A stretch of DNA of 64,000 nucleotides from an uncultured Roseicyclus sp. (lineage in GTDB: Bacteria; Pseudomonadota; Alphaproteobacteria; Rhodobacterales; Rhodobacteraceae), in assembly GCA_947491935.1 (NCBI GenBank), contig CANLLF010000001.1, positions 248,001-312,000 of the forward strand. The letters are read 5' to 3'. The translations under genes and the position numbers were made by a program. Below, one piece after another: positions 1-64,000 of the stretch. Numbering within the stretch: position 1 is the stretch's first letter; every line of letters begins with the position of its first letter. The notes beneath the pieces are model-generated. The model searched no databases. It worked only from the letters and a program-made list of their open reading frames with translations, and was not told the origin of the DNA.

Positions 1-897
1 AGCGGCAAATCCACGCTTGTGCGCCTGCTGGCCGGGCTTGAAACCCCCACAAGCGGCACCTTGAAGTTGCGCGGCAAGGACATCACCGCCGTGCCTGCGA
101 ACCGGCGCCCCACGGCGCTGGTCTTCCAGTCGCTCGCGCTCTTCGACCACCGGACGGTGGGGCAGAACATCGAATTCGCCATGAAGATGAAGGGCGTTCC
201 CGCTGACAAGCGAAAGGCGCGCGCGCTGGAACTGCTGGCCCTTGTCCGCCTCTCGGACAGCTACTACGAGCGCCCCGTCACCCACTGCTCGGGGGGTGAG
301 CGGCAGCGCGTGGCCTTGGCGCGGGCCTTCGCATCGGACCCCGAGATCCTCTTTTTCGACGAACCGCTCTCGGCCATAGATTACCGCCTGCGCAAGACGC
401 TTGAAGTCGAGTTGAAGGAGCTTCATCAGCGCACCGGGCGGACCTTTGTCTACATCACCCACAGCCTCGAAGAGGCGATGATCATGTCCGACCGCATCGC
501 CATCCTGAAGGACGGCGACCTGATCCAGATCGGGACACCGGCCGAGATCTATCGCCAGCCCCGCGACCGGTTCGTTGCCAGTTTCATGGGCGAGGTGAAC
601 ATACTGGGGGTCGAGGATGGCACCTTCCCCGATATCGGCCACCCCGCGCCCGGGGATGCCGCAGGCGCCTACGCCATTGTGCGCCCCGAGGATCTGCTGC
701 CCGGCTCGCGGGACGTCACCGCCGAATATGCGGTCACGCAGCGGCTCATGCTTGGCTCGCGCACACAGCTCCACCTGGCGTCGCCCTCGGGCGCCAGCTT
801 CGTATCCGAGATCGCGGGCGAGGCCGAGGCGTTCGAGGTCGGAACCTCCCACGCCTTCGGGTTCGACACCGATCGCATCGCATGGGTCGACAGATGA
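1..897 (+). CDS. ABC transporter ATP-binding protein, polyamine type (5'-truncated)
   Basis: ATPase subunit of a PotA-like spermidine/putrescine importer, energising the two permeases that follow. The frame is open to the first base of the window, which begins inside the Walker A motif (SGKST), so roughly 40 N-terminal residues are missing. A Q-loop (VFQS), an ABC signature CSGGERQR (Glu where Gln is usual), Walker B with catalytic Glu (LFFDEP) and the switch His (ITHS) are all visible. The last ~90 residues look like a TOBE-type regulatory domain. It overlaps the next gene by four bases (ATGA), so it belongs to one operon. The substrate is inferred from family resemblance only; other small cationic or organic solutes are possible. 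Confidence 0.88.
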   Translation, partial: SGKSTLVRLLAGLETPTSGTLKLRGKDITAVPANRRPTALVFQSLALFDHRTVGQNIEFAMKMKGVPADKRKARALELLALVRLSDSYYERPVTHCSGGERQRVALARAFASDPEILFFDEPLSAIDYRLRKTLEVELKELHQRTGRTFVYITHSLEEAMIMSDRIAILKDGDLIQIGTPAEIYRQPRDRFVASFMGEVNILGVEDGTFPDIGHPAPGDAAGAYAIVRPEDLLPGSRDVTAEYAVTQRLMLGSRTQLHLASPSGASFVSEIAGEAEAFEVGTSHAFGFDTDRIAWVDR

Positions 898-1742
898 CCC
901 GCGCAGGCTCTCCCGGCCCCTGGTTCGCGGCACCCGTCGCGATCTTCATGTTGCTGTGCTTCGCCGGGCCCATTCTCATCGTCACGTGGTTCAGCCTAAT
1001 GCCAGGCCGGACATTCGAGCTGACGACTGCGTTCACGCTTGAGAATTATGTCGCCGCGATCTCCGATGGCTACGCCCGCCCCATGATGTGGTCGCTGCTG
1101 GGCGCGGCCATCACCACAATCGTGACGGCGCTCCTCGCCTGGCCAAGCGCGATCATCCTACATCGCTATGCTGGCCGCTGGGCGTCCCTGGTCTCGGCGC
1201 TGATCGCATTGCCGATCTTCATCTCCGAAAGCGTGCGCCTGTTCGGCATGTCGGTCTTCATGATGCCCCGCGGCGGGATCCTCGCAGGCTCGCTTAATGC
1301 GGCCTTCGGCATCGAGATCGGCTCGATCCTGAACACCTGGAATGCCGCCCTGGTCGGGATGATCTACATCCACCTGCCATTCATGCTGTTTCCCCTTCTT
1401 CTGGGCGTCAGCCTGATCCCCGCGGATCGCATCGAGGCCGCGCGCGATCTCGGGGCGAACCGCTGGCAGGTCATGCGCGAAGTGGAGCTTCCGCTCGCCG
1501 CACCGGGGCTGATGATCGGCGCCCTGCTAACCTTCGTCCTCTGCCTTGGCGCCAATGCCGAGGCGGCCATTCTCGGCGGTCGGGCCGTCACGGTGATCAC
1601 CGCGGCCATCGAGCAGCGGTTCAACTACGCCCAGGACTGGCCGATGGGGGCGGCACTCACCGTGGGCGTCATCGCGATCACCGCCGCCATCGTTCTGCCG
1701 GTCCTGTCGCGGCTCGATCTGAACAGGCTGACAAAACGATGA
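894..1742 (+). CDS. ABC transporter permease, PotB-like
   Basis: Inner-membrane permease of the polyamine-type importer, about six hydrophobic segments. The cytoplasmic EAA loop that docks the ATPase is clear near residues 180-205 (EAARDLGANRWQVMREV). The ATG at 894 is preferred because it overlaps the upstream stop as ATGA; an in-frame ATG at 882 would add four residues. The length (282 aa) is normal for PotB/PotH-like proteins. The downstream permease again overlaps by four bases, giving an ATPase-permease-permease order. The substrate-binding protein is not in the window and probably lies upstream. Confidence 0.87.
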   Translation: MTRAGSPGPWFAAPVAIFMLLCFAGPILIVTWFSLMPGRTFELTTAFTLENYVAAISDGYARPMMWSLLGAAITTIVTALLAWPSAIILHRYAGRWASLVSALIALPIFISESVRLFGMSVFMMPRGGILAGSLNAAFGIEIGSILNTWNAALVGMIYIHLPFMLFPLLLGVSLIPADRIEAARDLGANRWQVMREVELPLAAPGLMIGALLTFVLCLGANAEAAILGGRAVTVITAAIEQRFNYAQDWPMGAALTVGVIAITAAIVLPVLSRLDLNRLTKR

Positions 1743-2530
1743 GACAGGGTCGGCACCTCGGCGCCTTGCGCACACTCTGGATCGCCGCGATCCTGGCCTT
1801 CGTCTACATCCCGATCGTGTCCGTTGTGCTCGCGTCTCTGGCCAATACCCGCTACATGCGGTTTCCCCACCGGGTCTGGACGCTGGAGGCCTATGGCGAT
1901 GCGCTGTCCTCCTTCACCACATGGCAGCTTCACAGTATCTCGTTGAGCATCGCGCTTTCGGTTGTCGTTCTGTCGACCATTCTCGGCACATTGGGCGCGG
2001 TGGCCTTTGCCCGCTACAATTGGCGCGGGCGCACCTGGTTCCAGCGCTTCATGGTCCTTCCCATCTTCTTTCCCCAGCCTGTGCTCGGGCTCGCGCTCCT
2101 GTTAACCTTCACAGCCATCGGCATTCAGCCAAGCTGGAAAACGGCCGCGCTGGCGCATCTGGTCTGGATCCTGCCTATCGTGACGCTTGTGATCTCGGTT
2201 CGCTTCTTCGGCTACGATGTTGCCCAGGAAGAGGCCGCCTACGATCTTGGCGCCACCCATGTGCAGGTCGTCCGTGAGGTGACATTGCCGCAGATCTGGC
2301 CCGGTATCTTCTCGGGAGTTCTGTTCGGCTTCCTGTTGTCGTGGTCGAACCTGCCCCTGTCGGTGTTCACCTCCGGCCCCGATACGCCCCTGCCCGTCTG
2401 GCTGTTCTCCCGCACGGCAACGAACTACTCCCCCCTTGTCCCCTCGGTGGCCGTGATCGGAACCGTCGTCTCTGCGTTGATTGTCGTCGGGGCCGGGCTG
2501 TTGCTCTGGGCAGGTCGGCGGCTTCGGTAG
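1739..2530 (+). CDS. ABC transporter permease, PotC-like
   Basis: Second permease of the importer (263 aa), with about six transmembrane segments and an EAA loop around residues 160-190 (EEAAYDLGATHVQVVREV). The start overlaps the preceding stop by four bases. It is the last gene of the operon: 243 bases of gene-free DNA follow, and the next gene is on the opposite strand. Together with the two upstream genes it forms a complete importer core of the spermidine/putrescine class. The exact substrate cannot be read from the sequence. Confidence 0.87.
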   Translation: MRQGRHLGALRTLWIAAILAFVYIPIVSVVLASLANTRYMRFPHRVWTLEAYGDALSSFTTWQLHSISLSIALSVVVLSTILGTLGAVAFARYNWRGRTWFQRFMVLPIFFPQPVLGLALLLTFTAIGIQPSWKTAALAHLVWILPIVTLVISVRFFGYDVAQEEAAYDLGATHVQVVREVTLPQIWPGIFSGVLFGFLLSWSNLPLSVFTSGPDTPLPVWLFSRTATNYSPLVPSVAVIGTVVSALIVVGAGLLLWAGRRLR

Positions 2531-2713
2531 CTCGATGGGCGATGAGATTGAAAGCCTTGCCGGCGACATAGCGGACGCATCGCCTCCGAACGTCCCGGCA
2601 TTTGAACCAAGGGGGATGACCCGCAGATTTGGCGGTCCAGACTAAGCCATTTAACCGCGTTTGGGCGTGGAGCCGCGTACCGCACTATCCATGCCGCGGC
2701 CCCGCGACACATC

Positions 2714-2729
2714 TTAACAAATCATTAAC
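2714..2729 (+). promoter_or_regulatory. CtrA-like box TTAA-N7-TTAAC
   Basis: A perfect match to the full CtrA consensus of alphaproteobacteria: TTAA at 2714-2717, seven bases, TTAAC at 2725-2729. It lies in an AT-rich patch between two convergent genes, so it is not at an obvious promoter and may be fortuitous or serve an unannotated transcript. Confidence 0.3.
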
Positions 2730-2773
2730 AAGATCAGACTATTATAATAAATTTAGTTACTTAACCCACTTTA

Positions 2774-3730
2774 TCAACCTTGATAGCCCCGCCTCACCAC
2801 CACCTCATACCCCTCTTCCTCCGGCTCATCGTCGATCAGTTCCATCGGGAACCCGTCGGCCCGCACATCAAGCCCCGTCGCGGCTTCCAGAAGTTCGATC
2901 ATCCGGTCCGATTGCGCCGCCTGCCCCAGCACCCGCTGCCCCTCGCTCAGCATCGCGATGATTTTCGGTGAGAGGTCAAGCGGCACCCCGAAGCGGTCCG
3001 CGATCTGCTGGAACAGGCCGACATCTTTCTGCACCAGATCCAGCGTGAAATTCACATCGCGGGACCCCGACAGGATCAGCTGGCTTTCGGTCTCGTGCAC
3101 AAAGGACGTGCCCGACGACACGGCAATCGCCTCATAGGCCACCCCCAGATCCACGCCCGCCGCCTTCATCACCGTCAGCGCCTCGCACAGCGCCAGAAGA
3201 TGGGTGGTCGCCAGGTAATTCGTCATCACCTTCAGGGTCGACGCCGCGCCAAGCGGGCCGGTATGTAGCACCCGCCGCCCCATCTTGGTCAGCAGCGGAA
3301 AGACCGCATCGAACGTCTCCCGCGCGCCGCTCATATAGATCGCGATGTTGCCCGTATCGGCGCGGTGGCACCCGCCCGAAACGGGGCACTCCGCGACAGC
3401 ACCGCCCGCGGCCTCCACCAGCGGCGCGATCCGCAGGATCTCGGCCGCGTCGGTCGTCGACATCTCCATCCAGATCTTCCCCGCGCGGATTTCGGGCAAC
3501 ATCTGGTCAACCACCGCCGCCGACGCGGCGGGCGACGGCAGGCAGGTGATCACGATATTGCAAGCAGCCATCATCGCCGCAGCGCCGCCCCCGGCCCGCG
3601 CGCCGCGCGCCACGAATTCGTCTACAAGATTTTCGTTTAAATCATGGACCGCCAGGTCCACGCCGTTGCGCAGCAATGACCCCGCCAGCTTGCCGCCAAC
3701 CGACCCCAACCCGATAAACCCAACGCCCAT
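2774..3730 (-). CDS. NAD(P)-dependent beta-hydroxyacid dehydrogenase family oxidoreductase
   Basis: Member of the 3-hydroxyisobutyrate dehydrogenase/tartronate semialdehyde reductase family (318 aa, slightly longer than the usual 290-300). A Rossmann motif GLGSVGG lies at residues 7-13; the substrate-binding stretch ECPVSGG is near residue 113; a lysine in the position of the catalytic Lys is near residue 170 (LKVMTNYL). The rest is the helical dimerisation domain of the family. It stands alone, convergent with the importer operon and divergent from the BCCT gene. Substrate unknown; family members reduce or oxidise small 3-hydroxy acids. Confidence 0.85.
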   Translation of the reverse strand: MGVGFIGLGSVGGKLAGSLLRNGVDLAVHDLNENLVDEFVARGARAGGGAAAMMAACNIVITCLPSPAASAAVVDQMLPEIRAGKIWMEMSTTDAAEILRIAPLVEAAGGAVAECPVSGGCHRADTGNIAIYMSGARETFDAVFPLLTKMGRRVLHTGPLGAASTLKVMTNYLATTHLLALCEALTVMKAAGVDLGVAYEAIAVSSGTSFVHETESQLILSGSRDVNFTLDLVQKDVGLFQQIADRFGVPLDLSPKIIAMLSEGQRVLGQAAQSDRMIELLEAATGLDVRADGFPMELIDDEPEEEGYEVVVRRGYQG

Positions 3731-4084
3731 TCTCTACCTCCGCTTACCGCATGGAGGCTTGCAAGCTGGCCCCTGCCCGTCCGTTCCAAAACCGACGCAG
3801 CCGGGCCAATTTACGCGGGCGATGCCCATATCCTCGCCCCGAAATCGGCAAAACCGCCCGACCGGCAGGCCGCCGCGCGGCCCGGCGGGCACAAACAGTT
3901 GCAGATAAGAATATCCAGATTTCAGAAATTATCGGGCCATAGAAACCGCTTGGGTCTCGAACAGAATCACGCGTAGGTTGAAATTTATGGACAAGAACTC
4001 CCCTGCGAACAGGGACAATCTCCGCCCTTTGCCCCCGACCCTCCGGCCGCGGACCACCGAGCGGAAACAACATGGGAGACGGCA
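3731..4084. other. gene-free interval between divergent genes
   Basis: No protein-coding signal is apparent. The interval holds the promoters of the divergent dehydrogenase and BCCT genes. A GC-rich inverted repeat (GGCCGC-CGC-GCGGCC, around 3868-3885) is present but has no convincing U-tract. No operator could be identified. Confidence 0.5.
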
Positions 4085-5764
4085 ATGGCAATAGAGCCAC
4101 CACTCACAGAACTACCCATCAAAACTGCCGATACCGGATTTTATCGCGGCTTCAGCGTCAACGTCACGGTCGTCAGCAAGGTCATCATCAGCATCCTTGT
4201 GGTCTGGTGTATCGTCTGGCCGACGCAGGCCGGCAACGTGCTGGGCGGCTGGAACACCGCAATCCTCGCATCATTCGCGGCCTGGTATATCTGGGTGGTG
4301 GCGGCGTTCATCATCGTGTGTCTCGGCCTTGCCCTTTGGCCCACGGCGGGACGTATGAACCTTGGCCTTCCCGGTGAGAAACCCGAGTTCACCAACTTCT
4401 CGTGGTTCTCCATGATGTTCGGTGCCGGGATCGGCGTCGGCATGCTGACCTGGGCCGTGGCAGAACCGGTGGCCCATTTCCAGAACAATCCGTCGGTCAT
4501 CCTGGGAGAGACGACAGCCCTTGCCGCGGACAACGTGCGCACGGCCTATGTCTGGTCCTTCCTGCATTGGGGCCTGGGTGCCTGGGCGTGCTACGCCATC
4601 GCAGGCCTGTCGCTGGCCTTCTTCAGCTATCGCCGGGGCCTGCCCCTGACGATCCGGTCGTCCCTGACGCCGCTGTTCGGGCAATCGCTTTCGGGCGTGA
4701 TCGGCCACATCATCGATATCGTGGCCGTTGTGGCGACCATTCTGGGCGTCGCGCAGACGCTTGGTTTCGGTGTCGAACAATTCGTAGCCGGCCTGACCCG
4801 GATCGGGATTGGCGGCCTGGCGTTGGAAGATGGCACCGCCACCACCATGGGCATCGTCGTGGCGCTTCTGGTCATCATGGGCGCATCGACCCTGTCGGCA
4901 CTCTCGGGCGTGGGCAAGGGCATCAAATGGCTCTCGAACATCAACATGGTGCTGTCGATCGTCCTTCTGGGCTTCTTCATCATCTTTGGTGCGACGTGGT
5001 TCGGCGCCTCGGCCTTCTTCGTGGGCATCTGGGACTATCTGGTCGCGCTGCCGGGGCTCAGCTTCAATGTCTACAGCTCCGATGGCATCGAGGGATCCGA
5101 ATCCTTCCTGCTGACGCAGTGGCAGGGCTGGTGGCCGGTGTTCTACTGGGCCTGGTGGATCGCCTTCGCCCCCTTTGTCGGGCTATTCCTGGCCCGTATC
5201 TCGCGGGGCCGGACCATTCGCGAGTTCGTCTTGGGCGCGATGATCGTGCCCTCGCTGATGTGCTTCGTGTGGTTCGCATGGGCCGGTGGCACGGCGATCG
5301 ATCTTGAGCTGAACGGCGGCGCCGATGGGGTGATCCTCGATGCGGCCAACGGCGACAAGATCTTCGCGATGACCGAGTTCATGCTGGCGCCGATTGCGCA
5401 AGCCCTGGCTTGGGGTATGGCCGTTCTGATCGTGGTCTTGTTGATGACGTTTCTCGTCACTTCTGCGGATTCCGCGGTGCTGATCGTGAACACCATCAAC
5501 GCGGCCGGTGATGAGGGCCCGAAGGCGCGGCCCCACATCCTCTTCTGGGGTGCGGCCCTCGCCCTCGTGGTCGGCGGATTGCTGATCTCGGGCGGAACGG
5601 GTGCCATTCAGACGGCCATGGTGATCGGCGCATTGCCGTTCTCGCTCGTGATGGCTCTGATGTGTATCTCGCTGATCAAGGCCATCTTCAACGATGGCCG
5701 GCGGGAGGCCGCAGGTGTGGCCACCACCCACGATGAGATCCCGACCGCGACCCCCGCGGAATAG
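4085..5764 (+). CDS. BCCT family betaine/choline/carnitine transporter
   Basis: Secondary transporter of the betaine-choline-carnitine family (559 aa), with twelve or so hydrophobic helices. The family's Trp-rich segment is present around residues 345-385 (WWPVFYWAWWIAFAPF followed by a Gly-Arg turn). It imports quaternary ammonium osmolytes, normally driven by Na+ or H+. The C-terminal tail is short (about 30 residues), unlike the long osmosensing tails of BetP, so it may not be strongly osmo-activated. Monocistronic: a terminator follows within 30 bases. It may complement the choline ABC system at 51-56 kb, though the two are far apart. Confidence 0.93.
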   Translation: MAIEPPLTELPIKTADTGFYRGFSVNVTVVSKVIISILVVWCIVWPTQAGNVLGGWNTAILASFAAWYIWVVAAFIIVCLGLALWPTAGRMNLGLPGEKPEFTNFSWFSMMFGAGIGVGMLTWAVAEPVAHFQNNPSVILGETTALAADNVRTAYVWSFLHWGLGAWACYAIAGLSLAFFSYRRGLPLTIRSSLTPLFGQSLSGVIGHIIDIVAVVATILGVAQTLGFGVEQFVAGLTRIGIGGLALEDGTATTMGIVVALLVIMGASTLSALSGVGKGIKWLSNINMVLSIVLLGFFIIFGATWFGASAFFVGIWDYLVALPGLSFNVYSSDGIEGSESFLLTQWQGWWPVFYWAWWIAFAPFVGLFLARISRGRTIREFVLGAMIVPSLMCFVWFAWAGGTAIDLELNGGADGVILDAANGDKIFAMTEFMLAPIAQALAWGMAVLIVVLLMTFLVTSADSAVLIVNTINAAGDEGPKARPHILFWGAALALVVGGLLISGGTGAIQTAMVIGALPFSLVMALMCISLIKAIFNDGRREAAGVATTHDEIPTATPAE

Positions 5765-5788
5765 GTCGGACCACCAAAACCCTACAAG

Positions 5789-5822
5789 ACGGGCCGCCAT
5801 CGCGCGGCCCGTTTTCGTTTTT
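5789..5822 (+). terminator. Rho-independent terminator of the BCCT gene
   Basis: Perfect 9-bp stem ACGGGCCGC / GCGGCCCGT (5789-5797 and 5804-5812) with a 6-base loop, followed by TTTTCGTTTTT. It begins 25 bases after the BCCT stop. Confidence 0.9.
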
Positions 5823-5911
5823 GGCCCGTTTGTTCCAGAACCCTACGTCATCTTCAGGTTTTCCTTACCTTAAGGCATGGTCAGGGCGTGATTATGTCCG
5901 CTATAGATAAA

Positions 5912-5924
5912 TGAACGTCGTTCA
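5912..5924. promoter_or_regulatory. TetR-type palindromic operator TGAACG-T-CGTTCA
   Basis: Perfect inverted repeat with 6-bp arms and one central base, 66 bases upstream of the FAD-oxidase start. It abuts a -10-like TATAGAT (about 5902-5908), a position where a bound repressor would block polymerase. TGAACN-type palindromes are typical of TetR-family operators. No TetR gene is adjacent, so the regulator would act from elsewhere. Confidence 0.5.
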
Positions 5925-5989
5925 AAAAATGACGTATGGATGACAGGTCGCTTGGAAATGGGCGGCCCGATTAGACAGGAGACACGCAA

Positions 5990-7501
5990 GTGAGCCGTAT
6001 CGGAACACTCTCTCGCCGGGGCCTGCTGCTTGGCGCTGGCGCAACGGCGGGCTACCTGGCGGGGCGGGCCTGGGCGCCGGGGCTCTCGCAACTTGACGGC
6101 GTTCCGCGCATTGGCGGCGATTTGATGGATCCCACCCGCTCCACCCCTGCCCTGTTCCTTAACGATGCCAGCGAATTGTCGGCCACGCCGATCCACGTGC
6201 ATTCCCGCCCCGCCGCCCATGGTGACGCGCTGATCGAGGCCTTCCGCACCGAACTCAGCGCCGCGCGGGCCGAGGGGCGCGCCGTCTGCGTCTCTGCCGC
6301 GCGCCATTCCATGGGCGGGCAGTCAATCCCCCGTGACGGCCATGCCATTACCGTCGATGATGCGTGGATCGAACCCGATACCACCGCGCAGACCTACCGA
6401 GTGAACGGTGGTGCACGGTGGCGTGACGTCATTCAGGCGCTTGATCCCATCGGCTTTTCGCCCGCGGTGATGCAATCGAACCACGATTTCGGCGTTGCCG
6501 CGACGTTCAGCGTGAACGCCCATGGCTGGCCCGTGCCCTACGGGCCGATGGGGGCGACCGTTCGCAATATCCGCATGGTCCTGCCCGACGGGGACGTTGT
6601 GACCGCCTCGCGCACCGAAAACGCCGACCTCTTCAACCTCGCGGTGGGCGGCTATGGCCTTACCGGGATGATCGTGGATATGGAGGTCGACATGGCGCCG
6701 AACCAACGGCTGGCGCCCGCCTTCACCGCAATGCCGGCCGCCGAGTTTCCCGCCGCGTTCCGTGCCGCCGTGGACGACCCCACCAAACCCATGGCCTATG
6801 GTCGCCTGAACGTGACGCGCGAGACGTTCTTCGATGAGGCGCTGCTCGTCACTTATTCCCCCACCGAGGATCAATCCGACATCCCGCCCGCCGTTGAATC
6901 CGGCTGGCTCTCCTATGCCGCGTCGTACCTCTATCGCGGTCAGGTGGGCCGGGAGGGAATGAAGGATTGGCGCTGGTGGATGGAATCATCGCTCGGCCCG
7001 CGCCTTGCCGGGGAAAGCACGCGCAATTCCCTGATGAATGAGCCGGTGATCACGCTCGATGACCGTGATCCGACCCGCGTGGACATCCTCCACGAATATT
7101 TCGTGCCGTTCGATGCCTTCGACGGCTTCCTTGAAGCCTGCCGCGATGTCATCCCCGACGCGTTCGTGGAGTTCCTGAACGTGACCCTGCGCTTCGTCGA
7201 CAGCGATACCGACAGCCTGCTGCCCCATTCCCCCACGCCGCGCATCGCCGCCGTGATGTCCTTCACCCAAGAGATGACGGCGCGGGCCGAGGCGGATCAT
7301 GCGCGGATGACGCGGGCCCTGATCGACCGGATCATCGGGATCGGCGGGACGTATTATCTGCCCTATCGCCCCCACGCCACGCTCGATCAATTCACCCGCG
7401 CCTACCCGCGCGCCGCCGAATTTGCCGCCGCGAAACGCGCGCTCGACCCGCAACTGACCTTGCGCAACAACCTGTGGGACGCCTACTTGGGGGAGTTATG
7501 A
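5990..7501 (+). CDS. Tat-exported FAD-binding (PCMH/VAO-type) oxidase
   Basis: FAD-linked oxidoreductase of the vanillyl-alcohol-oxidase/PCMH superfamily (503 aa). A twin-arginine signal is at the N-terminus (SRRGLLLG, Arg9-Arg10) followed by a hydrophobic stretch and Ala-rich cleavage region, so it is predicted to fold with FAD in the cytoplasm and be exported to the periplasm. FAD-binding motifs include ARHSMGGQS near residue 103 and GGYGLTG near residue 220. The C-terminal ~250 residues resemble the cap domain of sugar-lactone/aldonolactone-type oxidases. It overlaps the next gene by four bases and heads a four-gene unit. Substrate unknown. Confidence 0.85.
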   Translation: MSRIGTLSRRGLLLGAGATAGYLAGRAWAPGLSQLDGVPRIGGDLMDPTRSTPALFLNDASELSATPIHVHSRPAAHGDALIEAFRTELSAARAEGRAVCVSAARHSMGGQSIPRDGHAITVDDAWIEPDTTAQTYRVNGGARWRDVIQALDPIGFSPAVMQSNHDFGVAATFSVNAHGWPVPYGPMGATVRNIRMVLPDGDVVTASRTENADLFNLAVGGYGLTGMIVDMEVDMAPNQRLAPAFTAMPAAEFPAAFRAAVDDPTKPMAYGRLNVTRETFFDEALLVTYSPTEDQSDIPPAVESGWLSYAASYLYRGQVGREGMKDWRWWMESSLGPRLAGESTRNSLMNEPVITLDDRDPTRVDILHEYFVPFDAFDGFLEACRDVIPDAFVEFLNVTLRFVDSDTDSLLPHSPTPRIAAVMSFTQEMTARAEADHARMTRALIDRIIGIGGTYYLPYRPHATLDQFTRAYPRAAEFAAAKRALDPQLTLRNNLWDAYLGEL

Positions 7502-7905
7502 GCCTTATTAGACGCCTTTGCCTGGTCTACGCCGCGGTGCTTCTGGCCGTCGCCGCGATCAATTACATCCCCGGCCTTGTGGACGACACGGGGCTTGCCT
7601 TCGGGATCTTCGCGCTCGACCCGTTCGACGATGCGCTGCACCTCGTCTCGGCGATCTGGGCGTTCCTGGCAGGCCTGATCTCCAACCGCTCCGCCCGCAC
7701 CTTCCTGATCCTCTTCGGCGCGGCCTATCTGGCCGATGGCGTCTTCGGGATCTTCACCGGCTGGGGCTTCCTCGATTTTGCGATCTTCACCAATGACAGC
7801 CTTGGCATGGATTGGTCGTTCCAACGCATCGCCGCCAATCTGCCCCATATCGGCCTTGGCGCCATCGCGCTGGGGGCGGGCCTCATCTCGTGGCGTAGCG
7901 CATGA
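7498..7905 (+). CDS. four-helix membrane protein, DUF4383-like
   Basis: Small integral membrane protein (135 aa) with four predicted hydrophobic helices, resembling DUF4383 proteins. The ATG at 7498 is chosen because it overlaps the upstream stop (ATGA); an in-frame GTG at 7474 lies inside the upstream gene. It is the second gene of the FAD-oxidase unit and overlaps the third by four bases. It might anchor the oxidase or carry electrons to the quinone pool, but no heme or quinone-binding motif is obvious, so this is speculation. Confidence 0.75.
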   Translation: MSLIRRLCLVYAAVLLAVAAINYIPGLVDDTGLAFGIFALDPFDDALHLVSAIWAFLAGLISNRSARTFLILFGAAYLADGVFGIFTGWGFLDFAIFTNDSLGMDWSFQRIAANLPHIGLGAIALGAGLISWRSA

Positions 7906-8948
7906 GGGTGCTGGCGCGTATCCTGACGCGGATCCTGCAGCTGGTTCTGATCCTGGTCGTCATCCTTGCCGCACCGGTTGTTTACGTGGAAACGATGTGC
8001 CGGGGCGAAGGATCGCCCGCGCCCTCCACGCCGCTCTCCGGGGAAACACGGCCCGAAATCCGCACGCTGCTGACCTATCCAGAATGGCACATCGTGCATG
8101 CCTATGACGATTACGCCGAAGTGATCCGCGATGGCGACCCTCACGATTACGGTTTCCTCCCGGCCATCCTCGGCTATTGGCAATCGCTCTGCACGCTGAC
8201 GGAGGAAAGCGCCGATCTCGGTGAGATCGACGGGCCCACACGGCAATTGGTCCACGTGATCGGCGTGTCCTTCACCTTCGAGATGCTGATGAAGGGTGCG
8301 TACGAGGAAACCATTGGCCGCCTCGCGACACTTGTCCGGGGCCCGGAGCCCACATCGCTCGATTTGCTATCTGCGGATCAGGCCGCAGATTACGCCGCAT
8401 TCTTGCAGCAGGTGCCGTGGTATCGTTACGATTTCCGCACCGATGCCGCCGAACTCGACGCCCAGTCCACCGAGGCCTTCCGGGATCGCGAACGCGCCAT
8501 CGCCCTGGGCCTGGAGCACCGCGCGCGGGCGGGCTATGCCGACCTGATCGCGCAGGCCGTGGCTGCCACCGGCTTTGACGACCTGACCCTGCAGATGGTT
8601 CTCACCGGCCTTGATGAGGCCACGCTGGAGGCGGTCGACGGGGTCACCGTTCTGGGCGACGTGGATGGCGGGATGGAGATCGAGACCCCGCGCTATCGCG
8701 AGTTGACCGGCTTGCTGGCCGATTGGGCGGATCAGGGCGCAAATTTCGTGGATATGGCGGGCAACGACCAGATCATGTTCACCGCGCTGTCCGATGAACG
8801 AACCCAGCCCGGCGCGCTCGCCGATCTGCCACGGCAGGGCTATGGCGATACGCGCCACCTCTTCCTGGTGCCGGTGACAGAGCTGGCTGAGGCCCTGCGC
8901 GGGCTGGAGAGGCGCGGCCTGACGCTGGAACATATCCATGACTATTAG
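7902..8948 (+). CDS. conserved hypothetical, single membrane anchor, large periplasmic domain
   Basis: No recognised family. One strong hydrophobic helix at residues 8-30 is followed by about 315 mostly soluble residues, so the body should be periplasmic. A striking segment is RTLLTYPEWHIVHAYDDYAEV near residues 54-73, rich in aromatic, His and acidic residues. Translationally coupled on both sides (ATGA start, and overlap with the next gene by 11 bases). Its tight linkage with the exported FAD oxidase suggests a partner role in the periplasm. Confidence 0.75.
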   Translation: MRVLARILTRILQLVLILVVILAAPVVYVETMCRGEGSPAPSTPLSGETRPEIRTLLTYPEWHIVHAYDDYAEVIRDGDPHDYGFLPAILGYWQSLCTLTEESADLGEIDGPTRQLVHVIGVSFTFEMLMKGAYEETIGRLATLVRGPEPTSLDLLSADQAADYAAFLQQVPWYRYDFRTDAAELDAQSTEAFRDRERAIALGLEHRARAGYADLIAQAVAATGFDDLTLQMVLTGLDEATLEAVDGVTVLGDVDGGMEIETPRYRELTGLLADWADQGANFVDMAGNDQIMFTALSDERTQPGALADLPRQGYGDTRHLFLVPVTELAEALRGLERRGLTLEHIHDY

Positions 8949-9237
8949 GCGGCTCCTGATCGCCCTGCCGATCCTGTTCATCGGCTGGATCGCGACGCTG
9001 GCCGTGGTGATGCGTGCCGGCGGTGAGGCCCCGGCCGCCTTCGTGCCGTTCCCGCCGGCCTCCCTGATCGCCAACCTGCCCGCCGATGTGGCCGTCACCG
9101 GCCGGTCCCCGATCTCGCTCACGCTCAGCGGTGACGCGACGGACCTGACCGTACAGATCTACGATGCGGGCGCGTGGCTGGTCCTGCCGGCGGGATTGGA
9201 GGCCTGCATCCCCAACTTCCTGCGACAGGACGTCTAG
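8938..9237 (+). CDS. small anchored hypothetical protein
   Basis: A 99-residue protein with one N-terminal hydrophobic helix (residues 5-25) and a short extracytoplasmic domain ending in a Cys-containing tail. The start lies inside the preceding gene (11-base overlap) and the stop overlaps the stop of the convergent ornithine cyclodeaminase gene. Last gene of the four-gene unit. No recognised family or function. Confidence 0.65.
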   Translation: MTIRRLLIALPILFIGWIATLAVVMRAGGEAPAAFVPFPPASLIANLPADVAVTGRSPISLTLSGDATDLTVQIYDAGAWLVLPAGLEACIPNFLRQDV

Positions 9238-10298
9238 GCGCCTTTCGCGCGCTGCAACATCCCGAACAGATCGCGCGGATCGTCCGGGTCCGCGACCATG
9301 TCCAGATTGTCGTAGAGGCCGGTTTCGTCCAACTTGTCATGGACGTAGCGCAGGGCCGAGAAATCCTCGATTGCAAACCCGACCCCATCGAACAGCGTGA
9401 TCTGCGATGGTGACGTGCGCCCCGGTACCTCGCCGGTCAGGACCTGCCAGATCTCCGTGACGGCGAAATCGTCCGGCATCTGCTGGATCTCGCCTTCCAC
9501 CCGCGTTTGCGGCGGGTATTCCACGAAGACATCCGAGCGTTTGAGGATATCGGGATGCAGTTCCGTCTTGCCCGGGCAATCGCCGCCAATGGCGTTGATA
9601 TGCACGCCCGCGCCGACCATGTTGTCGGTCAGGATCGTGGCATATTGCTTGTCAGCGGTGCAGGTGGTGATGATCTGCGCCCCCTCGATGGCCTCTTCGG
9701 GGCTGTCGCAGGCCGTCATCTCAAACCCCAACCCGTCGAGGTTCTGCATCATCTTTCGGGTGGCGGCGGCGTCGATATCGTAAAGCCGCACGTGATCCAC
9801 ACCGCAGATCGCCCGCATCGCCATCGCCTGAAATTCCGACTGCGCCCCGTTGCCGATCATCGCCATCACCCGCGCCCCCTCCGGCGCCAAAGCGCGCGCC
9901 AGAAGGGCCGAGGTCGCCGCCGTCCGGAGCGCCGTCAGCACCGTCATTTCCGACAGCATCACCGGATAGCCCGTGGCAACATCCGCCAGCAGGCCAAAGG
10001 CGGTGACGGTCTGAAGCCCCTCCTTCATGTTCTTGGGATGCCCGTTCACGTATTTGAACCCGTAAACCTCCCCATCCGAGGTCGGCATCAGCTCAATCAC
10101 GCCCTCCGCGGAATGAGAGGCCACGCGCGGCGTCTTGTCGAAGCTTTCCCAGCGTTTGAAATCCGCCTCGATATAGGACGCGATCCCGCGCAGCATCTCA
10201 TCGATGCCGATGCGGTGGACCAGCGCCATCATGTTCTGGACGCTGACAAAGGGCACGAAGGCCAGTTTCGACGGGGCGGGAATGGTCATATCGGTCAT
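9234..10298 (-). CDS. ornithine cyclodeaminase
   Basis: Ornithine cyclodeaminase/mu-crystallin family (354 aa, family-typical). It converts L-ornithine to L-proline and ammonia using bound NAD+. The arginine/lysine-containing substrate region lies around residues 60-110 ([10 protein letters not shown] and the following [10 protein letters not shown]), and the Rossmann motif [10 protein letters not shown] is near residue 153. The start overlaps the arginase stop by four bases. With arginase upstream, the pair forms an arginine to ornithine to proline route; the neighbouring divergent Lrp/AsnC gene is its likely regulator. Confidence 0.92.
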
Positions 10299-11221
10299 CC
10301 GTGGCTGCGGGTGGGCCTGTCGAATACGCGGCGGCCCAGAAGCGACGCGGTCAGATCCACCATCAATTGCGCAGTCTTGCCGCGCTCGTCGAGAAACGGG
10401 TTCAGCTCCACCAGATCGAGCGAGCCGACCACCCCGCTGTCACACAACATCTCCATCACCAGATGCGCCTCGCGCACCGTGGCGCCGCCGGGCACCGTTG
10501 TGCCCACGGCGGGGGCAACGGAGGGATCAAGGAAGTCCACATCCAGCGAGACGTGAAGCACGCCATCGGCCGCCCGCACCCGTTCCAGAAACGCCGCCAA
10601 GGGCGCGCGAATGCCGCCCTCGTCGATCATCCGCATATCCACAACGTCCACATTCATCTCCTGCAGGACATCATGTTCCGGCTTGTCGATGGAGCGCAGG
10701 CCGATCATGCAGATATTCGCCGGATCGACGGGCGCTTTCAGCGGCGGGAAGGCGTCAAAGCCGGGTCGGCCAGTCACATACCCCACCGGCGTTCCGTGCA
10801 GGTTGCCGCTATCGGTCGTGTCGGGCGTGTGGATGTCGGAATGCGCATCGAGCCATAGGACAAAGAACGGCCTATCGGTTTTCGCATGATGCGCCGCCAT
10901 ACCGGCCACGGTGCCAAGCGCCAGCGCGTGGTCGCCCCCCATGAAGATCGGCAGGCCACCGGGTGCGTGGTCCTCCGCCGCCCGGCCAAGCGCCATGGTC
11001 CAGCCAACCGTCTCGGCCAGAGCATGGATGGCCGGGTTTTTCGCCTGCGGCACCTCGACAGGATCCGGCACGACATTGCCGATATCGGTCACGCTATGGC
11101 CCATGGCCGAGATCGCCTCAGCCAAACCCGCCGTGCGATAGGCGTCCGGGCCCATCACGCAGCCCCGCCGCCGCTTTCCGGCGTCCATCGGGGCACCAAT
11201 CAGGATACAATTCTGTGTCAT
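10295..11221 (-). CDS. rocF: arginase
   Basis: Ureohydrolase hydrolysing L-arginine to L-ornithine and urea (308 aa from the chosen ATG). The manganese-binding motifs are complete: [18 protein letters not shown] and SLDVDFLDP, with the family's substrate loop NLHGTPVGY. The ATG at 11221 is preferred; a GTG at 11239 would add six residues. Co-transcribed and coupled with ornithine cyclodeaminase. Product ornithine goes to proline; released urea and ammonia supply nitrogen. Divergent from an Lrp/AsnC regulator 87 bases away. Confidence 0.92.
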
Positions 11222-11308
11222 GGCCCCGGTGTGGCGCACAAGATGCGTCTTCCGAAAGCTACTATTTCGCGCAATATGGCGTTAAACAGATCTAAATGGA
11301 CAACTAGA

Positions 11309-11725
11309 ATGGACGAAATGGACAATCGCCTCATCGGCCTGCTGCGCAAGGACGGGCGCGCGGCCCTCTCCGTACTGGCCGCAGATCTGGGCGTCACACG
11401 CGCCACCGTGCGGGCCCGGCTCGACCGGCTCCAGACCGGTGGCCAGATCGCGGGGTTTACTGTGCTGACGCGCGCCGATGTCACCCCCCAACCCGTGCGC
11501 GGCCTGATGATGCTGGCCATCGAAGGGCGCGGGGCGGAACGGATCGCCCGGGTGCTCAAGACCAAACCCGCCATCACGGCCGTTCACTTCACCAACGGAA
11601 AATGGGACCTGATCGCGGAAATCGGAGCGGGTGATCTGCCGGATTTCGACCGCGTCCTGCGCGAGGTCCGCCTGATCGATGGCGTGCTGAATAGCGAAAC
11701 CAGCCTGCTTCTCTCCACCGTATGA
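11309..11725 (+). CDS. Lrp/AsnC family transcriptional regulator
   Basis: Feast/famine regulator (138 aa) with an N-terminal AsnC-type helix-turn-helix (residues 1-60, LSVLAADLGVTRATVRARLDRL) and a C-terminal RAM ligand-binding fold. Start 11309 gives a normal family length; 11318 is an alternative, and the frame is open further upstream into the arginase-opposite region. Its divergent position next to arginase and ornithine cyclodeaminase suggests it senses arginine or ornithine and activates them, as known for several alphaproteobacterial arginine regulators; that is inference from position. Confidence 0.85.
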   Translation: MDEMDNRLIGLLRKDGRAALSVLAADLGVTRATVRARLDRLQTGGQIAGFTVLTRADVTPQPVRGLMMLAIEGRGAERIARVLKTKPAITAVHFTNGKWDLIAEIGAGDLPDFDRVLREVRLIDGVLNSETSLLLSTV

Positions 11726-12135
11726 TTGTCAGTAGCACCGGCAGGAGCATCGCGGCTATGCTCTACCCCATGTTCGATGCCGAGCCCCCGAATATCGCCG
11801 CCCGCCTCACGGAAATGCGCGACCTGATCCTGGCGGCGGCTGAGGCGACCGGAACGGCCCCACTCACTGAAACCCTGAAATGGGGCCAAAAGGCCTTCCT
11901 GCCCGCCAAGCGCGACGGCACCACGCTGCGCCTCGGCACCGAAGGCGGCCAACCCGCCCTTTTCGTCCATTGCCAGACCGATCTCGTGGGCCGCTATCGG
12001 GGCCTCTTCCCCGACGAATTCACCTATTCCGGCAACCGCGCCGTCCTGCTCCCCACTGAGGGGGCCTTTGCCGAAGCCGCCTTCCAGCAGATTGCGGCCA
12101 TGGCCCTCACCTACCATCGTGACAAACGCACCTGA
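11722..12135 (+). CDS. DUF1801 domain protein
   Basis: Small soluble protein (137 aa) of the DUF1801 family, which adopts a YdhG-like fold of unknown function; the segment ETLKWGQKAFLP (residues 52-63) is characteristic. It overlaps the Lrp/AsnC stop by four bases, so it is translated with the regulator. An internal ATG at 11758 is an alternative start. A functional link to arginine metabolism is not evident. Confidence 0.75.
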   Translation: MIVSSTGRSIAAMLYPMFDAEPPNIAARLTEMRDLILAAAEATGTAPLTETLKWGQKAFLPAKRDGTTLRLGTEGGQPALFVHCQTDLVGRYRGLFPDEFTYSGNRAVLLPTEGAFAEAAFQQIAAMALTYHRDKRT

Positions 12136-12146
12136 GCCCATCCACT

Positions 12147-12235
12147 GGGTCAAAATACCCTCGGGGGATCAAAGGGGGGCCGAGGCTCCCCTTTGCGGGG
12201 CGTGCGGGGGGCTGGCCCCCCGCCGGTCGACCGCG
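12147..12235. repeat. GC-rich intergenic inverted-repeat element
   Basis: Just past the DUF1801 gene lies a run of G/C blocks with nested inverted repeats, including CGGGGGG-CTGG-CCCCCCG (12205-12222). It starts with AAAATACCCTCGGGGG, a sequence style seen after many genes in Rhodobacteraceae. There is no U-tract; it may be a repeat-derived transcript end. Recognition is from memory of the style, not a search. Confidence 0.4.
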
Positions 12236-12280
12236 CCAGCGGGCGATACCTGGTCTGCGCGCGACATCGGCCCAAAGAGA

Positions 12281-12310
12281 AAGGGCGCGCCGATCTCCCG
12301 GCGCGCCCTT
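12281..12310 (-). terminator. terminator of katG
   Basis: Perfect 11-bp stem AAGGGCGCGCC / GGCGCGCCCTT around an 8-base loop, 18 bases beyond the katG stop. Read on the minus strand it is followed by a pyrimidine tract (TCTCTTT). Confidence 0.8.
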
Positions 12311-12327
12311 CCCAAACTCACATAATG

Positions 12328-14526
<2,199 letters not shown>

Positions 14527-14589
14527 TCATTTGGTACGCGCTCACCGCGGGTGAGTCGCGACTTATGGCCAGATTAACAGGTCGCGGCG

Positions 14590-14630
14590 ATTAGCTACAG
14601 TTGGATAATCTGATAGCCGTGATAAGCTGA
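14590..14630. promoter_or_regulatory. candidate OxyR binding region between katG and oxyR
   Basis: A helically phased series of GATA/ATTAG-like elements (ATTAGC, GATAATC, GATAGC, GATAAGC) lies just upstream of the oxyR ATG. It partly resembles the ATAG-N7-CTAT half-sites of OxyR boxes but has no perfect match. Position is right for control of both divergent genes. Confidence 0.35.
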
Positions 14631-14634
14631 TCTT

Positions 14635-15528
14635 ATGAAAAACCTGACGATCAAACAGCTCCGCTATGTCGATGCGCTGGCGACGCACGGCCATTTCGGC
14701 CATGCGGCCGAGGCCTGCTCCGTCACCCAGCCTGCCCTTTCCATGCAGATCAAGGAGTTGGAGGAGGCCTTCGGGTTGCCACTCTTTGAACGCGGCGCGC
14801 GGCAGGTTCGGTTGACGGGGTTCGGAGAAACTGTGCTGACCCGCGCCAAGGACATTCTGCGCGCGGTCGATGAGTTGGACGATCTGGCCCGCGCGGCGCG
14901 CGACGGTCTAGTGGGCCGGTTGCGCCTGGGTGTGATCCCCACAATCGCGCCTTATCTGCTGCCCCGGATCATCGGCACGTTGAGCCTGCATTACCCGGAT
15001 ATCGACCTGCATGTCCGGGAAACGCTGACGCCCCGCCTGCTGGAGGATCTGGCCGCCGGGCGCTTGGATTGCGCGGTTCTTGCCCTGCCTGTGTCCGAGC
15101 CGACGCTGACAGAGGTTCCGCTCCACGACGAGGAATTCGTGCTGGTGCGTCCCCAGACCGATGCTGGCAAACCGGTGCCGGACGGCGAGGCGCTGGCGCA
15201 AATGCGGCTTCTGCTGCTGGAAGAGGGCCATTGCTTCCGCGATCAGGCGCTGAGTTTCTGCAACATCCGCTCGCCGCTCCCGCGCGACGGCCTTGACGGC
15301 TCAAGCCTCTCGACGCTGGTGCAGATGGTGGGGGCAGGGATCGGTGTGACGCTGATCCCCGACATGGCCGTGGGCGTGGAAACACGATCCGCCGCAGTCG
15401 ATGTGCAAAGGTTTCGGCAAGCCAAGCCAAAGCGTACCGTCGGCATGGTTTGGCGACGCAGCAGCCCGCTGGCGGATCAGTTGAATGGCATGGCCGACGT
15501 GGTTCGGTCGGCCATTGCGCCCGGCTAG
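14635..15528 (+). CDS. oxyR: hydrogen-peroxide-sensing LysR regulator OxyR
   Basis: LysR-type regulator (297 aa): helix-turn-helix at residues 18-50 and a substrate-binding-like domain from about residue 92. The two redox cysteines of OxyR are conserved in the right context, Cys200 (EEGHCFRDQ) and Cys209 (SFCN), matching Cys199 and Cys208 of E. coli; oxidation to a disulfide turns the protein into an activator. It is divergent from katG, its classical target. Its stop overlaps the stop of the convergent puc-operon gene by four bases. Confidence 0.95.
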   Translation: MKNLTIKQLRYVDALATHGHFGHAAEACSVTQPALSMQIKELEEAFGLPLFERGARQVRLTGFGETVLTRAKDILRAVDELDDLARAARDGLVGRLRLGVIPTIAPYLLPRIIGTLSLHYPDIDLHVRETLTPRLLEDLAAGRLDCAVLALPVSEPTLTEVPLHDEEFVLVRPQTDAGKPVPDGEALAQMRLLLLEEGHCFRDQALSFCNIRSPLPRDGLDGSSLSTLVQMVGAGIGVTLIPDMAVGVETRSAAVDVQRFRQAKPKRTVGMVWRRSSPLADQLNGMADVVRSAIAPG

Positions 15529-16166
15529 TTCGTGATGCGGAAATGCGAGTTCATGCGGCGCGGCTGACGCTCCCAGATATGGGGCAATGCAAAGCGCGCG
15601 AAGAATTTGTCGATCAGCAGCTTGCGCGAGGTGCGCCGGTGGCTCATCTGCCTCGCCGGGAAGATCTGACGCTGGATCACGGCGGGCCGCATCCGGTTCT
15701 TCGGCTTTTCGGACAGGAGCGGGATGCGGAAGGCCCGCGAGAAACCGCGCGGCTTCAGGTCGTTGCGCACATCCAGCATGTTGGTCAGGAACAGGCGGTG
15801 CGAGGTGAGGATTGACAGGAACAGATCCGGGTCGGCCTCGTCGGGGATGTTCATGTTCTCATTGGCGACGCCGGCATTGAAGGCCGGGTATTTGTCGGCC
15901 TCCTCGATCGCGCGTTTGGCTGCACCAAAGGGCACGAAGGGCGCACGCACCACCAGAAGGGCGCGGTTTGACGTCAGGTGTTGTGCGTATTGCTGCGCGA
16001 CATCGCCGGGCACCCCCGCCGCTGTGATCTGGTCCTCGGCGGATGTGCGAGAGCGCTGCTCAATCACATCCATCGCACTTTCGGGGAACCCGTCCGCTTT
16101 CAGGGCCGCTACAGCCGCGTCCGCATGGGCCGGATCTTCGTAGAGTCGCGTAACAATCGTGGTCAT
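15525..16166 (-). CDS. uncharacterised fourth gene of the puc operon
   Basis: A 213-residue soluble protein with no recognised full-length family. Residues 1-75 look like a small alpha/beta domain of the general-stress-protein 17M (YflT-like) type (MTTIVTRLYEDPAHADAAVAAL). The C-terminal half is very basic and Arg-rich, with a segment SILTSHRLFLTNMLDVRNDL that looks amphipathic. It starts 79 bases after pucC on the same strand and no terminator is seen between, so it is probably transcribed with pucBAC. It may be an LH2 assembly or stability factor, by position only. It is not recognisably like PucD or PucE. Confidence 0.7.
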   Translation of the reverse strand: MTTIVTRLYEDPAHADAAVAALKADGFPESAMDVIEQRSRTSAEDQITAAGVPGDVAQQYAQHLTSNRALLVVRAPFVPFGAAKRAIEEADKYPAFNAGVANENMNIPDEADPDLFLSILTSHRLFLTNMLDVRNDLKPRGFSRAFRIPLLSEKPKNRMRPAVIQRQIFPARQMSHRRTSRKLLIDKFFARFALPHIWERQPRRMNSHFRITN

Positions 16167-16245
16167 CTCTAAGGAGCCTCCCCTTCTTCATCGCACTTGC
16201 ACAACGAGGACGCGTCTAACACATCCTGGTTGCGATTTCATTATA

Positions 16246-17652
16246 CTAGGGCTCAACCCCCAGATTTCGAGGGCTGACGGCGTGAAGCCGCCAGATTACG
16301 CAAAGAGCCGCCACCAAGAACAGCGCCTCCAGCAGGAATACGGGCACGTAGGGTGCAGCGGGGCGCAGGGCCGCACCGCCTTGGAATGCAAGAATGACAT
16401 CGCGGATTACGCCGCCCATAGCGATGGCCACACCGGCCGCCGTGGCCTGTACGGCTCCCCAGGCGCCGAGGGCCAGACCGATCTGCGCGCGCGGCGCGCG
16501 GCGCATCGTGGCCGTCAGGGTGCCGTGGCCGAAGAGGCCCGCGCCGACCCCGCTCACGAACGTGCCGAGGGTAAAGAGCGCAACACCCCCCATCTGGGCG
16601 GCTCCGGCAATGGCAAGGAAGGCGGGCACGCCGATGGCGGCCCCGAGGGTTGCAACGTTGAGCGGCTCCGCTCCGCGCAGAAGAACGTGGCTGGCGATGC
16701 CAAAGCCGATCAGGCCGCCGCCTGCCAGAACCGCCGTCAGCCGTGTCGTCATGGCGACCGACATATCAAGCACCTGCCCGCCATAGGGTTCCAGCAGGAC
16801 CTCCGCCATACCATAGGCCATGGTCCCAAGGGCGATCACGATCAGCAGACGCATCGTGCCTTCCCGGGCCGAGAAGACGGACCATGCATCGGTGAAGGCC
16901 TCGACGGGCGGCGGGTTGGCAGCGCGCGCACGGTCCCGCGGCTCCTGCTTCCAGAGCGCCAGAAGGTTGAGCGCGATGGTGACAACGGCGGCCCCCTGGA
17001 CCACCTGCACCAGACGGCCCGGCGTGTAATTCGCCAGAAGGGCACCGAAGACGATGGCGCTGACGATCATGCCGACCAGCAGCATCACATACATCAGGCC
17101 GACGACCTTGGGCTGATCCTCCACATCTACAAGATCCGTCGCCAGCGCGAGGCCCACGGTCTGCACCGTATGTACGCCCGCCCCCACGAGCAGGAACGCC
17201 AAGGCCGCGCTGGAATAACCGATCCAGACCGGCGCATCGGCCGCCTGGTCGTAGCCGGACAGAACCAGCAACGCGAACGGCATGATCGCAAAGCCGCCGA
17301 ATTGCAGCATCGTACCCTTCCAGATGTAGGGCACGCGTCGCCAGCCAAGGGCGGAGCGGTGTTGATCGGATTTGAACCCGATCAGCGCCCGGAAGGGCGC
17401 GAAAATCAGGGGTAACGCCAGCATGATCGCAACGAGCGAGGCTGGAACCTCAAGCTCCACGATCATGACGCGGTTGAGTGTGCCCACCAGCAGGACAAGC
17501 GCCATTCCGACAGAGACCTGGAACAGGGACAGACGCAGGAGGCGGGACAGGGGCGCGGTTTCGCTGGCGACATCGGCAAACGGCAAGTAGCGCGGCGTGA
17601 TCCGGGTGATCCGGCGCAGGATGGTGTCGCGAATACCGATCATGTGCCCCAT
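16246..17652 (-). CDS. pucC: LH2 assembly/bacteriochlorophyll transporter-like protein PucC
   Basis: PucC/LhaA-type member of the major facilitator superfamily (about 468 aa, twelve hydrophobic helices). This family delivers bacteriochlorophyll to, or assembles, antenna complexes in the photosynthetic membrane. Recognisable features are the N-terminal PLSRLLRLSLFQ segment, FAPFRALIGFKSDQH in the loop after helix 2, and LGWRRVPYIWKGTMLQF after it. The start is uncertain: ATG at 17652 or 17643 are both plausible, while the frame runs on to a TTG at 17712. It follows pucBA after a hairpin, the classical pucBAC arrangement. Confidence 0.9.
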   Translation of the reverse strand: MGHMIGIRDTILRRITRITPRYLPFADVASETAPLSRLLRLSLFQVSVGMALVLLVGTLNRVMIVELEVPASLVAIMLALPLIFAPFRALIGFKSDQHRSALGWRRVPYIWKGTMLQFGGFAIMPFALLVLSGYDQAADAPVWIGYSSAALAFLLVGAGVHTVQTVGLALATDLVDVEDQPKVVGLMYVMLLVGMIVSAIVFGALLANYTPGRLVQVVQGAAVVTIALNLLALWKQEPRDRARAANPPPVEAFTDAWSVFSAREGTMRLLIVIALGTMAYGMAEVLLEPYGGQVLDMSVAMTTRLTAVLAGGGLIGFGIASHVLLRGAEPLNVATLGAAIGVPAFLAIAGAAQMGGVALFTLGTFVSGVGAGLFGHGTLTATMRRAPRAQIGLALGAWGAVQATAAGVAIAMGGVIRDVILAFQGGAALRPAAPYVPVFLLEALFLVAALCVIWRLHAVSPRNLGVEP

Positions 17653-17722
17653 CAAGTCTGTGGGCCGAAAAGGGCCGCAGGGGAATTCGGATGCGGCCGG
17701 AACAGGCCACAAGGCCGGGTCA

Positions 17723-17741
17723 AGAAGCGTCGCGCGCTTCT
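17723..17741 (-). promoter_or_regulatory. pucA-pucC intercistronic hairpin
   Basis: Perfect 7-bp stem AGAAGCG / CGCTTCT with a 5-base loop, in the gap between pucA and pucC. In Rhodobacter an intercistronic stem-loop here stabilises the abundant short pucBA transcript relative to pucC; the same role is likely. Confidence 0.65.
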
Positions 17742-17769
17742 ATCCCCCGGTCGTGGAAAACGCGCCGCT

Positions 17770-18129
17770 CTAATCGAGCGCCGAGTCGGGTGTTACCAAG
17801 GTCCTCGCGGAGGCCAGCGTCACCGGGTCTTCGATGACAAGCCGTGCGATCCGCCCGTCGGGCAGAATCACTGTCGCGCCATCAGCGGCGGCAGCGTCGA
17901 GGTACATGGGCGTATCTGCGGTCACAGCACTTGCAGGAATAACCTGCGCGTCCGTCTCAAGCGCGGCCATCCCCGATCCCAATTCCTGTCCAGACAGGAA
18001 ATCGGCAACCCAGGAGGTGTTGCTTACAACGGCGACATGCACCGCAAACGATCCGACGGCGACCGCTGACAAGAACAGCGGAATACCGACGGTGGGCTTC
18101 ACGACGAGCCAGATCTTTGAATTGTTCAT
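17770..18129 (-). CDS. pucA: LH2 antenna alpha subunit with long C-terminal tail
   Basis: Light-harvesting complex II alpha polypeptide (119 aa; usual length 50-60). Residues 1-47 are a standard alpha chain (MNNSKIWLVVKPTVGIPLF), with His31 as ligand for the long-wavelength bacteriochlorophyll. At positions 44-45, where B850 complexes have aromatic Tyr/Trp or Tyr/Tyr hydrogen-bond donors, this protein has Phe44-Leu45, the pattern of blue-shifted B800-820 antennas. Residues 48-119 are an extra hydrophilic, acidic tail on the periplasmic side; R. sphaeroides Puc2A is a known precedent for a long tail. It starts 15 bases after the pucB stop. Confidence 0.93.
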   Translation of the reverse strand: MNNSKIWLVVKPTVGIPLFLSAVAVGSFAVHVAVVSNTSWVADFLSGQELGSGMAALETDAQVIPASAVTADTPMYLDAAAADGATVILPDGRIARLVIEDPVTLASARTLVTPDSALD

Positions 18130-18144
18130 GTGATCTTGCTCCCG

Positions 18145-18300
18145 TCAGCCCAGCCAAGGCGTTGCAACAGCAACCAGGAAGTGAGCGACCAGAGCGATCC
18201 CCCCAAATACCCGTGTGCCATCAATGAGGTAGCTATGCACCTCTTCCGCCTCTTTGAGGGTCAGACCCGTGGGCCAGACTTTATCCGGATCATCAGACAT
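18145..18300 (-). CDS. pucB: LH2 antenna beta subunit
   Basis: Light-harvesting complex II beta polypeptide (51 aa, normal size). The C-terminal transmembrane helix has the conserved VAHFLV...TPWL pattern with His40 as bacteriochlorophyll ligand, and His22 is also present. The ATG at 18300 is chosen over an upstream in-frame codon (18384) because it gives a standard beta chain and follows AGGAAAGG by a good distance. First gene of pucBAC; 125 bases upstream lie two PpsR operators. Confidence 0.95.
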
Positions 18301-18424
18301 GAGATCCCTTTCCTCTTGCTTCGAGATTTGGCCCGGGCGCTGAGAAGCCCCCGAACCGGTGAGCGACAGGCCCAACTTCGCCATGCATTGAAGCGTGCAT
18401 GACCGGGTCCATCACGAAACAGCA

Positions 18425-18442
18425 TGTCACACAAAGTGGACA
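18425..18442. promoter_or_regulatory. PpsR/CrtJ operator 1 (TGT-N12-ACA)
   Basis: Exact TGT-N12-ACA palindrome, 125 bases upstream of pucB. PpsR (CrtJ) represses puc and other photosynthesis genes under oxygen in purple bacteria. It is paired with a second site 7 bases further on, as at known puc promoters. Confidence 0.85.
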
Positions 18443-18449
18443 CGTCAAC

Positions 18450-18467
18450 TGTAAAGTTGAGTTTACA
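18450..18467. promoter_or_regulatory. PpsR/CrtJ operator 2 (TGT-N12-ACA)
   Basis: Second exact TGT-N12-ACA palindrome, centre-to-centre 25 bp from the first. PpsR tetramers bind paired sites cooperatively; the tandem arrangement argues strongly for oxygen- or light-dependent repression of pucBAC. Confidence 0.85.
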
Positions 18468-18748
18468 CATGGCGAGATGCCAAAAAACTTGGCACTTTGG
18501 TGCCGATTTCAGCACGCAGTGATGCCCGCTCGGATCGCATCCAGCCCGCCACCGAATGCGGCGAGACCCGGCTGAAGAATGGCCACCGACTCAGTCTCGG
18601 CGATAGGCGCGGCCTGAGCGGTATGAATCGGGGGACGCAAGCTGCGGCCCGCCGTCCAAGTCCGTTCCGGCGCGCAGCCGATGCTTCGCAGGGGGTGTTG
18701 CCAGCCGAAACGCGCCCGCTCTCGGAAGATCAGGCGCGGTCCGGATCA

Positions 18749-20548
18749 TCAGCTCAGGTGATGGACGTCCTGCAACCCGTAGACCGGGGTCGGGATGCCT
18801 TCCATGCGCGCCTTTATCTGCAGCGACAGGAACTGCGAGTAGTGCCGCGACTGGTGCAGATTGCCACCGTGCATCCAGAGGTTTGACACCTGCGTCGGCT
18901 TCCACATGTTGCGCTGCTCGCCCTCCCAGGGGCCCGGGTCCTTGGTGGTGTCGGAGCCGAGGCCCCAGCACTTGCCCAACTTGTCCGCCGTCTCTTGCCC
19001 CATGAGGTCGGCCACCCAGCCGTTCATGGAGTTGTAGCCGGTGGCGTAGACAACCAGATCGGCCTCCAGATGCGTGCCGTCATCAAGGATCACGCCGGTC
19101 TCGTCCAGTTTCTCGACCTGCCCGCGCTTCAGCTTGATCTTGCCGTCGATGATGAGCTGGCTGGCGCCGACGTCGATGTAATACCCCGACCCGCGCCGCA
19201 GGTATTTCATGAACAGGCCTGACTCGTCATCGCCCCAGTCCAGCCAGAAGCCCGCCTTCTCCAACCCCTCATAGAACTCCTTGTCTCGCTCCTTCATCGC
19301 CTCGTAGGCCGGTATCTGGAACTCATGCAGGATGCGGTAGGGCAGCGACGCAAAGATCAGGTCCGCCTTCTCGGTCGTCACGCCGTTGCGCAACGCCTCT
19401 TCGGAATAAAGCGCGCCCAACCCGATTTCCATCAACGTATCCGAGCGCACGATATGGGTCGAAGACCGCTGGACCATGGTCACATCGGCATCATGTTCCC
19501 AAAGCGCGGCACAGATGTCATGGGCCGAATTGTTGGACCCGACGACAACCACCTTCTTGCCGGACCATCGGTCGGGGCCGGCATGTTCCGACGAATGCTC
19601 CTGCACACCCTTGAAGACATCCATGCCGGGAAATTCCGGCATCCGCTTCTTGCCCGACATGCCCGTGGCCATCACTAGCTGTTTGGGGCGCAGGACGACC
19701 TCTTCGCCGTCGCGATCCACGACCACGGTCCACTCCTGGGTTTCCTCGTCGAAGCTGGCGGACTTGGCGGTGGTGCGTGTCCAGTAATTGAGCTCCATCA
19801 CCTTGGTGTACATCTCCAGCCAGTCACCGATCTTGTCCTTGGGCGCGAAGACCGGCCAGTTGTCCGGGAACTTGATGTAGGGAAGATGATCGTACCAGAC
19901 CGGGTCATGCAGGCAGAGCGACTTGTAACGCCTGCGCCAGCTGTCTCCGGGCCGGTTGTTGCGTTCGACGATGATCGTCGGCACACCCAACTGACGCAAC
20001 CGGGCGCCCATGGCGATGCCACCCTGTCCGCCGCCGATGATCAGGCAATAGGGTTGGGTTTCGTAGCCGAGCTCCGCCGCCTCACGGGCGCGTTCTTCGG
20101 CCCAGGTCTCGCGGCCCTTGCCTGCGCCGTGCTTGGCCCCCAAAGGTCGATTGAATCCCGACGGTTCCTCATGCCCTTTCAGCTCCACCATGGTGGTCAG
20201 CAAGGTCCAGATCTTGCCGTCTTTCAGGCGCAACAAGCCATAGCCCCGCGCGACATCGGTCTCGAACTGGATCCAGGCCGTCGTGACGCCACCTTCCTCT
20301 GTCGGGCTCTCACCTTCGGCCAGTTTCCAGCCTGTGGGTTTGGTGGTCGCCAGCTGATGGGTAAGCATGTCCTCGACCTGCTCCTTCCCCTCGACTGTCT
20401 TGAGGTTCCAGGTGAACGTCACAAGGTCGCGCCAGTAGCAATCATCCAGAAACATGTCTCGTACCCGGGCGATGTCGCCCTGTTCCAGCGCGGTGCCAAA
20501 GTCATCCAGAAAGGCCTGGGTCTGGTCTGTGATTGTCATATCGAGCAT
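18749..20548 (-). CDS. flavin-containing monooxygenase with N-terminal NTF2-like domain
   Basis: FAD- and NADPH-dependent monooxygenase (599 aa). Residues 1-130 form a SnoaL/NTF2-like domain; the monooxygenase follows. The FAD motif is IIGGGQGG near residue 170, the FMO-type segment is RPGDSWRRRY, the second dinucleotide motif is VVVVGSNNSAHD, and the C-terminal ATG box is VVYATGYN. The ATG at 20548 follows GGGAGG by five bases; the frame extends upstream without support. It is 150 bases downstream of the AcoR-like regulator gene on the same strand, which probably controls it. Substrate unknown; related fusions oxidise small nucleophiles or ketones. Confidence 0.88.
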   Translation of the reverse strand: MLDMTITDQTQAFLDDFGTALEQGDIARVRDMFLDDCYWRDLVTFTWNLKTVEGKEQVEDMLTHQLATTKPTGWKLAEGESPTEEGGVTTAWIQFETDVARGYGLLRLKDGKIWTLLTTMVELKGHEEPSGFNRPLGAKHGAGKGRETWAEERAREAAELGYETQPYCLIIGGGQGGIAMGARLRQLGVPTIIVERNNRPGDSWRRRYKSLCLHDPVWYDHLPYIKFPDNWPVFAPKDKIGDWLEMYTKVMELNYWTRTTAKSASFDEETQEWTVVVDRDGEEVVLRPKQLVMATGMSGKKRMPEFPGMDVFKGVQEHSSEHAGPDRWSGKKVVVVGSNNSAHDICAALWEHDADVTMVQRSSTHIVRSDTLMEIGLGALYSEEALRNGVTTEKADLIFASLPYRILHEFQIPAYEAMKERDKEFYEGLEKAGFWLDWGDDESGLFMKYLRRGSGYYIDVGASQLIIDGKIKLKRGQVEKLDETGVILDDGTHLEADLVVYATGYNSMNGWVADLMGQETADKLGKCWGLGSDTTKDPGPWEGEQRNMWKPTQVSNLWMHGGNLHQSRHYSQFLSLQIKARMEGIPTPVYGLQDVHHLS

Positions 20549-20659
20549 GGGATCCTCCCGTTGGGTTGCGAACGTCCTCCGGGCAGGAGCCTGCCGGGCA
20601 GAGGCCGCGCTGACAACGCGCTTCGCGGCGACCATGTGGGAAATCGATCGAAACCGACG

Positions 20660-20692
20660 CAGTTTGTTGCGCGCGCAACGCCGCGCACAAAC
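20660..20692. promoter_or_regulatory. candidate operator: nested inverted repeats upstream of the monooxygenase
   Basis: Inverted repeat AGTTTGT / ACAAACT (20660-20666 and 20686-20692) overlapping a perfect 14-bp palindrome GTTGCGCGCGCAAC (20665-20678). It lies between the regulator stop and the monooxygenase start, where an enhancer for the AcoR-like protein would be expected. It has no U-tract, so it is not a terminator. Confidence 0.45.
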
Positions 20693-20698
20693 TTGCCC

Positions 20699-22447
20699 TC
20701 AGGCCGGTGGCGTAAGGCCCGCCTTGCGAAGCCGTCGCAGGACGGTCGAACGGTTCACGCCCAACCGACGCGCCGCCTGCGACATATTCCAGCCGCACGC
20801 CTTCATTAACACTTCCAGGTCATCCTCTTCGGAGGGCCGGGATGCGGCCTGTTGCAAGGGCGGCGGCAAATCCGGAAGATCAATCACCGTGCCCTCGCAA
20901 AGTGCCACGGCAACCTCCAGAACTTGTTCCAGCTCACGAATATTGCCGGGCCAGCTTCGCGACTTCAGCTCGGCCCGCGCAGCGGGCGACAGACGCATGG
21001 CTTCGCTGGAACACCGCCGCAGCAACCGATCGATCAACCAGTCCAGATCAGCCCGGTGACGCAGCGGCGGAAGCGAGAGCGTGGCGCCAACTAGGCGAAA
21101 GAACAGGTCTTCGCGCAGCACCTGGGACAGTTCCGTCGGGGTGCAATGGCAAGAGGTCAGGAAGCGAAGGTCCGTCCGGCGGTCAAGAAGCCGCAACAGG
21201 GCGGATTGTGCACTGGCAGACAGATTTTCGATGCCGCGCAGGAACACCGTGCCGGCCACCGCCTCCTGCAGCTTCGCGATAAGGGTGTTCTCGTCGCATC
21301 GCACTGCGTGAAAACCGCGCCCCTTGGGGCCGGAGACATGGATCGCACGGGCCAGTTTCTCTTTTCCCGTGCCGGTCTCGCCCGTCAACAGAAGCGGCAC
21401 CTGGGTGGGTGCCAGCCGCGCCGCGTGCGCAAGCAGGCGTTCCAGCGCCGGGTCGGGCCCGGCAAAGCTGCCCAATGCACCGGGCGGCGTGCGCACATGC
21501 CGACGCAGGGCGGCGGTCATCTGCGGGGTCTGGGGCGCGATGGCGTGGCCAAACAGACCGCGCCCGTCCTTCAGCCGCAACATGCGTTCCTCGGCGGGTT
21601 TGCCGCGCATCAGATCCGGCAGATCATCCACGCTGAGGTCCAGCCAGTCATCGATGCGCGACCCGATCAGTCGCGAAAGCCCCTTGGGATCAAATGTGCG
21701 GCGCGCCGCAGACGTTATCCCCACGATGCGCCCCGATCCGTCCAGCGCCACAGCGGCTTCCGGATCGACCTCCAGAAACTCCGGGCTGGTCGAGACACGC
21801 AGCACCCAGTCGCGCCGCGTCATCGCCATCAGGTTGGCCATCTCGACCCGGCGGGCAGAGGCCGTCACCAGGCTCATGGCAAGGTTCTGCGTCGACTTGG
21901 GGGATGGAGACCGCAGCAGCGAGATGTCGAGCACCGCCGAGAGTTCCCCACGCGTGTCGAATATCGGGGCCGCGGTGCAAGACAATGGCACATGGGCCAC
22001 GCCGAAGTGATCACCTTGATGAATGGTGACCGCCTCGCGGGTGACGATGCATGACCCCACCCCGGAGGTGCCGGCCAGTTCCTCTGTCCAGTTTGAACCG
22101 AGGTACAGCCCGGCCTCACGCAATTGATCCTCAAACCGCGGGTCGCCGAAGAAATCGACACAGACACCCTGTGCATCGGCCAGTAGCAAAACGTAGTTGT
22201 GACCCGCCACCTGCCGGAACAACGCCTGCAGGCCAGATCGCGCCGTGGCAATCAACCGTTCGGACTGCTCGCGGTGCTCGCGCAGTTCGGTTTCGGTGAC
22301 GATAAACGCAGAGTCCAACCGAGACGGATCCATACCATAGGTATCCACACAGCGCCGCCAGCTGTCTGATACCAGCTGATCACGTCCTGTCTCGACCCCG
22401 CGCAGTACACGGTCGATTTCTTCTACATGATCCACTTCGAGCATCAC
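20699..22447 (-). CDS. AcoR-like transcriptional regulator with degenerate AAA+ domain
   Basis: GAF domain regulator of the acetoin-catabolism-activator type (582 aa). An N-terminal GAF sensor covers about residues 60-200; a second, PAS-like segment follows; the AAA+ domain spans about 330-520; a Fis-type helix-turn-helix closes the protein (NMSQAARRLGVNRSTVLRRL). Walker A is intact (GETGTGKE, near 354) but the sigma-54-contacting GAFTGA loop is absent (about 20 residues missing) and the Walker B acidic pair is replaced (GTVFLRG). So it probably acts without sigma-54 ATP-dependent remodelling. The neighbouring monooxygenase is the likely target. Confidence 0.88.
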   Translation of the reverse strand: MMLEVDHVEEIDRVLRGVETGRDQLVSDSWRRCVDTYGMDPSRLDSAFIVTETELREHREQSERLIATARSGLQALFRQVAGHNYVLLLADAQGVCVDFFGDPRFEDQLREAGLYLGSNWTEELAGTSGVGSCIVTREAVTIHQGDHFGVAHVPLSCTAAPIFDTRGELSAVLDISLLRSPSPKSTQNLAMSLVTASARRVEMANLMAMTRRDWVLRVSTSPEFLEVDPEAAVALDGSGRIVGITSAARRTFDPKGLSRLIGSRIDDWLDLSVDDLPDLMRGKPAEERMLRLKDGRGLFGHAIAPQTPQMTAALRRHVRTPPGALGSFAGPDPALERLLAHAARLAPTQVPLLLTGETGTGKEKLARAIHVSGPKGRGFHAVRCDENTLIAKLQEAVAGTVFLRGIENLSASAQSALLRLLDRRTDLRFLTSCHCTPTELSQVLREDLFFRLVGATLSLPPLRHRADLDWLIDRLLRRCSSEAMRLSPAARAELKSRSWPGNIRELEQVLEVAVALCEGTVIDLPDLPPPLQQAASRPSEEDDLEVLMKACGWNMSQAARRLGVNRSTVLRRLRKAGLTPPA

Positions 22448-22946
22448 GTCCTCCCCACGGTTGCCCGGGATCAGGTTAGCCCATCATCCTGATCGGGGCC
22501 ACAAGACCCTGATCGGCATGAGCCCCGATCCCCAAAACCCTGCCCTCCGCTCCAAGCCTTGCGAATGTCGACGGCGCTGGTCGTGCATTTGAAGCAAGCT
22601 CTGTTTCCCTTGCCCCGGGGTTCATTGTCGCGCCTCCGGATAACGCTTCTCCAAGCCGCCTGGTTGACGTGGCGCAGGACAGTGAAACGGCCAACCGCAC
22701 CGTGCTCGTGGTTGACGGTCTGACTTAAGCCGACCGACATGTAATGCTGGCCGAATGGCAAGCGCCGGGCCGGACAAGTGGCTTCTGGCAACGCAATGTT
22801 CGGCACGAACCGACTGATGCATTTGGCGAAAATGCCACCTGCGTAGGGCCAAGTGGCCTAGAGGCATCAAATTCGCCATTGTAGGTGATCCGGCTGGCAC
22901 CCATAAATTGTGTATCGCGGCCCCGACCTAGGAAATTCTTGAGTTC
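22448..22946. other. gene-free interval, possible gene remnant
   Basis: No gene with a usable start. On the + strand a 68-codon open frame (22522-22728) has an ordinary amino-acid composition but no start codon near its beginning and no recognised relative, so it may be the tail of a lost gene. The interval also holds the promoters of the divergent regulator and glycosyltransferase genes. Confidence 0.4.
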
Positions 22947-25214
22947 ATGCAAACCAATGTCTCTGCCGGTGAGATCAGGCGCGATCTTGTGGAGTTGTGT
23001 AACCAGGGCCGGTTCTTTGCTGCACATATGAGATTGTTGGACAGTGGGTTGGACGCCCATCTCCATCCGAGCTTGTGGGAACTGGTCGAGCGGCGCGCCA
23101 CGGAGGCGGGAGACGAGGCGTTGGCGTATCGCGTTCGGCGGGAGCTTCTCGCGGCTGACGTCGTGAGCGCCGACACCGTGTTGAACCAGGCTCGCTACGA
23201 GATCGAACACGGGCAACCGGGAGCGGCCCGTATCCTTCTCGAGAGGGCCTTCGGAGACGAGCCCGAAAACAGTGAAGCCCGTATCTTGCTGGGGATCGCG
23301 TTAGCCTCGGAAGATCGATCGGCAGCCATTCACCTTCTCCAGGACGCCGAGGGCGGGTCTGAAACAGAAATGCTCTGGGCGGTGGATGCGCTCCGCAATT
23401 TGGGTGAACTGAAGCGGGCCATGCGCCTTTGTCGGGTTGCGGTCGAACGCTTCCCATTGAATTCCATGTTTCTCAACCGTTTGGGATGGATTGCGGAGGG
23501 GATCGGAGATTTCGAAACCGCAATTGATGCCGCGGCAACGGGCCTGAACGGCGGCGGCGACAACACGGCAAGGGCACTCAACAGGCTCGTGCGGCTTCAC
23601 CGGCGTCTCGGCGACAAACCCAAGGCGATGACATACGCGGCCGAATTGCTTCGGATGGACGCAAGCCCGGTACAGAAACTGTCGCTTGCGCGAACGTTGG
23701 GGCAATCGGCACTGCTCCAGAGCCTCGTCGGTTCTCTTCCCTCGTTGCATGCGAGAGGTCGCATCTCAGCGAGCGAAGCCGAAAAGGTGCTGACGTTCCT
23801 TCTCGACGATGGCCATATCGGGCTTGCCCTATTCCTCTGGCGCGAGGGATTTCCAATCGGCGCTGCCGCGAAGCGGGTCTTGATACGCAAAGGGTTCGGT
23901 GGCGAGCTCGGTGCCGAACTCCCCAGATGCGTCGATGATGCCGTCCAAATCCGAAGCCCAGACGCCCTGTTTCCGCTCTATCCCGAGCGGGTGAATGCCT
24001 CATTGCCCGCCGGGTGGTACCCTGCCCTGCGCGATAACGACAAGATCTTGCTCGTAAACTCCGTGCTTGCAGCCGGTGGCGCAGAACGCCAATTCCTGAT
24101 GGTCGCCCGCTCGCTGGTCGCTGCCGGCATGGACCCCGACAGGCTGCACGCCGCATTGTTTTCGATCGAGCGAGACCGTGGCCATGGTCATTTCGAAGAT
24201 GCGCTTCGTGCCACTGGAATTCACGTACACGACCTTGCGCGGCGAGACATGTCGTCTCTCTCGATGCCAGAGCGCGAACAGGACATCGTGGCCCTGCTCC
24301 CCGCCAGGTTGAGAGGCGACGTATTGGCGCTCTACGATCTGGCGCAACAACTCAAGCCGGCCGTCATTCACGGGTGGCAGGATCGAGCGGCCGTCGCGTC
24401 AGGTCTGGTCAGTCAGATGCTCGACATCAAGCGCACGGTGCTCAGCGTGCGCAATATGCGGCCAAGCAAACGCGGCGATGAGACGGGCTGGATCGCGCGC
24501 TCGGTCTATAAGGACGTGCTTGCAATGCCCTCCGTCGCGATGACGGCGAACGCCGTCGAAGGCGCACGAGACTATGAGGATTGGCTTGGGCTTCCAGAGG
24601 GTGACGTGTCGATCTTGTCCAATGCGGTGGACGAAAAGGTGTTTTTCTCGCGACCGGACTTGCAGCCTTCGGTCGGGCCTATTCGCGTTCTGGGCGTGTT
24701 CCGTCTCGCCGAAAACAAGCGGCCGCTCCTCTGGGTCGAGACAATGGCGGCGCTGCGCGAACAACACGGTTTGGACATAGCCCCGCGCATCGTGGGTGCA
24801 GGCCCGATTGCTGATGAAGTCCGGCGGCATGCAGAGCGTATCGGCCTGAACGATCTTCGCTTGGACCCACCCATAGAGGACCCGTCAGAAATCTACCGCC
24901 AAAGTGATCTGCTTGTTCTTTTGTCCCAGGTGGAAGGCACGCCCAATGTCGTTCTGGAGGCCCAGATTTGCGGGCTTCCAGTTGCGGCCTGTCGTGTCGG
25001 AGGCGTTTCAGAGGCCCTGCATCAGGGCGGGCCAAGCGGCGGCCTGCTTCTCGGAGCCGAGATCACCGCGACCGACGCGGCCGATGCGATTGCCCACTGG
25101 TTGCCGACCGCGCTGGCGGCCGAAAAAGAGCCGCGTGTGCGCTTCATTTTGGAAAGGTACTCCACATCCGCGTTGGCCGAACGTCTTCTCGATCTCTACG
25201 GACGGCAAACATGA
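22947..25214 (+). CDS. TPR-glycosyltransferase (GT4-like) fusion
   Basis: Large protein (755 aa). Residues 1-300 are helical repeats of the TPR type (YEIEHGQPGAARILLERAF, DALRNLGELKRAMRLCRVAV). Residues 365-750 are a GT-B glycosyltransferase: the acceptor-side motif LAAGGAERQF, and the nucleotide-sugar site QVEGTPNVVLEAQICGLPVA with the conserved Glu. It likely adds a sugar to a surface polysaccharide or glycoprotein. It overlaps the next gene by four bases and starts a three-gene unit. The ribosome-binding site is weak. Donor and acceptor unknown. Confidence 0.85.
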   Translation: MQTNVSAGEIRRDLVELCNQGRFFAAHMRLLDSGLDAHLHPSLWELVERRATEAGDEALAYRVRRELLAADVVSADTVLNQARYEIEHGQPGAARILLERAFGDEPENSEARILLGIALASEDRSAAIHLLQDAEGGSETEMLWAVDALRNLGELKRAMRLCRVAVERFPLNSMFLNRLGWIAEGIGDFETAIDAAATGLNGGGDNTARALNRLVRLHRRLGDKPKAMTYAAELLRMDASPVQKLSLARTLGQSALLQSLVGSLPSLHARGRISASEAEKVLTFLLDDGHIGLALFLWREGFPIGAAAKRVLIRKGFGGELGAELPRCVDDAVQIRSPDALFPLYPERVNASLPAGWYPALRDNDKILLVNSVLAAGGAERQFLMVARSLVAAGMDPDRLHAALFSIERDRGHGHFEDALRATGIHVHDLARRDMSSLSMPEREQDIVALLPARLRGDVLALYDLAQQLKPAVIHGWQDRAAVASGLVSQMLDIKRTVLSVRNMRPSKRGDETGWIARSVYKDVLAMPSVAMTANAVEGARDYEDWLGLPEGDVSILSNAVDEKVFFSRPDLQPSVGPIRVLGVFRLAENKRPLLWVETMAALREQHGLDIAPRIVGAGPIADEVRRHAERIGLNDLRLDPPIEDPSEIYRQSDLLVLLSQVEGTPNVVLEAQICGLPVAACRVGGVSEALHQGGPSGGLLLGAEITATDAADAIAHWLPTALAAEKEPRVRFILERYSTSALAERLLDLYGRQT

Positions 25215-26884
25215 CCGCCCCCCATCGCTGGCTCACAGACACATCCGATCCGTTGCCACAGCTTATTGCGGATCATCCGAAATTCGCCGGACGAGAAGAA
25301 CTCATCGCGTTTTCGCAAACAGCCGCATTGATCCACTGGCCAACGATTGAAACCTACACCGGCAAGGTGTCGATCATCCTGCGCCGGGTCGGGCGCGAAG
25401 ACGAAACTGAATGGCGCAATCATCTTGCCCTTTTGCAGCAACTGCTCAAGCAATCGGGTAAGAATATCGACTTCCTTGCTTTGAACGACGATGCTGCGAC
25501 TGCCCTCTCGGATGAGATGGGCCAAACTGTCACCGCCATGCCCGCGTTGCCGCGCGAGTTTCGAGGCGATCGTGCGCTGACCCTCTCCCGCATCAACGGG
25601 CCTCTACAACTTGTGCGCGATCATTCTGATGCGCTTCCGGCGCGGCAATACAATCTCGCGCGCCTCCGTCGCCTTGCAGTGATGGAAACCGATGGCACGG
25701 ATGCCGATCTCGCTGACGTGGTTCAATTTGCAAATGGGGTTCCCGAGGGCGAGCGTCCGCACCCCAAGAAGGCTCCGGTTATCTTCGTGATCGTTCCCAA
25801 CGGGTTCGGGTTGGGACATGTCACACGGATGCTGGCCGTGGCGCGGCACCTCAAGGCGCGGTGCGGCGCTCGGGTCATCTTTTGGAGCTTCTCGCGCGGT
25901 GTCGGCATCATCTCTCAGTTCGGTTTCGAGGCCGTCTCGCGGCAGACGGCCCGGCATATTGGAGCAGAGGCTGACGCGTGGCGAAAGTGGGAAACCGAGG
26001 AGTTTGCCGCTGTATTACGGGAGCTAAAGCCGGATCTCGTTGTTCAGGATTCCGCTGCTTTGGAGGACTTCGTCGTTGACGCATTGGCGCGACCGGATGT
26101 CGGCGCTGCCAGGCTCGCGCTCATCCGGCGCGGTATGTGGCAAAAGCACATCCTGGGGACAAACCTGCTCGCCTCCGAAAACCTCGCCGACATGGTAGTG
26201 GAGCCGGGCGATCTCGCTGCGCCCGCTGATCGAGGCATCACGCGCGGGCGTGCCACGAAGACAACCGCGTTCGCCGGGATCGAAGTTTCTGCTCCCGTCA
26301 CGCTGACGCAACCCGCTGAACTGCTCGACCGGAAGCGCGCTCGAAAAGCCTTGCGGCTCGGTCGGGGCCGTTACTGCCTGATCTCGCTGGGAGGCGACGC
26401 CTTCAGCGACTGGGGCCATCTGGTTCGGCACCTGATCGATGCGGCGGAAAAAGCACGCGTGCAGCTTGTCTGGGCCCGGTCCCCCCTCGCCGCCCCCAAC
26501 CCAGATATCGACGGCAACCCGAAGATCATGACCCGCAGCTTCTACCCATTGGCGCCATATCTCGCCGCGTTCGACGGGGTTGTATCCTCCGCCGGCTACA
26601 ACAGCTTCCATGAGCTTATGCAGCTCTACGACGGTCCTGTGCTGTTTGCCCCGAGGCAGCACTCCGCTTTGGACGACCAAGCCGCCCGCGCGAGGTTTGC
26701 GGCCTCTCAGGGTTGGGCAATGCACGCGGAGGCGGCTCAAAACGACGACCGGTCTATCTCGTCATTCATGAATGACGTCCGGGCATCCAAAAAGGCCGCT
26801 TCGCGCCCACAATGGCGCGATGGCGCGGCCGAGATTTCTGACGCCTTGGCAGGCCTCATCAAGGCCGGAAACTCACCGTTATGA
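25211..26884 (+). CDS. MurG-like GT-B glycosyltransferase-family protein
   Basis: Protein of 557 aa. The C-terminal ~370 residues have a GT-B fold like MurG or UDP-glycosyltransferases: glycine motif IVPNGFGLGHVTRMLAVARHL near 200 and a donor-site stretch VVSSAGYNSFHEL near 455. The N-terminal ~170 residues are not recognised. The ATG at 25211 overlaps the upstream stop (ATGA), and the frame also runs upstream in a non-coding register. It overlaps the next gene by four bases. Probably transfers a sugar in the same glycan as its neighbours. Confidence 0.8.
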   Translation: MTAPHRWLTDTSDPLPQLIADHPKFAGREELIAFSQTAALIHWPTIETYTGKVSIILRRVGREDETEWRNHLALLQQLLKQSGKNIDFLALNDDAATALSDEMGQTVTAMPALPREFRGDRALTLSRINGPLQLVRDHSDALPARQYNLARLRRLAVMETDGTDADLADVVQFANGVPEGERPHPKKAPVIFVIVPNGFGLGHVTRMLAVARHLKARCGARVIFWSFSRGVGIISQFGFEAVSRQTARHIGAEADAWRKWETEEFAAVLRELKPDLVVQDSAALEDFVVDALARPDVGAARLALIRRGMWQKHILGTNLLASENLADMVVEPGDLAAPADRGITRGRATKTTAFAGIEVSAPVTLTQPAELLDRKRARKALRLGRGRYCLISLGGDAFSDWGHLVRHLIDAAEKARVQLVWARSPLAAPNPDIDGNPKIMTRSFYPLAPYLAAFDGVVSSAGYNSFHELMQLYDGPVLFAPRQHSALDDQAARARFAASQGWAMHAEAAQNDDRSISSFMNDVRASKKAASRPQWRDGAAEISDALAGLIKAGNSPL

Positions 26885-27432
26885 CTGACAGCGAAAACCG
26901 CCCCCCCATCTATGATGCGCTGCGACATCTGGAGTTGGACAACGCAGCATTGCGTCTCAAGCTCGCGCGGCATGAATTCCGCCAGATGGAACGCGAACTG
27001 AAAGCTGAGCACCCCTTCAAACTCGACGTTCACGCAACGGGCGAACCTGTCCCGGCCAAAATCGTGATCCCTGAGACGAAAGACGTCATGCTGCCGCGCC
27101 TACCGGTTCCGATGGGCTCGATACACGCGGAAGACACCGCAACCGACCTTCCGGTGATCGGCGTACACGACGACGGGTTGACCGGCTCGAACCTTGCGGC
27201 GGCGCTTATGGGGCTGATGAATACGCAATATCAGTCGCCCTTCGCGCGGCTCATTTTCCTTTGCTCAAGCTTTGAAGCCGTCCCGTTTCTGGGGCGCTAC
27301 GGCTTTGCCTTTGAACAGATCGGGGCGGCTGAACCGGCCACGGTACTTGGCAGGCTCAACCGGCGATACGGCGCCACACAGATCCGATCTCTCGGAACCG
27401 GCGCCGTGATAGCCGAATTTCGCGAACCCTAG
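26881..27432 (+). CDS. hypothetical protein coupled to the glycosyltransferases
   Basis: A 183-residue soluble protein of no recognised family, with a heptad-like helix at residues 10-45 (LRHLELDNAALRLKLARHEF) that could form a coiled coil, and an alpha/beta C-terminal domain with ARLIFLCSSFEAVPFLGRYG. Its start overlaps the glycosyltransferase stop (ATGA) and its stop overlaps the stop of the convergent methyltransferase by four bases. The context suggests a helper or regulator of the glycan pathway. Confidence 0.7.
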   Translation: MTDSENRPPIYDALRHLELDNAALRLKLARHEFRQMERELKAEHPFKLDVHATGEPVPAKIVIPETKDVMLPRLPVPMGSIHAEDTATDLPVIGVHDDGLTGSNLAAALMGLMNTQYQSPFARLIFLCSSFEAVPFLGRYGFAFEQIGAAEPATVLGRLNRRYGATQIRSLGTGAVIAEFREP

Positions 27433-29189
27433 ATCTTCACCTTCGCGATACAGAACAGGTTCTGCGTTTCGAAATCCCGATCTTCGAGATGGGGATATCT
27501 CTGCCGTACCTCGTCGGTAAGCCGACCTAGCCCCGTTTCGGGCCGCGACAGCCGTTCTTCGCAGACCTCGATTTCGAAGTAACGCTCGGTAAGTGCGATA
27601 AGATCATCCAGCCTGATCCGATTCAGGCCTCGGGCAATGTAGTGATCGGGGCTGGGGTCGTAATCCACATGTCCCCAATCGACCATCTCCCTTTGCGCCG
27701 GGTCCGTAAGGTCTATCTTGCTGACGCCCTTGGGCTGCACATGGTGCCCGTTCCAACAGTAGAAGTTGTGGTGGTTGTAAAGGATCTTGCCGCCCGGCTT
27801 CAGCCGCAGGGCGATGGCCTCAAAGACGCTTTCAATCCCCTGCAGGTGCTCGGTGACATTGTGCAGGACAGCTATGTCGAACACCCGGTCCTCAGGCAGT
27901 TCTTCGATGGCGGTCGCCTGGACATCCCACGGCTCAAACATCGCCGAGAGCTCGGCGGGTGTCCATCCGAACTCCATTTTGGCTGAATTGGCCGAGAGGT
28001 TCTTCACCCGGTCCCGGTCCAGCTTGATGATCGGATCAAGCCCAAGGTAGTTTGCGGCGCCAGCGGCCAGGCAACCGAAGCCGTGCAATCCCGGTCCGCA
28101 TCCGACATCAAGCACCGACTGACCCTTGATTTGGTCCTGAACCGTATTGATCCACTTCATGTAGCCGAACTGATGGGCGCGCTCGAACACATCGGGGTGA
28201 AACGCGCGGGCCCGCCAGGGTTTGTCGCGGTTATTGGTCCAATAGGCTCGTCTTGCCATCGCGGCAGACGCGCGGAAAGATTTCGGAGGAGCGGGCAGTC
28301 CACCTTTTGTGTGTTGCAGCGACATGATCTCGGCGAACCAGCCGAGTTGCTCCGGATCTGCCCCGGCATTTGCCAACTGCGACTCCCGTTTGTCCCACTC
28401 CCTCAGGATGCGACGGCTCGACGGCATCCTGCCAAGGACCTCATATGCCTGTGTCCATTGACCCGATTTAATCAGTTCGCAAATAAGCGATAGCTGGAAC
28501 GGGCCAAGCCCTCCCAACCCACCTTCCACAAGCCGCCATCTTGCCGGGTGCTCTAACGGGGTTTGTTCCACCACACTTGTCAGATCCTCATCAGACAGGC
28601 GCACCTCGAAGGCGACCGTATTACAACTGCCTTCCTCATCGGCTTCGAGTACAGACAACACACCTTGATCGACCAAAGCCTGCAGGTAGGCCATCATCGC
28701 GAAATAGTTGGAGTGGTTCGCATTCTTGATGAGAAGGCGCGACCCGTCGCGAAGTCCGGACGCCACCGACAGCAACGCATCCCGCAGAGGTGCCGGTTTT
28801 TTCGGAGCATCGATCAAGCAAAGGTCGATCTTCTCACCGGTCCATCGAAAGGCCTCGAAGTCCGTTTCGTGCACCTCGACCGTGAGCGCGCGAACTTGCA
28901 TCAACTCCTGATAAATCTCGCGAAAATTTTCACCAGGATTGAGGAGGGCCGGAACCCGTTTGGCATGATCCCCGGTCCATACGAAGGAATCCACCACATG
29001 GAGATGCCCCTTGGGCGCGAGGATCTCGCTTATGGCGCCAAGCCACGGCCCGATCTCGACGATCACGGCTTCGGACGGCAGACCCTTCGACATGCGCGTG
29101 ACAAGGTCAACATCCCGGTCCGACGTCATCCTTGGAAGTTCGTCCACCGCGAAAATCTCGTGAGGCCTGTTCGCTGTCTCCCTGTTCAA
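27429..29189 (-). CDS. double-domain class I SAM methyltransferase
   Basis: A 586-residue protein with two Rossmann-like methyltransferase domains. The N-terminal one (residues 20-190) has motif I EIGPWLGAISE; the C-terminal one (345-560) has motif I LDVGCGPGLHGFG and motif IV VLHNVTEH. A helical linker joins them. The family is common next to O-antigen and glycan genes, where such enzymes methylate sugars. The start is uncertain: TTG at 29189, or an ATG at 29129. Convergent with the glycosyltransferase operon. Specific acceptor unknown. Confidence 0.82.
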   Translation of the reverse strand: MNRETANRPHEIFAVDELPRMTSDRDVDLVTRMSKGLPSEAVIVEIGPWLGAISEILAPKGHLHVVDSFVWTGDHAKRVPALLNPGENFREIYQELMQVRALTVEVHETDFEAFRWTGEKIDLCLIDAPKKPAPLRDALLSVASGLRDGSRLLIKNANHSNYFAMMAYLQALVDQGVLSVLEADEEGSCNTVAFEVRLSDEDLTSVVEQTPLEHPARWRLVEGGLGGLGPFQLSLICELIKSGQWTQAYEVLGRMPSSRRILREWDKRESQLANAGADPEQLGWFAEIMSLQHTKGGLPAPPKSFRASAAMARRAYWTNNRDKPWRARAFHPDVFERAHQFGYMKWINTVQDQIKGQSVLDVGCGPGLHGFGCLAAGAANYLGLDPIIKLDRDRVKNLSANSAKMEFGWTPAELSAMFEPWDVQATAIEELPEDRVFDIAVLHNVTEHLQGIESVFEAIALRLKPGGKILYNHHNFYCWNGHHVQPKGVSKIDLTDPAQREMVDWGHVDYDPSPDHYIARGLNRIRLDDLIALTERYFEIEVCEERLSRPETGLGRLTDEVRQRYPHLEDRDFETQNLFCIAKVKI

Positions 29190-29690
29190 ACCGGCTTAAT
29201 CCTTCGATGAATGTCCACGCAAAACCGACTCATGATCCGACCCTTCGTTTTCAAACATCGCCTTGAAGGTCTTGCAACCCGCTACCGACGCGATCCGCGG
29301 GCTTTCAGGATGCACAGACATTGAGCATTTCGGATGATCGCCTGGCGGCAACAGGCAGGAAATCGCCTGTCGGCCGGATAAAGCCTACACCGCGTTGTCT
29401 ATGCCGGAACCAGAATGCAGTGAGTGGAGTTCGTCATACAGTGTTCAGTTCCCAGTACAATGTTGCCCACGCAACTTCCAGTAAGCCGCTATGCGTACGC
29501 GATGATGATGACACGGGACGACTATGACACATCTTGGCACGACTATGACACGACAATGCCACGGTTCCATCATCGCTCTGACCTAGTTTTGAGTAACAAC
29601 TGACGATGTCGCTGTTTCTTTGATCTGCTGCCGGCCCGAATTTTGCATCTGCGTTCGGGCTCAGGTCTGCCAATATGAATGAGGTTCGTT
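29190..29690. other. gene-free interval with a 12-bp direct repeat
   Basis: About 500 bases of lower-GC DNA without a supportable gene. A direct repeat CGACTATGACAC occurs at 29519-29530 and 29540-29551, 21 bp apart (two helical turns), 140 bases upstream of the small secreted protein. Confidence 0.5.
29519..29551. repeat. phased direct repeat CGACTATGACAC x2
   Basis: Two identical 12-mers with a 21-bp period. Same-face spacing suggests a regulator binding site (winged-helix response-regulator types bind direct repeats), but no partner is known. Confidence 0.4.
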
Positions 29691-30002
29691 ATGCTAGCAC
29701 GCACAACATCCGTATCGCTCGCCGCTGTCTGCGCGGCGCTCTTCACACTTGCCCCTGCCGCGCAAGCTGCCACGTGCGCTGACCGCTCAGAAGTCGTGTC
29801 AGCGTTGTCTGACCGGTTTGGCGAAGCGCTATATGGCAATGCCGTTTCCAACACCGGGGACGTTCTGGAGATCTACTCCAATTCGGCGAGCGAGACGTGG
29901 ACAATCCTGGTTACCCTGCCCGATCGCGGGCTGTCTTGCCTCGTTGCGGCGGGGACAGGTGATCAGCACCTGGAGCTGCAATTGGCCAACCTGGAAGGCT
30001 GA
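29691..30002 (+). CDS. small secreted protein, unknown function
   Basis: A 103-residue precursor with a clear Sec signal peptide (MLARTTSVSLAAVCAALFTL, cleavage predicted after AQA). The mature part is about 77 residues with two Cys (ATCADR near its start and LSCLVAAG near its end) that could pair. The ATG at 29691 follows GAGG; an ATG at 29679 would add four residues. Short conserved-looking C-terminal region; family not recognised. Confidence 0.7.
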   Translation: MLARTTSVSLAAVCAALFTLAPAAQAATCADRSEVVSALSDRFGEALYGNAVSNTGDVLEIYSNSASETWTILVTLPDRGLSCLVAAGTGDQHLELQLANLEG

Positions 30003-30117
30003 GCCGTTTCCGAGGCGTAAAGCCACTTCAAGCACGGGGTCCGTTGGACCACAACTGCAAACCTGTTGTGCTATACGCTAGCGCCGCCGTTCCTAAGCGC
30101 CTCGAACACTTCTAGTA

Positions 30118-30576
30118 TCAGTCGCCGCTATACTCCGAGCGGCTGAACTCGCGGACGACGTTGCGCCACTGGTCCGGATTGCCAAGGGTTTCGGAATCGT
30201 CTTGCGCCAACTGGCGCAATGCAACGGTCCGCGCGCCAAGGAAGCGATCAATGTCTTCGGCACCTGCGAGGTGGTCCATCCAAAGCGCATCCAACTGGGC
30301 GATCTCATCGGGTGAGATCGCCCGGTAGGTATACGCAACCCTGAAATCGAGGTCCTTTTCGATTTCCTGCTCGACCATTCTGCGTATCTCACCCGAGATG
30401 TGATTACCGCTCACGCTATCGGACAGCCCGTCGCGAACTGACATCCAGGCCAGTTCATGCTGCAGTGAGTCCTCGGGATCGGCCGCCCCAGACGCGGTAC
30501 GGGTTGCAACAAAAGAGCCGAGCACGAAAAGCTTGAAGGCTCGGCTGAGATGACGGAGGTGCGGTTTATACTTCAT
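30118..30576 (-). CDS. hypothetical protein with N-terminal hydrophobic segment
   Basis: A 152-residue protein. The first ~28 residues resemble a signal peptide or membrane anchor (KLFVLGSFVAT...ASG), and the mature part is acidic and helical. No recognised family. It starts about 60 bases from the end of the next minus-strand gene and could be transcribed with it. Confidence 0.6.
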   Translation of the reverse strand: MKYKPHLRHLSRAFKLFVLGSFVATRTASGAADPEDSLQHELAWMSVRDGLSDSVSGNHISGEIRRMVEQEIEKDLDFRVAYTYRAISPDEIAQLDALWMDHLAGAEDIDRFLGARTVALRQLAQDDSETLGNPDQWRNVVREFSRSEYSGD

Positions 30577-30639
30577 GATTACTTACTGTTTCCAAAAAAA
30601 TCGCGTCGATCTTATACGTCTCTTACCCGTTTATTGCGT

Positions 30640-31638
30640 TCATTCCGGCGCTTGCACGATGCCAGCAACCGAATAATCGTTGCTGCCCCCGAGCACTGAC
30701 ATGAATATCAACGTCTCTATGTCGAGCGTATCGTCCATATCAACCCCTAGTTCTCCATTCGATACCGAACTGACCAAACGGGTTTCCTCCGCCTGTTCTC
30801 TGATCGATTGCAGTTCGGCGAGATCCTCGAGTATCTGATCTATGAGTTCCGCATTGGCAGTGCCCGCCACGTTGACCGGAACGTCGTTGAAACCGGCAAG
30901 AATATCGGCAAGGTCGATTTCGGTCGTTTCAATTCCCTCGAACAGGTACAGTTTGTCTTCATCGACCTCGCTGATCGGGAAAGACAAGAGTTGCATCTCG
31001 GTACCGTCGTCCGTGCTTGGAACGACGACGGTTATCGTGTCTCCCTGAACGATGATACGACGGAGCAGGTCGGCGCCCTCGTTAAAACCCGCGATGACCT
31101 CTTCATTGAAGGGGTCCGGGGGGAGTACATCTGCGCCGTCGACAATCTCTTCACTGAGCAGCGTCCCCGCAAACATCGACTGGATGACGGCCACTTCGAC
31201 ATCGTCCGATCCGGCAGGGTCGCTGTTGCCGTAGCGCTCGTCTTCCCCAATAAAAATGTCGCTTAGCCAGACCCGGTCGATGTTGATGGTACCGCCCTTG
31301 ACCCCCTCGAAGGTGACCAGCACACGTTCGTCAAAATCAATTTCATCGTTCTGCCCGCCGGCCATGACGCCGATCCCGTCCACCGGATCCCAATACAGTT
31401 GGGCCGGGACCCAGGACACCCCGTCGATACCCCGCCGTTCGGCCCTGATCGTCGCCCCCCATGCAAAGCACTCCTGCTGCTCGAAGCAGCCCGCGAAGGC
31501 AACGTCCCGAAAATCCAGATGACCGCGGAGGTCCCGATCGATCAGCCCTGCTTCGTCAGCCTGAGACAGCGCAACGCTCGGCATCATGATCGCTAAGAGG
31601 CCAAGTGACAGAAAAGCCGTCGTTCCCGATGGGATCAT
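30640..31638 (-). CDS. secreted hypothetical protein, acidic
   Basis: A protein of 332 residues from the ATG at 31638, which follows GAGG. A Sec signal peptide is present (residues 1-24, ending ALSQA). The mature part is very acidic (calcium-binding-like or simply halophile-adapted), with an early Cys pair (GCFEQQEC). The frame extends to 31728 without a good ribosome site. No recognised family. A set of direct repeats lies 80-150 bases upstream. Confidence 0.65.
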   Translation of the reverse strand: MIPSGTTAFLSLGLLAIMMPSVALSQADEAGLIDRDLRGHLDFRDVAFAGCFEQQECFAWGATIRAERRGIDGVSWVPAQLYWDPVDGIGVMAGGQNDEIDFDERVLVTFEGVKGGTINIDRVWLSDIFIGEDERYGNSDPAGSDDVEVAVIQSMFAGTLLSEEIVDGADVLPPDPFNEEVIAGFNEGADLLRRIIVQGDTITVVVPSTDDGTEMQLLSFPISEVDEDKLYLFEGIETTEIDLADILAGFNDVPVNVAGTANAELIDQILEDLAELQSIREQAEETRLVSSVSNGELGVDMDDTLDIETLIFMSVLGGSNDYSVAGIVQAPE

Positions 31639-32490
31639 GTCTTGCCTCTTCAGTGAGTTGGACCAGAGAACGATACTGGGCAGAAATTTCCCCATCCGGT
31701 CGCATTGAAAATTCATCATGTATGGCATCTATATGTATGGCACCAATGCAACAACCCAGCATCTATATGTATGGCATCAATGCAACTGGTTAGCTACATA
31801 TCCTAGTTAGCGACATATTGAATTTTTATCAACCTCATGCTTACGACTTCGTTAACGGTCGCGGGGGTTATGCAACATCGTGGCATCGCATGGATTTCGG
31901 CCAACTCAAAGAAAACCGGGGCAGCGGTCGACCCGTTTTGGTCTTGCCGATTTCGCTCAGCGGCTTTGAGATCCCGACAACATGTTGCATCCGCACGGGC
32001 GAGACGATTACGTCGCACCGGATTGGTCAGTTCAGCCGCCTCGTTACACAAGGCGCAGTCTAAAGTAATCCAGTGTTAGCAGCGCCTTGTGCGGTCGCGA
32101 GGAACCACAAGTCGCGCCTTGTTTTGTGGCCTGGCGCATGGGTGTTGGGCAGACGTTGCGATGTCAGGACATCGTTTTTCGAACAGCCCCTGGCGCCGAA
32201 GGAAAGCCATTGCCCGACCCCCTCGGCACGGAACCGATCGCTCACCGGAAGGGCGATTGGTGATGCGAAGATCGTGTCCTGACTGTCATCGCTCTGGAAA
32301 TAGTCAATCCGACAATTGGGGTCAAAGCGCCACCGAGATCCACGACGAATCCACCCGCTACGCTCACAACACGTCCTGACGTGGACCCACGCAGCGCTGG
32401 CAACCCGGGATCAACAGCCCCACGCCCTGATCGCAGGGAACCGGTGCGATCACCGACGATAGCGAGCATCCCAGGTCTCCGTTTGCGTTT
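31639..32490. other. gene-free, lower-GC interval with direct repeats
   Basis: About 850 bases without a gene that can be supported on either strand; short open frames here lack ribosome sites and family resemblance. The only structure is the repeat cluster at 31718-31786. The composition is lower in GC than the neighbours, in keeping with acquired or decaying DNA. Confidence 0.45.
31718..31786. repeat. imperfect direct repeats (28 bp, period 34)
   Basis: A 28-bp unit beginning GCATCTATATGTATGGCA occurs at 31725-31752 and 31759-31786 with one mismatch; the inner motif ATGTATGGCAYC appears a third time at 31718. It is upstream of the 31638 gene start, so it may be an operator array or a slippage product. 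Confidence 0.6.
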
Positions 32491-32961
32491 TCACTCTGCG
32501 CCGATACTGCTTTCAATCGCCGATAAACCCGCATCGAAGAAGTCACCAATGAGGGCTTCCATGGACGGATCGTCGGACGAGAAGTTGGCGGACCAGCTGA
32601 TGAGCGCCCCATCAAGCGACTCGATTGAAAGCGTCGCCGTGTAGTTTTCAAGCGGGACCGGCGCGCTTGAGATCACGTAGGTGTAAGATAACCCATGCTC
32701 TGCGGCGATGCGCTGCTCGACTATTTCGGCGCCATCCGTGGTGGTCAGACGGCGATGCAGCCGGCCGTCGATCACATTCAGGCTGCAAGCAAGGATATCG
32801 GGATGCCAGTCATCGATATCGCAGAAATCGCCAGCCAAATGCCACACGTGAGTGGCTGACGCCGTCAGTTGGAGCGTGCGTTGTACGTTGTAATCTTCGG
32901 CCGCCGCAGCAGTCGAGAGGAGCCCGGACAATGCGCCGATCGTCAATGTGGTCGGTTTCAT
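32491..32961 (-). CDS. secreted SRPBCC-fold protein
   Basis: A 156-residue precursor with an N-terminal signal peptide (residues 1-20, TAAAA) and a START/SRPBCC-type domain, recognised from the pattern of WHLAGDFCDIDDWHPDI early on and the alternating beta-strand region that follows. Such folds bind hydrophobic ligands or act as small cyclases. It is secreted, which is less common. Alone on its strand; a regulator gene is divergent 203 bases away. Confidence 0.7.
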   Translation of the reverse strand: MKPTTLTIGALSGLLSTAAAAEDYNVQRTLQLTASATHVWHLAGDFCDIDDWHPDILACSLNVIDGRLHRRLTTTDGAEIVEQRIAAEHGLSYTYVISSAPVPLENYTATLSIESLDGALISWSANFSSDDPSMEALIGDFFDAGLSAIESSIGAE

Positions 32962-33164
32962 ACGTCACCTTGTTCTCTAGCGGTTTGATTTCGTGGGAAT
33001 TCCCGTGAAGTCAGCCGTTGTGCGTCATTCGGCCGATCATCCGTAATCCCTTTCGCCTCTGGGCCCGGTCGGGCACCTGCGAGACGCTCAGCCGAAGCAG
33101 GAAAGTTCTCCTTGCGTCGCGATGTGCCTTCTCGCACGCTCAGTCGACCACAAAAGTTTTTTAG

Positions 33165-34727
33165 ATGTCCCGAAGCAATCCCGAAGAAATCACGAAATCT
33201 CCTGAAGTGTTCCGGCTTGGCGACTTCTCGTTTTCATTGAAAACCAAGGAGTTGCGGGATCAAGCGGGCCACGCCATCCACTTGCGCAACCAGACCGCCG
33301 AGGTCCTGGCATACTTGCTTCGGCATCAAGGTGAGGTCGTGTCAAAGACGGAATTGTTCGACGGCGTTTGGGCCGGATCCGCGGTCACCGATGACAGTCT
33401 CGTGCAATGCATTTCTGAAATACGGCGCGTGCTCAATGATCGCGATCACACGATTATCCAGACCTCGTCCAAGAAGGGCTATAGAGCAACTGCTACTCCG
33501 GTCCTGACGGACCCGATGCCTGCCGCGCCCCCGCCGTTTCGCGACCAACCGTCGATCGCGGTGTTGGCCTTCGAGGATTTCAGCGCGGGCGACGAGAGCA
33601 ACTATTTGAGTGACGCCATCCCCGAAGGAATAATCGCTGAACTGTCGCGTTTCTCCGAACTGGCAGTAATTGCCCGCAATTCCAGCTTCAGCTTTCGGGG
33701 GGCGCCGGTTCAGGTCCAGGACATCTCGCGAACGCTCGGCGTTCGATATGTGCTGGAAGGAAGCCAACAGAAGAATGGCAACCGGTTGCGTGTGACCGTC
33801 CAGTTGATCGATGCATCGGTAGGGCACCATCTCTGGTCTGAGGTATACGAGCGCGATCTGAGCGACATGTTCGTCGTCCAAGATGACATCGTTCGCCGGG
33901 TGGTGGCGACGGTTGCCCAAAAGGTCATCAGGTTCGAGGGGCGGCCCGCGACGGCATCGGAAGCCTCAAGACGTTCAGCCCTGTTGCATCACCTTGAGGG
34001 GCGACAACACTTCTTAAGGTTCACCCCTGACGACAACGAAAAAGCACGGCAGGCAAATCAGGCAGCGATCAAGGCCGATCCGTCGCAACCCTATGGCTAT
34101 GTCGGGCTGGCCTTCGTCCACATCAATGGACATCGCTGGGGCTGGACGGATCTCAGCCGAGCCGAAGCCCTGAACGAGGCCCGCAAAGCGGCCCAGAAGG
34201 CGGTAGAACTGGCGCCTGACTACTATGATAGCCATGCGGCGATGGCTTATGTGTGTTTGCAGGACAATGATCTCGACCGCGCCATTGCGCGCGCCCATCG
34301 CGCACTTGAGTTGAACCCTAACGACACGGTCGTCATGTGCGATCTCGCCGAATTTCTTGGATATGCGGGGCGGTTCGATGAGGCTGAGGCGCTGCTTCAA
34401 AAGGCGATGCGATTGGATCCGCTCTATCAGGACTGGATCAGGTGGAGCATGGGATGGGTCCAATGGCTTAACGGGAATTGCGAGGGCGCGCGCCAAACCA
34501 TCGATGCCATGACAGAGGTGCCGCCAATGGTAAATCGAGTGATTGCATGTATTCATATGGGCTTGGGCCAGCAGAAGGAAGCTCGGGAAGCTGTAGAGCG
34601 ATTGCTAGAATACGATCCCGAATACTCAATCAAAGATGTGTGCCGCAACTATCATGGAAAGTTCAAAAACACCGCCGACTTTCAACGTGTCGTGCAAAGC
34701 CTGCGTGGCGCCGGATTGCCTGAATAG
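33165..34727 (+). CDS. winged-helix (OmpR-type) transcriptional regulator with TPR repeats
   Basis: CadC-like architecture (520 aa) but soluble. Residues 15-105 are an OmpR/PhoB-type winged helix (HQGEVVSKTELFDGVWAG..). Residues 125-265 are the 'adenylate-cyclase-associated' FlgO/TolB-like domain (SIAVLAFEDFS..). Residues 280-510 are TPR repeats. There is no transmembrane helix, unlike CadC. Such proteins are often orphan regulators of unknown input. It sits alone beside several secreted proteins, which may be its targets. Direct repeats in this region would suit its winged-helix domain, by inference. Confidence 0.82.
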   Translation: MSRSNPEEITKSPEVFRLGDFSFSLKTKELRDQAGHAIHLRNQTAEVLAYLLRHQGEVVSKTELFDGVWAGSAVTDDSLVQCISEIRRVLNDRDHTIIQTSSKKGYRATATPVLTDPMPAAPPPFRDQPSIAVLAFEDFSAGDESNYLSDAIPEGIIAELSRFSELAVIARNSSFSFRGAPVQVQDISRTLGVRYVLEGSQQKNGNRLRVTVQLIDASVGHHLWSEVYERDLSDMFVVQDDIVRRVVATVAQKVIRFEGRPATASEASRRSALLHHLEGRQHFLRFTPDDNEKARQANQAAIKADPSQPYGYVGLAFVHINGHRWGWTDLSRAEALNEARKAAQKAVELAPDYYDSHAAMAYVCLQDNDLDRAIARAHRALELNPNDTVVMCDLAEFLGYAGRFDEAEALLQKAMRLDPLYQDWIRWSMGWVQWLNGNCEGARQTIDAMTEVPPMVNRVIACIHMGLGQQKEAREAVERLLEYDPEYSIKDVCRNYHGKFKNTADFQRVVQSLRGAGLPE

Positions 34728-35255
34728 AGCTGGCAAGTGGGGCGATATCGCGATGACATTCCTTGCCAATACTGAATGAATTTACCATCCGCCGATTTTG
34801 GGTTGCGTCCAACCGCTGGTGCAACGGCCCCGGGGCTGCGTTGACGAGAATTGGCCACTTTATCGAAGCCGCGCTGCGATGACGGGATATAGGATGGGGG
34901 GCAGCATAGGCCGTCTTGCCGAGAGTAAGATCATGGCGAGCAACGACGTGCGGTGTGGTACCAGACCAAGTTGAAAGCAGACGCTATTGGGCGGTTGATT
35001 GACTGATTCATTGATCGGCCATCCACTTAACCTATTGCGGCAAAACAGTTTCCTTCAGGGATATGGTATGGTGGAAAGGGAAACCTGGAACCCGTCGGCT
35101 CCTGAGGTTCCTTCGAAGCCGCTGCCGCCTGCCGATGCCGGGTATGCCGCCGGACCTTTGCTGTCGCAAAGGCCAATTGGTGCGGGTGACAGGAAAAACC
35201 TAGAACCCGCATCCCGGCCTCAAGTAGCCCGAAGGGTGGTAGACCAAGGATATGT
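34728..35255. other. gene-free interval downstream of tRNA-Leu
   Basis: About 530 bases with no supportable gene. A protein-like frame at 34999-35307 is partly the antisense of the tRNA and is not real. A copy of the tRNA 3' end (TTGGTGCGGGTGA) lies at 35177-35189, and a GGAACC/GGTTCC inverted repeat is near 35088-35112. Confidence 0.5.
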
Positions 35256-35340
35256 TGGTGCGGGTGAAGGGACTCGAACCCCCACGCCTTGCGGCGCCAG
35301 AACCTAAATCTGGTGCGTCTACCAGTTCCGCCACACCCGC
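35256..35340 (-). tRNA. tRNA-Leu (UAG)
   Basis: Full cloverleaf on the minus strand: acceptor GCGGGTG paired with CACCCGC, discriminator A and an encoded CCA. The anticodon loop is TTTAGGT between CCAGA and TCTGG, giving anticodon TAG (reads CUN, chiefly CUA). The long variable arm (CGCCGCAAGGCG) is class II, and the T-loop is GGTTCGAGTCC. 85 bases including CCA. Confidence 0.95.
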
Positions 35341-35500
35341 AACGCCTGCGCCTTTAGCAGGGACGAATTGACAATACGAGACTAAAAAACACCCCGCCAT
35401 TAACTCGCCAGTAACTTGGAATCGCCCAGTTAGCGCCCAATTTGACCGCGAGTTTTCCTCCATGTCCCGGACTGCCATCCGGAAAACCTGGGGAGGTGAC

Positions 35501-36112
35501 ATGACCGACGCTGCTTTCAACGACCAAGATAACACTCGCCCGATCAGCTCGGATGTCCTAGGCTCGCTGCTACAAACACGAGGCAGAACATGCCCGAACG
35601 AGCGAGCAGTAAATCAAATGAAAAACGTCACTCCGCGGCCGACCGCCCGCGTCGGTGCGGAAGCTGGTGCCTGTGAGGCTGGCTTCGCCCCTGGAACACT
35701 TATCCTGACGCTCGACGGGGAAATACCTGTCGAGTTTCTGACACCCGGCGATCGGGTTATCACACGGCGCGGCGTCCGCAGCCTGAAGGCCATCATGCGC
35801 CATGGTCTGCCGGAGGGCACGGCACGCATCAAAATCGCGGCGGACGCCCTTGGTGGTAAACCTGAAAAAGACATCACACTGATGCCCGGCCAGCGCATGA
35901 TCATCCGCGACTGGCGCGCGCGTGCGTTGTGGGGCACGGATATCGCTGCGCCCCAGGCTGCGCGGCTGGTGGATGGCGAATACATCACCTCCGAGGCCGG
36001 CGGCTCCCAGATCATGCTGTCCCTCTATTTCGGGGTGCCCGAGGTGATTTACGCAAACGGGTTGGAACTTGCCTCCGCCGACAAAGCGAAAGTAACCGCC
36101 ACCACGCCATAG
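35501..36112 (+). CDS. Hint-fold domain protein
   Basis: A 203-residue protein with a Hedgehog/intein (Hint) fold of the type common in roseobacters. The domain begins GFAPGTLILTLDGEIPVEFL (residues 63-82), where the typical start is Cys; here it is Gly, so autoprocessing by thioester chemistry is unlikely. The rest follows the family (PGDRVITRRG, LMPGQRMIIRDWRA). The ATG at 35501 follows GGGAGG; an ATG at 35462 is less supported. No neighbours of related function. Confidence 0.8.
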   Translation: MTDAAFNDQDNTRPISSDVLGSLLQTRGRTCPNERAVNQMKNVTPRPTARVGAEAGACEAGFAPGTLILTLDGEIPVEFLTPGDRVITRRGVRSLKAIMRHGLPEGTARIKIAADALGGKPEKDITLMPGQRMIIRDWRARALWGTDIAAPQAARLVDGEYITSEAGGSQIMLSLYFGVPEVIYANGLELASADKAKVTATTP

Positions 36113-36238
36113 ACCTGCGCTTGCGCGCGCCCATCAAGGGCTCCCTACCGAACGACCCTCCGTGACCCGGCGATGCAGACCGCCCCCACCACGGACCCAA
36201 CGGCGCCCCATGGCAGCGGGGCGCCGTTACTTTGCGGA

Positions 36239-38020
36239 TCACAGGCCAAGGTCGCGGAACACCTTTGGCAGAATCTCTGGCAAATCCTCGGCAATCAGAC
36301 CCGGGCCAAAGGTGCGGGCGGCTTCGACATGGAGCCAGGCGGCATTCGCCGCGGCCTGTTCCATTGGATAGCCGCGCGCGGCCAGACCGGTGATCAGGCC
36401 TGCCAAAACGTCCCCTGCCCCTGCCGTCGCCAGCCACGGCACGTCCCGCCCATAGGCGGCCGCATTGATCGAGACCTGACCGGACGGCGTCGCAATCACC
36501 GTGTCGGGGCCTTTCAGCAAAACGCTGGCGCCGGAGCGTTTGGCGGCCGCGCGCGCGGCATCGACTTTGCTGATCGCGGCCAGCCTCTTCTTATCGACGC
36601 GCGCGCGGATCTCACGCATTTCCATTGCAAACCGACGCGGACCATCCTCGCCATGCTCCGCGAGGAATTGCTTTCGCACGTCCACCGTGGGCTCCGGCTG
36701 CCAAGCTGCTGACAGGTCGGGGAAAAGTCGCCGGAACTCACCCGCATGGGGGGTCAGAACAACGTTGAAGAGCGGCGTCCGCCCCAAGCCGTGAGTGGCT
36801 TGGATGGCCTCGAACAGGCCATCTGGATCCTCCGAAAAACTGGTGATCGCGTCGGCGTCCAGCACAACTTTTCTCACGCCACCAAGCGCGGCCCGGACCA
36901 TGGCGCGCGTCTCCTCCCCCACGCCCATCCCCGGGCCAAGGCAGACGGCGTTATAGCGCGGATCGGTCAGGATCTCCGGCAGCGCTTCGGCGCCGTCACA
37001 TCGGCGCGTCATGATCGCGGTCAGATGCGACGCATTTTCCATCAGCGCGTTGGGCGGAGAGGCGACCGTGACCAAACCCGCGCCCACACGCAAAGCCGCG
37101 CGTGCGGCCATTCGGGCAGCCCCCGTATGTCCAGCGCCACCGGAAACGATCAAGGCATGCCCGTGATCGTATTTGTGACCCGCGTGTTTCTGAAAATCGG
37201 GCGGATGGTGGAATGGCGGAAATGCGGGCGGAGCAATCGGGGTTCGATCAATCAATCGGGCGCGAGGTGTTGCGGACTCGCCCGGTTTGCCTTTCTCCCC
37301 CGTCACGGCATCGCGCCGGATACCACGCCACGCCGTCAGGCCCAGATCAACCACGTCCAACTGGCCACAACACGCGGGGCCATCGGCAAGGAAGTGGCCC
37401 AGTTTCGGCACTTCAAATGTTACAGTCAGCGCGCAAAGCGGCACGCTGCTGTCACCGCCAAATGGCAAGCCACCCGCCAGCATCCGCCCGCTATCGAGGT
37501 CCAACCCGGACGGGGCATCCACCGCCACAAGCCGGGGTGTGTAGAACGGCGCGTCGCCACCCGAGCCACCAAGATAGCGCAACAGCCCAAGAAGATCGCC
37601 ATCGGGGGCGCGGGTCAGACCGGTGCCGAAAATGGCATCAATGTAGAGATCGGTGGGCGCGCCGCTCCGCAGGACCATCTGATCGAGCGGCTCGACGGCG
37701 CCCATCGCCTCCCATCTTTCCCGATTGGCCCGCGCGTCCGGCGGCATCCGCGCCGCCTCGCCCATACCAAGCACGCGCACCCGCCAGCCTCGCTCCGCCA
37801 GGAGGCGCGCAATGACATAGCCATCGCCACCGTTGTTCCCGGGCCCGCAGAGGATCGTGGCCGAATGCGCATCCTGTGCGAATTCCGGCCGCCAGCGCAG
37901 GATCGCATCCACGACACCGGCGCCCGCGATTTCCATCAGACCAAGGCCCGTGACCTCGCCCGACGCGATGGCGTCCATCTCGATCGCACGCATCTCGGCA
38001 GCCGTCACAAGCTCGGTCAT
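36239..38020 (-). CDS. nnrD: bifunctional NAD(P)H-hydrate repair enzyme NnrD/NnrE
   Basis: Fused metabolite-repair enzyme (593 aa). Residues 1-215 are the YjeF_N epimerase interconverting R- and S-NAD(P)HX (GPGNNGGDGYVIARLL). Residues 255-585 are the ADP-dependent dehydratase restoring NAD(P)H, with the ribokinase-like motif TAGAGDVLAGLI. A lysine/arginine-rich insert near residues 430-480 lengthens the C-terminal domain compared with E. coli. It is divergent from glnB; an NtrC-like site lies in the shared intergenic region. Confidence 0.93.
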   Translation of the reverse strand: MTELVTAAEMRAIEMDAIASGEVTGLGLMEIAGAGVVDAILRWRPEFAQDAHSATILCGPGNNGGDGYVIARLLAERGWRVRVLGMGEAARMPPDARANRERWEAMGAVEPLDQMVLRSGAPTDLYIDAIFGTGLTRAPDGDLLGLLRYLGGSGGDAPFYTPRLVAVDAPSGLDLDSGRMLAGGLPFGGDSSVPLCALTVTFEVPKLGHFLADGPACCGQLDVVDLGLTAWRGIRRDAVTGEKGKPGESATPRARLIDRTPIAPPAFPPFHHPPDFQKHAGHKYDHGHALIVSGGAGHTGAARMAARAALRVGAGLVTVASPPNALMENASHLTAIMTRRCDGAEALPEILTDPRYNAVCLGPGMGVGEETRAMVRAALGGVRKVVLDADAITSFSEDPDGLFEAIQATHGLGRTPLFNVVLTPHAGEFRRLFPDLSAAWQPEPTVDVRKQFLAEHGEDGPRRFAMEMREIRARVDKKRLAAISKVDAARAAAKRSGASVLLKGPDTVIATPSGQVSINAAAYGRDVPWLATAGAGDVLAGLITGLAARGYPMEQAAANAAWLHVEAARTFGPGLIAEDLPEILPKVFRDLGL

Positions 38021-38048
38021 GGGGCCAAATCCCTTTCCGATTCAGTTT

Positions 38049-38065
38049 CGCACAAAAATTGTGCG
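38049..38065. promoter_or_regulatory. NtrC-like site GCAC-N7-GTGC upstream of glnB
   Basis: Perfect inverted repeat CGCACA-N5-TGTGCG, matching the GCAC-N7-GTGC core of the enterobacterial NtrC consensus. It is 131 bases upstream of the glnB start. NtrC control of glnBA is known in related Rhodobacter; no canonical sigma-54 -24/-12 element was found nearby. Confidence 0.65.
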
Positions 38066-38156
38066 CATTGCCTATTCTCTCACCGTCACCTACGGATTCC
38101 ACAGCACATTCCGGCACGGGCCTGCGTCCCGCATGGACGCCCCCGCGCCAAAATGA

Positions 38157-38534
<378 letters not shown>

Positions 38535-38586
38535 ACTGAAATATCCCCGTGCGCGGGGCACATCTTGAACTCAAGGGAAGGTCACA

Positions 38587-39993
38587 ATGAGCACAGCGAG
38601 CTTTTTGAAACTGATGAAGGACGAGGACGTCGAATATGTCGACATCCGGTTCACCGATCCGCGCGGCAAGCTGCAGCACGTCACGGTGATGGCCGATCAG
38701 GTGGATGAGGATTTCCTTGAGGAAGGATTCATGTTCGACGGGTCGTCGATCGCCGGCTGGAAAGGCATCGAAGCTTCCGACATGAAGCTGATGCCCGACA
38801 CCGATAGCGGGTACGTGGATCCGTTCTACGCCGAAAAAACACTCTGCGTGCATTGCTCCATCGTCGAGCCCGACACCGGCGAAGCCTATGATCGCGACCC
38901 GCGCGGCACCGCCGAGAAGGCCGAGGCTTACCTGAAATCCACCGGCATCGGCGACGCGGCCTATATGGGTCCGGAAGCCGAATTTTTCATCTTTGATGAT
39001 GTCCGGATGTCGGTTGAGATCAACAAGGTTTCCTACGAGGTCGACGCCCAGGACGCGTCCTGGAATGGCGATACCGAGTACGAAATGGGCAACATGGGCC
39101 ATCGTCCCGGAGTCAAGGGTGGCTATTTCCCCGTGAACCCGATCGATGCCGGCCAGGATCTGCGCTCCGAGATGCTTTCGACCATGAAGCGCATCGGCAT
39201 GAAGGTCGACAAGCATCACCACGAGGTCGCGTCGTGCCAGCATGAGCTTGGTCTGATCTTCGACAGTCTGACGAAACAGGCCGACGAGTTGCAGAAGTAC
39301 AAATACGTGATCCACAACGTGGCGCACGCCTACGGCAAATCCGCCACGTTCATGCCCAAGCCCATCGCGGGCGACAACGGCACCGGCATGCACGTGAACA
39401 TGTCGATCTGGAAGGACGGCAAGCCCCTGTTCGCTGGCGACAAATACGCGGACCTGTCTGACGAGGCGCTGTATTTCATCGGCGGCATCCTGAAGCACGC
39501 GAAGGCGCTCAACGCCTTCACCAACCCGTCGACGAACAGCTACAAACGCCTGATCCCGGGCTTCGAGGCGCCCGTTCTGCGCGCCTATTCCGCGCGCAAC
39601 CGCTCGGGCTGCGTGCGTATTCCGTGGACGGAAAGCCCCAAGGCCAAGCGCGTCGAGGCCCGCTTCCCCGACCCGTCGGCCAACCCCTATCTGTGCTTCG
39701 CGGCCCTGCTCATGGCCGGGCTCGACGGGATCCAGAACAAGATCCACCCCGGCGATCCGTCGGACAAGGACCTCTACGATCTGCCGCCGGAAGAACTGGC
39801 CGGTATTCCGACCGTCTGCGCCTCGCTTCGTGAAGCCCTCGACGAGCTGGAAGCCGACCACGAATTCCTGCTTAAGGGCGACGTGTTCACCAAGGACCAG
39901 ATCGAGGGCTATTGCGCGCTCAAATGGGAAGAGGTTTACGCCTACGAGCACACGCCGCACCCGGTGGAATACAAGATGTATTACAGCTGCTGA
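38587..39993 (+). CDS. glnA: glutamine synthetase type I
   Basis: Dodecameric GSI-beta enzyme (468 aa) making glutamine from glutamate and ammonia at the cost of ATP. Motifs: [13 protein letters not shown] (residues 50-62), metal-ligand [10 protein letters not shown] near 130, and the ATP-binding stretch [14 protein letters not shown] near 258. Tyr397 in DLYDLPPEE is the adenylylation site, so activity is controlled by covalent modification through GlnB. Second gene of glnBA, ending at a terminator. Confidence 0.97.
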
Positions 39994-40013
39994 TCCAGCA
40001 GCTCGGAACACGG

Positions 40014-40045
40014 AAAGGGCGCCATTGGGGTGCCCTTTTTCGTTT
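40014..40045 (+). terminator. terminator of glnBA
   Basis: 10-bp stem AAAGGGCGCC / GGTGCCCTTT (one G-T pair) with a five-base loop, followed by a T-run, 20 bases after the glnA stop. Confidence 0.85.
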
Positions 40046-40145
40046 CAATCCTTGCGAGTTATCCAGGTTGATAAGCGATGTTTAGCCTTTGATTCTAAAC
40101 ACCTTTCGATTTTCCGTTAACCCGATCTTTACCTTTGAAATCCGG

Positions 40146-40733
40146 TCAACACCCGTCGTTGAAGATCCCGCCCAGATTATGCCCCGGCGCGCAAGGCAGC
40201 CCGCCCCACTGGTAGGCTTGTTGCCCGTTCTGCAACCGCACCAGCCACCACGTGAACCCGTTGAAGGAGACGCCCGTATCAGACACCAGGGTCAGCGGCT
40301 GCCCGTTGGATGTGGAACCGAGACCGGCCGTATTCGTTCCCGGCCCCGCCCGCAGATTGCCGCCAAACGAGAAACCCGGGAAATTCCCGGCCGGCACGGT
40401 CGTTTCGGGTGAGCCCGTGATATCGGACACAACGCAGTTGAGCCGGACGCCCAGATTGCTGCTCAGCACACCAGTTCCGCCCTGATCCTGAAAGGTAAAA
40501 CCGGTGTTGGGATTGAAGTAGGTCGCGGCACTGGTGAGGCTCATATACGACCGGTCGGAAAAATTGGTCGCATGGTTGCGCGTATCGAGCTGCACCACAT
40601 TCTGCGCTTCGAGAAGCACCACGTCATAGGCAACGCCACCGGCCGTACCGCATTCAAAAGCGACATTCGCGGCGGCAAGCGTGGGTGCCATGCAGACCGT
40701 AGCTATTACGAAACAAAGGGATTTAGGGGTCAC
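40146..40733 (-). CDS. secreted hypothetical protein, SH3-like repeats possible
   Basis: A 195-residue precursor starting at GTG 40733, chosen because GGAGG stands six bases before it; a longer frame to 40763 has no such site. Signal peptide at residues 1-22 (CMAPTLAAA). The mature protein has four or so Cys and a C-terminal segment FTWWLVRLQNGQQAYQWGGLP resembling a surface or SH3-like domain. Family not recognised. Convergent with glnA. Confidence 0.65.
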   Translation of the reverse strand: MTPKSLCFVIATVCMAPTLAAANVAFECGTAGGVAYDVVLLEAQNVVQLDTRNHATNFSDRSYMSLTSAATYFNPNTGFTFQDQGGTGVLSSNLGVRLNCVVSDITGSPETTVPAGNFPGFSFGGNLRAGPGTNTAGLGSTSNGQPLTLVSDTGVSFNGFTWWLVRLQNGQQAYQWGGLPCAPGHNLGGIFNDGC

Positions 40734-40792
40734 AATGTGCCTCCGATACAGGGTTTCAACCAAATTGCCGGGAGATCACCACTCAACCAAAC

Positions 40793-40819
40793 AAAAAAGC
40801 GCCCCGATGGAGCGCTTTT
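40793..40819 (-). terminator. terminator of the small 40840-41031 gene
   Basis: Stem AAAAGCGC / GCGCTTTT with a nine-base loop; on the minus strand it is followed by TTTTTTGTTT. It is 20 bases past the stop of the small gene, supporting that gene as real. Confidence 0.75.
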
Positions 40820-40839
40820 CCGTTTCAGATAGCTTCAGG

Positions 40840-41031
40840 CTACCTGCCGCTTCGCTTGGTGGCAAACGTGGCGTCATCCTGCTTGCTGGCGATCCGGGCC
40901 TGATCGGCCTTGAAGGCCGCAAGCGCACGGTCATGGCTGCTGCCCATCGCGATCCGGTTGACGTGAATTTCGGTTCTCGGCGTATCCACCGACGAAAAAA
41001 AGCGCATAACGCTGCTTACGATCCGCTCCAT
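40840..41031 (-). CDS. small basic protein, unknown function
   Basis: A 63-residue protein with a hydrophobic N-terminus (MERIVSSVMRFFSS) and a basic, Lys/Arg-rich C-terminal half. The ATG at 41031 follows GAGG by eight bases, and a terminator follows the stop, so it looks like a real monocistronic gene rather than a chance frame. No recognised family. It may associate with membranes. Confidence 0.6.
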   Translation of the reverse strand: MERIVSSVMRFFSSVDTPRTEIHVNRIAMGSSHDRALAAFKADQARIASKQDDATFATKRSGR

Positions 41032-41297
41032 AACTCTGCCTCATGATTTGTTTTTTTTGATCTTGAAGCTGATGTTGCGGCGAAATGTGGCAAAATCTGG
41101 GCAGCGATATCTGCCAAGGGCAAAGCGGTCAGATCTGTGGCCGCTCTGCCACCCATGACAGGGGGTCGAACGTTGAAACAGGATGGCAAGTGGCAAACGG
41201 CCCGCGTCCCGAAACACCGGTTGCCCGGTCCTAACAGGCGTCGGGTCGTATCAGGCCGTCTTGGTCGGCTGCACGGCTGCCCAACCTCCGGCGCGTT

Positions 41298-41978
41298 TCA
41301 GTCGTCTTCGATGACCTCATCATCCAACGCGGCTTCGGGATCGTGCTCGAACATGTCGCCGATATCCTCGTCGCGCACCGGCTCCGCCTCTCCCTCGGCC
41401 TCGGGCGGGCGGCTTTCCAGAAGGCCCGCCTCGCGAAGTTCTTTCAGGCCCGGCAGATCCCGCGCGCTTTCGAGGCCGAAGTGATCGAGGAAATCCTGCG
41501 TCACCACGTAGGTGACGGGCCGTCCGGGCGTCATTCGCCGCCGCCCGAACTTGATCCATTCCAACTCGATCAACTGATCGACGGTGCCCCGGCTGACGCT
41601 CACACCGCGGATTTCTTCGATCTCCGCCCGCGTGACGGGCTGATGATAGGCCACGATCGCCAGCGTCTCGATGGCCGCACGGCTGAGCTTGCGGTGCTCC
41701 ACCTGCTCGCGCGCCATCAGGAACCCCAGATCCGCCGCGGTCCGAAACGCATAGGCATCCCCGACCTTGGCCACCTGTACGCCGCGCCCCTCATACCGGC
41801 GGCGCAGTAGGTGCAGCGCCTCCGCCGGGTCCGAGCCGTGGGGCATCCGCGCCTCCATCTCGGCCAGCGATACCGGCTCAGCCGAGGCGAACAACAACGC
41901 TTCCACCATCCGCTCCTGCTCGGCCAAAGGCGGCGCGCGAAACAGGCTTTCTTCCGAGGCGTTGTCGGTGTCGCTCAT
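41298..41978 (-). CDS. scpB: segregation and condensation protein ScpB
   Basis: ScpB subunit of the SMC-ScpAB condensin complex (226 aa), organising the chromosome for segregation. Two winged-helix domains: residues 20-95 and 100-175 (LSRAAIETLAIVAYHQPVTR is the classic second-domain motif). An acidic tail closes the protein. Its start overlaps the scpA stop by four bases. In relatives tatABC follows scpB; here it does not. Confidence 0.93.
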   Translation of the reverse strand: MSDTDNASEESLFRAPPLAEQERMVEALLFASAEPVSLAEMEARMPHGSDPAEALHLLRRRYEGRGVQVAKVGDAYAFRTAADLGFLMAREQVEHRKLSRAAIETLAIVAYHQPVTRAEIEEIRGVSVSRGTVDQLIELEWIKFGRRRMTPGRPVTYVVTQDFLDHFGLESARDLPGLKELREAGLLESRPPEAEGEAEPVRDEDIGDMFEHDPEAALDDEVIEDD

Positions 41979-42769
41979 GTGTCTTTCCGGCGAAGTTGGA
42001 TGGGAGAGAAGGTTTCAGATTGCCGGATCTCAACCTTTCCGGATTTCGTCAACTCCAAAGCGGCGGCGAAATTGGCAGCGGCAGCGGACCGGCGACGTTT
42101 GGGATCGGTCGTCCAGCCGTCCGGCAGATAGGTCATCAGATCAGCCCACTCTCCCATATAGCCGACCAAGCCGCGCAGCCGGTCAAGCGCCTGCTCCATC
42201 GTCAGAACCGCGTCGCGATCCATCACGTAGGGCCGGAAGTCATCCCTTGTGCGCAGGCGGGCATAGGCCTGCATCAAGTCCAATAGCCCGGCGGTGTAGG
42301 TAATATTCTTGGCGGTTGTCATCGCCTGGGGCGCGCCACGAATGAAACGATCGCGCCCCAAACGATCCCGCGCCATCAGCTTCGCCGCGCAATCCCGCAT
42401 CGCCGCCAGCCGCTCAAGCTGAAAGGCCAGATGGGCGGCAAGGTCTTCCCCCGAGGGCCCCTCATCGCCCGGCTCCGGTGGCAGGAGGAGCTTGGATTTC
42501 AGGAAGGCCAGCCATGCGGCCATCACAAGGTAGTCGGCGGCCAGTTCAATCCGCAGTTGCCGGGCCTGTTCAATGAAAACCAGATATTGCTCGGTAAGCG
42601 CCAGGATCGAGATCTTGCGCAGATCCACCTTCTGCGTCCGGCTGAGCGTCAGCAGAACGTCGAGCGGGCCCTCGAACCCGTCCACGTCGACGATCAGCGC
42701 CTCGGCCTCGCGGCGGGCGGTGACGGCATCCCAATCGTCGGTGTTGGCTGGCTGTCCAGCGTCAGACAT
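41975..42769 (-). CDS. scpA: segregation and condensation protein ScpA
   Basis: Kleisin subunit bridging the SMC heads (264 aa). N-terminal motif FEGPLDVLLTLSRTQKVDL (residues 30-48) is characteristic of ScpA; the C-terminal winged helix is at about 190-250. The ATG at 42769 follows GGAGAGG and overlaps the nagZ stop by eight bases; a longer frame to 42823 lies within nagZ and has no ribosome site. Confidence 0.92.
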   Translation of the reverse strand: MSDAGQPANTDDWDAVTARREAEALIVDVDGFEGPLDVLLTLSRTQKVDLRKISILALTEQYLVFIEQARQLRIELAADYLVMAAWLAFLKSKLLLPPEPGDEGPSGEDLAAHLAFQLERLAAMRDCAAKLMARDRLGRDRFIRGAPQAMTTAKNITYTAGLLDLMQAYARLRTRDDFRPYVMDRDAVLTMEQALDRLRGLVGYMGEWADLMTYLPDGWTTDPKRRRSAAAANFAAALELTKSGKVEIRQSETFSPIQLRRKDT

Positions 42770-43760
42770 AAACCTCTCCGCCCAGAAGGGCTGAAAGGTC
42801 TGATTCAATGGCGTCGATGTCAAGCGGATCAGGCGCTTTGCGGCACGTCAACGCGGCGTCGGTGCGGGCCTTGGCGGGGCCGTCCAGTATGCCCGCCGCT
42901 GCCACCACATCCTCCATCTCGGCAAGTGCGCCGTTGCAATGCAGGATCAGGTCACACCCCGCCGCCTTGGCCCGTGCGGCACGGTCGCCAATCGGGCCGG
43001 GAAGCGCGCCCATCGACAGGTCATCCGTCATCAGCGCGCCTTTGAACCCGATCTCGTCCCGGATCAGGCGGATCATCGCCGGGTCCATCGTGGCGGGACG
43101 ATCATGGCCCAACGCGTCGTAGATGATATGGGCCGTCATCCCCAGCGGCAGATCGGCCAGCGCGCGAAACGGCGCAAAATCCACACGCTCCAGCGTCTCA
43201 CGATCCACCGTCACGTGGGGGAGGCGCTCGTGGCTATCGGCCACCCCCGCACCGTGACCGGGGATATGTTTCAGGACCGGTAGCACCCCGCCCTCCATCA
43301 GGCCGTCGGCCACCGCGCGCCCGACCTCCGCCACCTGTTCCGGGTCGGTTCCATAGAGGCGATTGCGCAAAACGGGATGTGTGTCTTCTCGCGCCACATC
43401 GGCCAGCGGCGCGCAATTCACATCGATGCCAACGGCCCGCAATTCATCGGCGATCAACCGATATCGCAGCCGCATCGCCGCCGCGCTGCCCCGCGCCATC
43501 TGGTCCAGCGGCGGATACCATTCGCGCCACGTGGGGCCACGCATACGTTGGACACGGCCCCCTTCCTGATCGATAAGAACCGGCGCATCATACCCAACCG
43601 CATCGCGCAAACTTGCCGTCAAGGCAGCCACTTGCGCGGCGTCGTCGATGTTGCGGGCAAACAGGATAAAGCCCCAGGGCCGCGCCTCGGAAAAGAAGGC
43701 GCTTTCCCGATCCGAGAGCGTCAGCCCCTCACAGCCAAGAATGGCGGCCGAGTGGGCCAA
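42762..43760 (-). CDS. nagZ: beta-N-acetylhexosaminidase NagZ
   Basis: Family 3 glycoside hydrolase (332 aa) cutting GlcNAc from anhydromuropeptides in cell-wall recycling. The catalytic loop KHIPGHGAGVADSHERLP (residues 165-183) with the Asp-His pair is present, as is the nucleophile segment GALMTDDLSMGAL near 248. It lies in the argS-SPOR-nagZ-scpA-scpB order usual for Rhodobacterales. It is likely cytoplasmic. Confidence 0.94.
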   Translation of the reverse strand: MAHSAAILGCEGLTLSDRESAFFSEARPWGFILFARNIDDAAQVAALTASLRDAVGYDAPVLIDQEGGRVQRMRGPTWREWYPPLDQMARGSAAAMRLRYRLIADELRAVGIDVNCAPLADVAREDTHPVLRNRLYGTDPEQVAEVGRAVADGLMEGGVLPVLKHIPGHGAGVADSHERLPHVTVDRETLERVDFAPFRALADLPLGMTAHIIYDALGHDRPATMDPAMIRLIRDEIGFKGALMTDDLSMGALPGPIGDRAARAKAAGCDLILHCNGALAEMEDVVAAAGILDGPAKARTDAALTCRKAPDPLDIDAIESDLSALLGGEVYV

Positions 43761-43764
43761 GCGC

Positions 43765-44832
43765 CTAACGCACCGTGACGGGGATGCACGCGGCCCCCTG
43801 CGCGATCAGGGCCGCGCAGAACCGGCGCGACGCCGACAGATCTGAGAAACCATGGGCCCGAAGGCGGTAGAACACCTGCCCCCCTGACGATGCCTGTTCG
43901 ACCACGCGGGCCCGGCCTGTGAAGAAATCGGGGTAGACCTGCGCCAGACGCGCCCATTCGGTACGCGCGAGCTCCGGCGTATCAAACGCCCCGAGCTGCA
44001 CGAGACGTGTGCCAGTTTCCAGCTCAGCCGACGCAATCTCGAAGCCGCTATCGTCCTCCGTGACGCCCGCGTCGGTGTCGCTCTCGGCTCCCAGACCCGC
44101 GGCGGCGGGTTCCACGGCAACGGCGCGGATTACGGGCAGATCGGCCGGACGGACCATAGGGCGCGGCGACCGGCGGACGCCGGGGATCGAGATCGGGATT
44201 GTCGTGGCCCGGGCCACGATGTCGGGCGCGGCGTCCGACGGCGCATCGACGTCAGCGGCCACGTCGTCGCCTTCCACGCCTTCCAAGGGCTGTGCTTCAC
44301 TCAGCAAACGCTCGATCAGGGCGGAGGTGTCATCCTCCGCGACCTCGGCTTCATCGGTGGCCGGGGCTGGGGCTGGGATCACCTCTTCTTCAGCCACCTC
44401 CGCCGCTTCGGAGCCATTCTCGAAGGCCTGTTCTTCAACCGGAACCTCAGGGCGCACCAGCGGCGCGACTTCGGCCAGGTCCATCGGCGGCGGGGCGAGG
44501 ACAAGCTGATCCGGAACGGGCGCCGCCTCTTCGCCTTCGGCAAGGCGGTTCACGGCAAGGCCCTGGTTCTCGGCCACGGAGCCGCCGGGATTCTCTGGCT
44601 GTATGCGCATCGGCCCTTCCAGCGCACGGATCACCGGCACGTCGGCCACATCACGCACCAGAAGCTGGAACGCCCAGACGCCCATGCCGATCACCAGACC
44701 CATCGACACCAACGCGCCCGCCCAATTGACCAGTTGGGTCACGCGGGAGGGTTCGGCGCCTGACGCCGCGACATAACCGGACTCGTAGCCGTCGTCGGAG
44801 GGATAATCTCCGGAATATTGAATATCTGCCAT
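43765..44832 (-). CDS. SPOR-domain protein
   Basis: A 355-residue bitopic membrane protein with one transmembrane helix near residues 30-55, a long acidic, Pro/Val/Ala-rich linker, and a C-terminal SPOR domain (residues 270-350; RLVQLGAFDTPELARTEW) that binds glycan strands lacking stem peptides at division sites. The ATG at 44832 follows GAGG; the frame continues to 44859. Between nagZ and argS, as in relatives. It may function in division. Confidence 0.85.
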   Translation of the reverse strand: MADIQYSGDYPSDDGYESGYVAASGAEPSRVTQLVNWAGALVSMGLVIGMGVWAFQLLVRDVADVPVIRALEGPMRIQPENPGGSVAENQGLAVNRLAEGEEAAPVPDQLVLAPPPMDLAEVAPLVRPEVPVEEQAFENGSEAAEVAEEEVIPAPAPATDEAEVAEDDTSALIERLLSEAQPLEGVEGDDVAADVDAPSDAAPDIVARATTIPISIPGVRRSPRPMVRPADLPVIRAVAVEPAAAGLGAESDTDAGVTEDDSGFEIASAELETGTRLVQLGAFDTPELARTEWARLAQVYPDFFTGRARVVEQASSGGQVFYRLRAHGFSDLSASRRFCAALIAQGAACIPVTVR

Positions 44833-44921
44833 GCCCGCCTCTTTGTCCCGGCGCCGCACTTCGGTGCTGTTCGATCCGGGTTATCTTGCCTGCGATACCC
44901 GGCCGGGAGAGGTCTGATGCC

Positions 44922-46649
44922 TCACATCTGATCGACCGGGGTGACACCCAAAATACCCAGGCCGTTTGAAATGACAATCGCCACGGCGGAAATCAGGCAT
45001 AATTTCCCGGATGTTGCCGATGGATCATCCTCCTGGAAGAAGCGCAGGTGCGGTTCGGCATTGCCCTTGTTCCACAACGCGTGGAACTCGGAGGCCATAT
45101 CATAGAGGTAGAAGGCCACGCGATGCGGCTCATGGGCAGCTGCCGCGATCTCGATCAGGCGCGGGTATTCGGCGATCTTCGCCGCCAGCGCCAGCTCCGC
45201 CGGATCGTTAACGGTGTTAAGGTTCTCCGGGTCCGGGGTGATCCCTGCCTCCGCCGCCTTGCGCAGCACGGAATGGATGCGCGCATGGGCGTATTGCACG
45301 TACCAAACGGGGTTGTCCTTGGACTGCTCGCGCACCTTGTCGACGTCGAAATCGAGCGGCGCGTCGTTCTTGCGGGTAAGCATGTGGAACCGGGTGACGT
45401 CAGGGCCGACCATCTCCACCACATCGGCCAGCGTCACGAAGGTGCCCGCCCGTTTGGACATCTTCAGCTCTTCATCGCCACGGCGTAACTTCACCAATTG
45501 GGTCAGTTTGACATCCAGCGGCACGCGTCCATCGCTGAGTGCGGAAACCGCCGCCTTCATCCGTTTCACATAACCACCGTGATCGGCGCCGAACACATCA
45601 ATAAGCTCGTCGAAGCCTCTGGAAACCTTATCAAAATGATACGCGATGTCGGGTGCGAAATAGGTCCATGCCCCATCGGATTTCATCACCGGGCGATCAA
45701 CATCGTCACCATGTTCGGTAGACTTGAAAAGCGTCTGTTCGCGCGGCTCCCAATCCTCGGGCTTCTTGCCCTTGGGCGGCTCCAGCACGCCCTCGTAGAT
45801 CAGGCCTTTGTCCCGCAGATCGCCCAGGGCCTCCTCGATCCGACCGGTCCCGTAGAGGGATTTTTCGGAATAGAACACATCCATTTCGACGCCGAGCATC
45901 GCCAGATCGGCCCGGATCAGATCCATCATCTTTTCGGTGGCGAACTCACGGATCTCGGCAAGCCAATACTGCTCCCCCTTGCCAACGAATTGGTCACCAA
46001 CCTTGTCTTTGAGTGCCTGGCCAACTTCGATCAGGTAGTCGCCGGGATAGGTTCCATCCTCGAAAGCGACCTCCTGGCCATGGGCTTCGAGGTAGCGCAA
46101 GTAGACCGACCGGGCCAACACATCGACCTGCGCCCCACCATCGTTGATGTAATATTCCCGCGTCACGTCATAACCGGCAACATCCAAAAGGCTGGCGAGT
46201 GCATCACCAAAGACCGCGCCGCGCGTGTGGCCAACATGCAACGGGCCAGTGGGATTTGCACTGACATATTCGACATTTACGCGCCGACCCTCACCTGTTG
46301 CGGAGCGTCCGAAGGCATCACCTTCGTGCAACACCTGCGCAATCACCCCGCGCCACACATCGCCGGATAGCCGCAGGTTCAGAAAGCCCGGTCCGGCGAC
46401 GTCCGCCGCCTCGATCCTTGGGTCAGCGGCCAGCTTGGCCGCGAGCGCCTCAGCGATATCGCGCGGCTTGGCCGCCGCCGGTTTGGCCAGCACCATGGCC
46501 GCGTTGGTCGCCATATCGCCATGGGCCGCGTCGCGGGGCGGCTCCACCGTAATCGCACGGGTCTCCAAACCGCCCGGCAGCGTGCCTTCGGCAACAAGCG
46601 CATCAATGGCACCCAGAACGGTTTCGCGGATCTCGGCAAACAGGGTCAT
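44922..46649 (-). CDS. argS: arginyl-tRNA synthetase
   Basis: Class I synthetase (575 aa) charging tRNA-Arg. HIGH-like signature [12 protein letters not shown] is near residue 133; the KMSKS-equivalent is KMSKRAGTF near 400; a DALR anticodon-binding domain fills the C-terminus ([15 protein letters not shown] onward). Its length is normal. Upstream are two small secreted-protein genes; downstream is the SPOR-nagZ-scpAB run. One copy of the GTTAA-N4-GTTAA motif lies inside it. Confidence 0.97.
45207..45221 (+). repeat. GTTAA-N4-GTTAA motif, copy 1 (within argS)
   Basis: GTTAACGGTGTTAAG on the + strand; two GTTAA boxes with a 9-bp period, inside argS. Confidence 0.7.
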
Positions 46650-46704
46650 GGCGGTGTCCTCTTACGGTCACCGCGCGGTGTATCACGGCGCGCGCGCGCG
46701 TCAA

Positions 46705-47052
46705 TCAGCCCGGGCAATAGGTGTAGTCAAACACCAGGCCGTCGCGCAGCATCCGCATGATTTCGCCGTCCTGAAGCGGGATCAGCATCATGTTTGCGGT
46801 CCATTCCAGCCCCTCACCGGCGCAATTGCCGATATAGGAATAGCCGTTCGTGCCTTGGATCGGGGTGGGGTTGGAGAGCGTGCAGACCGACTCGTAGAAC
46901 GTCAGGACGTTGTTTTCCAAACGCACGATGGTCTCTTCGGGGTGGGTCGTGCAGGCGCCAAGCTGATACCGGCCATTGGCCACCTGGGCCGACGCGGTAC
47001 TTGCGCCAGCTGCAATCATCAGGGCGGCGATGCCCAGTTTCTTCAAAGTCAT
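46705..47052 (-). CDS. small secreted Cys-rich protein
   Basis: A 115-residue precursor with a signal peptide (residues 1-22, ending ASAQ) and a mature part with four Cys spaced for two disulfides. No family recognised. It looks distantly like the next gene: both have the pattern G-Y-G-x-C ... C-x-L-x-N-P-x-x-I ... Y-x-G-x-C ... TY-x-C-x-x, suggesting tandem paralogs. Confidence 0.7.
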   Translation of the reverse strand: MTLKKLGIAALMIAAGASTASAQVANGRYQLGACTTHPEETIVRLENNVLTFYESVCTLSNPTPIQGTNGYSYIGNCAGEGLEWTANMMLIPLQDGEIMRMLRDGLVFDYTYCPG

Positions 47053-47096
47053 GGATCAAATTCCTTGCATCAAAATGGATGCGCGGAGCTTGAAAA

Positions 47097-47462
47097 TCAG
47101 GGTTCGCACCGCGCGTAAGTATGGGCGATATTGTTGAACACAACGATCACGCCATCAATGGAGGCTTCCCCCACCAACAGCCGGGCCTCGAAATCACCGC
47201 CGGTGTCAGTGCATGCGCCATCGTACAGGAATGTCTCGTCCATGGCGCGGATGTTGATGGGATTGGCCAGATCGCAGCACATTTCTACAAGGCAAAGCGT
47301 TGGAAAGGAGAGTGAGGCCGTGCGTTCCGTCCCGGGCTCAAACCCCTCGGCCGGGCAGCTAAGACCTTGATAGAATAGCCCGTCTTGCGGAAAGGCGTGC
47401 GCAGTTGAAACAGTTAAAGCAATTGTCGCCACCATTGCGGCGGCGCGGGTAAAGATTGTCAT
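47097..47462 (-). CDS. small secreted Cys-rich protein, paralog of its neighbour
   Basis: A 121-residue precursor with a signal peptide (residues 1-23, STAHA). The mature part has six Cys, including a CC pair. The ATG at 47462 is chosen to give a proper signal peptide. Its layout resembles the preceding gene (Cys-L-x-NP-x-x-I core; C-terminal TYARC). Unknown function, probably periplasmic. Confidence 0.68.
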   Translation of the reverse strand: MTIFTRAAAMVATIALTVSTAHAFPQDGLFYQGLSCPAEGFEPGTERTASLSFPTLCLVEMCCDLANPINIRAMDETFLYDGACTDTGGDFEARLLVGEASIDGVIVVFNNIAHTYARCEP

Positions 47463-47484
47463 GATCAGGCTCCGAAATATGAGC

Positions 47485-48660
47485 TTAGGGACGTATCTCA
47501 ACCCTGCCGCCAACCGCCCCACCGATCAACCTTTGGTGGCATTGAAGCGCAAAACGGTCGGTCATGCCCGAGATGTAGTCGGACACGATGCGTGCCAGCG
47601 CGATGTTGTCATCCGCCACATCCTCCACATCCTTGCGCCATTGCTTGGGTAGCTCTGACGGGTTGGCGAGGAAGAAGGGGAAGAGGTCTTCCACCACCTG
47701 CGTGACCTCGGCCCGCATCGCGACCACCGAAGGGGCACGATACATGCGTTTGAATAAAAATGTCCGGATGACTTGCAGATCGCCGAACAACGCCTTGGAA
47801 AAGCGGATAATCGGACGGCCCGCATCGCGCACGTCTTGTGCCGTTTGCGGGTGGATGTCGGCGAGTGTGGCGCGCGCATGGGCGAGCACATCCTCCACCA
47901 GAATGCCGAAGAAACGGCGCAGCGCCTCATGCCGCCTGCGATAGTAGTTGAGGCCCGGATACCGCGCATCGACCGCCGCAAAACAGTCGCGCAGGATCGG
48001 AAGCTCCGCCAATTCATCGGTGGAGAACAGCTCCGCGCGCAGGCCGTCATGCAGATCGTGGTGGTTGTAGGCGATGTCATCCGCGAGCGCCGCAACCTGC
48101 GCCTCGGCGGAGGCATGGGTGTGTAATTCAAGCTCGATATCCGCACAGCTGGCGGCCAGCGCCCAGGGCAACGGCTCGGCGACTGGCCCGTTGTGTTTCG
48201 CAATGCCTTCAAGGGTTTCCCAGGTGAGGTTCAACCCGTCGAACTCGGCATAATGCCGTTCCAGATGGGTCACGATCCGCAAGGCCTGTGCGTTATGATC
48301 GTATCCACCATAGGGCGCCATCAGGGCCTGCAACGCGTCCTCACCGGTATGGCCGAATGGCGGATGGCCCAGATCATGGGCCAGCGCGACGGTTTCCGTC
48401 AGGTCCTCGTCCAGCCCCAGGGCGCGCGCCATCGTACGGGCCACCTGCGCAACCTCCAGCGAATGGGTCAGACGGGTGCGGAAGTAATCCCCCTCATGCT
48501 CCACAAACACCTGTGTTTTATGCTTCAAGCGCCGAAACGCGCTGGAATGAATGATCCGATCCCGGTCGCGCTGAAACGGAGAGCGGTGCACGCTCTCTTC
48601 TTCCGCCACGAGCCGCCCGCGCGTCATCGCCGGGTCGCAGGCATAAGCCGCGCGCATCAT
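47485..48660 (-). CDS. dgt: deoxyguanosinetriphosphate triphosphohydrolase-like protein
   Basis: HD-domain dNTP triphosphohydrolase (391 aa) releasing tripolyphosphate from dNTPs. The metal-binding motif HDLGHPPFGHTGED is near residue 100 with upstream LTHSLEVAQVAR. The start at 48660 (MMRAAY..) follows GGAGG; the frame continues far upstream to 49101 across the opposite-strand IscA-type gene, but that stretch is not coding. First gene of the dgt-argS-nagZ-scp run. Confidence 0.93.
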   Translation of the reverse strand: MMRAAYACDPAMTRGRLVAEEESVHRSPFQRDRDRIIHSSAFRRLKHKTQVFVEHEGDYFRTRLTHSLEVAQVARTMARALGLDEDLTETVALAHDLGHPPFGHTGEDALQALMAPYGGYDHNAQALRIVTHLERHYAEFDGLNLTWETLEGIAKHNGPVAEPLPWALAASCADIELELHTHASAEAQVAALADDIAYNHHDLHDGLRAELFSTDELAELPILRDCFAAVDARYPGLNYYRRRHEALRRFFGILVEDVLAHARATLADIHPQTAQDVRDAGRPIIRFSKALFGDLQVIRTFLFKRMYRAPSVVAMRAEVTQVVEDLFPFFLANPSELPKQWRKDVEDVADDNIALARIVSDYISGMTDRFALQCHQRLIGGAVGGRVEIRP

Positions 48661-48744
48661 CTGCCTCCACGCCAAAGGGCCACCTTGTCCCGGCCCTGCC
48701 CCCTTCATATATTGGCACCCAAGCGATTGCGACAGGTGAAACCC

Positions 48745-49074
48745 ATGCTGAGTATCCCTCCCAAAGTGACGGATCGCGCCTTTGCGCGGCTGGCGGAAAT
48801 CAATGAAGAGGCGGATGCGCCGCAAGCACTCCGCGTGGCGGTCGAGGGCGGTGGGTGTTCCGGCTTTCAGTATGAAATCAAGCTCGATACGCCCGCAGAT
48901 GATGACCTTGTGCTGGAAGGAAACGGCCAGAAAGTTGTGGTCGACACGATCTCCCTGCCCTTCCTGGCCGACGCCGTGATTGATTTCACCGAAGAACTGA
49001 TTGGCGCGCGCTTCACAATCGAGAACCCGAACGCGACGTCGTCTTGCGGGTGTGGCACGTCCTTTTCGATGTAA
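48745..49074 (+). CDS. erpA: iron-sulfur cluster assembly/insertion protein (IscA/ErpA-type)
   Basis: A-type carrier (109 aa) passing Fe-S clusters to apoproteins. The three invariant Cys are Cys38 (GGGCSGF), Cys101 and Cys103 (SSCGCGTSF). The ATG at 48745 gives a standard family length. It is divergent from dgt, 84 bases apart, the usual neighbourhood in Rhodobacterales. ErpA is the best guess among IscA, ErpA and SufA. Confidence 0.9.
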   Translation: MLSIPPKVTDRAFARLAEINEEADAPQALRVAVEGGGCSGFQYEIKLDTPADDDLVLEGNGQKVVVDTISLPFLADAVIDFTEELIGARFTIENPNATSSCGCGTSFSM

Positions 49075-49140
49075 CGCCGGGTTCCGCTGGCGCTTTTCCA
49101 CTGCGATGCTACCCTTTCATCACGCAAGAGAGGGTGCGCC

Positions 49141-50325
49141 ATGGATCTTTCATATTCCCCGCAGGAACAGGCATTTCAGGCAGAAGTCCGCGCGTTTCTG
49201 GCCGAGGCGCTCCCCTCCGATATAAGCAGCCGGGTGGCCTCCGGTGCCGGTGCGACCCGAGACGATATGGAGCGCTGGCACACAATCCTGAACGAAAAGG
49301 GATGGCTTGGCGGCACCTGGCCGGTTGAACATGGCGGTCAGGGCTGGGGGCCAATTGAACTCCACATTTTCGAAGAAGAGAGCGCGCTGGCGAATGCACC
49401 CCGGATCGTGCCGTTCGGGCTCAAGATGCTCGGGCCCGTCCTGATGCAGTTCGGCACCGCCGCGCAGCAGGCCGAATATCTGCCGCGAATCCTGGATGGC
49501 CGCGATTGGTGGTGCCAGGGCTATTCTGAGCCGGGGGCGGGCTCCGACCTTGCCTCCCTCAAGACCCGCGCCGACCGGGATGGCGAGCATTACATCGTCA
49601 ACGGGCAGAAAACCTGGACGACGCTTGGCCAATACGCCAACCGGATCTTCTGCCTCGTGCGTACGAAATTCGAAGGCAAGCCCCAGGAAGGGATCTCGTT
49701 TCTCCTGATGGACCTCGACATGCCGGGTGTCGAAATGCGGCCTATCCGCCTGATTGAAGGCGGGTATGAAGTGAACGAGGTCTTCTTTACCGATGTCCGG
49801 GTACCCGTTGGCAACCTCGTGGGGGAGGAGAATATGGGTTGGACCATCGCCAAGTACCTGCTTGGTCATGAGCGCACGAATATCGCGGGAACCGGGTTCA
49901 GCGTGCAGGCGTATGCGCAACTGAAGGATCTGGCACAACGGGTCACCCGCAATGGCAAGCCCCTGATCCAGAACCCTTTATTCGCGGCCCGCATGGCCAG
50001 CGTGGAGGCTGAACTGGAGGCGATGAAGATAACCAATCTGCGGATGCTGTCGACCGCCGCAAAGGGAGGGCAGCTGACCCACGAGCCGTCGATGTTGAAG
50101 ATCAAGGGCACTGTGATCCGGCAGGAATTGAACGACCTTGCCCGCCGCGCCCTTGGGCCTGCCGCGGCCCCCTTCCCGTCCGAGGATCTCGATAACCTTG
50201 CCATTGCGCCGCCCGGCCATGGGCACAACGCAGCGGGCTACTTCAACAACCGCAAGATCTCGATCTATGGCGGCTCGAACGAGATTCAGCGCAACATTCT
50301 GGCCAAGGGGATGATGCGCCCATGA
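49141..50325 (+). CDS. acyl-CoA dehydrogenase, large subunit-like
   Basis: FAD acyl-CoA dehydrogenase (394 aa). FAD-site motif WCQGYSEPGAGSDLASLKT is near 120, and EVFFTDVRVPVGNLVGEENMG near 218; the C-terminal YGGSNEIQRNILAKGMM is family-standard. Overlaps the next, shorter acyl-CoA dehydrogenase by four bases. Such adjacent pairs in steroid and bile-acid pathways form alpha2beta2 enzymes with FAD bound at the interface; whether this pair does so is inference. Confidence 0.88.
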   Translation: MDLSYSPQEQAFQAEVRAFLAEALPSDISSRVASGAGATRDDMERWHTILNEKGWLGGTWPVEHGGQGWGPIELHIFEEESALANAPRIVPFGLKMLGPVLMQFGTAAQQAEYLPRILDGRDWWCQGYSEPGAGSDLASLKTRADRDGEHYIVNGQKTWTTLGQYANRIFCLVRTKFEGKPQEGISFLLMDLDMPGVEMRPIRLIEGGYEVNEVFFTDVRVPVGNLVGEENMGWTIAKYLLGHERTNIAGTGFSVQAYAQLKDLAQRVTRNGKPLIQNPLFAARMASVEAELEAMKITNLRMLSTAAKGGQLTHEPSMLKIKGTVIRQELNDLARRALGPAAAPFPSEDLDNLAIAPPGHGHNAAGYFNNRKISIYGGSNEIQRNILAKGMMRP

Positions 50326-51401
50326 ATTTCGGGATGTCCGATGATCGGCGCATGTTGTCCGATACGCTGCGCCGTTACCTCGCCGATGCCTACCCGTTCG
50401 AACATCGGACGGCCGTCGCCTACGACGCCCCGTTCCACGATCCGGAAAAATGGGCGGACCTGGCGGAGTTGGGCGTTTTCTACGCCCTTTTTTCGGAAGA
50501 GTGTGGCGGCATGGGCGGGCACGGCTTCGACATCGTCACGGTGTTCACCGAACTGGGCCGCGCGGTCTGTCCCGAACCGGTTCTGGGGCAACTCCTCGCC
50601 GCGTCGTTGCTGCGGCACGCCCCCGACGCATTAGAGCCGATCCTTGACGGCTCGGACCGATATGCTTTGGCGGTGGGAGAGATCGACGCCCCCTATGAAT
50701 ATGGAACGCCGAAGACCGCAGCCACGCATGTTTCGGGTGCGAGCTATACGCTTTCCGGACGCAAAACCGTGGTCTACGGCGCCGCCAGCGCGAACAGGTT
50801 TCTCGTTACGGCGTCACTGCCGAATGGACCCCTGGGTTTGTTTAACGTCAGCGTCGAAGATATTGACGTCATTGGCTATTCCATGATCGATGGAGGACCG
50901 GCGGGGGAGGTTGTGCTGGACAGCTCGCCGGGAACCCTGATCGTTGATGACGCTGGTCCTTTACTTGAAACCACACTGGATCTTGGTGCGCTGGCGCTCT
51001 GTGCCGAAGCGTTTGGGGCGATGGAAATCGCGCAAGACATGCTGGTTGACTACCTCAAGACCCGCAAACAATTCGGCCAACCCATCGGCGCGTTTCAAGC
51101 CCTGCAACACCGCGCCATCGACCTCGCGATCGAAATCGAACAGGCGCGATCGATCATCATCCTGGCTGCATCGGCGGAAGGCACGCCGGACTTCCCGAAA
51201 CGCGCCGCGCAGGCCAAGCACCTTGTGGGCAGGATCGCCCGGCAGGTGGCGGAGGAGGCCATCCAGATGCATGGCGGCATCGGGATCACGTGGGAATACC
51301 CCCTCTCTCACTACGCCAAACGGCTGGTGATGATCGACCATCAGCTTGGCGACAGTGACCATCACCTGGAACGGCTCATGGCCGGTTTGGTCGAAGGCTA
51401 A
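50322..51401 (+). CDS. acyl-CoA dehydrogenase, partner subunit-like
   Basis: A shorter acyl-CoA dehydrogenase (359 aa). It has the fold's C-terminal motif MHGGIGITWEYPLSHYAKR, while the middle domain lacks clear FAD-contacting signature residues seen in its neighbour. The ATG overlaps the upstream stop. The most economical reading is a heteromeric enzyme with the preceding gene acting on branched or ring-derived acyl-CoAs. No other beta-oxidation genes are in the window. Confidence 0.85.
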   Translation: MNFGMSDDRRMLSDTLRRYLADAYPFEHRTAVAYDAPFHDPEKWADLAELGVFYALFSEECGGMGGHGFDIVTVFTELGRAVCPEPVLGQLLAASLLRHAPDALEPILDGSDRYALAVGEIDAPYEYGTPKTAATHVSGASYTLSGRKTVVYGAASANRFLVTASLPNGPLGLFNVSVEDIDVIGYSMIDGGPAGEVVLDSSPGTLIVDDAGPLLETTLDLGALALCAEAFGAMEIAQDMLVDYLKTRKQFGQPIGAFQALQHRAIDLAIEIEQARSIIILAASAEGTPDFPKRAAQAKHLVGRIARQVAEEAIQMHGGIGITWEYPLSHYAKRLVMIDHQLGDSDHHLERLMAGLVEG

Positions 51402-51498
51402 AGATACCTCCAGCGGGACGACTAGGGAAAAGATGCAGCCACAGCCCTAGTCAGATTGCCGCTTCATCTATCGAGGGCCATTCGGGTGCGTATCGGTC

Positions 51499-52512
51499 TT
51501 ATGCGCCCAAACGGGCAGCGATGCTGTCTGTCGTCACGGTTCCGATCACTTCCCCGTTCTCCTCCACGGCCAGCGGGGCCGGGCTTTCCGCGAAGCGTGT
51601 CAGGATATCGCGTACCGGCATTTCGATGGGGATGCGGGGGGCGTCCGTGGGGACGTCCTGCATCACATCGCGGGCCGTCAGGACGCCCAACGGGTTCATA
51701 TTGGACACAAATTCAGCCACGTATTCCGTTGCCGGTTCCGAGAAAATCTGCCGCGGTGTGCCGATCTGAACGATCCGCCCGCCCTCCATGATCGCGATCC
51801 GGTTGCCGATCTTGAAGGCTTCGTCCAGATCGTGGCTGACGAAGATGATGGTCCGCTGAAGGTCGCGTTGGAGGTCGAGCAATTCGTCTTGCAGCTTGGA
51901 GCGGATCAGCGGATCGAGGGCGGAGAACGGCTCATCCATCAGGAGGATCGGCGCCTCGGTCGTGAAGGCCCGTGCAAGGCCCACGCGCTGCTGCATGCCG
52001 CCTGACAATTCTCCGACCTTCCGTTCGGCCCATTCGCTGAGGTTGACGAGGGCCAATTGCCGGTCCACCCGCTCGTGGCGTTCGGCTGGAGCCACGCCCG
52101 CCAGTTCCAGCCCGAGCCCCACATTCTCACGCACCGTCCGCCAGGGCAGAAGGCCGAATTGCTGGAACACCATGGAGACGCAATTCTGCCTCAGGTAGCG
52201 CAGTTCGCCGGTCGCAGCACCCGGAAGCGTGCAGGACCAATCCTGATCGAACACCTCCACCTTGCCCCGCGCAACGGGGTTAAGGCCGTTAACCGCGCGC
52301 AACAAAGTGGATTTGCCTGAGCCGGACAGGCCCATCAGCACCAGGATTTCACCGGATTCGACATCCAGGGAGCAGTTGTGGACACCCAGAACATGATCCG
52401 TTTCGGTCTGGATCTCGCTTCGGGATTGGCCGTCATCGGCCAGTTTCAGGGCGCGCGCCGGGCGGGGGCCGAACATGATGCAGACGTCCTTGAAAGATAC
52501 CGCTGTGCTCAT
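51499..52512 (-). CDS. choV: choline ABC transporter ATP-binding protein
   Basis: ATPase of a ProV/ChoV-type quaternary-amine importer (337 aa). Walker A GLSGSGKST (residues 65-73), signature LSGGMQQRVGLARA, Walker B ILLMDEPFSALDP. A C-terminal CBS-like region (residues 265-337) is usual. The start overlaps the GFA-gene stop by four bases. A copy of the GTTAA motif lies in it, within the segment coding for VNGLN. Downstream of choW and the GFA gene in one transcript. Confidence 0.94.
   Translation of the reverse strand: MSTAVSFKDVCIMFGPRPARALKLADDGQSRSEIQTETDHVLGVHNCSLDVESGEILVLMGLSGSGKSTLLRAVNGLNPVARGKVEVFDQDWSCTLPGAATGELRYLRQNCVSMVFQQFGLLPWRTVRENVGLGLELAGVAPAERHERVDRQLALVNLSEWAERKVGELSGGMQQRVGLARAFTTEAPILLMDEPFSALDPLIRSKLQDELLDLQRDLQRTIIFVSHDLDEAFKIGNRIAIMEGGRIVQIGTPRQIFSEPATEYVAEFVSNMNPLGVLTARDVMQDVPTDAPRIPIEMPVRDILTRFAESPAPLAVEENGEVIGTVTTDSIAARLGA
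52279..52293 (+). repeat. GTTAA-N4-GTTAA motif, copy 2 (within choV)
   Basis: GTTAAGGCCGTTAAC on the + strand, opposite to the coding strand of choV, where it reads in the Val-Asn-Gly-Leu-Asn frame. Confidence 0.7.
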
Positions 52513-52919
52513 GTCCTGGCCTCGTATCGCAGGGTTCCGGCAACGCCGTCCGGTGCCCCCCCATCGGCGGAGTGGTTTTGCCCATCCATCACCAGCACCT
52601 CGGCCAGATCAAAGGGGGACATCCCCTCGATACAGGCCAGGTTCACGCCGTATTCATTGGGGTTGGAACGGCGGCGGTGATGAGTGTAGATCCCGCAGGT
52701 CTTGCAGAAATAGTGCTCCGCCGTGCGGGTGTTGAATTGGTAGAGCGCCAGGTTGTCCGCGCCCTCCAGGATCTCGACCCCGTCAAGCGGAGCCGACACC
52801 GCCACCGCGCCGCGCATCCGGCACAGCGTGCAATCGCAGCGGCGCGCCGAGGCGATCCCGTCGCTCAATTCGACCCGCAGCTTCACCGCGCCGCAATGGC
52901 AGCTTGCATTCACATTCAT
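52509..52919 (-). CDS. GFA-family (CENP-V/formaldehyde-activating-like) zinc protein
   Basis: A 136-residue zinc-binding protein of the glutathione-dependent formaldehyde-activating (GFA) fold. Cys motifs CHCGAVK (residues 7-13), CDCTLCRMRG (29-38) and YFCKTCGIYTHHRR (90-103) are all present. It is inserted between choW and choV with four-base overlaps on both sides, so it is translated with the importer. Choline demethylation releases one-carbon units, so a formaldehyde-related role is conceivable but unproven. Confidence 0.88.
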   Translation of the reverse strand: MNVNASCHCGAVKLRVELSDGIASARRCDCTLCRMRGAVAVSAPLDGVEILEGADNLALYQFNTRTAEHYFCKTCGIYTHHRRRSNPNEYGVNLACIEGMSPFDLAEVLVMDGQNHSADGGAPDGVAGTLRYEART

Positions 52920-53905
52920 GTTTTCACCCTCAACGCGCGGTCGAGCACGATGGCCACGACCACGATGATGAACCCGCTTTCAAAGCCAAGCCCCGTATTC
53001 ACCTGGTTCAGCGCACGCACCACTGGTACGCCCAACCCGTCCGCGCCCACAAGCGCCGCGATCACCACCATCGAGAGCGACAGCATGATCGTCTGGTTCA
53101 GGCCGGCCATGATCTGCGGCAGCGCATAAGGCAGCTCCACCTTCCACAGCTTCTGCCGCCCCGTCGCGCCAAAGGCATCCGCGGCTTCCAGCAGGGCCGT
53201 GGGCGTGGAGGAAATGCCCAGATGCGTCAGCCGGATCGGGGCGGGCAGCACGAAGATCACCGTGGCGATCAGGCCGGGCACCATGCCAATGCCGAAAAAC
53301 ACGATGGCGGGAATGAGATAGACGAAGGTTGGCAGGGTTTGCATCAGGTCCAGAACCGGACGCATCCACGCATACAGGCGGGGCCGGTGGGCGGCCGCGA
53401 TGCCGATGGGCACGCCCACGCCCATACACACCACGCAAGCCGACAGAACCAGCGTGAGGCTTTCTGTCGTTTCCTCCCAATAGCCCTGATTCACGATGAA
53501 CAGGAACCCGACCGCGACCAGCGCCGGGACCTTCCAGCCCCGATGCAACCACCAGGCGAGGCCCGCGAAAATCGCGATAATCAGGAAGGCGTGCCATTCC
53601 TGGGGATACAGAAACGACGCATCGCGCAGGCGAACGTCTGAAATCCAGCTGGTATTCGGCGGCTCCTGCAACAACGCCAGAATGGCCTCGATCATCGCCT
53701 CAAGGCCCACCGCGACGGCATCGAAGATGAACGCCCCGTTGGCCTGCAACCAGTCGAACATCGCTTCGGCCGCATCGCCCACACGCAGCTTGCATTCCGT
53801 CAGCAAGGTGATCGGGCCGGTCACCGCGTCATCATTCGGGAAGTCACATTCCGTCAGGCCGTCCTCCCCCAACCAGGGAAGCCTGTTTCTCAACCATTCC
53901 AGCAT
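52916..53905 (-). CDS. choW: choline ABC transporter permease
   Basis: ChoW/ProW-type permease (329 aa) with about six to seven helices. The EAA-like loop is near residue 245 (LEAADAFGATGRQKLWKVELP). The N-terminal ~90 residues are a periplasmic/cytoplasmic extension usual for this group. Coupled by overlap to the GFA gene. It pairs with ChoV and the periplasmic ChoX, whose gene lies 750 bases away beyond an opposite-strand GST gene. Confidence 0.92.
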   Translation of the reverse strand: MLEWLRNRLPWLGEDGLTECDFPNDDAVTGPITLLTECKLRVGDAAEAMFDWLQANGAFIFDAVAVGLEAMIEAILALLQEPPNTSWISDVRLRDASFLYPQEWHAFLIIAIFAGLAWWLHRGWKVPALVAVGFLFIVNQGYWEETTESLTLVLSACVVCMGVGVPIGIAAAHRPRLYAWMRPVLDLMQTLPTFVYLIPAIVFFGIGMVPGLIATVIFVLPAPIRLTHLGISSTPTALLEAADAFGATGRQKLWKVELPYALPQIMAGLNQTIMLSLSMVVIAALVGADGLGVPVVRALNQVNTGLGFESGFIIVVVAIVLDRALRVKT

Positions 53906-53982
53906 TCTGCACGTCCCTTGCCGCTCTTACCCGCCCATGGCACCCTTACCTTCCGTTTCATCACATCGCGGAGGTGCATGCC

Positions 53983-54624
53983 ATGGCCGAACTGATCCTT
54001 TACACCAACCCCATGTCGCGGGGCCGGATCGCCCGCTGGATGATGGAGGAAGCCGGGCTGCCCTATGAGACCCGCGTGGTGAATTACGGGCCCGAGATGA
54101 AGGGGCCGGACTATCGCGCCATCAACCCGATGGGGAAGGTCCCGTCGCTTGTCCATGGCGATACGATTGTGACGGAGGGGGCCGCGATTTGCGCCTATAT
54201 GGCCGATCTGGCGACGGAGGCCGGGCTTGCCCCGCCCGTCGGCCACCCGGATCGCGGGCCCTATTATCGATGGCTGTTCTTCGGTGCCGGTCCGTTGGAG
54301 GCCGCCGTGGTTGTTGCATCCTTCGGCTTCGACACCAAGGACGATGCCACCTACAGGCGCGCCGGTTGGGGCAGCCTGCCCGCGGTTGTGGATGCGCTGG
54401 AGCAGCTTTTCTCCGATGGACGGGCGTTTATCCTCGGCGATGGGTTCAGCGCCGTGGATGTCTATCTTGGTGCGCAGATTTCGTGGGGCCTGCAATTCGG
54501 CACCATCGATGAGCGCCCGGGCTTCGCGGAATACGTCGCGCGCATCACCGCACGCCCCGCCGCGCTCCGCGCCGCCGAACTGGACGATGCCTTGGTGGCC
54601 GAAACCCAAAAAGACGGCGCCTGA
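53983..54624 (+). CDS. glutathione S-transferase family protein
   Basis: GST (213 aa) with thioredoxin-like N-domain (MAELILYTNPMSRGRIARW; residues 1-75) and helical C-domain. Active-site residue in the N-terminal loop is Ser12/Pro-flanked, beta/zeta-like. The ATG at 53983 is eight bases after GGAGG; the upstream ATG at 53974 is too close to it. It sits alone on the + strand, splitting the choline importer genes. Confidence 0.88.
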   Translation: MAELILYTNPMSRGRIARWMMEEAGLPYETRVVNYGPEMKGPDYRAINPMGKVPSLVHGDTIVTEGAAICAYMADLATEAGLAPPVGHPDRGPYYRWLFFGAGPLEAAVVVASFGFDTKDDATYRRAGWGSLPAVVDALEQLFSDGRAFILGDGFSAVDVYLGAQISWGLQFGTIDERPGFAEYVARITARPAALRAAELDDALVAETQKDGA

Positions 54625-54640
54625 AGCGCCGCCCTTTCTT
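54615..54640. terminator. bidirectional terminator between GST and choX
   Basis: Stem CGGCGC / GCGCCG around a five-base loop, with a T-rich tract on each side (CCCTTTCTTT on +; TCTTTTT on -). It serves the convergent GST and choX genes. Confidence 0.7.
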
Positions 54641-54653
54641 TCATGGCCTGCGT

Positions 54654-55598
54654 TCAAAGGCCCAGTGCTTCGGACACAGCCGCCGCCGCATCGCCACCAT
54701 CGAAGGTGGTCACACCATCGAGCCATGCCATGACCGCGTCGGGGTTGGCCGCCATCCAGGCCGTCGCGGCATCCGCGGGCTCTTCCCCGTCATTCAGGAT
54801 CGCGCCCATGATCTCGTTTTCCATGGCGAGGCTGAATTCCAGGTTGTTCAGGAGCGCGCCGACATTGGCGCATTCTTCCACATACCCCGCCCGCGTGTTG
54901 GTGTAGACCGTCGCACCGCCCAGGTTCGGGCCGAACCAGTCATCGCCGCCCTCCAGATAGGTCAACTCGAAATTGGCGTTCATCGGGTGCGGTTCCCAGC
55001 CGAGGAAGACAATCGGCTCATCCCGGTCCGATGCGCGCGCCACCTGGGCCAGCATGCCTTGCTCGGAGCTTTCGACAACCTCGAAGCCTTCCAGGTCAAA
55101 CGCGCCGGCTTCGATCATGTCCATGATCAGGCGGTTGCCGTCATTGCCGGGCTCGATGCCGTAGATCTCACCGTCCAACTCATCCATGGCACCTGCGATG
55201 GAGGCGAAATCGGTGATGCCAAGCGCGGCACCGGCTGCATTCGTGGCCAGCGTATACTTTGCGCCTTCCAGGTTCGCGCGCACGGTGTCGACAGTGCCCG
55301 CGTCGCGATAGGGCGCAATGTCAGCCTCCATCGTGGGCATCCAGTTGCCAAGGAAGATGTCAACGTCGCCTTCGGCCAGCGACGTATAAGTGACCGGCAC
55401 CGACAGGACGAGGATCTGCGTCTCGTAGCCCAACGCCTCAAGCACCACGGTCGTGGCGGCGGTTGTGGCGGTGATATCGGTCCAGCCCACATCCGAAAAG
55501 GTCACCATCCCGCATTCGGCATGGGCATCGGCCATCGCGGCGCCGGTGGATACGGCCAGCGCAAGCGCTGAGATCGCGGATTTACGCAAAATAGTCAT
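54654..55598 (-). CDS. choX: choline ABC transporter substrate-binding protein
   Basis: Periplasmic quaternary-amine-binding protein of the ProX/ChoX type (314 aa). Signal peptide residues 1-25 (ALALAVSTGAAMADA). The body matches ChoX (FSDVGWTDITATTAATTVVLEALGYET near 34-60). A Trp (residue 43) near GWTDI and other aromatic residues should form the cation-binding box. Divergent from betI; the BetI operator is between them. It feeds the ChoVW permease encoded downstream. Confidence 0.94.
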   Translation of the reverse strand: MTILRKSAISALALAVSTGAAMADAHAECGMVTFSDVGWTDITATTAATTVVLEALGYETQILVLSVPVTYTSLAEGDVDIFLGNWMPTMEADIAPYRDAGTVDTVRANLEGAKYTLATNAAGAALGITDFASIAGAMDELDGEIYGIEPGNDGNRLIMDMIEAGAFDLEGFEVVESSEQGMLAQVARASDRDEPIVFLGWEPHPMNANFELTYLEGGDDWFGPNLGGATVYTNTRAGYVEECANVGALLNNLEFSLAMENEIMGAILNDGEEPADAATAWMAANPDAVMAWLDGVTTFDGGDAAAAVSEALGL

Positions 55599-55634
55599 GA
55601 ATTGTCTTCTCCCGGTTGATGTCTGATCTTTTTG

Positions 55635-55654
55635 TTGATTGACCAGTCAATTAA
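55635..55654. promoter_or_regulatory. BetI-type operator
   Basis: Palindrome TTGATTGAC-CA-GTCAATTAA in the choX-betI gap, resembling known BetI boxes (ATTGA..TCAAT). It lies between the divergent choX and betI promoters and could repress both until choline is present. Confidence 0.75.
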
Positions 55655-55694
55655 AATACTATTTCTGGAGCGATGCAACCTTGGAGAAATCGCA

Positions 55695-56267
55695 ATGCCC
55701 CGCACCGGTATGATGGCTATACGGAAGGACGCGCTTGTCAACGCAACGATTTCGGAGATCGGTCGCGCGGGCAGCCTGGATGTGACCGTGGGACAGATTG
55801 CCAAGGTCGCGGGCGTCAGCAGCGCATTGGCGCATCACTACTTCGGGTCCAAGGACGATCTTCTTCTGGCCGCAATGCGCGCGATCTTGCGGGAATTCGG
55901 CGCGGCGGCGCGGGCGGAACTGGCCAAAGCCACCACCCCCATGCAGCGTCTGGACGCCATCGCACGGGCCAGCTTTGGCGGCAAGAACTTCAGCCCCGAC
56001 GTCGTGTCGGCCTGGTTGACCTTCTACGTCATGGCGCAACGCGACGCGGAGGCCGCGCGCCTGTTGCGGGTGTATCAGCACCGGTTGGTATCGAACCTGA
56101 CCCACGGGTTAAGGCCGTTAACCTCTGAGCCCCGGCGGATCGCCGAGACCGCCGCCGCGTTGATCGACGGCCTTTATATCCGCCATGCCCTGGCCGAGGT
56201 CGGGCCGCCCGACGGAACGGCCGCCGCCGCCCGTGTCATGGATTATCTGAACGTGGCATTGGCATGA
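55695..56267 (+). CDS. betI: choline-responsive TetR repressor BetI
   Basis: TetR-family regulator (190 aa) with an N-terminal helix-turn-helix (residues 20-60; VTVGQIAKVAGVSSALAHHY) of the BetI subfamily and FGGKNFSP in the ligand-binding domain. It represses the bet genes without choline. The ATG at 55695 follows GGAG; an in-frame start at 55632 lies over the operator. Overlaps betC by four bases. A GTTAA motif copy is inside. Confidence 0.94.
   Translation: MPRTGMMAIRKDALVNATISEIGRAGSLDVTVGQIAKVAGVSSALAHHYFGSKDDLLLAAMRAILREFGAAARAELAKATTPMQRLDAIARASFGGKNFSPDVVSAWLTFYVMAQRDAEAARLLRVYQHRLVSNLTHGLRPLTSEPRRIAETAAALIDGLYIRHALAEVGPPDGTAAAARVMDYLNVALA
56108..56122 (+). repeat. GTTAA-N4-GTTAA motif, copy 3 (within betI)
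   Basis: GTTAAGGCCGTTAAC on the + strand, in the same direction as betI, read as Leu-Arg-Pro-Leu-Thr. Confidence 0.7.
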
Positions 56268-57802
56268 GCAAACCGAACATCCTTATCCTGATGGTGGACC
56301 AATTGAACGGGACGTTGTTCCCCGACGGCCCCGCCGATTGGCTCCACGCGCCCAACCTCAAGGCGCTGGCAGAACGGTCAACCCGGTTTGCCAACAGCTA
56401 CACCGCCTCGCCCCTCTGCGCGCCGGGTCGGGCGTCGTTTATGTCCGGCCAGTTGCCGTCGCGCACGGGTGTCTACGACAATGCCGCCGAGTTCGTGTCC
56501 TCGATCCCGACCTATGCCCACCATCTGCGCCGCGCGGGATATTACACCGCGCTGTCGGGCAAGATGCATTTCGTCGGCCCTGACCAGCTGCACGGCTTCG
56601 AGCAGCGCCTGACCACCGATATCTATCCGGCCGATTTCGGCTGGACGCCCGATTACCGCAAACCGGGTGAGCGGATCGATTGGTGGTATCACAATATGGG
56701 CTCGGTCACCGGCGCGGGCGTGGCCGAGATCACCAACCAGATGGAATATGACGATGCGGTGGCCTTCGAGGCCGAGCAAAAGCTGTATGATCTGTCGCGC
56801 GGTCATGATGACCGGCCCTGGTGCCTGACCGTCAGCTTCACGCATCCCCATGACCCCTATGTCGCGCGCAAGCGGTTTTGGGACCTCTATGAGGAGTGCG
56901 AGCACCTTCTGCCCGAGGTGCCCGACCTTGGCTACGATGCGCAAGACCCTCATTCGCAACGAATTTTCGATGCCAACGATTGGCGTAGCTTCGACATTTC
57001 CGAAGAGGACGTGCAGCGATCCCGCCGCGCCTATTTCGCCAACATCTCCTATCTGGATGAGAAGATCGGCAGCGTGTTGGATGTGCTGAAACGCACGCAG
57101 CAGGACGCCGTCGTGATCTTCGTCTCCGATCATGGCGACATGCTGGGAGAGCGCGGATTGTGGTTCAAGATGACCTTCTTCGAAGGCTCCGCACGCGTGC
57201 CGCTGATGATCTCGGCACCGGGGATGGAACCGGGCTTGGTCACCGATCCTGTCTCCACCATCGATCTGTGCCCCACCCTCTGCGACCTTGCCGGGGTGTC
57301 TATGGCGGAGGTCATGCCGTGGACCGATGGCGAAACGCTGGTGCCGCTCGGCCAAGGGGTTAACCGCGTTAATCCTGTTGCGATGGAATATGCGGCGGAG
57401 GCCTCCCACTCCCCACTTGTTGCGCTCCGCGAGGGCCGCTGGAAATACACCAACTGCGCCATCGACCCCGAGCAACTCTTCGATATGGAGGCCGATCCGC
57501 AGGAGCTTAAGAACCTTGCTGAAGATCCAACCCATGCCGCGACGTTGGAGCGCTTCCGGGTGAAAGCTGCTGCGCGCTGGGACCTTGAGACCTTTGATGC
57601 AGACGTGCGCGAAAGCCAGGCACGCCGCTGGGTCGTTTATGAATCGCTTCGCAACGGCGCCTATTTCCCGTGGGATTTCCAGCCCCTGCGCGACGCCTCC
57701 AACCGCTACATGCGCAATCATATGGATCTCAATATTGTTGAGGAAAATCAACGCTTTCCGCGGGGTGTGCAACCTTGCACACCGCCCAGAGAACAGGACT
57801 AG
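56264..57802 (+). CDS. betC: choline-sulfatase
   Basis: Type I sulfatase (512 aa) hydrolysing choline-O-sulfate to choline and sulfate. The formylglycine motif CAPGR is at residues 52-56; metal ligands include the N-terminal LMVDQLNG and VFVSDHGDMLGERG near 285. The fold and length match rhizobial BetC. It is coupled to betI. Its product choline is oxidised by the next two enzymes. A GTTAA copy lies within. Confidence 0.95.
   Translation: MSKPNILILMVDQLNGTLFPDGPADWLHAPNLKALAERSTRFANSYTASPLCAPGRASFMSGQLPSRTGVYDNAAEFVSSIPTYAHHLRRAGYYTALSGKMHFVGPDQLHGFEQRLTTDIYPADFGWTPDYRKPGERIDWWYHNMGSVTGAGVAEITNQMEYDDAVAFEAEQKLYDLSRGHDDRPWCLTVSFTHPHDPYVARKRFWDLYEECEHLLPEVPDLGYDAQDPHSQRIFDANDWRSFDISEEDVQRSRRAYFANISYLDEKIGSVLDVLKRTQQDAVVIFVSDHGDMLGERGLWFKMTFFEGSARVPLMISAPGMEPGLVTDPVSTIDLCPTLCDLAGVSMAEVMPWTDGETLVPLGQGVNRVNPVAMEYAAEASHSPLVALREGRWKYTNCAIDPEQLFDMEADPQELKNLAEDPTHAATLERFRVKAAARWDLETFDADVRESQARRWVVYESLRNGAYFPWDFQPLRDASNRYMRNHMDLNIVEENQRFPRGVQPCTPPREQD
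57359..57373 (+). repeat. GTTAA-N4-GTTAA motif, copy 4 (within betC)
   Basis: GTTAACCGCGTTAAT on the + strand, read as Val-Asn-Arg-Val-Asn in betC. Confidence 0.7.
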
Positions 57803-57808
57803 GCCGCC

Positions 57809-59254
57809 ATGCAACCTACCGCCTCCCACTACGTCAACGGCGCCTATCTGGAAGACGATGCAGGCGCCGAGATCCCCGTGATCTTCCCCGCCACGGGTGA
57901 GCAGATCGCACTGGTTCACGAAGCCACGCCCGCCGTGATCGAAGCAGCGCTGGCCTCGGCCAAGGCCGCGCAGGCAGACTGGGCGGCGATGGTGCCCGTT
58001 GAACGTGGCCGCATCCTGCGCCGCGCTGCCGACATCATGCGTGAGCGGAACCGGGAGCTGTCCGAGCTTGAAACCCTCGACACCGGCAAACCCATCCAGG
58101 AAACGTTGGTGGCGGACGCGACTTCCGCCGCTGACGCGCTGGAGTATTTCGGTGGTTTGGCCGCGACACTGACCGGAGAACACGTGCCCCTTGGCGGCGA
58201 TTGGGCCTATACGATGCGGGTGCCGCTCGGCGTGTGCGTGGGGATCGGCGCGTGGAACTACCCCACCCAGATCGCGGCATGGAAAGGCGCCCCTGCGCTG
58301 GCGTGCGGCAACACGATGATCTTCAAGCCGTCTGAACAAACGCCGCTCTGCGCCCTCAAAGTGGCCGAAATCCTGACCGAGGCCGGAGCACCTCCGGGTG
58401 TCTACAACGTCATTCAAGGCGCTGGGACGGTTGGGAAATCTCTGGTGGAGGATCCCCGCACGGCCAAAGTCTCCCTCACAGGCTCGGCGGCGACGGGAAA
58501 AAAGGTTTACGCCGCTGCAGCCGCGCAGATGAAGCATGCAACGATGGAATTGGGTGGGAAATCGCCTTTGATCATCTTTGATGATGCCGATCTCGAATCT
58601 GCCGTCTCCGCCGCGATCAACGCCAATTTCTACGCCTCCGGGCAGGTTTGTTCCAACGGCACCCGGGTGTTTGTTCAGAACGATATCAAGGAGGCATTCC
58701 TGTCGCGGCTGGCCGAACGCACCGCGCAAGCCATCATTGGCGATCCGCGTGATGAGGCGACGAATTTCGGCCCCATGGTAAGTGAAGAACAGCTCGCAAT
58801 CACATGTTCCTTCATCGAAAAGGGCCTGTCCGAAGGCGCGCGGCTAATTCATGGTGGCAAACGGCTGGATCAGCCCGGCTGCTATATCGAGCCCACGATC
58901 TTCGCCGACGTGACCGATGACATGACCATCGCACGGGAGGAGATCTTTGGCCCGGTCATGTCCGTTTTGGATTTTGACACCGAGGACGAGGTGCTGATCC
59001 GCGCCAACGCCACCGAACTCGGCCTGTCCGGGGCCGTCTTCACCGCCGACCTGACCCGCGCGCACCGCGTTGTCCACGCCATCGATGCCGGGTCCGTTTG
59101 GATCAATCAATACAATCTCACCCCCGTCGAAGTCCCGTTCGGCGGCATGAAAGGCTCAGGCGTGGGGCGCGAAAACTCCAGGGCGGCCATCGAGCATTAT
59201 TCGCAACTCAAGACCGTGTATGTCGGCATGTCCCCGGTGGAGGCCGCATTCTGA
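57809..59254 (+). CDS. betB: betaine aldehyde dehydrogenase
   Basis: NAD-dependent aldehyde dehydrogenase (481 aa) oxidising betaine aldehyde to glycine betaine. Catalytic Glu in [12 protein letters not shown] near 249 and catalytic Cys in [12 protein letters not shown] near 282. The N-terminal FPATGEQIA and [19 protein letters not shown] are typical of BetB. It follows betC by six bases and overlaps betA by one base. Confidence 0.95.
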
Positions 59255-60924
59255 TGGAAGCCGATTACATCATCGTCGGTGCAGGCTCTGCAGGCTGTGC
59301 AATGGCTTACCGTCTGTCCGAGGCGGGAAAATCCGTGCTGGTCATCGAACATGGCGGATCCGACTGGGGGCCGTTCATCAATATGCCCGCCGCGCTCAGC
59401 TATCCGATGGGTATGAGACGGTACGATTGGGGCTATGTGACGGAGCCCGAACCGCACATGAACAACCGCGTCATGGCCTGCCCGCGCGGTAAAGTCATCG
59501 GCGGGTCCAGCTCCATCAACGGCATGATTTATGTCCGCGGCCACGCCCGCGACTTCGACACATGGGCTGACATGGGTGCAGACGGTTGGTCCTACGCAGA
59601 CGTTCTGCCCTATTTCAAACGGGCGGAAACCTGGCACGGCGATGCGGGTGATCCAGCCTTTCGCGGCCATGACGGCCCGGTACATGTCACCCGTGGCCCT
59701 CGTAAAAACCCTCTGTATCAAGCCTTTATCGATGCGGGAGTTGCTGCGGGATATGGCGCAACCGATGATTACAATGGCCATCGCCAGGAAGGGTTTGGCG
59801 CGTTTGAGATGACGATCTGGCAAGGCAAGCGCTGGTCCGCGGCCTCCGCCTACCTCAAGCCGGCGCTTCGACGCCCCAACTGCGATATGGTGAAGGGCTT
59901 GGTCGAAAAGATCGAGATCACGGAAGGGCGTGCCACCGGCGTGCGACTTGCCGGTGGTCAACTGGTCCGTGCCCGGGCAGAGGTTATCTTGAGTGCCGGT
60001 GCGATCAATTCACCTAAAATTTTAATGCTTAGTGGAATTGGGCCGGCTAACCATCTGGCGGATCACGGCATTTCCATGATCGCGGATCGCGCTGGCGTGG
60101 GCCAAAACCTCCAGGACCACCTGGAATTGTACGTTCAGTTCGCGGCCTCAAAGCCCGTTTCGATCGCACCTTATTGGTCGCTCTGGGGCAAGGCCCTCGT
60201 TGGCGCGCAATGGCTCTTCACGAAGACCGGTCTGGGCGCGTCGAACAACTTCGAGGCCTGCGGGTTCATCAGGTCGAAGAACGGTGTGGAATACCCTGAT
60301 ATTCAATATCATTTTCTCCCAATCGCGGTACGGTACGACGGCAAGACCCCGCCGGGCGGGCACGGGTTCCAGGCCCATACGGGCCCCATGCGGTCACCCT
60401 CGCGCGGGGATATCACCTTGCGCAGCGCCGATCCCGCCGACGCGCCTCGTATCCGCTTCAACTACATGTCGACCGAGCAGGACTGGCAGGATTTCCGCCG
60501 CGCCATCCGTTTGACTCGCGAAATTATGGCGACGGATCCTATCGCGCAATATGTCGACCATGAGATCCAGCCTGGCGACGCGGCGCAAGATGACGATGCC
60601 ATCGACGCCGTGATCCGGGAACACGCCGAAAGTGCGTATCACCCCTGCGGCACAGCACGAATGGGGCAGCGTGACGATCCAAACGCCGTTGTGGACCCCG
60701 AGAACCGAGTGATCGGCGTCGACGGGTTGCGCCTTGCCGATAGTTCAATTTTCCCTTTGATCCCAAATGGTAATCTGAATGCGCCGTCGATCATGGTCGG
60801 TGAAAAAGCCGCCGACCATATCCTTGGACGTCGCCTTGCGCCAGAAAATCTACGGCCCTGGATCGCGCCAGATTGGCGGAATGCGCAGCGCGAAGCCTAT
60901 GCCCTGGCGGACGCGGCCGAATAG
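59254..60924 (+). CDS. betA: choline dehydrogenase
   Basis: GMC-family FAD oxidoreductase (556 aa) oxidising choline to betaine aldehyde at the membrane. FAD motif [18 protein letters not shown] (residues 4-21), GMC signatures [18 protein letters not shown] near 78 and catalytic HPCGTARMG near 465. The ATG at 59254 shares its A with the betB stop (TGATG). Last gene of betICBA. Confidence 0.96.
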
Positions 60925-60926
60925 GG

Positions 60927-62141
60927 CTAATCGCCGATCAAAAGCACCCGGCCGAACGGGGTTTCTGGTGCGCTGCGTCCGGGCACGGCCCACAAAACCG
61001 GAAAGGATGGGGCCGGGCCAAACGGCGCGTCGAGATCCGTCAGCATGATGAGGATCGAGGGCTGGAGACGGGCAGCAGCCTCCATGACCGGCGCAAAATC
61101 CGTGCCACCGCCCGTCCGTAAATCTGCCCCGGTCAGAGACCACGATCCGGCCCCCAATTGCCGCTGCTCGTGAACGTCCTCATCGAAAGCCAAAAGGTGG
61201 GCTTCGGCTCCGGTTCGTCGGCTAACGCCCTCTGCTTCGGCGGAAAAAAGGGCGAGTGTCATTGGGTCGATGGAACTGCTTGTATCGAGACCAATCGCCA
61301 CCCGGGGCCGCCGGGCATCACGGGCGCGGCCAGGCTCGAACACCGGTTCCTGAGCACCGCGCGCCATGGCATCGGCAAGCATGGCCACCCATCTTCCCGC
61401 GGGACGGCGATGCGAGCGTGTTGGCGTATCGGACAAAGCGCGCGCCAGAATCCCGCGAAGCTGAACTTCCCATGGCACGGCGGCCGGCGACAGGTCGGTC
61501 AGGATCGCGCCCAATCGCCCGATGCCGGTGCCCGCCTTACGGCCCGCCTCCAGCGCGCGGATCAACTGATTGCGCCAGTCGGCAGCGGATTGCTCTTCGC
61601 CGTCCTGGTCTGCCTCCCCCAGTTCCAGATCGCGAGCAAAGCCCTTCTTGGCGCCAAAATCCCGAGCCTTTTCCGCACGCTGCGAGTCAGCGTGCAGGAA
61701 CATGGCAAGACGATCTGTGTCCCATTCACCCAAGGCAGCCACGGGAGATCGTGCAGCATGGTCAAGCTCCGACAGCAGATCCATCAGCAAAATGGCCGGA
61801 CGCGGCAATGCATGCCCAGCCAACAGAAGGGTTTCGTTGATGATACCATCCGCCGCCAAGCCATAGAGCGACGGGTCGAACCGGTCGCCCAAACGCTCGG
61901 CAATCGCGGCTTGCCTGTTCGAATGCCTGAGCGCCACATGCAAGACATGGTGGGCAACCATCCCCACCTGTTCAGCTAATCCCAGCGACGCGAAGATCGG
62001 CCCGTAAATGGTTGTATTCCCATGCGTTCGCGTTTCTCCCCGCCCATCGCGATGCCGACACCAGAGGGCCAGGACGGCAAGCGCGGGGTCGGTGTCCCCC
62101 AGATGCGCAAGTGCAAGCGCCGCCCGCTCCGAATGGCTCAA
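60927..62141 (-). CDS. VWA-domain protein, metallopeptidase-like N-terminus (DUF2201-type)
   Basis: A protein of about 404 residues. The C-terminal half has a von Willebrand factor A domain with a MIDAS motif (DTSSSIDP near 280, GGGTDFAPV, and LTDLDAPFG). The N-terminal half has HVLHVALRH, a putative zinc-peptidase-like motif lacking the usual HEXXH. The start is taken as the TTG at 62141, giving a four-base overlap with the AAA+ gene (TTGA); a longer frame to 62213 is less likely. The VWA-AAA+ pairing is common in assembly/chaperone systems. Confidence 0.82.
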   Translation of the reverse strand: MSHSERAALALAHLGDTDPALAVLALWCRHRDGRGETRTHGNTTIYGPIFASLGLAEQVGMVAHHVLHVALRHSNRQAAIAERLGDRFDPSLYGLAADGIINETLLLAGHALPRPAILLMDLLSELDHAARSPVAALGEWDTDRLAMFLHADSQRAEKARDFGAKKGFARDLELGEADQDGEEQSAADWRNQLIRALEAGRKAGTGIGRLGAILTDLSPAAVPWEVQLRGILARALSDTPTRSHRRPAGRWVAMLADAMARGAQEPVFEPGRARDARRPRVAIGLDTSSSIDPMTLALFSAEAEGVSRRTGAEAHLLAFDEDVHEQRQLGAGSWSLTGADLRTGGGTDFAPVMEAAARLQPSILIMLTDLDAPFGPAPSFPVLWAVPGRSAPETPFGRVLLIGD

Positions 62142-63232
62142 GGCAGGCCCGCCGCTGCACGTGTTTGCGCGTATTCTGCGTAGGCGTCGGATCCGACAAA
62201 CGCGTCCTGCCATCCCTTTTCCATCGCGCGCCCGATCAGCAGTTCAAACCCAAAGGTCCTTAGTTCCGCCAACGGCAACCCCAATCGCTCCAACCTGTTC
62301 AAATCCGCGAGAATCTCAATGGCGGCCGGCATCCTGGTCCGATCAACTGCACCGATCAGCCCATAGGTTAATGCCGTTAACCCATGCAACGTTTGCGGAT
62401 ACATCGCCGCGCGGTCCGCGCGCGATGCGTCCAACATCGCATCGACCTGAACACTCGCCACGATCTCATCGGCAATCAGCGCGAATTCCGCGGCGGCCGC
62501 CTCCCCCACGGTCCCTGCAATCATGACCTGCCGCGCGGCTCGATCCGAAATCGTTTTCATGATCGCGCTGACGCGGGCCCAGGCGCGGGGCGTACAGGCC
62601 ACCGCTTCACCGCGGCGCAGCGCCTCTTCCGTGGTCTCCAGAAGATCCGGGCGTGTCCGCAGAAACGCCGCTACCGTGGGATGGATTTCCGCCGCTGGCG
62701 CATAGTTCTTTAGCCAATCATCGGCGTTGGCCCGGACAATCATGTGGATCAGCCGGTCAGAGAGCGCCGTGCCCATCTCGTAGGCGACCGCACCATCTTC
62801 CACCATATTGCCCGCCGCAATGACCATCACCTGATCCGGCAGCATGTGGCGACCGATGCGGCGTTCCTGAAGCAGCCCATATACGGTCGGTTGCAGCGAC
62901 GGTGCCGCGGCCGTTAACTCATCAAGAAAAAGGATGGCGGGGGCCTCGGAATCCGGCAAATCCTCCGGTCGATACCAGACGGTCTTGCCCGCATCGTGAT
63001 CATAAAACGGCAAACCGCGCAAATCCTGCGGCTCAATCGTGGTGAGGCGGAGATCGAATAACTCCGCCCCGATCTCCCGGCTAAGCTGCTGGACAATATC
63101 GGTCTTTCCAACGCCAGGCCGCCCGTGCAGCATCCAGCTTGCCGTCATGTCACCGGCCAATTGTGCGTTCCACCCGGCCCGGAGCACGCGCAGGGCCTCA
63201 CCCGCCGACACCTTTGTTACATTGATCGCCAT
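62138..63232 (-). CDS. MoxR-type AAA+ ATPase
   Basis: AAA+ ATPase (364 aa) of the MoxR group. Walker A GRPGVGKT (residues 38-45), Walker B ILFLDELTAA near 100, sensor 1 MVIAAGNMVEDGAV near 130. MoxR proteins work with VWA partners to mature or assemble complexes. Overlaps the VWA gene. Two GTTAA motif sites are in this and the following gene. Confidence 0.88.
   Translation of the reverse strand: MAINVTKVSAGEALRVLRAGWNAQLAGDMTASWMLHGRPGVGKTDIVQQLSREIGAELFDLRLTTIEPQDLRGLPFYDHDAGKTVWYRPEDLPDSEAPAILFLDELTAAAPSLQPTVYGLLQERRIGRHMLPDQVMVIAAGNMVEDGAVAYEMGTALSDRLIHMIVRANADDWLKNYAPAAEIHPTVAAFLRTRPDLLETTEEALRRGEAVACTPRAWARVSAIMKTISDRAARQVMIAGTVGEAAAAEFALIADEIVASVQVDAMLDASRADRAAMYPQTLHGLTALTYGLIGAVDRTRMPAAIEILADLNRLERLGLPLAELRTFGFELLIGRAMEKGWQDAFVGSDAYAEYAQTRAAAGLP
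62367..62381 (+). repeat. GTTAA-N4-GTTAA motif, copy 5 (within the AAA+ gene)
   Basis: GTTAATGCCGTTAAC on the + strand, antisense to the AAA+ gene where it falls on Leu-Thr-Ala-Leu-Thr codons. Confidence 0.7.
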
Positions 63233-63235
63233 CGC

Positions 63236-63922
63236 TCAGGCCTCCGCCACGTGATGATCCATCCAGGCCGCCAATCGGGCATGGGCCGATACGCCCGCCG
63301 CTTCGACCCGAACCTCCCGCATCATCGTGTCCAACCTCAAATTGGCGCGGTGAAAGTCCCGTTCCGTCACGGTGTCGTCGAACAATGTGAACAAGATGTC
63401 GCGGTCTCCCTCATCCAGGTCCAGGACGTGGGGGGATGGCTCCGCCGATTGCACGGAGACAAGCGTTAATGGCGTTAACCGTGCGAGTTCTGATTGCTCC
63501 GTGAACAAAAGCAGTTCGCCCGCCTCAATCCCGCGGCGCGCTGCAATCCTGCGCAAGGCGGCCTTGGCTCGAAATGAGACCGCATCGATGATCCGCTCGG
63601 CCTCAGCCTCATCCATCAATCGCTCCCGTGCCTTGTCCGACAATCGAAGGACCTTCAACTCGACGACACCGATCAGCAGGACCATCGCCAGCGGCGCTTG
63701 TGTCACCGGGAGGGCCAGATCGCGGGAAAACAACAAGACGATCACGAACGGCAACAACGCTGTCAGATATCGCAGCAACTGCACTTCAACGAGCAACCGC
63801 GCCCAGAGCCCCACGCTCCCGCCGCGCGGGATAACCTGCACCCGTCCAAAGATTTTTTTGGGAAGAGACCGGGTTTCAAGAACGCCGGGATTGCGCAAGG
63901 TCTCGGGGGAAAGAACGAACAT
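63236..63922 (-). CDS. membrane protein upstream of the MoxR ATPase
   Basis: A 228-residue protein with two strong hydrophobic helices near residues 45-90 and a soluble C-terminal half. The ATG at 63922 is chosen because GC at third positions drops upstream; the frame stays open to the window edge, so a longer start cannot be excluded. It is three bases from the AAA+ gene, so it belongs to the same operon and may tether the MoxR-VWA pair to the membrane. Family not recognised. Confidence 0.6.
   Translation of the reverse strand: MFVLSPETLRNPGVLETRSLPKKIFGRVQVIPRGGSVGLWARLLVEVQLLRYLTALLPFVIVLLFSRDLALPVTQAPLAMVLLIGVVELKVLRLSDKARERLMDEAEAERIIDAVSFRAKAALRRIAARRGIEAGELLLFTEQSELARLTPLTLVSVQSAEPSPHVLDLDEGDRDILFTLFDDTVTERDFHRANLRLDTMMREVRVEAAGVSAHARLAAWMDHHVAEA
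63465..63479 (+). repeat. GTTAA-N4-GTTAA motif, copy 6 (within the terminal gene)
   Basis: GTTAATGGCGTTAAC on the + strand, antisense to the gene, falling on Leu-Thr-Pro-Leu-Thr codons. Confidence 0.7.
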
Positions 63923-64000
63923 GCAGGCTTTCTTCGTTGCGTCATCTCGGGCACAGATAAAGATAACCATAGCGCCAATCGATGCGGCGCCAAACGCAAC

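Follow-up and report, generated by a model that had tools for sequence, protein, structure and literature searches.

Palindromic TTAA-pair sites surround dif in part of one genus of Rhodobacteraceae and likely label the replication-terminus domain

We have found that a short palindromic motif, with six copies in a 64,000-nucleotide window of an uncultured Roseicyclus genome, occurs in tens of copies over 1.0-1.4 Mb surrounding the terminus of replication in congeners with a mapped origin and dif. The sites are likely targets of a putative DNA-binding protein, probably a dimer, and as an array would label the terminus domain. A terminus-domain motif this clear in an alphaproteobacterium is of interest beside MatP, described as confined to enteric-related gammaproteobacteria, and the alphaproteobacterial ZapT, for which no motif was found. 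Searches of PMC full text brought up no account of this motif or of any terminus motif in Rhodobacteraceae.

The window corresponds to positions 248001-312000 of contig C1 in the genome we call G000. It holds six exact matches to GTTAA-N4-GTTAA, all on the + strand with none in the first 45 kb, in exact agreement with the preliminary description of this DNA (Table 1). No match arose in 100 dinucleotide shuffles of the window. Independent gene calls made by script bear out that every copy lies within coding sequence, in genes of either strand and in more than one frame; the gene names in Table 1 were assigned by eye.

Table 1. Motif copies in the window, with their host genes and the orthologous positions in relatives
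Feature	Sequence	Position	Strand	Context	Orthologous positions
Site 1	GTTAACGGTGTTAA	45207..45220	+	inside - strand gene 44922-46649, argS-like by eye	site in G002, not in G001
Site 2	GTTAAGGCCGTTAA	52279..52292	+	inside - strand gene 51499-52512, by eye like an ABC-transporter ATPase	site in G002, not in G001
Site 3	GTTAAGGCCGTTAA	56108..56121	+	inside + strand gene 55695-56267, betI-like by eye	site in G002, also in G004 and G009 (both loci chosen because site-bearing); not in G001
Site 4	GTTAACCGCGTTAA	57359..57372	+	inside + strand gene 56264-57802, choline-sulfatase-like by eye	site in G009 (locus chosen because site-bearing); not in G002 or G001
Site 5	GTTAATGCCGTTAA	62367..62380	+	inside - strand gene 62138-63232	site in sister species G010; not in G001; no alignment in G002
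Site 6	GTTAATGGCGTTAA	63465..63478	+	inside - strand gene 63236-63970	GTTAACGGCGTTAAC in sister species G010; no site in G001; no alignment in G002
Window part of 11-site cluster		45207..64000	.	window end falls inside cluster; 5 more sites up to C1:342261	

The complete cluster comprises 11 sites in 49 kb (C1:293207-342261), ten of which are wholly inside called genes. Five relatives have site-bearing regions in synteny with it. TTAA-N5-TTAA occurs at 22 sites in the 4.65 Mb of G000 and half of these fall in the cluster, a density with a Poisson P of about 2e-15 under uniform placement. The scattered copies outside it include one 0.5 kb from dif, and the neighbours of six outside sites are ordinary genes.

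The 14-mer GTTAA-N4-GTTAA captures one side of an imperfect palindrome. With imperfect copies included and counts symmetrised, the consensus is GTTAAC-GNC-GTTAAC, and a wider consensus of about 21 bp has weaker flanks: A(A/T)nGG-TTAAC-GSC-GTTAA-CCn(A/T)T. In 1.2 Mb of the relative G002 we found 73 TTAA pairs at 9 bp, compared to 0-7 at each other spacing up to 40 bp save the CtrA-like 11 bp, at which 13 pairs occur. The spacing is thus two bases short of CtrA, as the preliminary description had it, and the TTAA-N7-TTAA pairs are a separate, smaller set. The asymmetric sites of the G000 cluster comprise nine forward and none in reverse, with two further sites symmetric. The motif had been described as polar, a claim that fails in G002: there the asymmetric sites face both ways (forward/reverse, 7/7 left of dif and 12/8 to its right, up to 2.5 Mb), and 16 of the 42 left-arm sites are symmetric.

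Searches with generic dif consensus sequences gave no credible site. We located dif by a loose search in G002 and used that sequence, allowing up to three mismatches, on the other genomes, resulting in one dif per genome in all 13 members of the genus. On the 3.81-Mb contig of G002, parS is found at 0.133 Mb; dif is at 1.969 Mb, the point at which the polarity of GGGNAGGG and the GC skew both switch. The listing for G002 covers 68 sites (88 of 89 strand hits, the 89th being probably the complementary hit to the final site in the list), of which 63 fall from -0.60 to +0.76 Mb from dif. The five listed in the origin half count against the terminus-labelling reading. All 43 sites of G012, with its circle taken as 3.6 Mb, fall from -0.44 to +0.72 Mb around dif, and all 47 sites of G004, assessed under two assumed circle lengths, from -0.90 to +0.53 Mb. 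Read by eye, every site of G011 (35) and G009 (13) is also less than 0.9 Mb from dif, with 34 of the G011 sites to its left and the nearest 370 kb or so around dif free of sites in G009. A positional bias, which the preliminary description had suspected together with a strand bias, is present in the relatives as a grouping around dif, in G002 without polarity across the arms.

Selection at these sites acts on DNA, not protein. This had been argued from the reading frames, and the codon-aware background proposed at that time agrees: permuting synonymous codons within genes (200 shuffles, 45 genes, C1:290-345 kb) gives a mean of 0.375 and a maximum of 3 sites in G000 compared to 10 observed, while codon shuffling in G002 gives 6.4 compared to 62. 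For conservation we rely on an unbiased set consisting of G002, G001 and three Roseicyclus/Roseibacterium loci; the loci of G004, G009, G010 and G011 were picked for holding sites and are biased in this respect. The carrier G002 (DNA identity to G000 of 0.759) keeps five of the seven alignable cluster sites, whereas the non-carrier G001 (0.756) keeps none of 11, and each of the three Roseicyclus/Roseibacterium loci keeps none of five aligned sites. At site 2 the encoded peptide VNGLNP is identical in G002, where the site is kept, and also unchanged in G001, yet the site is absent there. Ten of the 11 sites have no nearby gap in the alignments to G001 (11 sites) and G002 (7 sites), the exception being C1:336517 with a gap close by, which indicates that they arose or disappeared by substitution, not insertion. 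The motif also shows that coding sequence can be moulded by selection for sites in the chromosome.

Eight of the 13 genomes in the genus carry the motif (G000, G002, G004, G006, G009, G010, G011 and G012, with 40/38 hits in G006) and one draft has a single copy. The remaining four (G001, G003, G005 and G007) have none, another observation that counts against the terminus-labelling reading. Between species, the sites come and go as a set. We found no enrichment in any other genus sampled, in a family survey with a single genome for each genus and one non-carrier congener added, so that a patchy system elsewhere could escape it. In the first 60 kb of G001, a small sample, there is no 9-bp TTAA pair, and 11 bp is the sole spacing seen more than once (five pairs, CtrA-like). 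Carriers, set beside non-carriers whose gene order in the cluster region is the same, form a natural experiment: comparing their genomes could reveal the binder, the rise and loss of the site network could be traced, and one could ask whether a terminus domain is needed at all.

Since the sites lie around dif in relatives, a matS-like chromosome-organising motif fits best. The preliminary description had proposed a polar chromosome-organising motif; an organising role remains likely, while the polarity does not hold, and the KOPS-like and AIMS-like readings offered with it are disfavoured by the palindrome and by the mixed orientation in G002. We infer that a protein binds the sites and, like MatP on matS, may gather or tether the terminus domain or limit Smc-ScpAB condensin there. 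In G000 and its sister species the set of sites would have shrunk, or never expanded; it now consists chiefly of a single dense cluster on the outer left border of the domain, the one noticed in the preliminary description, plus scattered copies. The 49-kb block that holds most sites of G000 is not fully explained by plain terminus marking and counts against it. A more specific account, which we offer tentatively and consider somewhat doubtful, is that the terminus-domain system evolved independently, with a new binder unrelated to MatP or ZapT and with sites spread by point substitution through about 1 Mb around dif in part of one genus, marking where Smc-ScpAB must stop or be unloaded, or else the part of the terminus that is kept at the site of division. 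Under this account the substitutions would in places have come with changed amino acids, and the species of G000 would represent a compact form, its sites packed densely at the border of the domain.

The consensus of matS is GTGACRNYGTCAC, a short palindrome built around three central bp. The matS/MatP system of E. coli and other gammaproteobacteria likewise places many copies of such a palindrome around dif, and the confinement to within 0.9 Mb of dif in G002 (listed sites, with the five exceptions), G012 and G004 is matS-like, but the arms of our consensus are different. At E<=1, none of the 13 genomes has a match to MatP (PF06303), in a search whose control passed the cut-off in one of 14 control genomes, E. 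coli being listed first. The Ter domain of 800 kb is reported to contain 23 matS sites (PMC3330122), the density of matS to culminate at dif (PMC10945525) and MatP to be conserved only in enteric-related gammaproteobacteria (PMC7858052). In contrast, our motif was found in only part of one alphaproteobacterial genus and shows no such peak in G009 or G011, whose site-free centre and one-sided array, respectively, are unlike matS and count against the terminus-labelling reading.

A binder encoded in the cluster was considered and rejected: no gene of C1:280-356 kb is common to G000 and G002 yet missing from the G001 stretch compared. Five genes of this region have no match in the G001 stretch, and the same five have none in the G002 stretch. 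Small proteins shared by the G002 stretch (1.2 Mb) and contig C1 of G000 (1.19 Mb), judged by eye from partial sequences, are ordinary-looking regulators only, and among the ten non-genic G002 sites nothing convincing was seen as an autoregulated DNA-binding gene beside a site. These comparisons yielded no binding protein, which counts against our reading.

Alternatively, the protein that binds these sites could be ZapT, a member of the MerR family known from Caulobacter to bind the terminus. The first helix-turn-helix (HTH) and wing of ZapT are the parts expected to read bases, and they are almost the same in carriers and non-carriers; the sole HTH change (D/G) fails to track the motif, as the G seen in the non-carriers also occurs in the carrier G009. 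Two residues past the wing do differ consistently between the eight carriers and the four non-carriers (A/D to S and Q to K), although this would also be expected from any change on the branch of the non-carrier clade. The ihfA-zapT pair is present in all 13 genomes and, in G002, inside the site-bearing domain. PMC7188993 gives ten bound places for ZapT of Caulobacter crescentus, also an alphaproteobacterium, that are terminus-biased and mostly in ORFs, with no consensus found; it also describes ZapT as conserved in proteobacteria, whereas the motif is unenriched in the other genera sampled. We disfavour ZapT as the binder and regard this alternative as unlikely.

The form GTTAAC-N3-GTTAAC resembles the operator of a dimeric repressor, and CtrA recognises TTAA pairs, so that ordinary transcription-factor operators or CtrA sites might be suspected. 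However, 63 of the 73 sites in the G002 stretch are wholly in called genes at a coding fraction of 0.908, hence promoters are not preferred; the G000 cluster is as genic, the sites are mostly around dif, and the 11-bp pairs are separate and fewer. We consider this reading very improbable. A Tus/Ter-like or RTP-like replication fork trap would agree with the one-way asymmetric sites of the G000 cluster and with a domain that surrounds dif, but such traps have opposite polarity in the two arms, while both arms of G002 carry both orientations, many left-arm sites are symmetric, the consensus is palindromic and sites extend 0.6-0.9 Mb from dif; a fork trap is thus extremely unlikely. TTAA is rare enough in this DNA to make any cluster stand out, and mobile palindromes within genes are known elsewhere. 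Yet the codon-preserving shuffles, the lack of a comparable excess at other TTAA spacings and the mostly gap-free alignments leave a close to negligible probability that composition, codon usage or inserted mobile repeats produced the pattern.

The terminus-labelling array that we favour also differs from other chromosome-scale motifs. KOPS are likewise defined relative to dif, and the KOPS-like sequence switches at dif in G002 while our motif is non-polar there. In 12 of the 13 genomes the exact parS TGTTTCACGTGAAACA occurs as a pair of sites of its own, 1.84 Mb from dif in G002, and our motif is not a near-origin one of this type. The sites of Noc and SlmA are palindromic and spread over a large chromosomal domain, but they are depleted near the terminus, where our motif is concentrated.

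Six forward copies of GTTAA-N4-GTTAA had been reported inside genes in the right part of the window. We found all six at those positions, with the first 45 kb empty, and 100 shuffles of the window produced no copy. Each copy is located within a called gene and the genes lie on both strands, with the copies in differing frames, as described. The window covers C1:248001-312000 of the genome under study (G000, 4.65 Mb in 14 contigs), which has TTAA-N5-TTAA at 22 places, 11 of them in one cluster (see table) where uniform placement would give 0.23 sites. The excess over a codon-aware background also stands: for the 45 genes lying in C1:290-345 kb, permuting synonymous codons gene by gene gave a mean of 0.375 sites and a maximum of 3 over 200 shuffles, compared to 10 observed.

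In G002, a carrier genome of the same genus, we counted 73 TTAA pairs spaced 9 bp across 1.2 Mb, while the remaining spacings up to 40 bp gave 0 to 7 pairs, with the exception of the CtrA-like spacing of 11 (13 pairs). Pairs of the form TTAA-N7-TTAA, such as the one listed for the window in the table, make up a small set separate from the 9-bp motif. Symmetrising the profile gives a palindrome, A(A/T)nGG-TTAAC-GSC-GTTAA-CCn(A/T)T, and the 14-mer first described catches imperfect copies of it in one orientation. Of the 11 cluster sites, 9 are forward-only, none is reverse-only and 2 are symmetric. The polar motif proposed in the preliminary description was nevertheless not borne out, since asymmetric sites in G002 face both ways in both arms (forward/reverse 7/7 left of dif and 12/8 right of it, to 2.5 Mb); the motif is thus not polar in itself. 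The uniform orientation seen in G000 probably reflects chance plus the inheritance of individual sites. The two arms also differ: over G002:C1:1370000-2500000, symmetric sites make up 16 of 42 left of dif compared to 1 of 30 right, with 3 further ones beyond 2.5 Mb among the matches listed.

A single dif is present in all 13 genomes of the genus and an exact parS pair in 12. On the 3.81 Mb contig of G002, parS maps to position 0.133 Mb, dif to 1.969 Mb, and GC skew and GGGNAGGG polarity both switch at 1.96-1.98 Mb. Among the matches listed for G002, 63 of 68 sites fall at −0.60 to +0.76 Mb from dif and 5 in the origin half. The corresponding intervals hold every site in G012 (43/43, −0.44 to +0.72 Mb, circle taken as 3.6 Mb) and G004 (47/47, −0.90 to +0.53 Mb, two circle lengths assumed). 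By eye, all 35 sites of G011 are within 0.87 Mb of dif, 34 on one side, and all 13 of G009 within 0.77 Mb, the approximately 370 kb nearest dif being empty. G000 has its dif on contig C3, and one TTAA-N5-TTAA site lies 0.5 kb from it. C1:1-390 kb runs collinear with G002 1.62-1.33 Mb in inverted orientation, which puts the counterpart of the cluster at G002 1.370-1.402 Mb, on the left outer margin of the site-bearing domain. Further in, G000 has 2 sites (C1:1-293 kb) compared to 19 in G002 (1.405-1.62 Mb).

Eight of the 13 genomes carry 19 to 89 strand-counted matches, compared to 3 to 10 for a reversed control that differs in letter order and is a rough yardstick only. No match was found in G001, G003, G005 or G007, which form one supported clade in a tree of the ihfA-zapT locus; the fragmentary G008 has one. 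In 392 genomes of the family's other genera, the control was higher whenever matches exceeded 5 (top counts 22, 19, 13, 13, 12; controls 64, 43, 33, 55, 44), in a survey of one genome per genus that a patchy system elsewhere could escape. Eighty named loci with a choline-sulfatase orthologue (1.60 Mb in total) contain one TTAA-N5-TTAA.

The cluster region is syntenic with site-bearing regions of G002, G004, G009, G010 and G011. In the comparison with G002 (DNA identity 0.759, 41 kb), seven of its 11 sites can be aligned and five of the seven coincide with a G002 site. G001, the one non-carrier compared (identity 0.756, 57 kb), can be aligned at all 11 and has a site at none; gene order in G001 is the same except for a few genes also absent from G002. 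At C1:300279 and C1:342248 all three genomes (G000, G001, G002) encode the same peptide, and the DNA site is found only in G000 and G002. At C1:293207 the peptide of both carriers also differs from G001, as does that of G000 at C1:322437, where G002 has no alignment.

A palindrome in tens of copies, conserved as DNA within genes, concentrated around dif and present as an all-or-none set looks, from sequence, like a terminus-marking site. The model for such an array is MatP/matS, for which a domain of 800 kb with 23 sites is described (PMC3330122); MatP was undetected in the 13 genomes searched. ZapT, as far as described a Caulobacter terminus protein without a known motif (PMC7188993), is an unlikely binder of the sites: it is encoded in all 13 genomes, but in their alignment (loci L176-L188) its HTH is invariant with respect to motif presence. 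Two residues past the wing do separate the 8 carriers (A or D; Q) from the 4 non-carriers (S; K), and because they track the carriers we weighted ZapT up and the main and novel readings slightly down.

For a terminus-marking site, a dense edge array could, speculatively, limit Smc-ScpAB, by analogy with E. coli, where stopping of the condensin MukBEF is reported to be influenced by local matS density (PMC10945525). Genes resembling scpA and scpB (named by eye) lie 2-4 kb from the first cluster site. This nearness may be coincidence, since non-carrier G001 has counterparts too.

Coordinates of the cluster, neighbouring genes and other features
Feature	Location	Remark
TTAA-N5-TTAA cluster	C1:293208-342261	11 sites
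scpB-like, scpA-like genes	window 41298-42823 (C1:289298-290823)	just outside first cluster site; by eye
TTAA-N7-TTAA pair	window 2714-2728 (C1:250714)	CtrA-like spacing
Local cluster, G002	G002:C1:1923512-1928631	six sites within 5.1 kb, across ordinary-looking genes
Similar local cluster, G012	2094193-2098227	four sites
Similar local cluster, G004	1001032-1005055	four sites
GC dip	window 27000-36000	0.55-0.59 vs about 0.62
tRNA-Leu	window 35256-35340	near right end of GC dip

Elsewhere in the window, the stretch of lowered GC may be an island integrated beside the tRNA gene.
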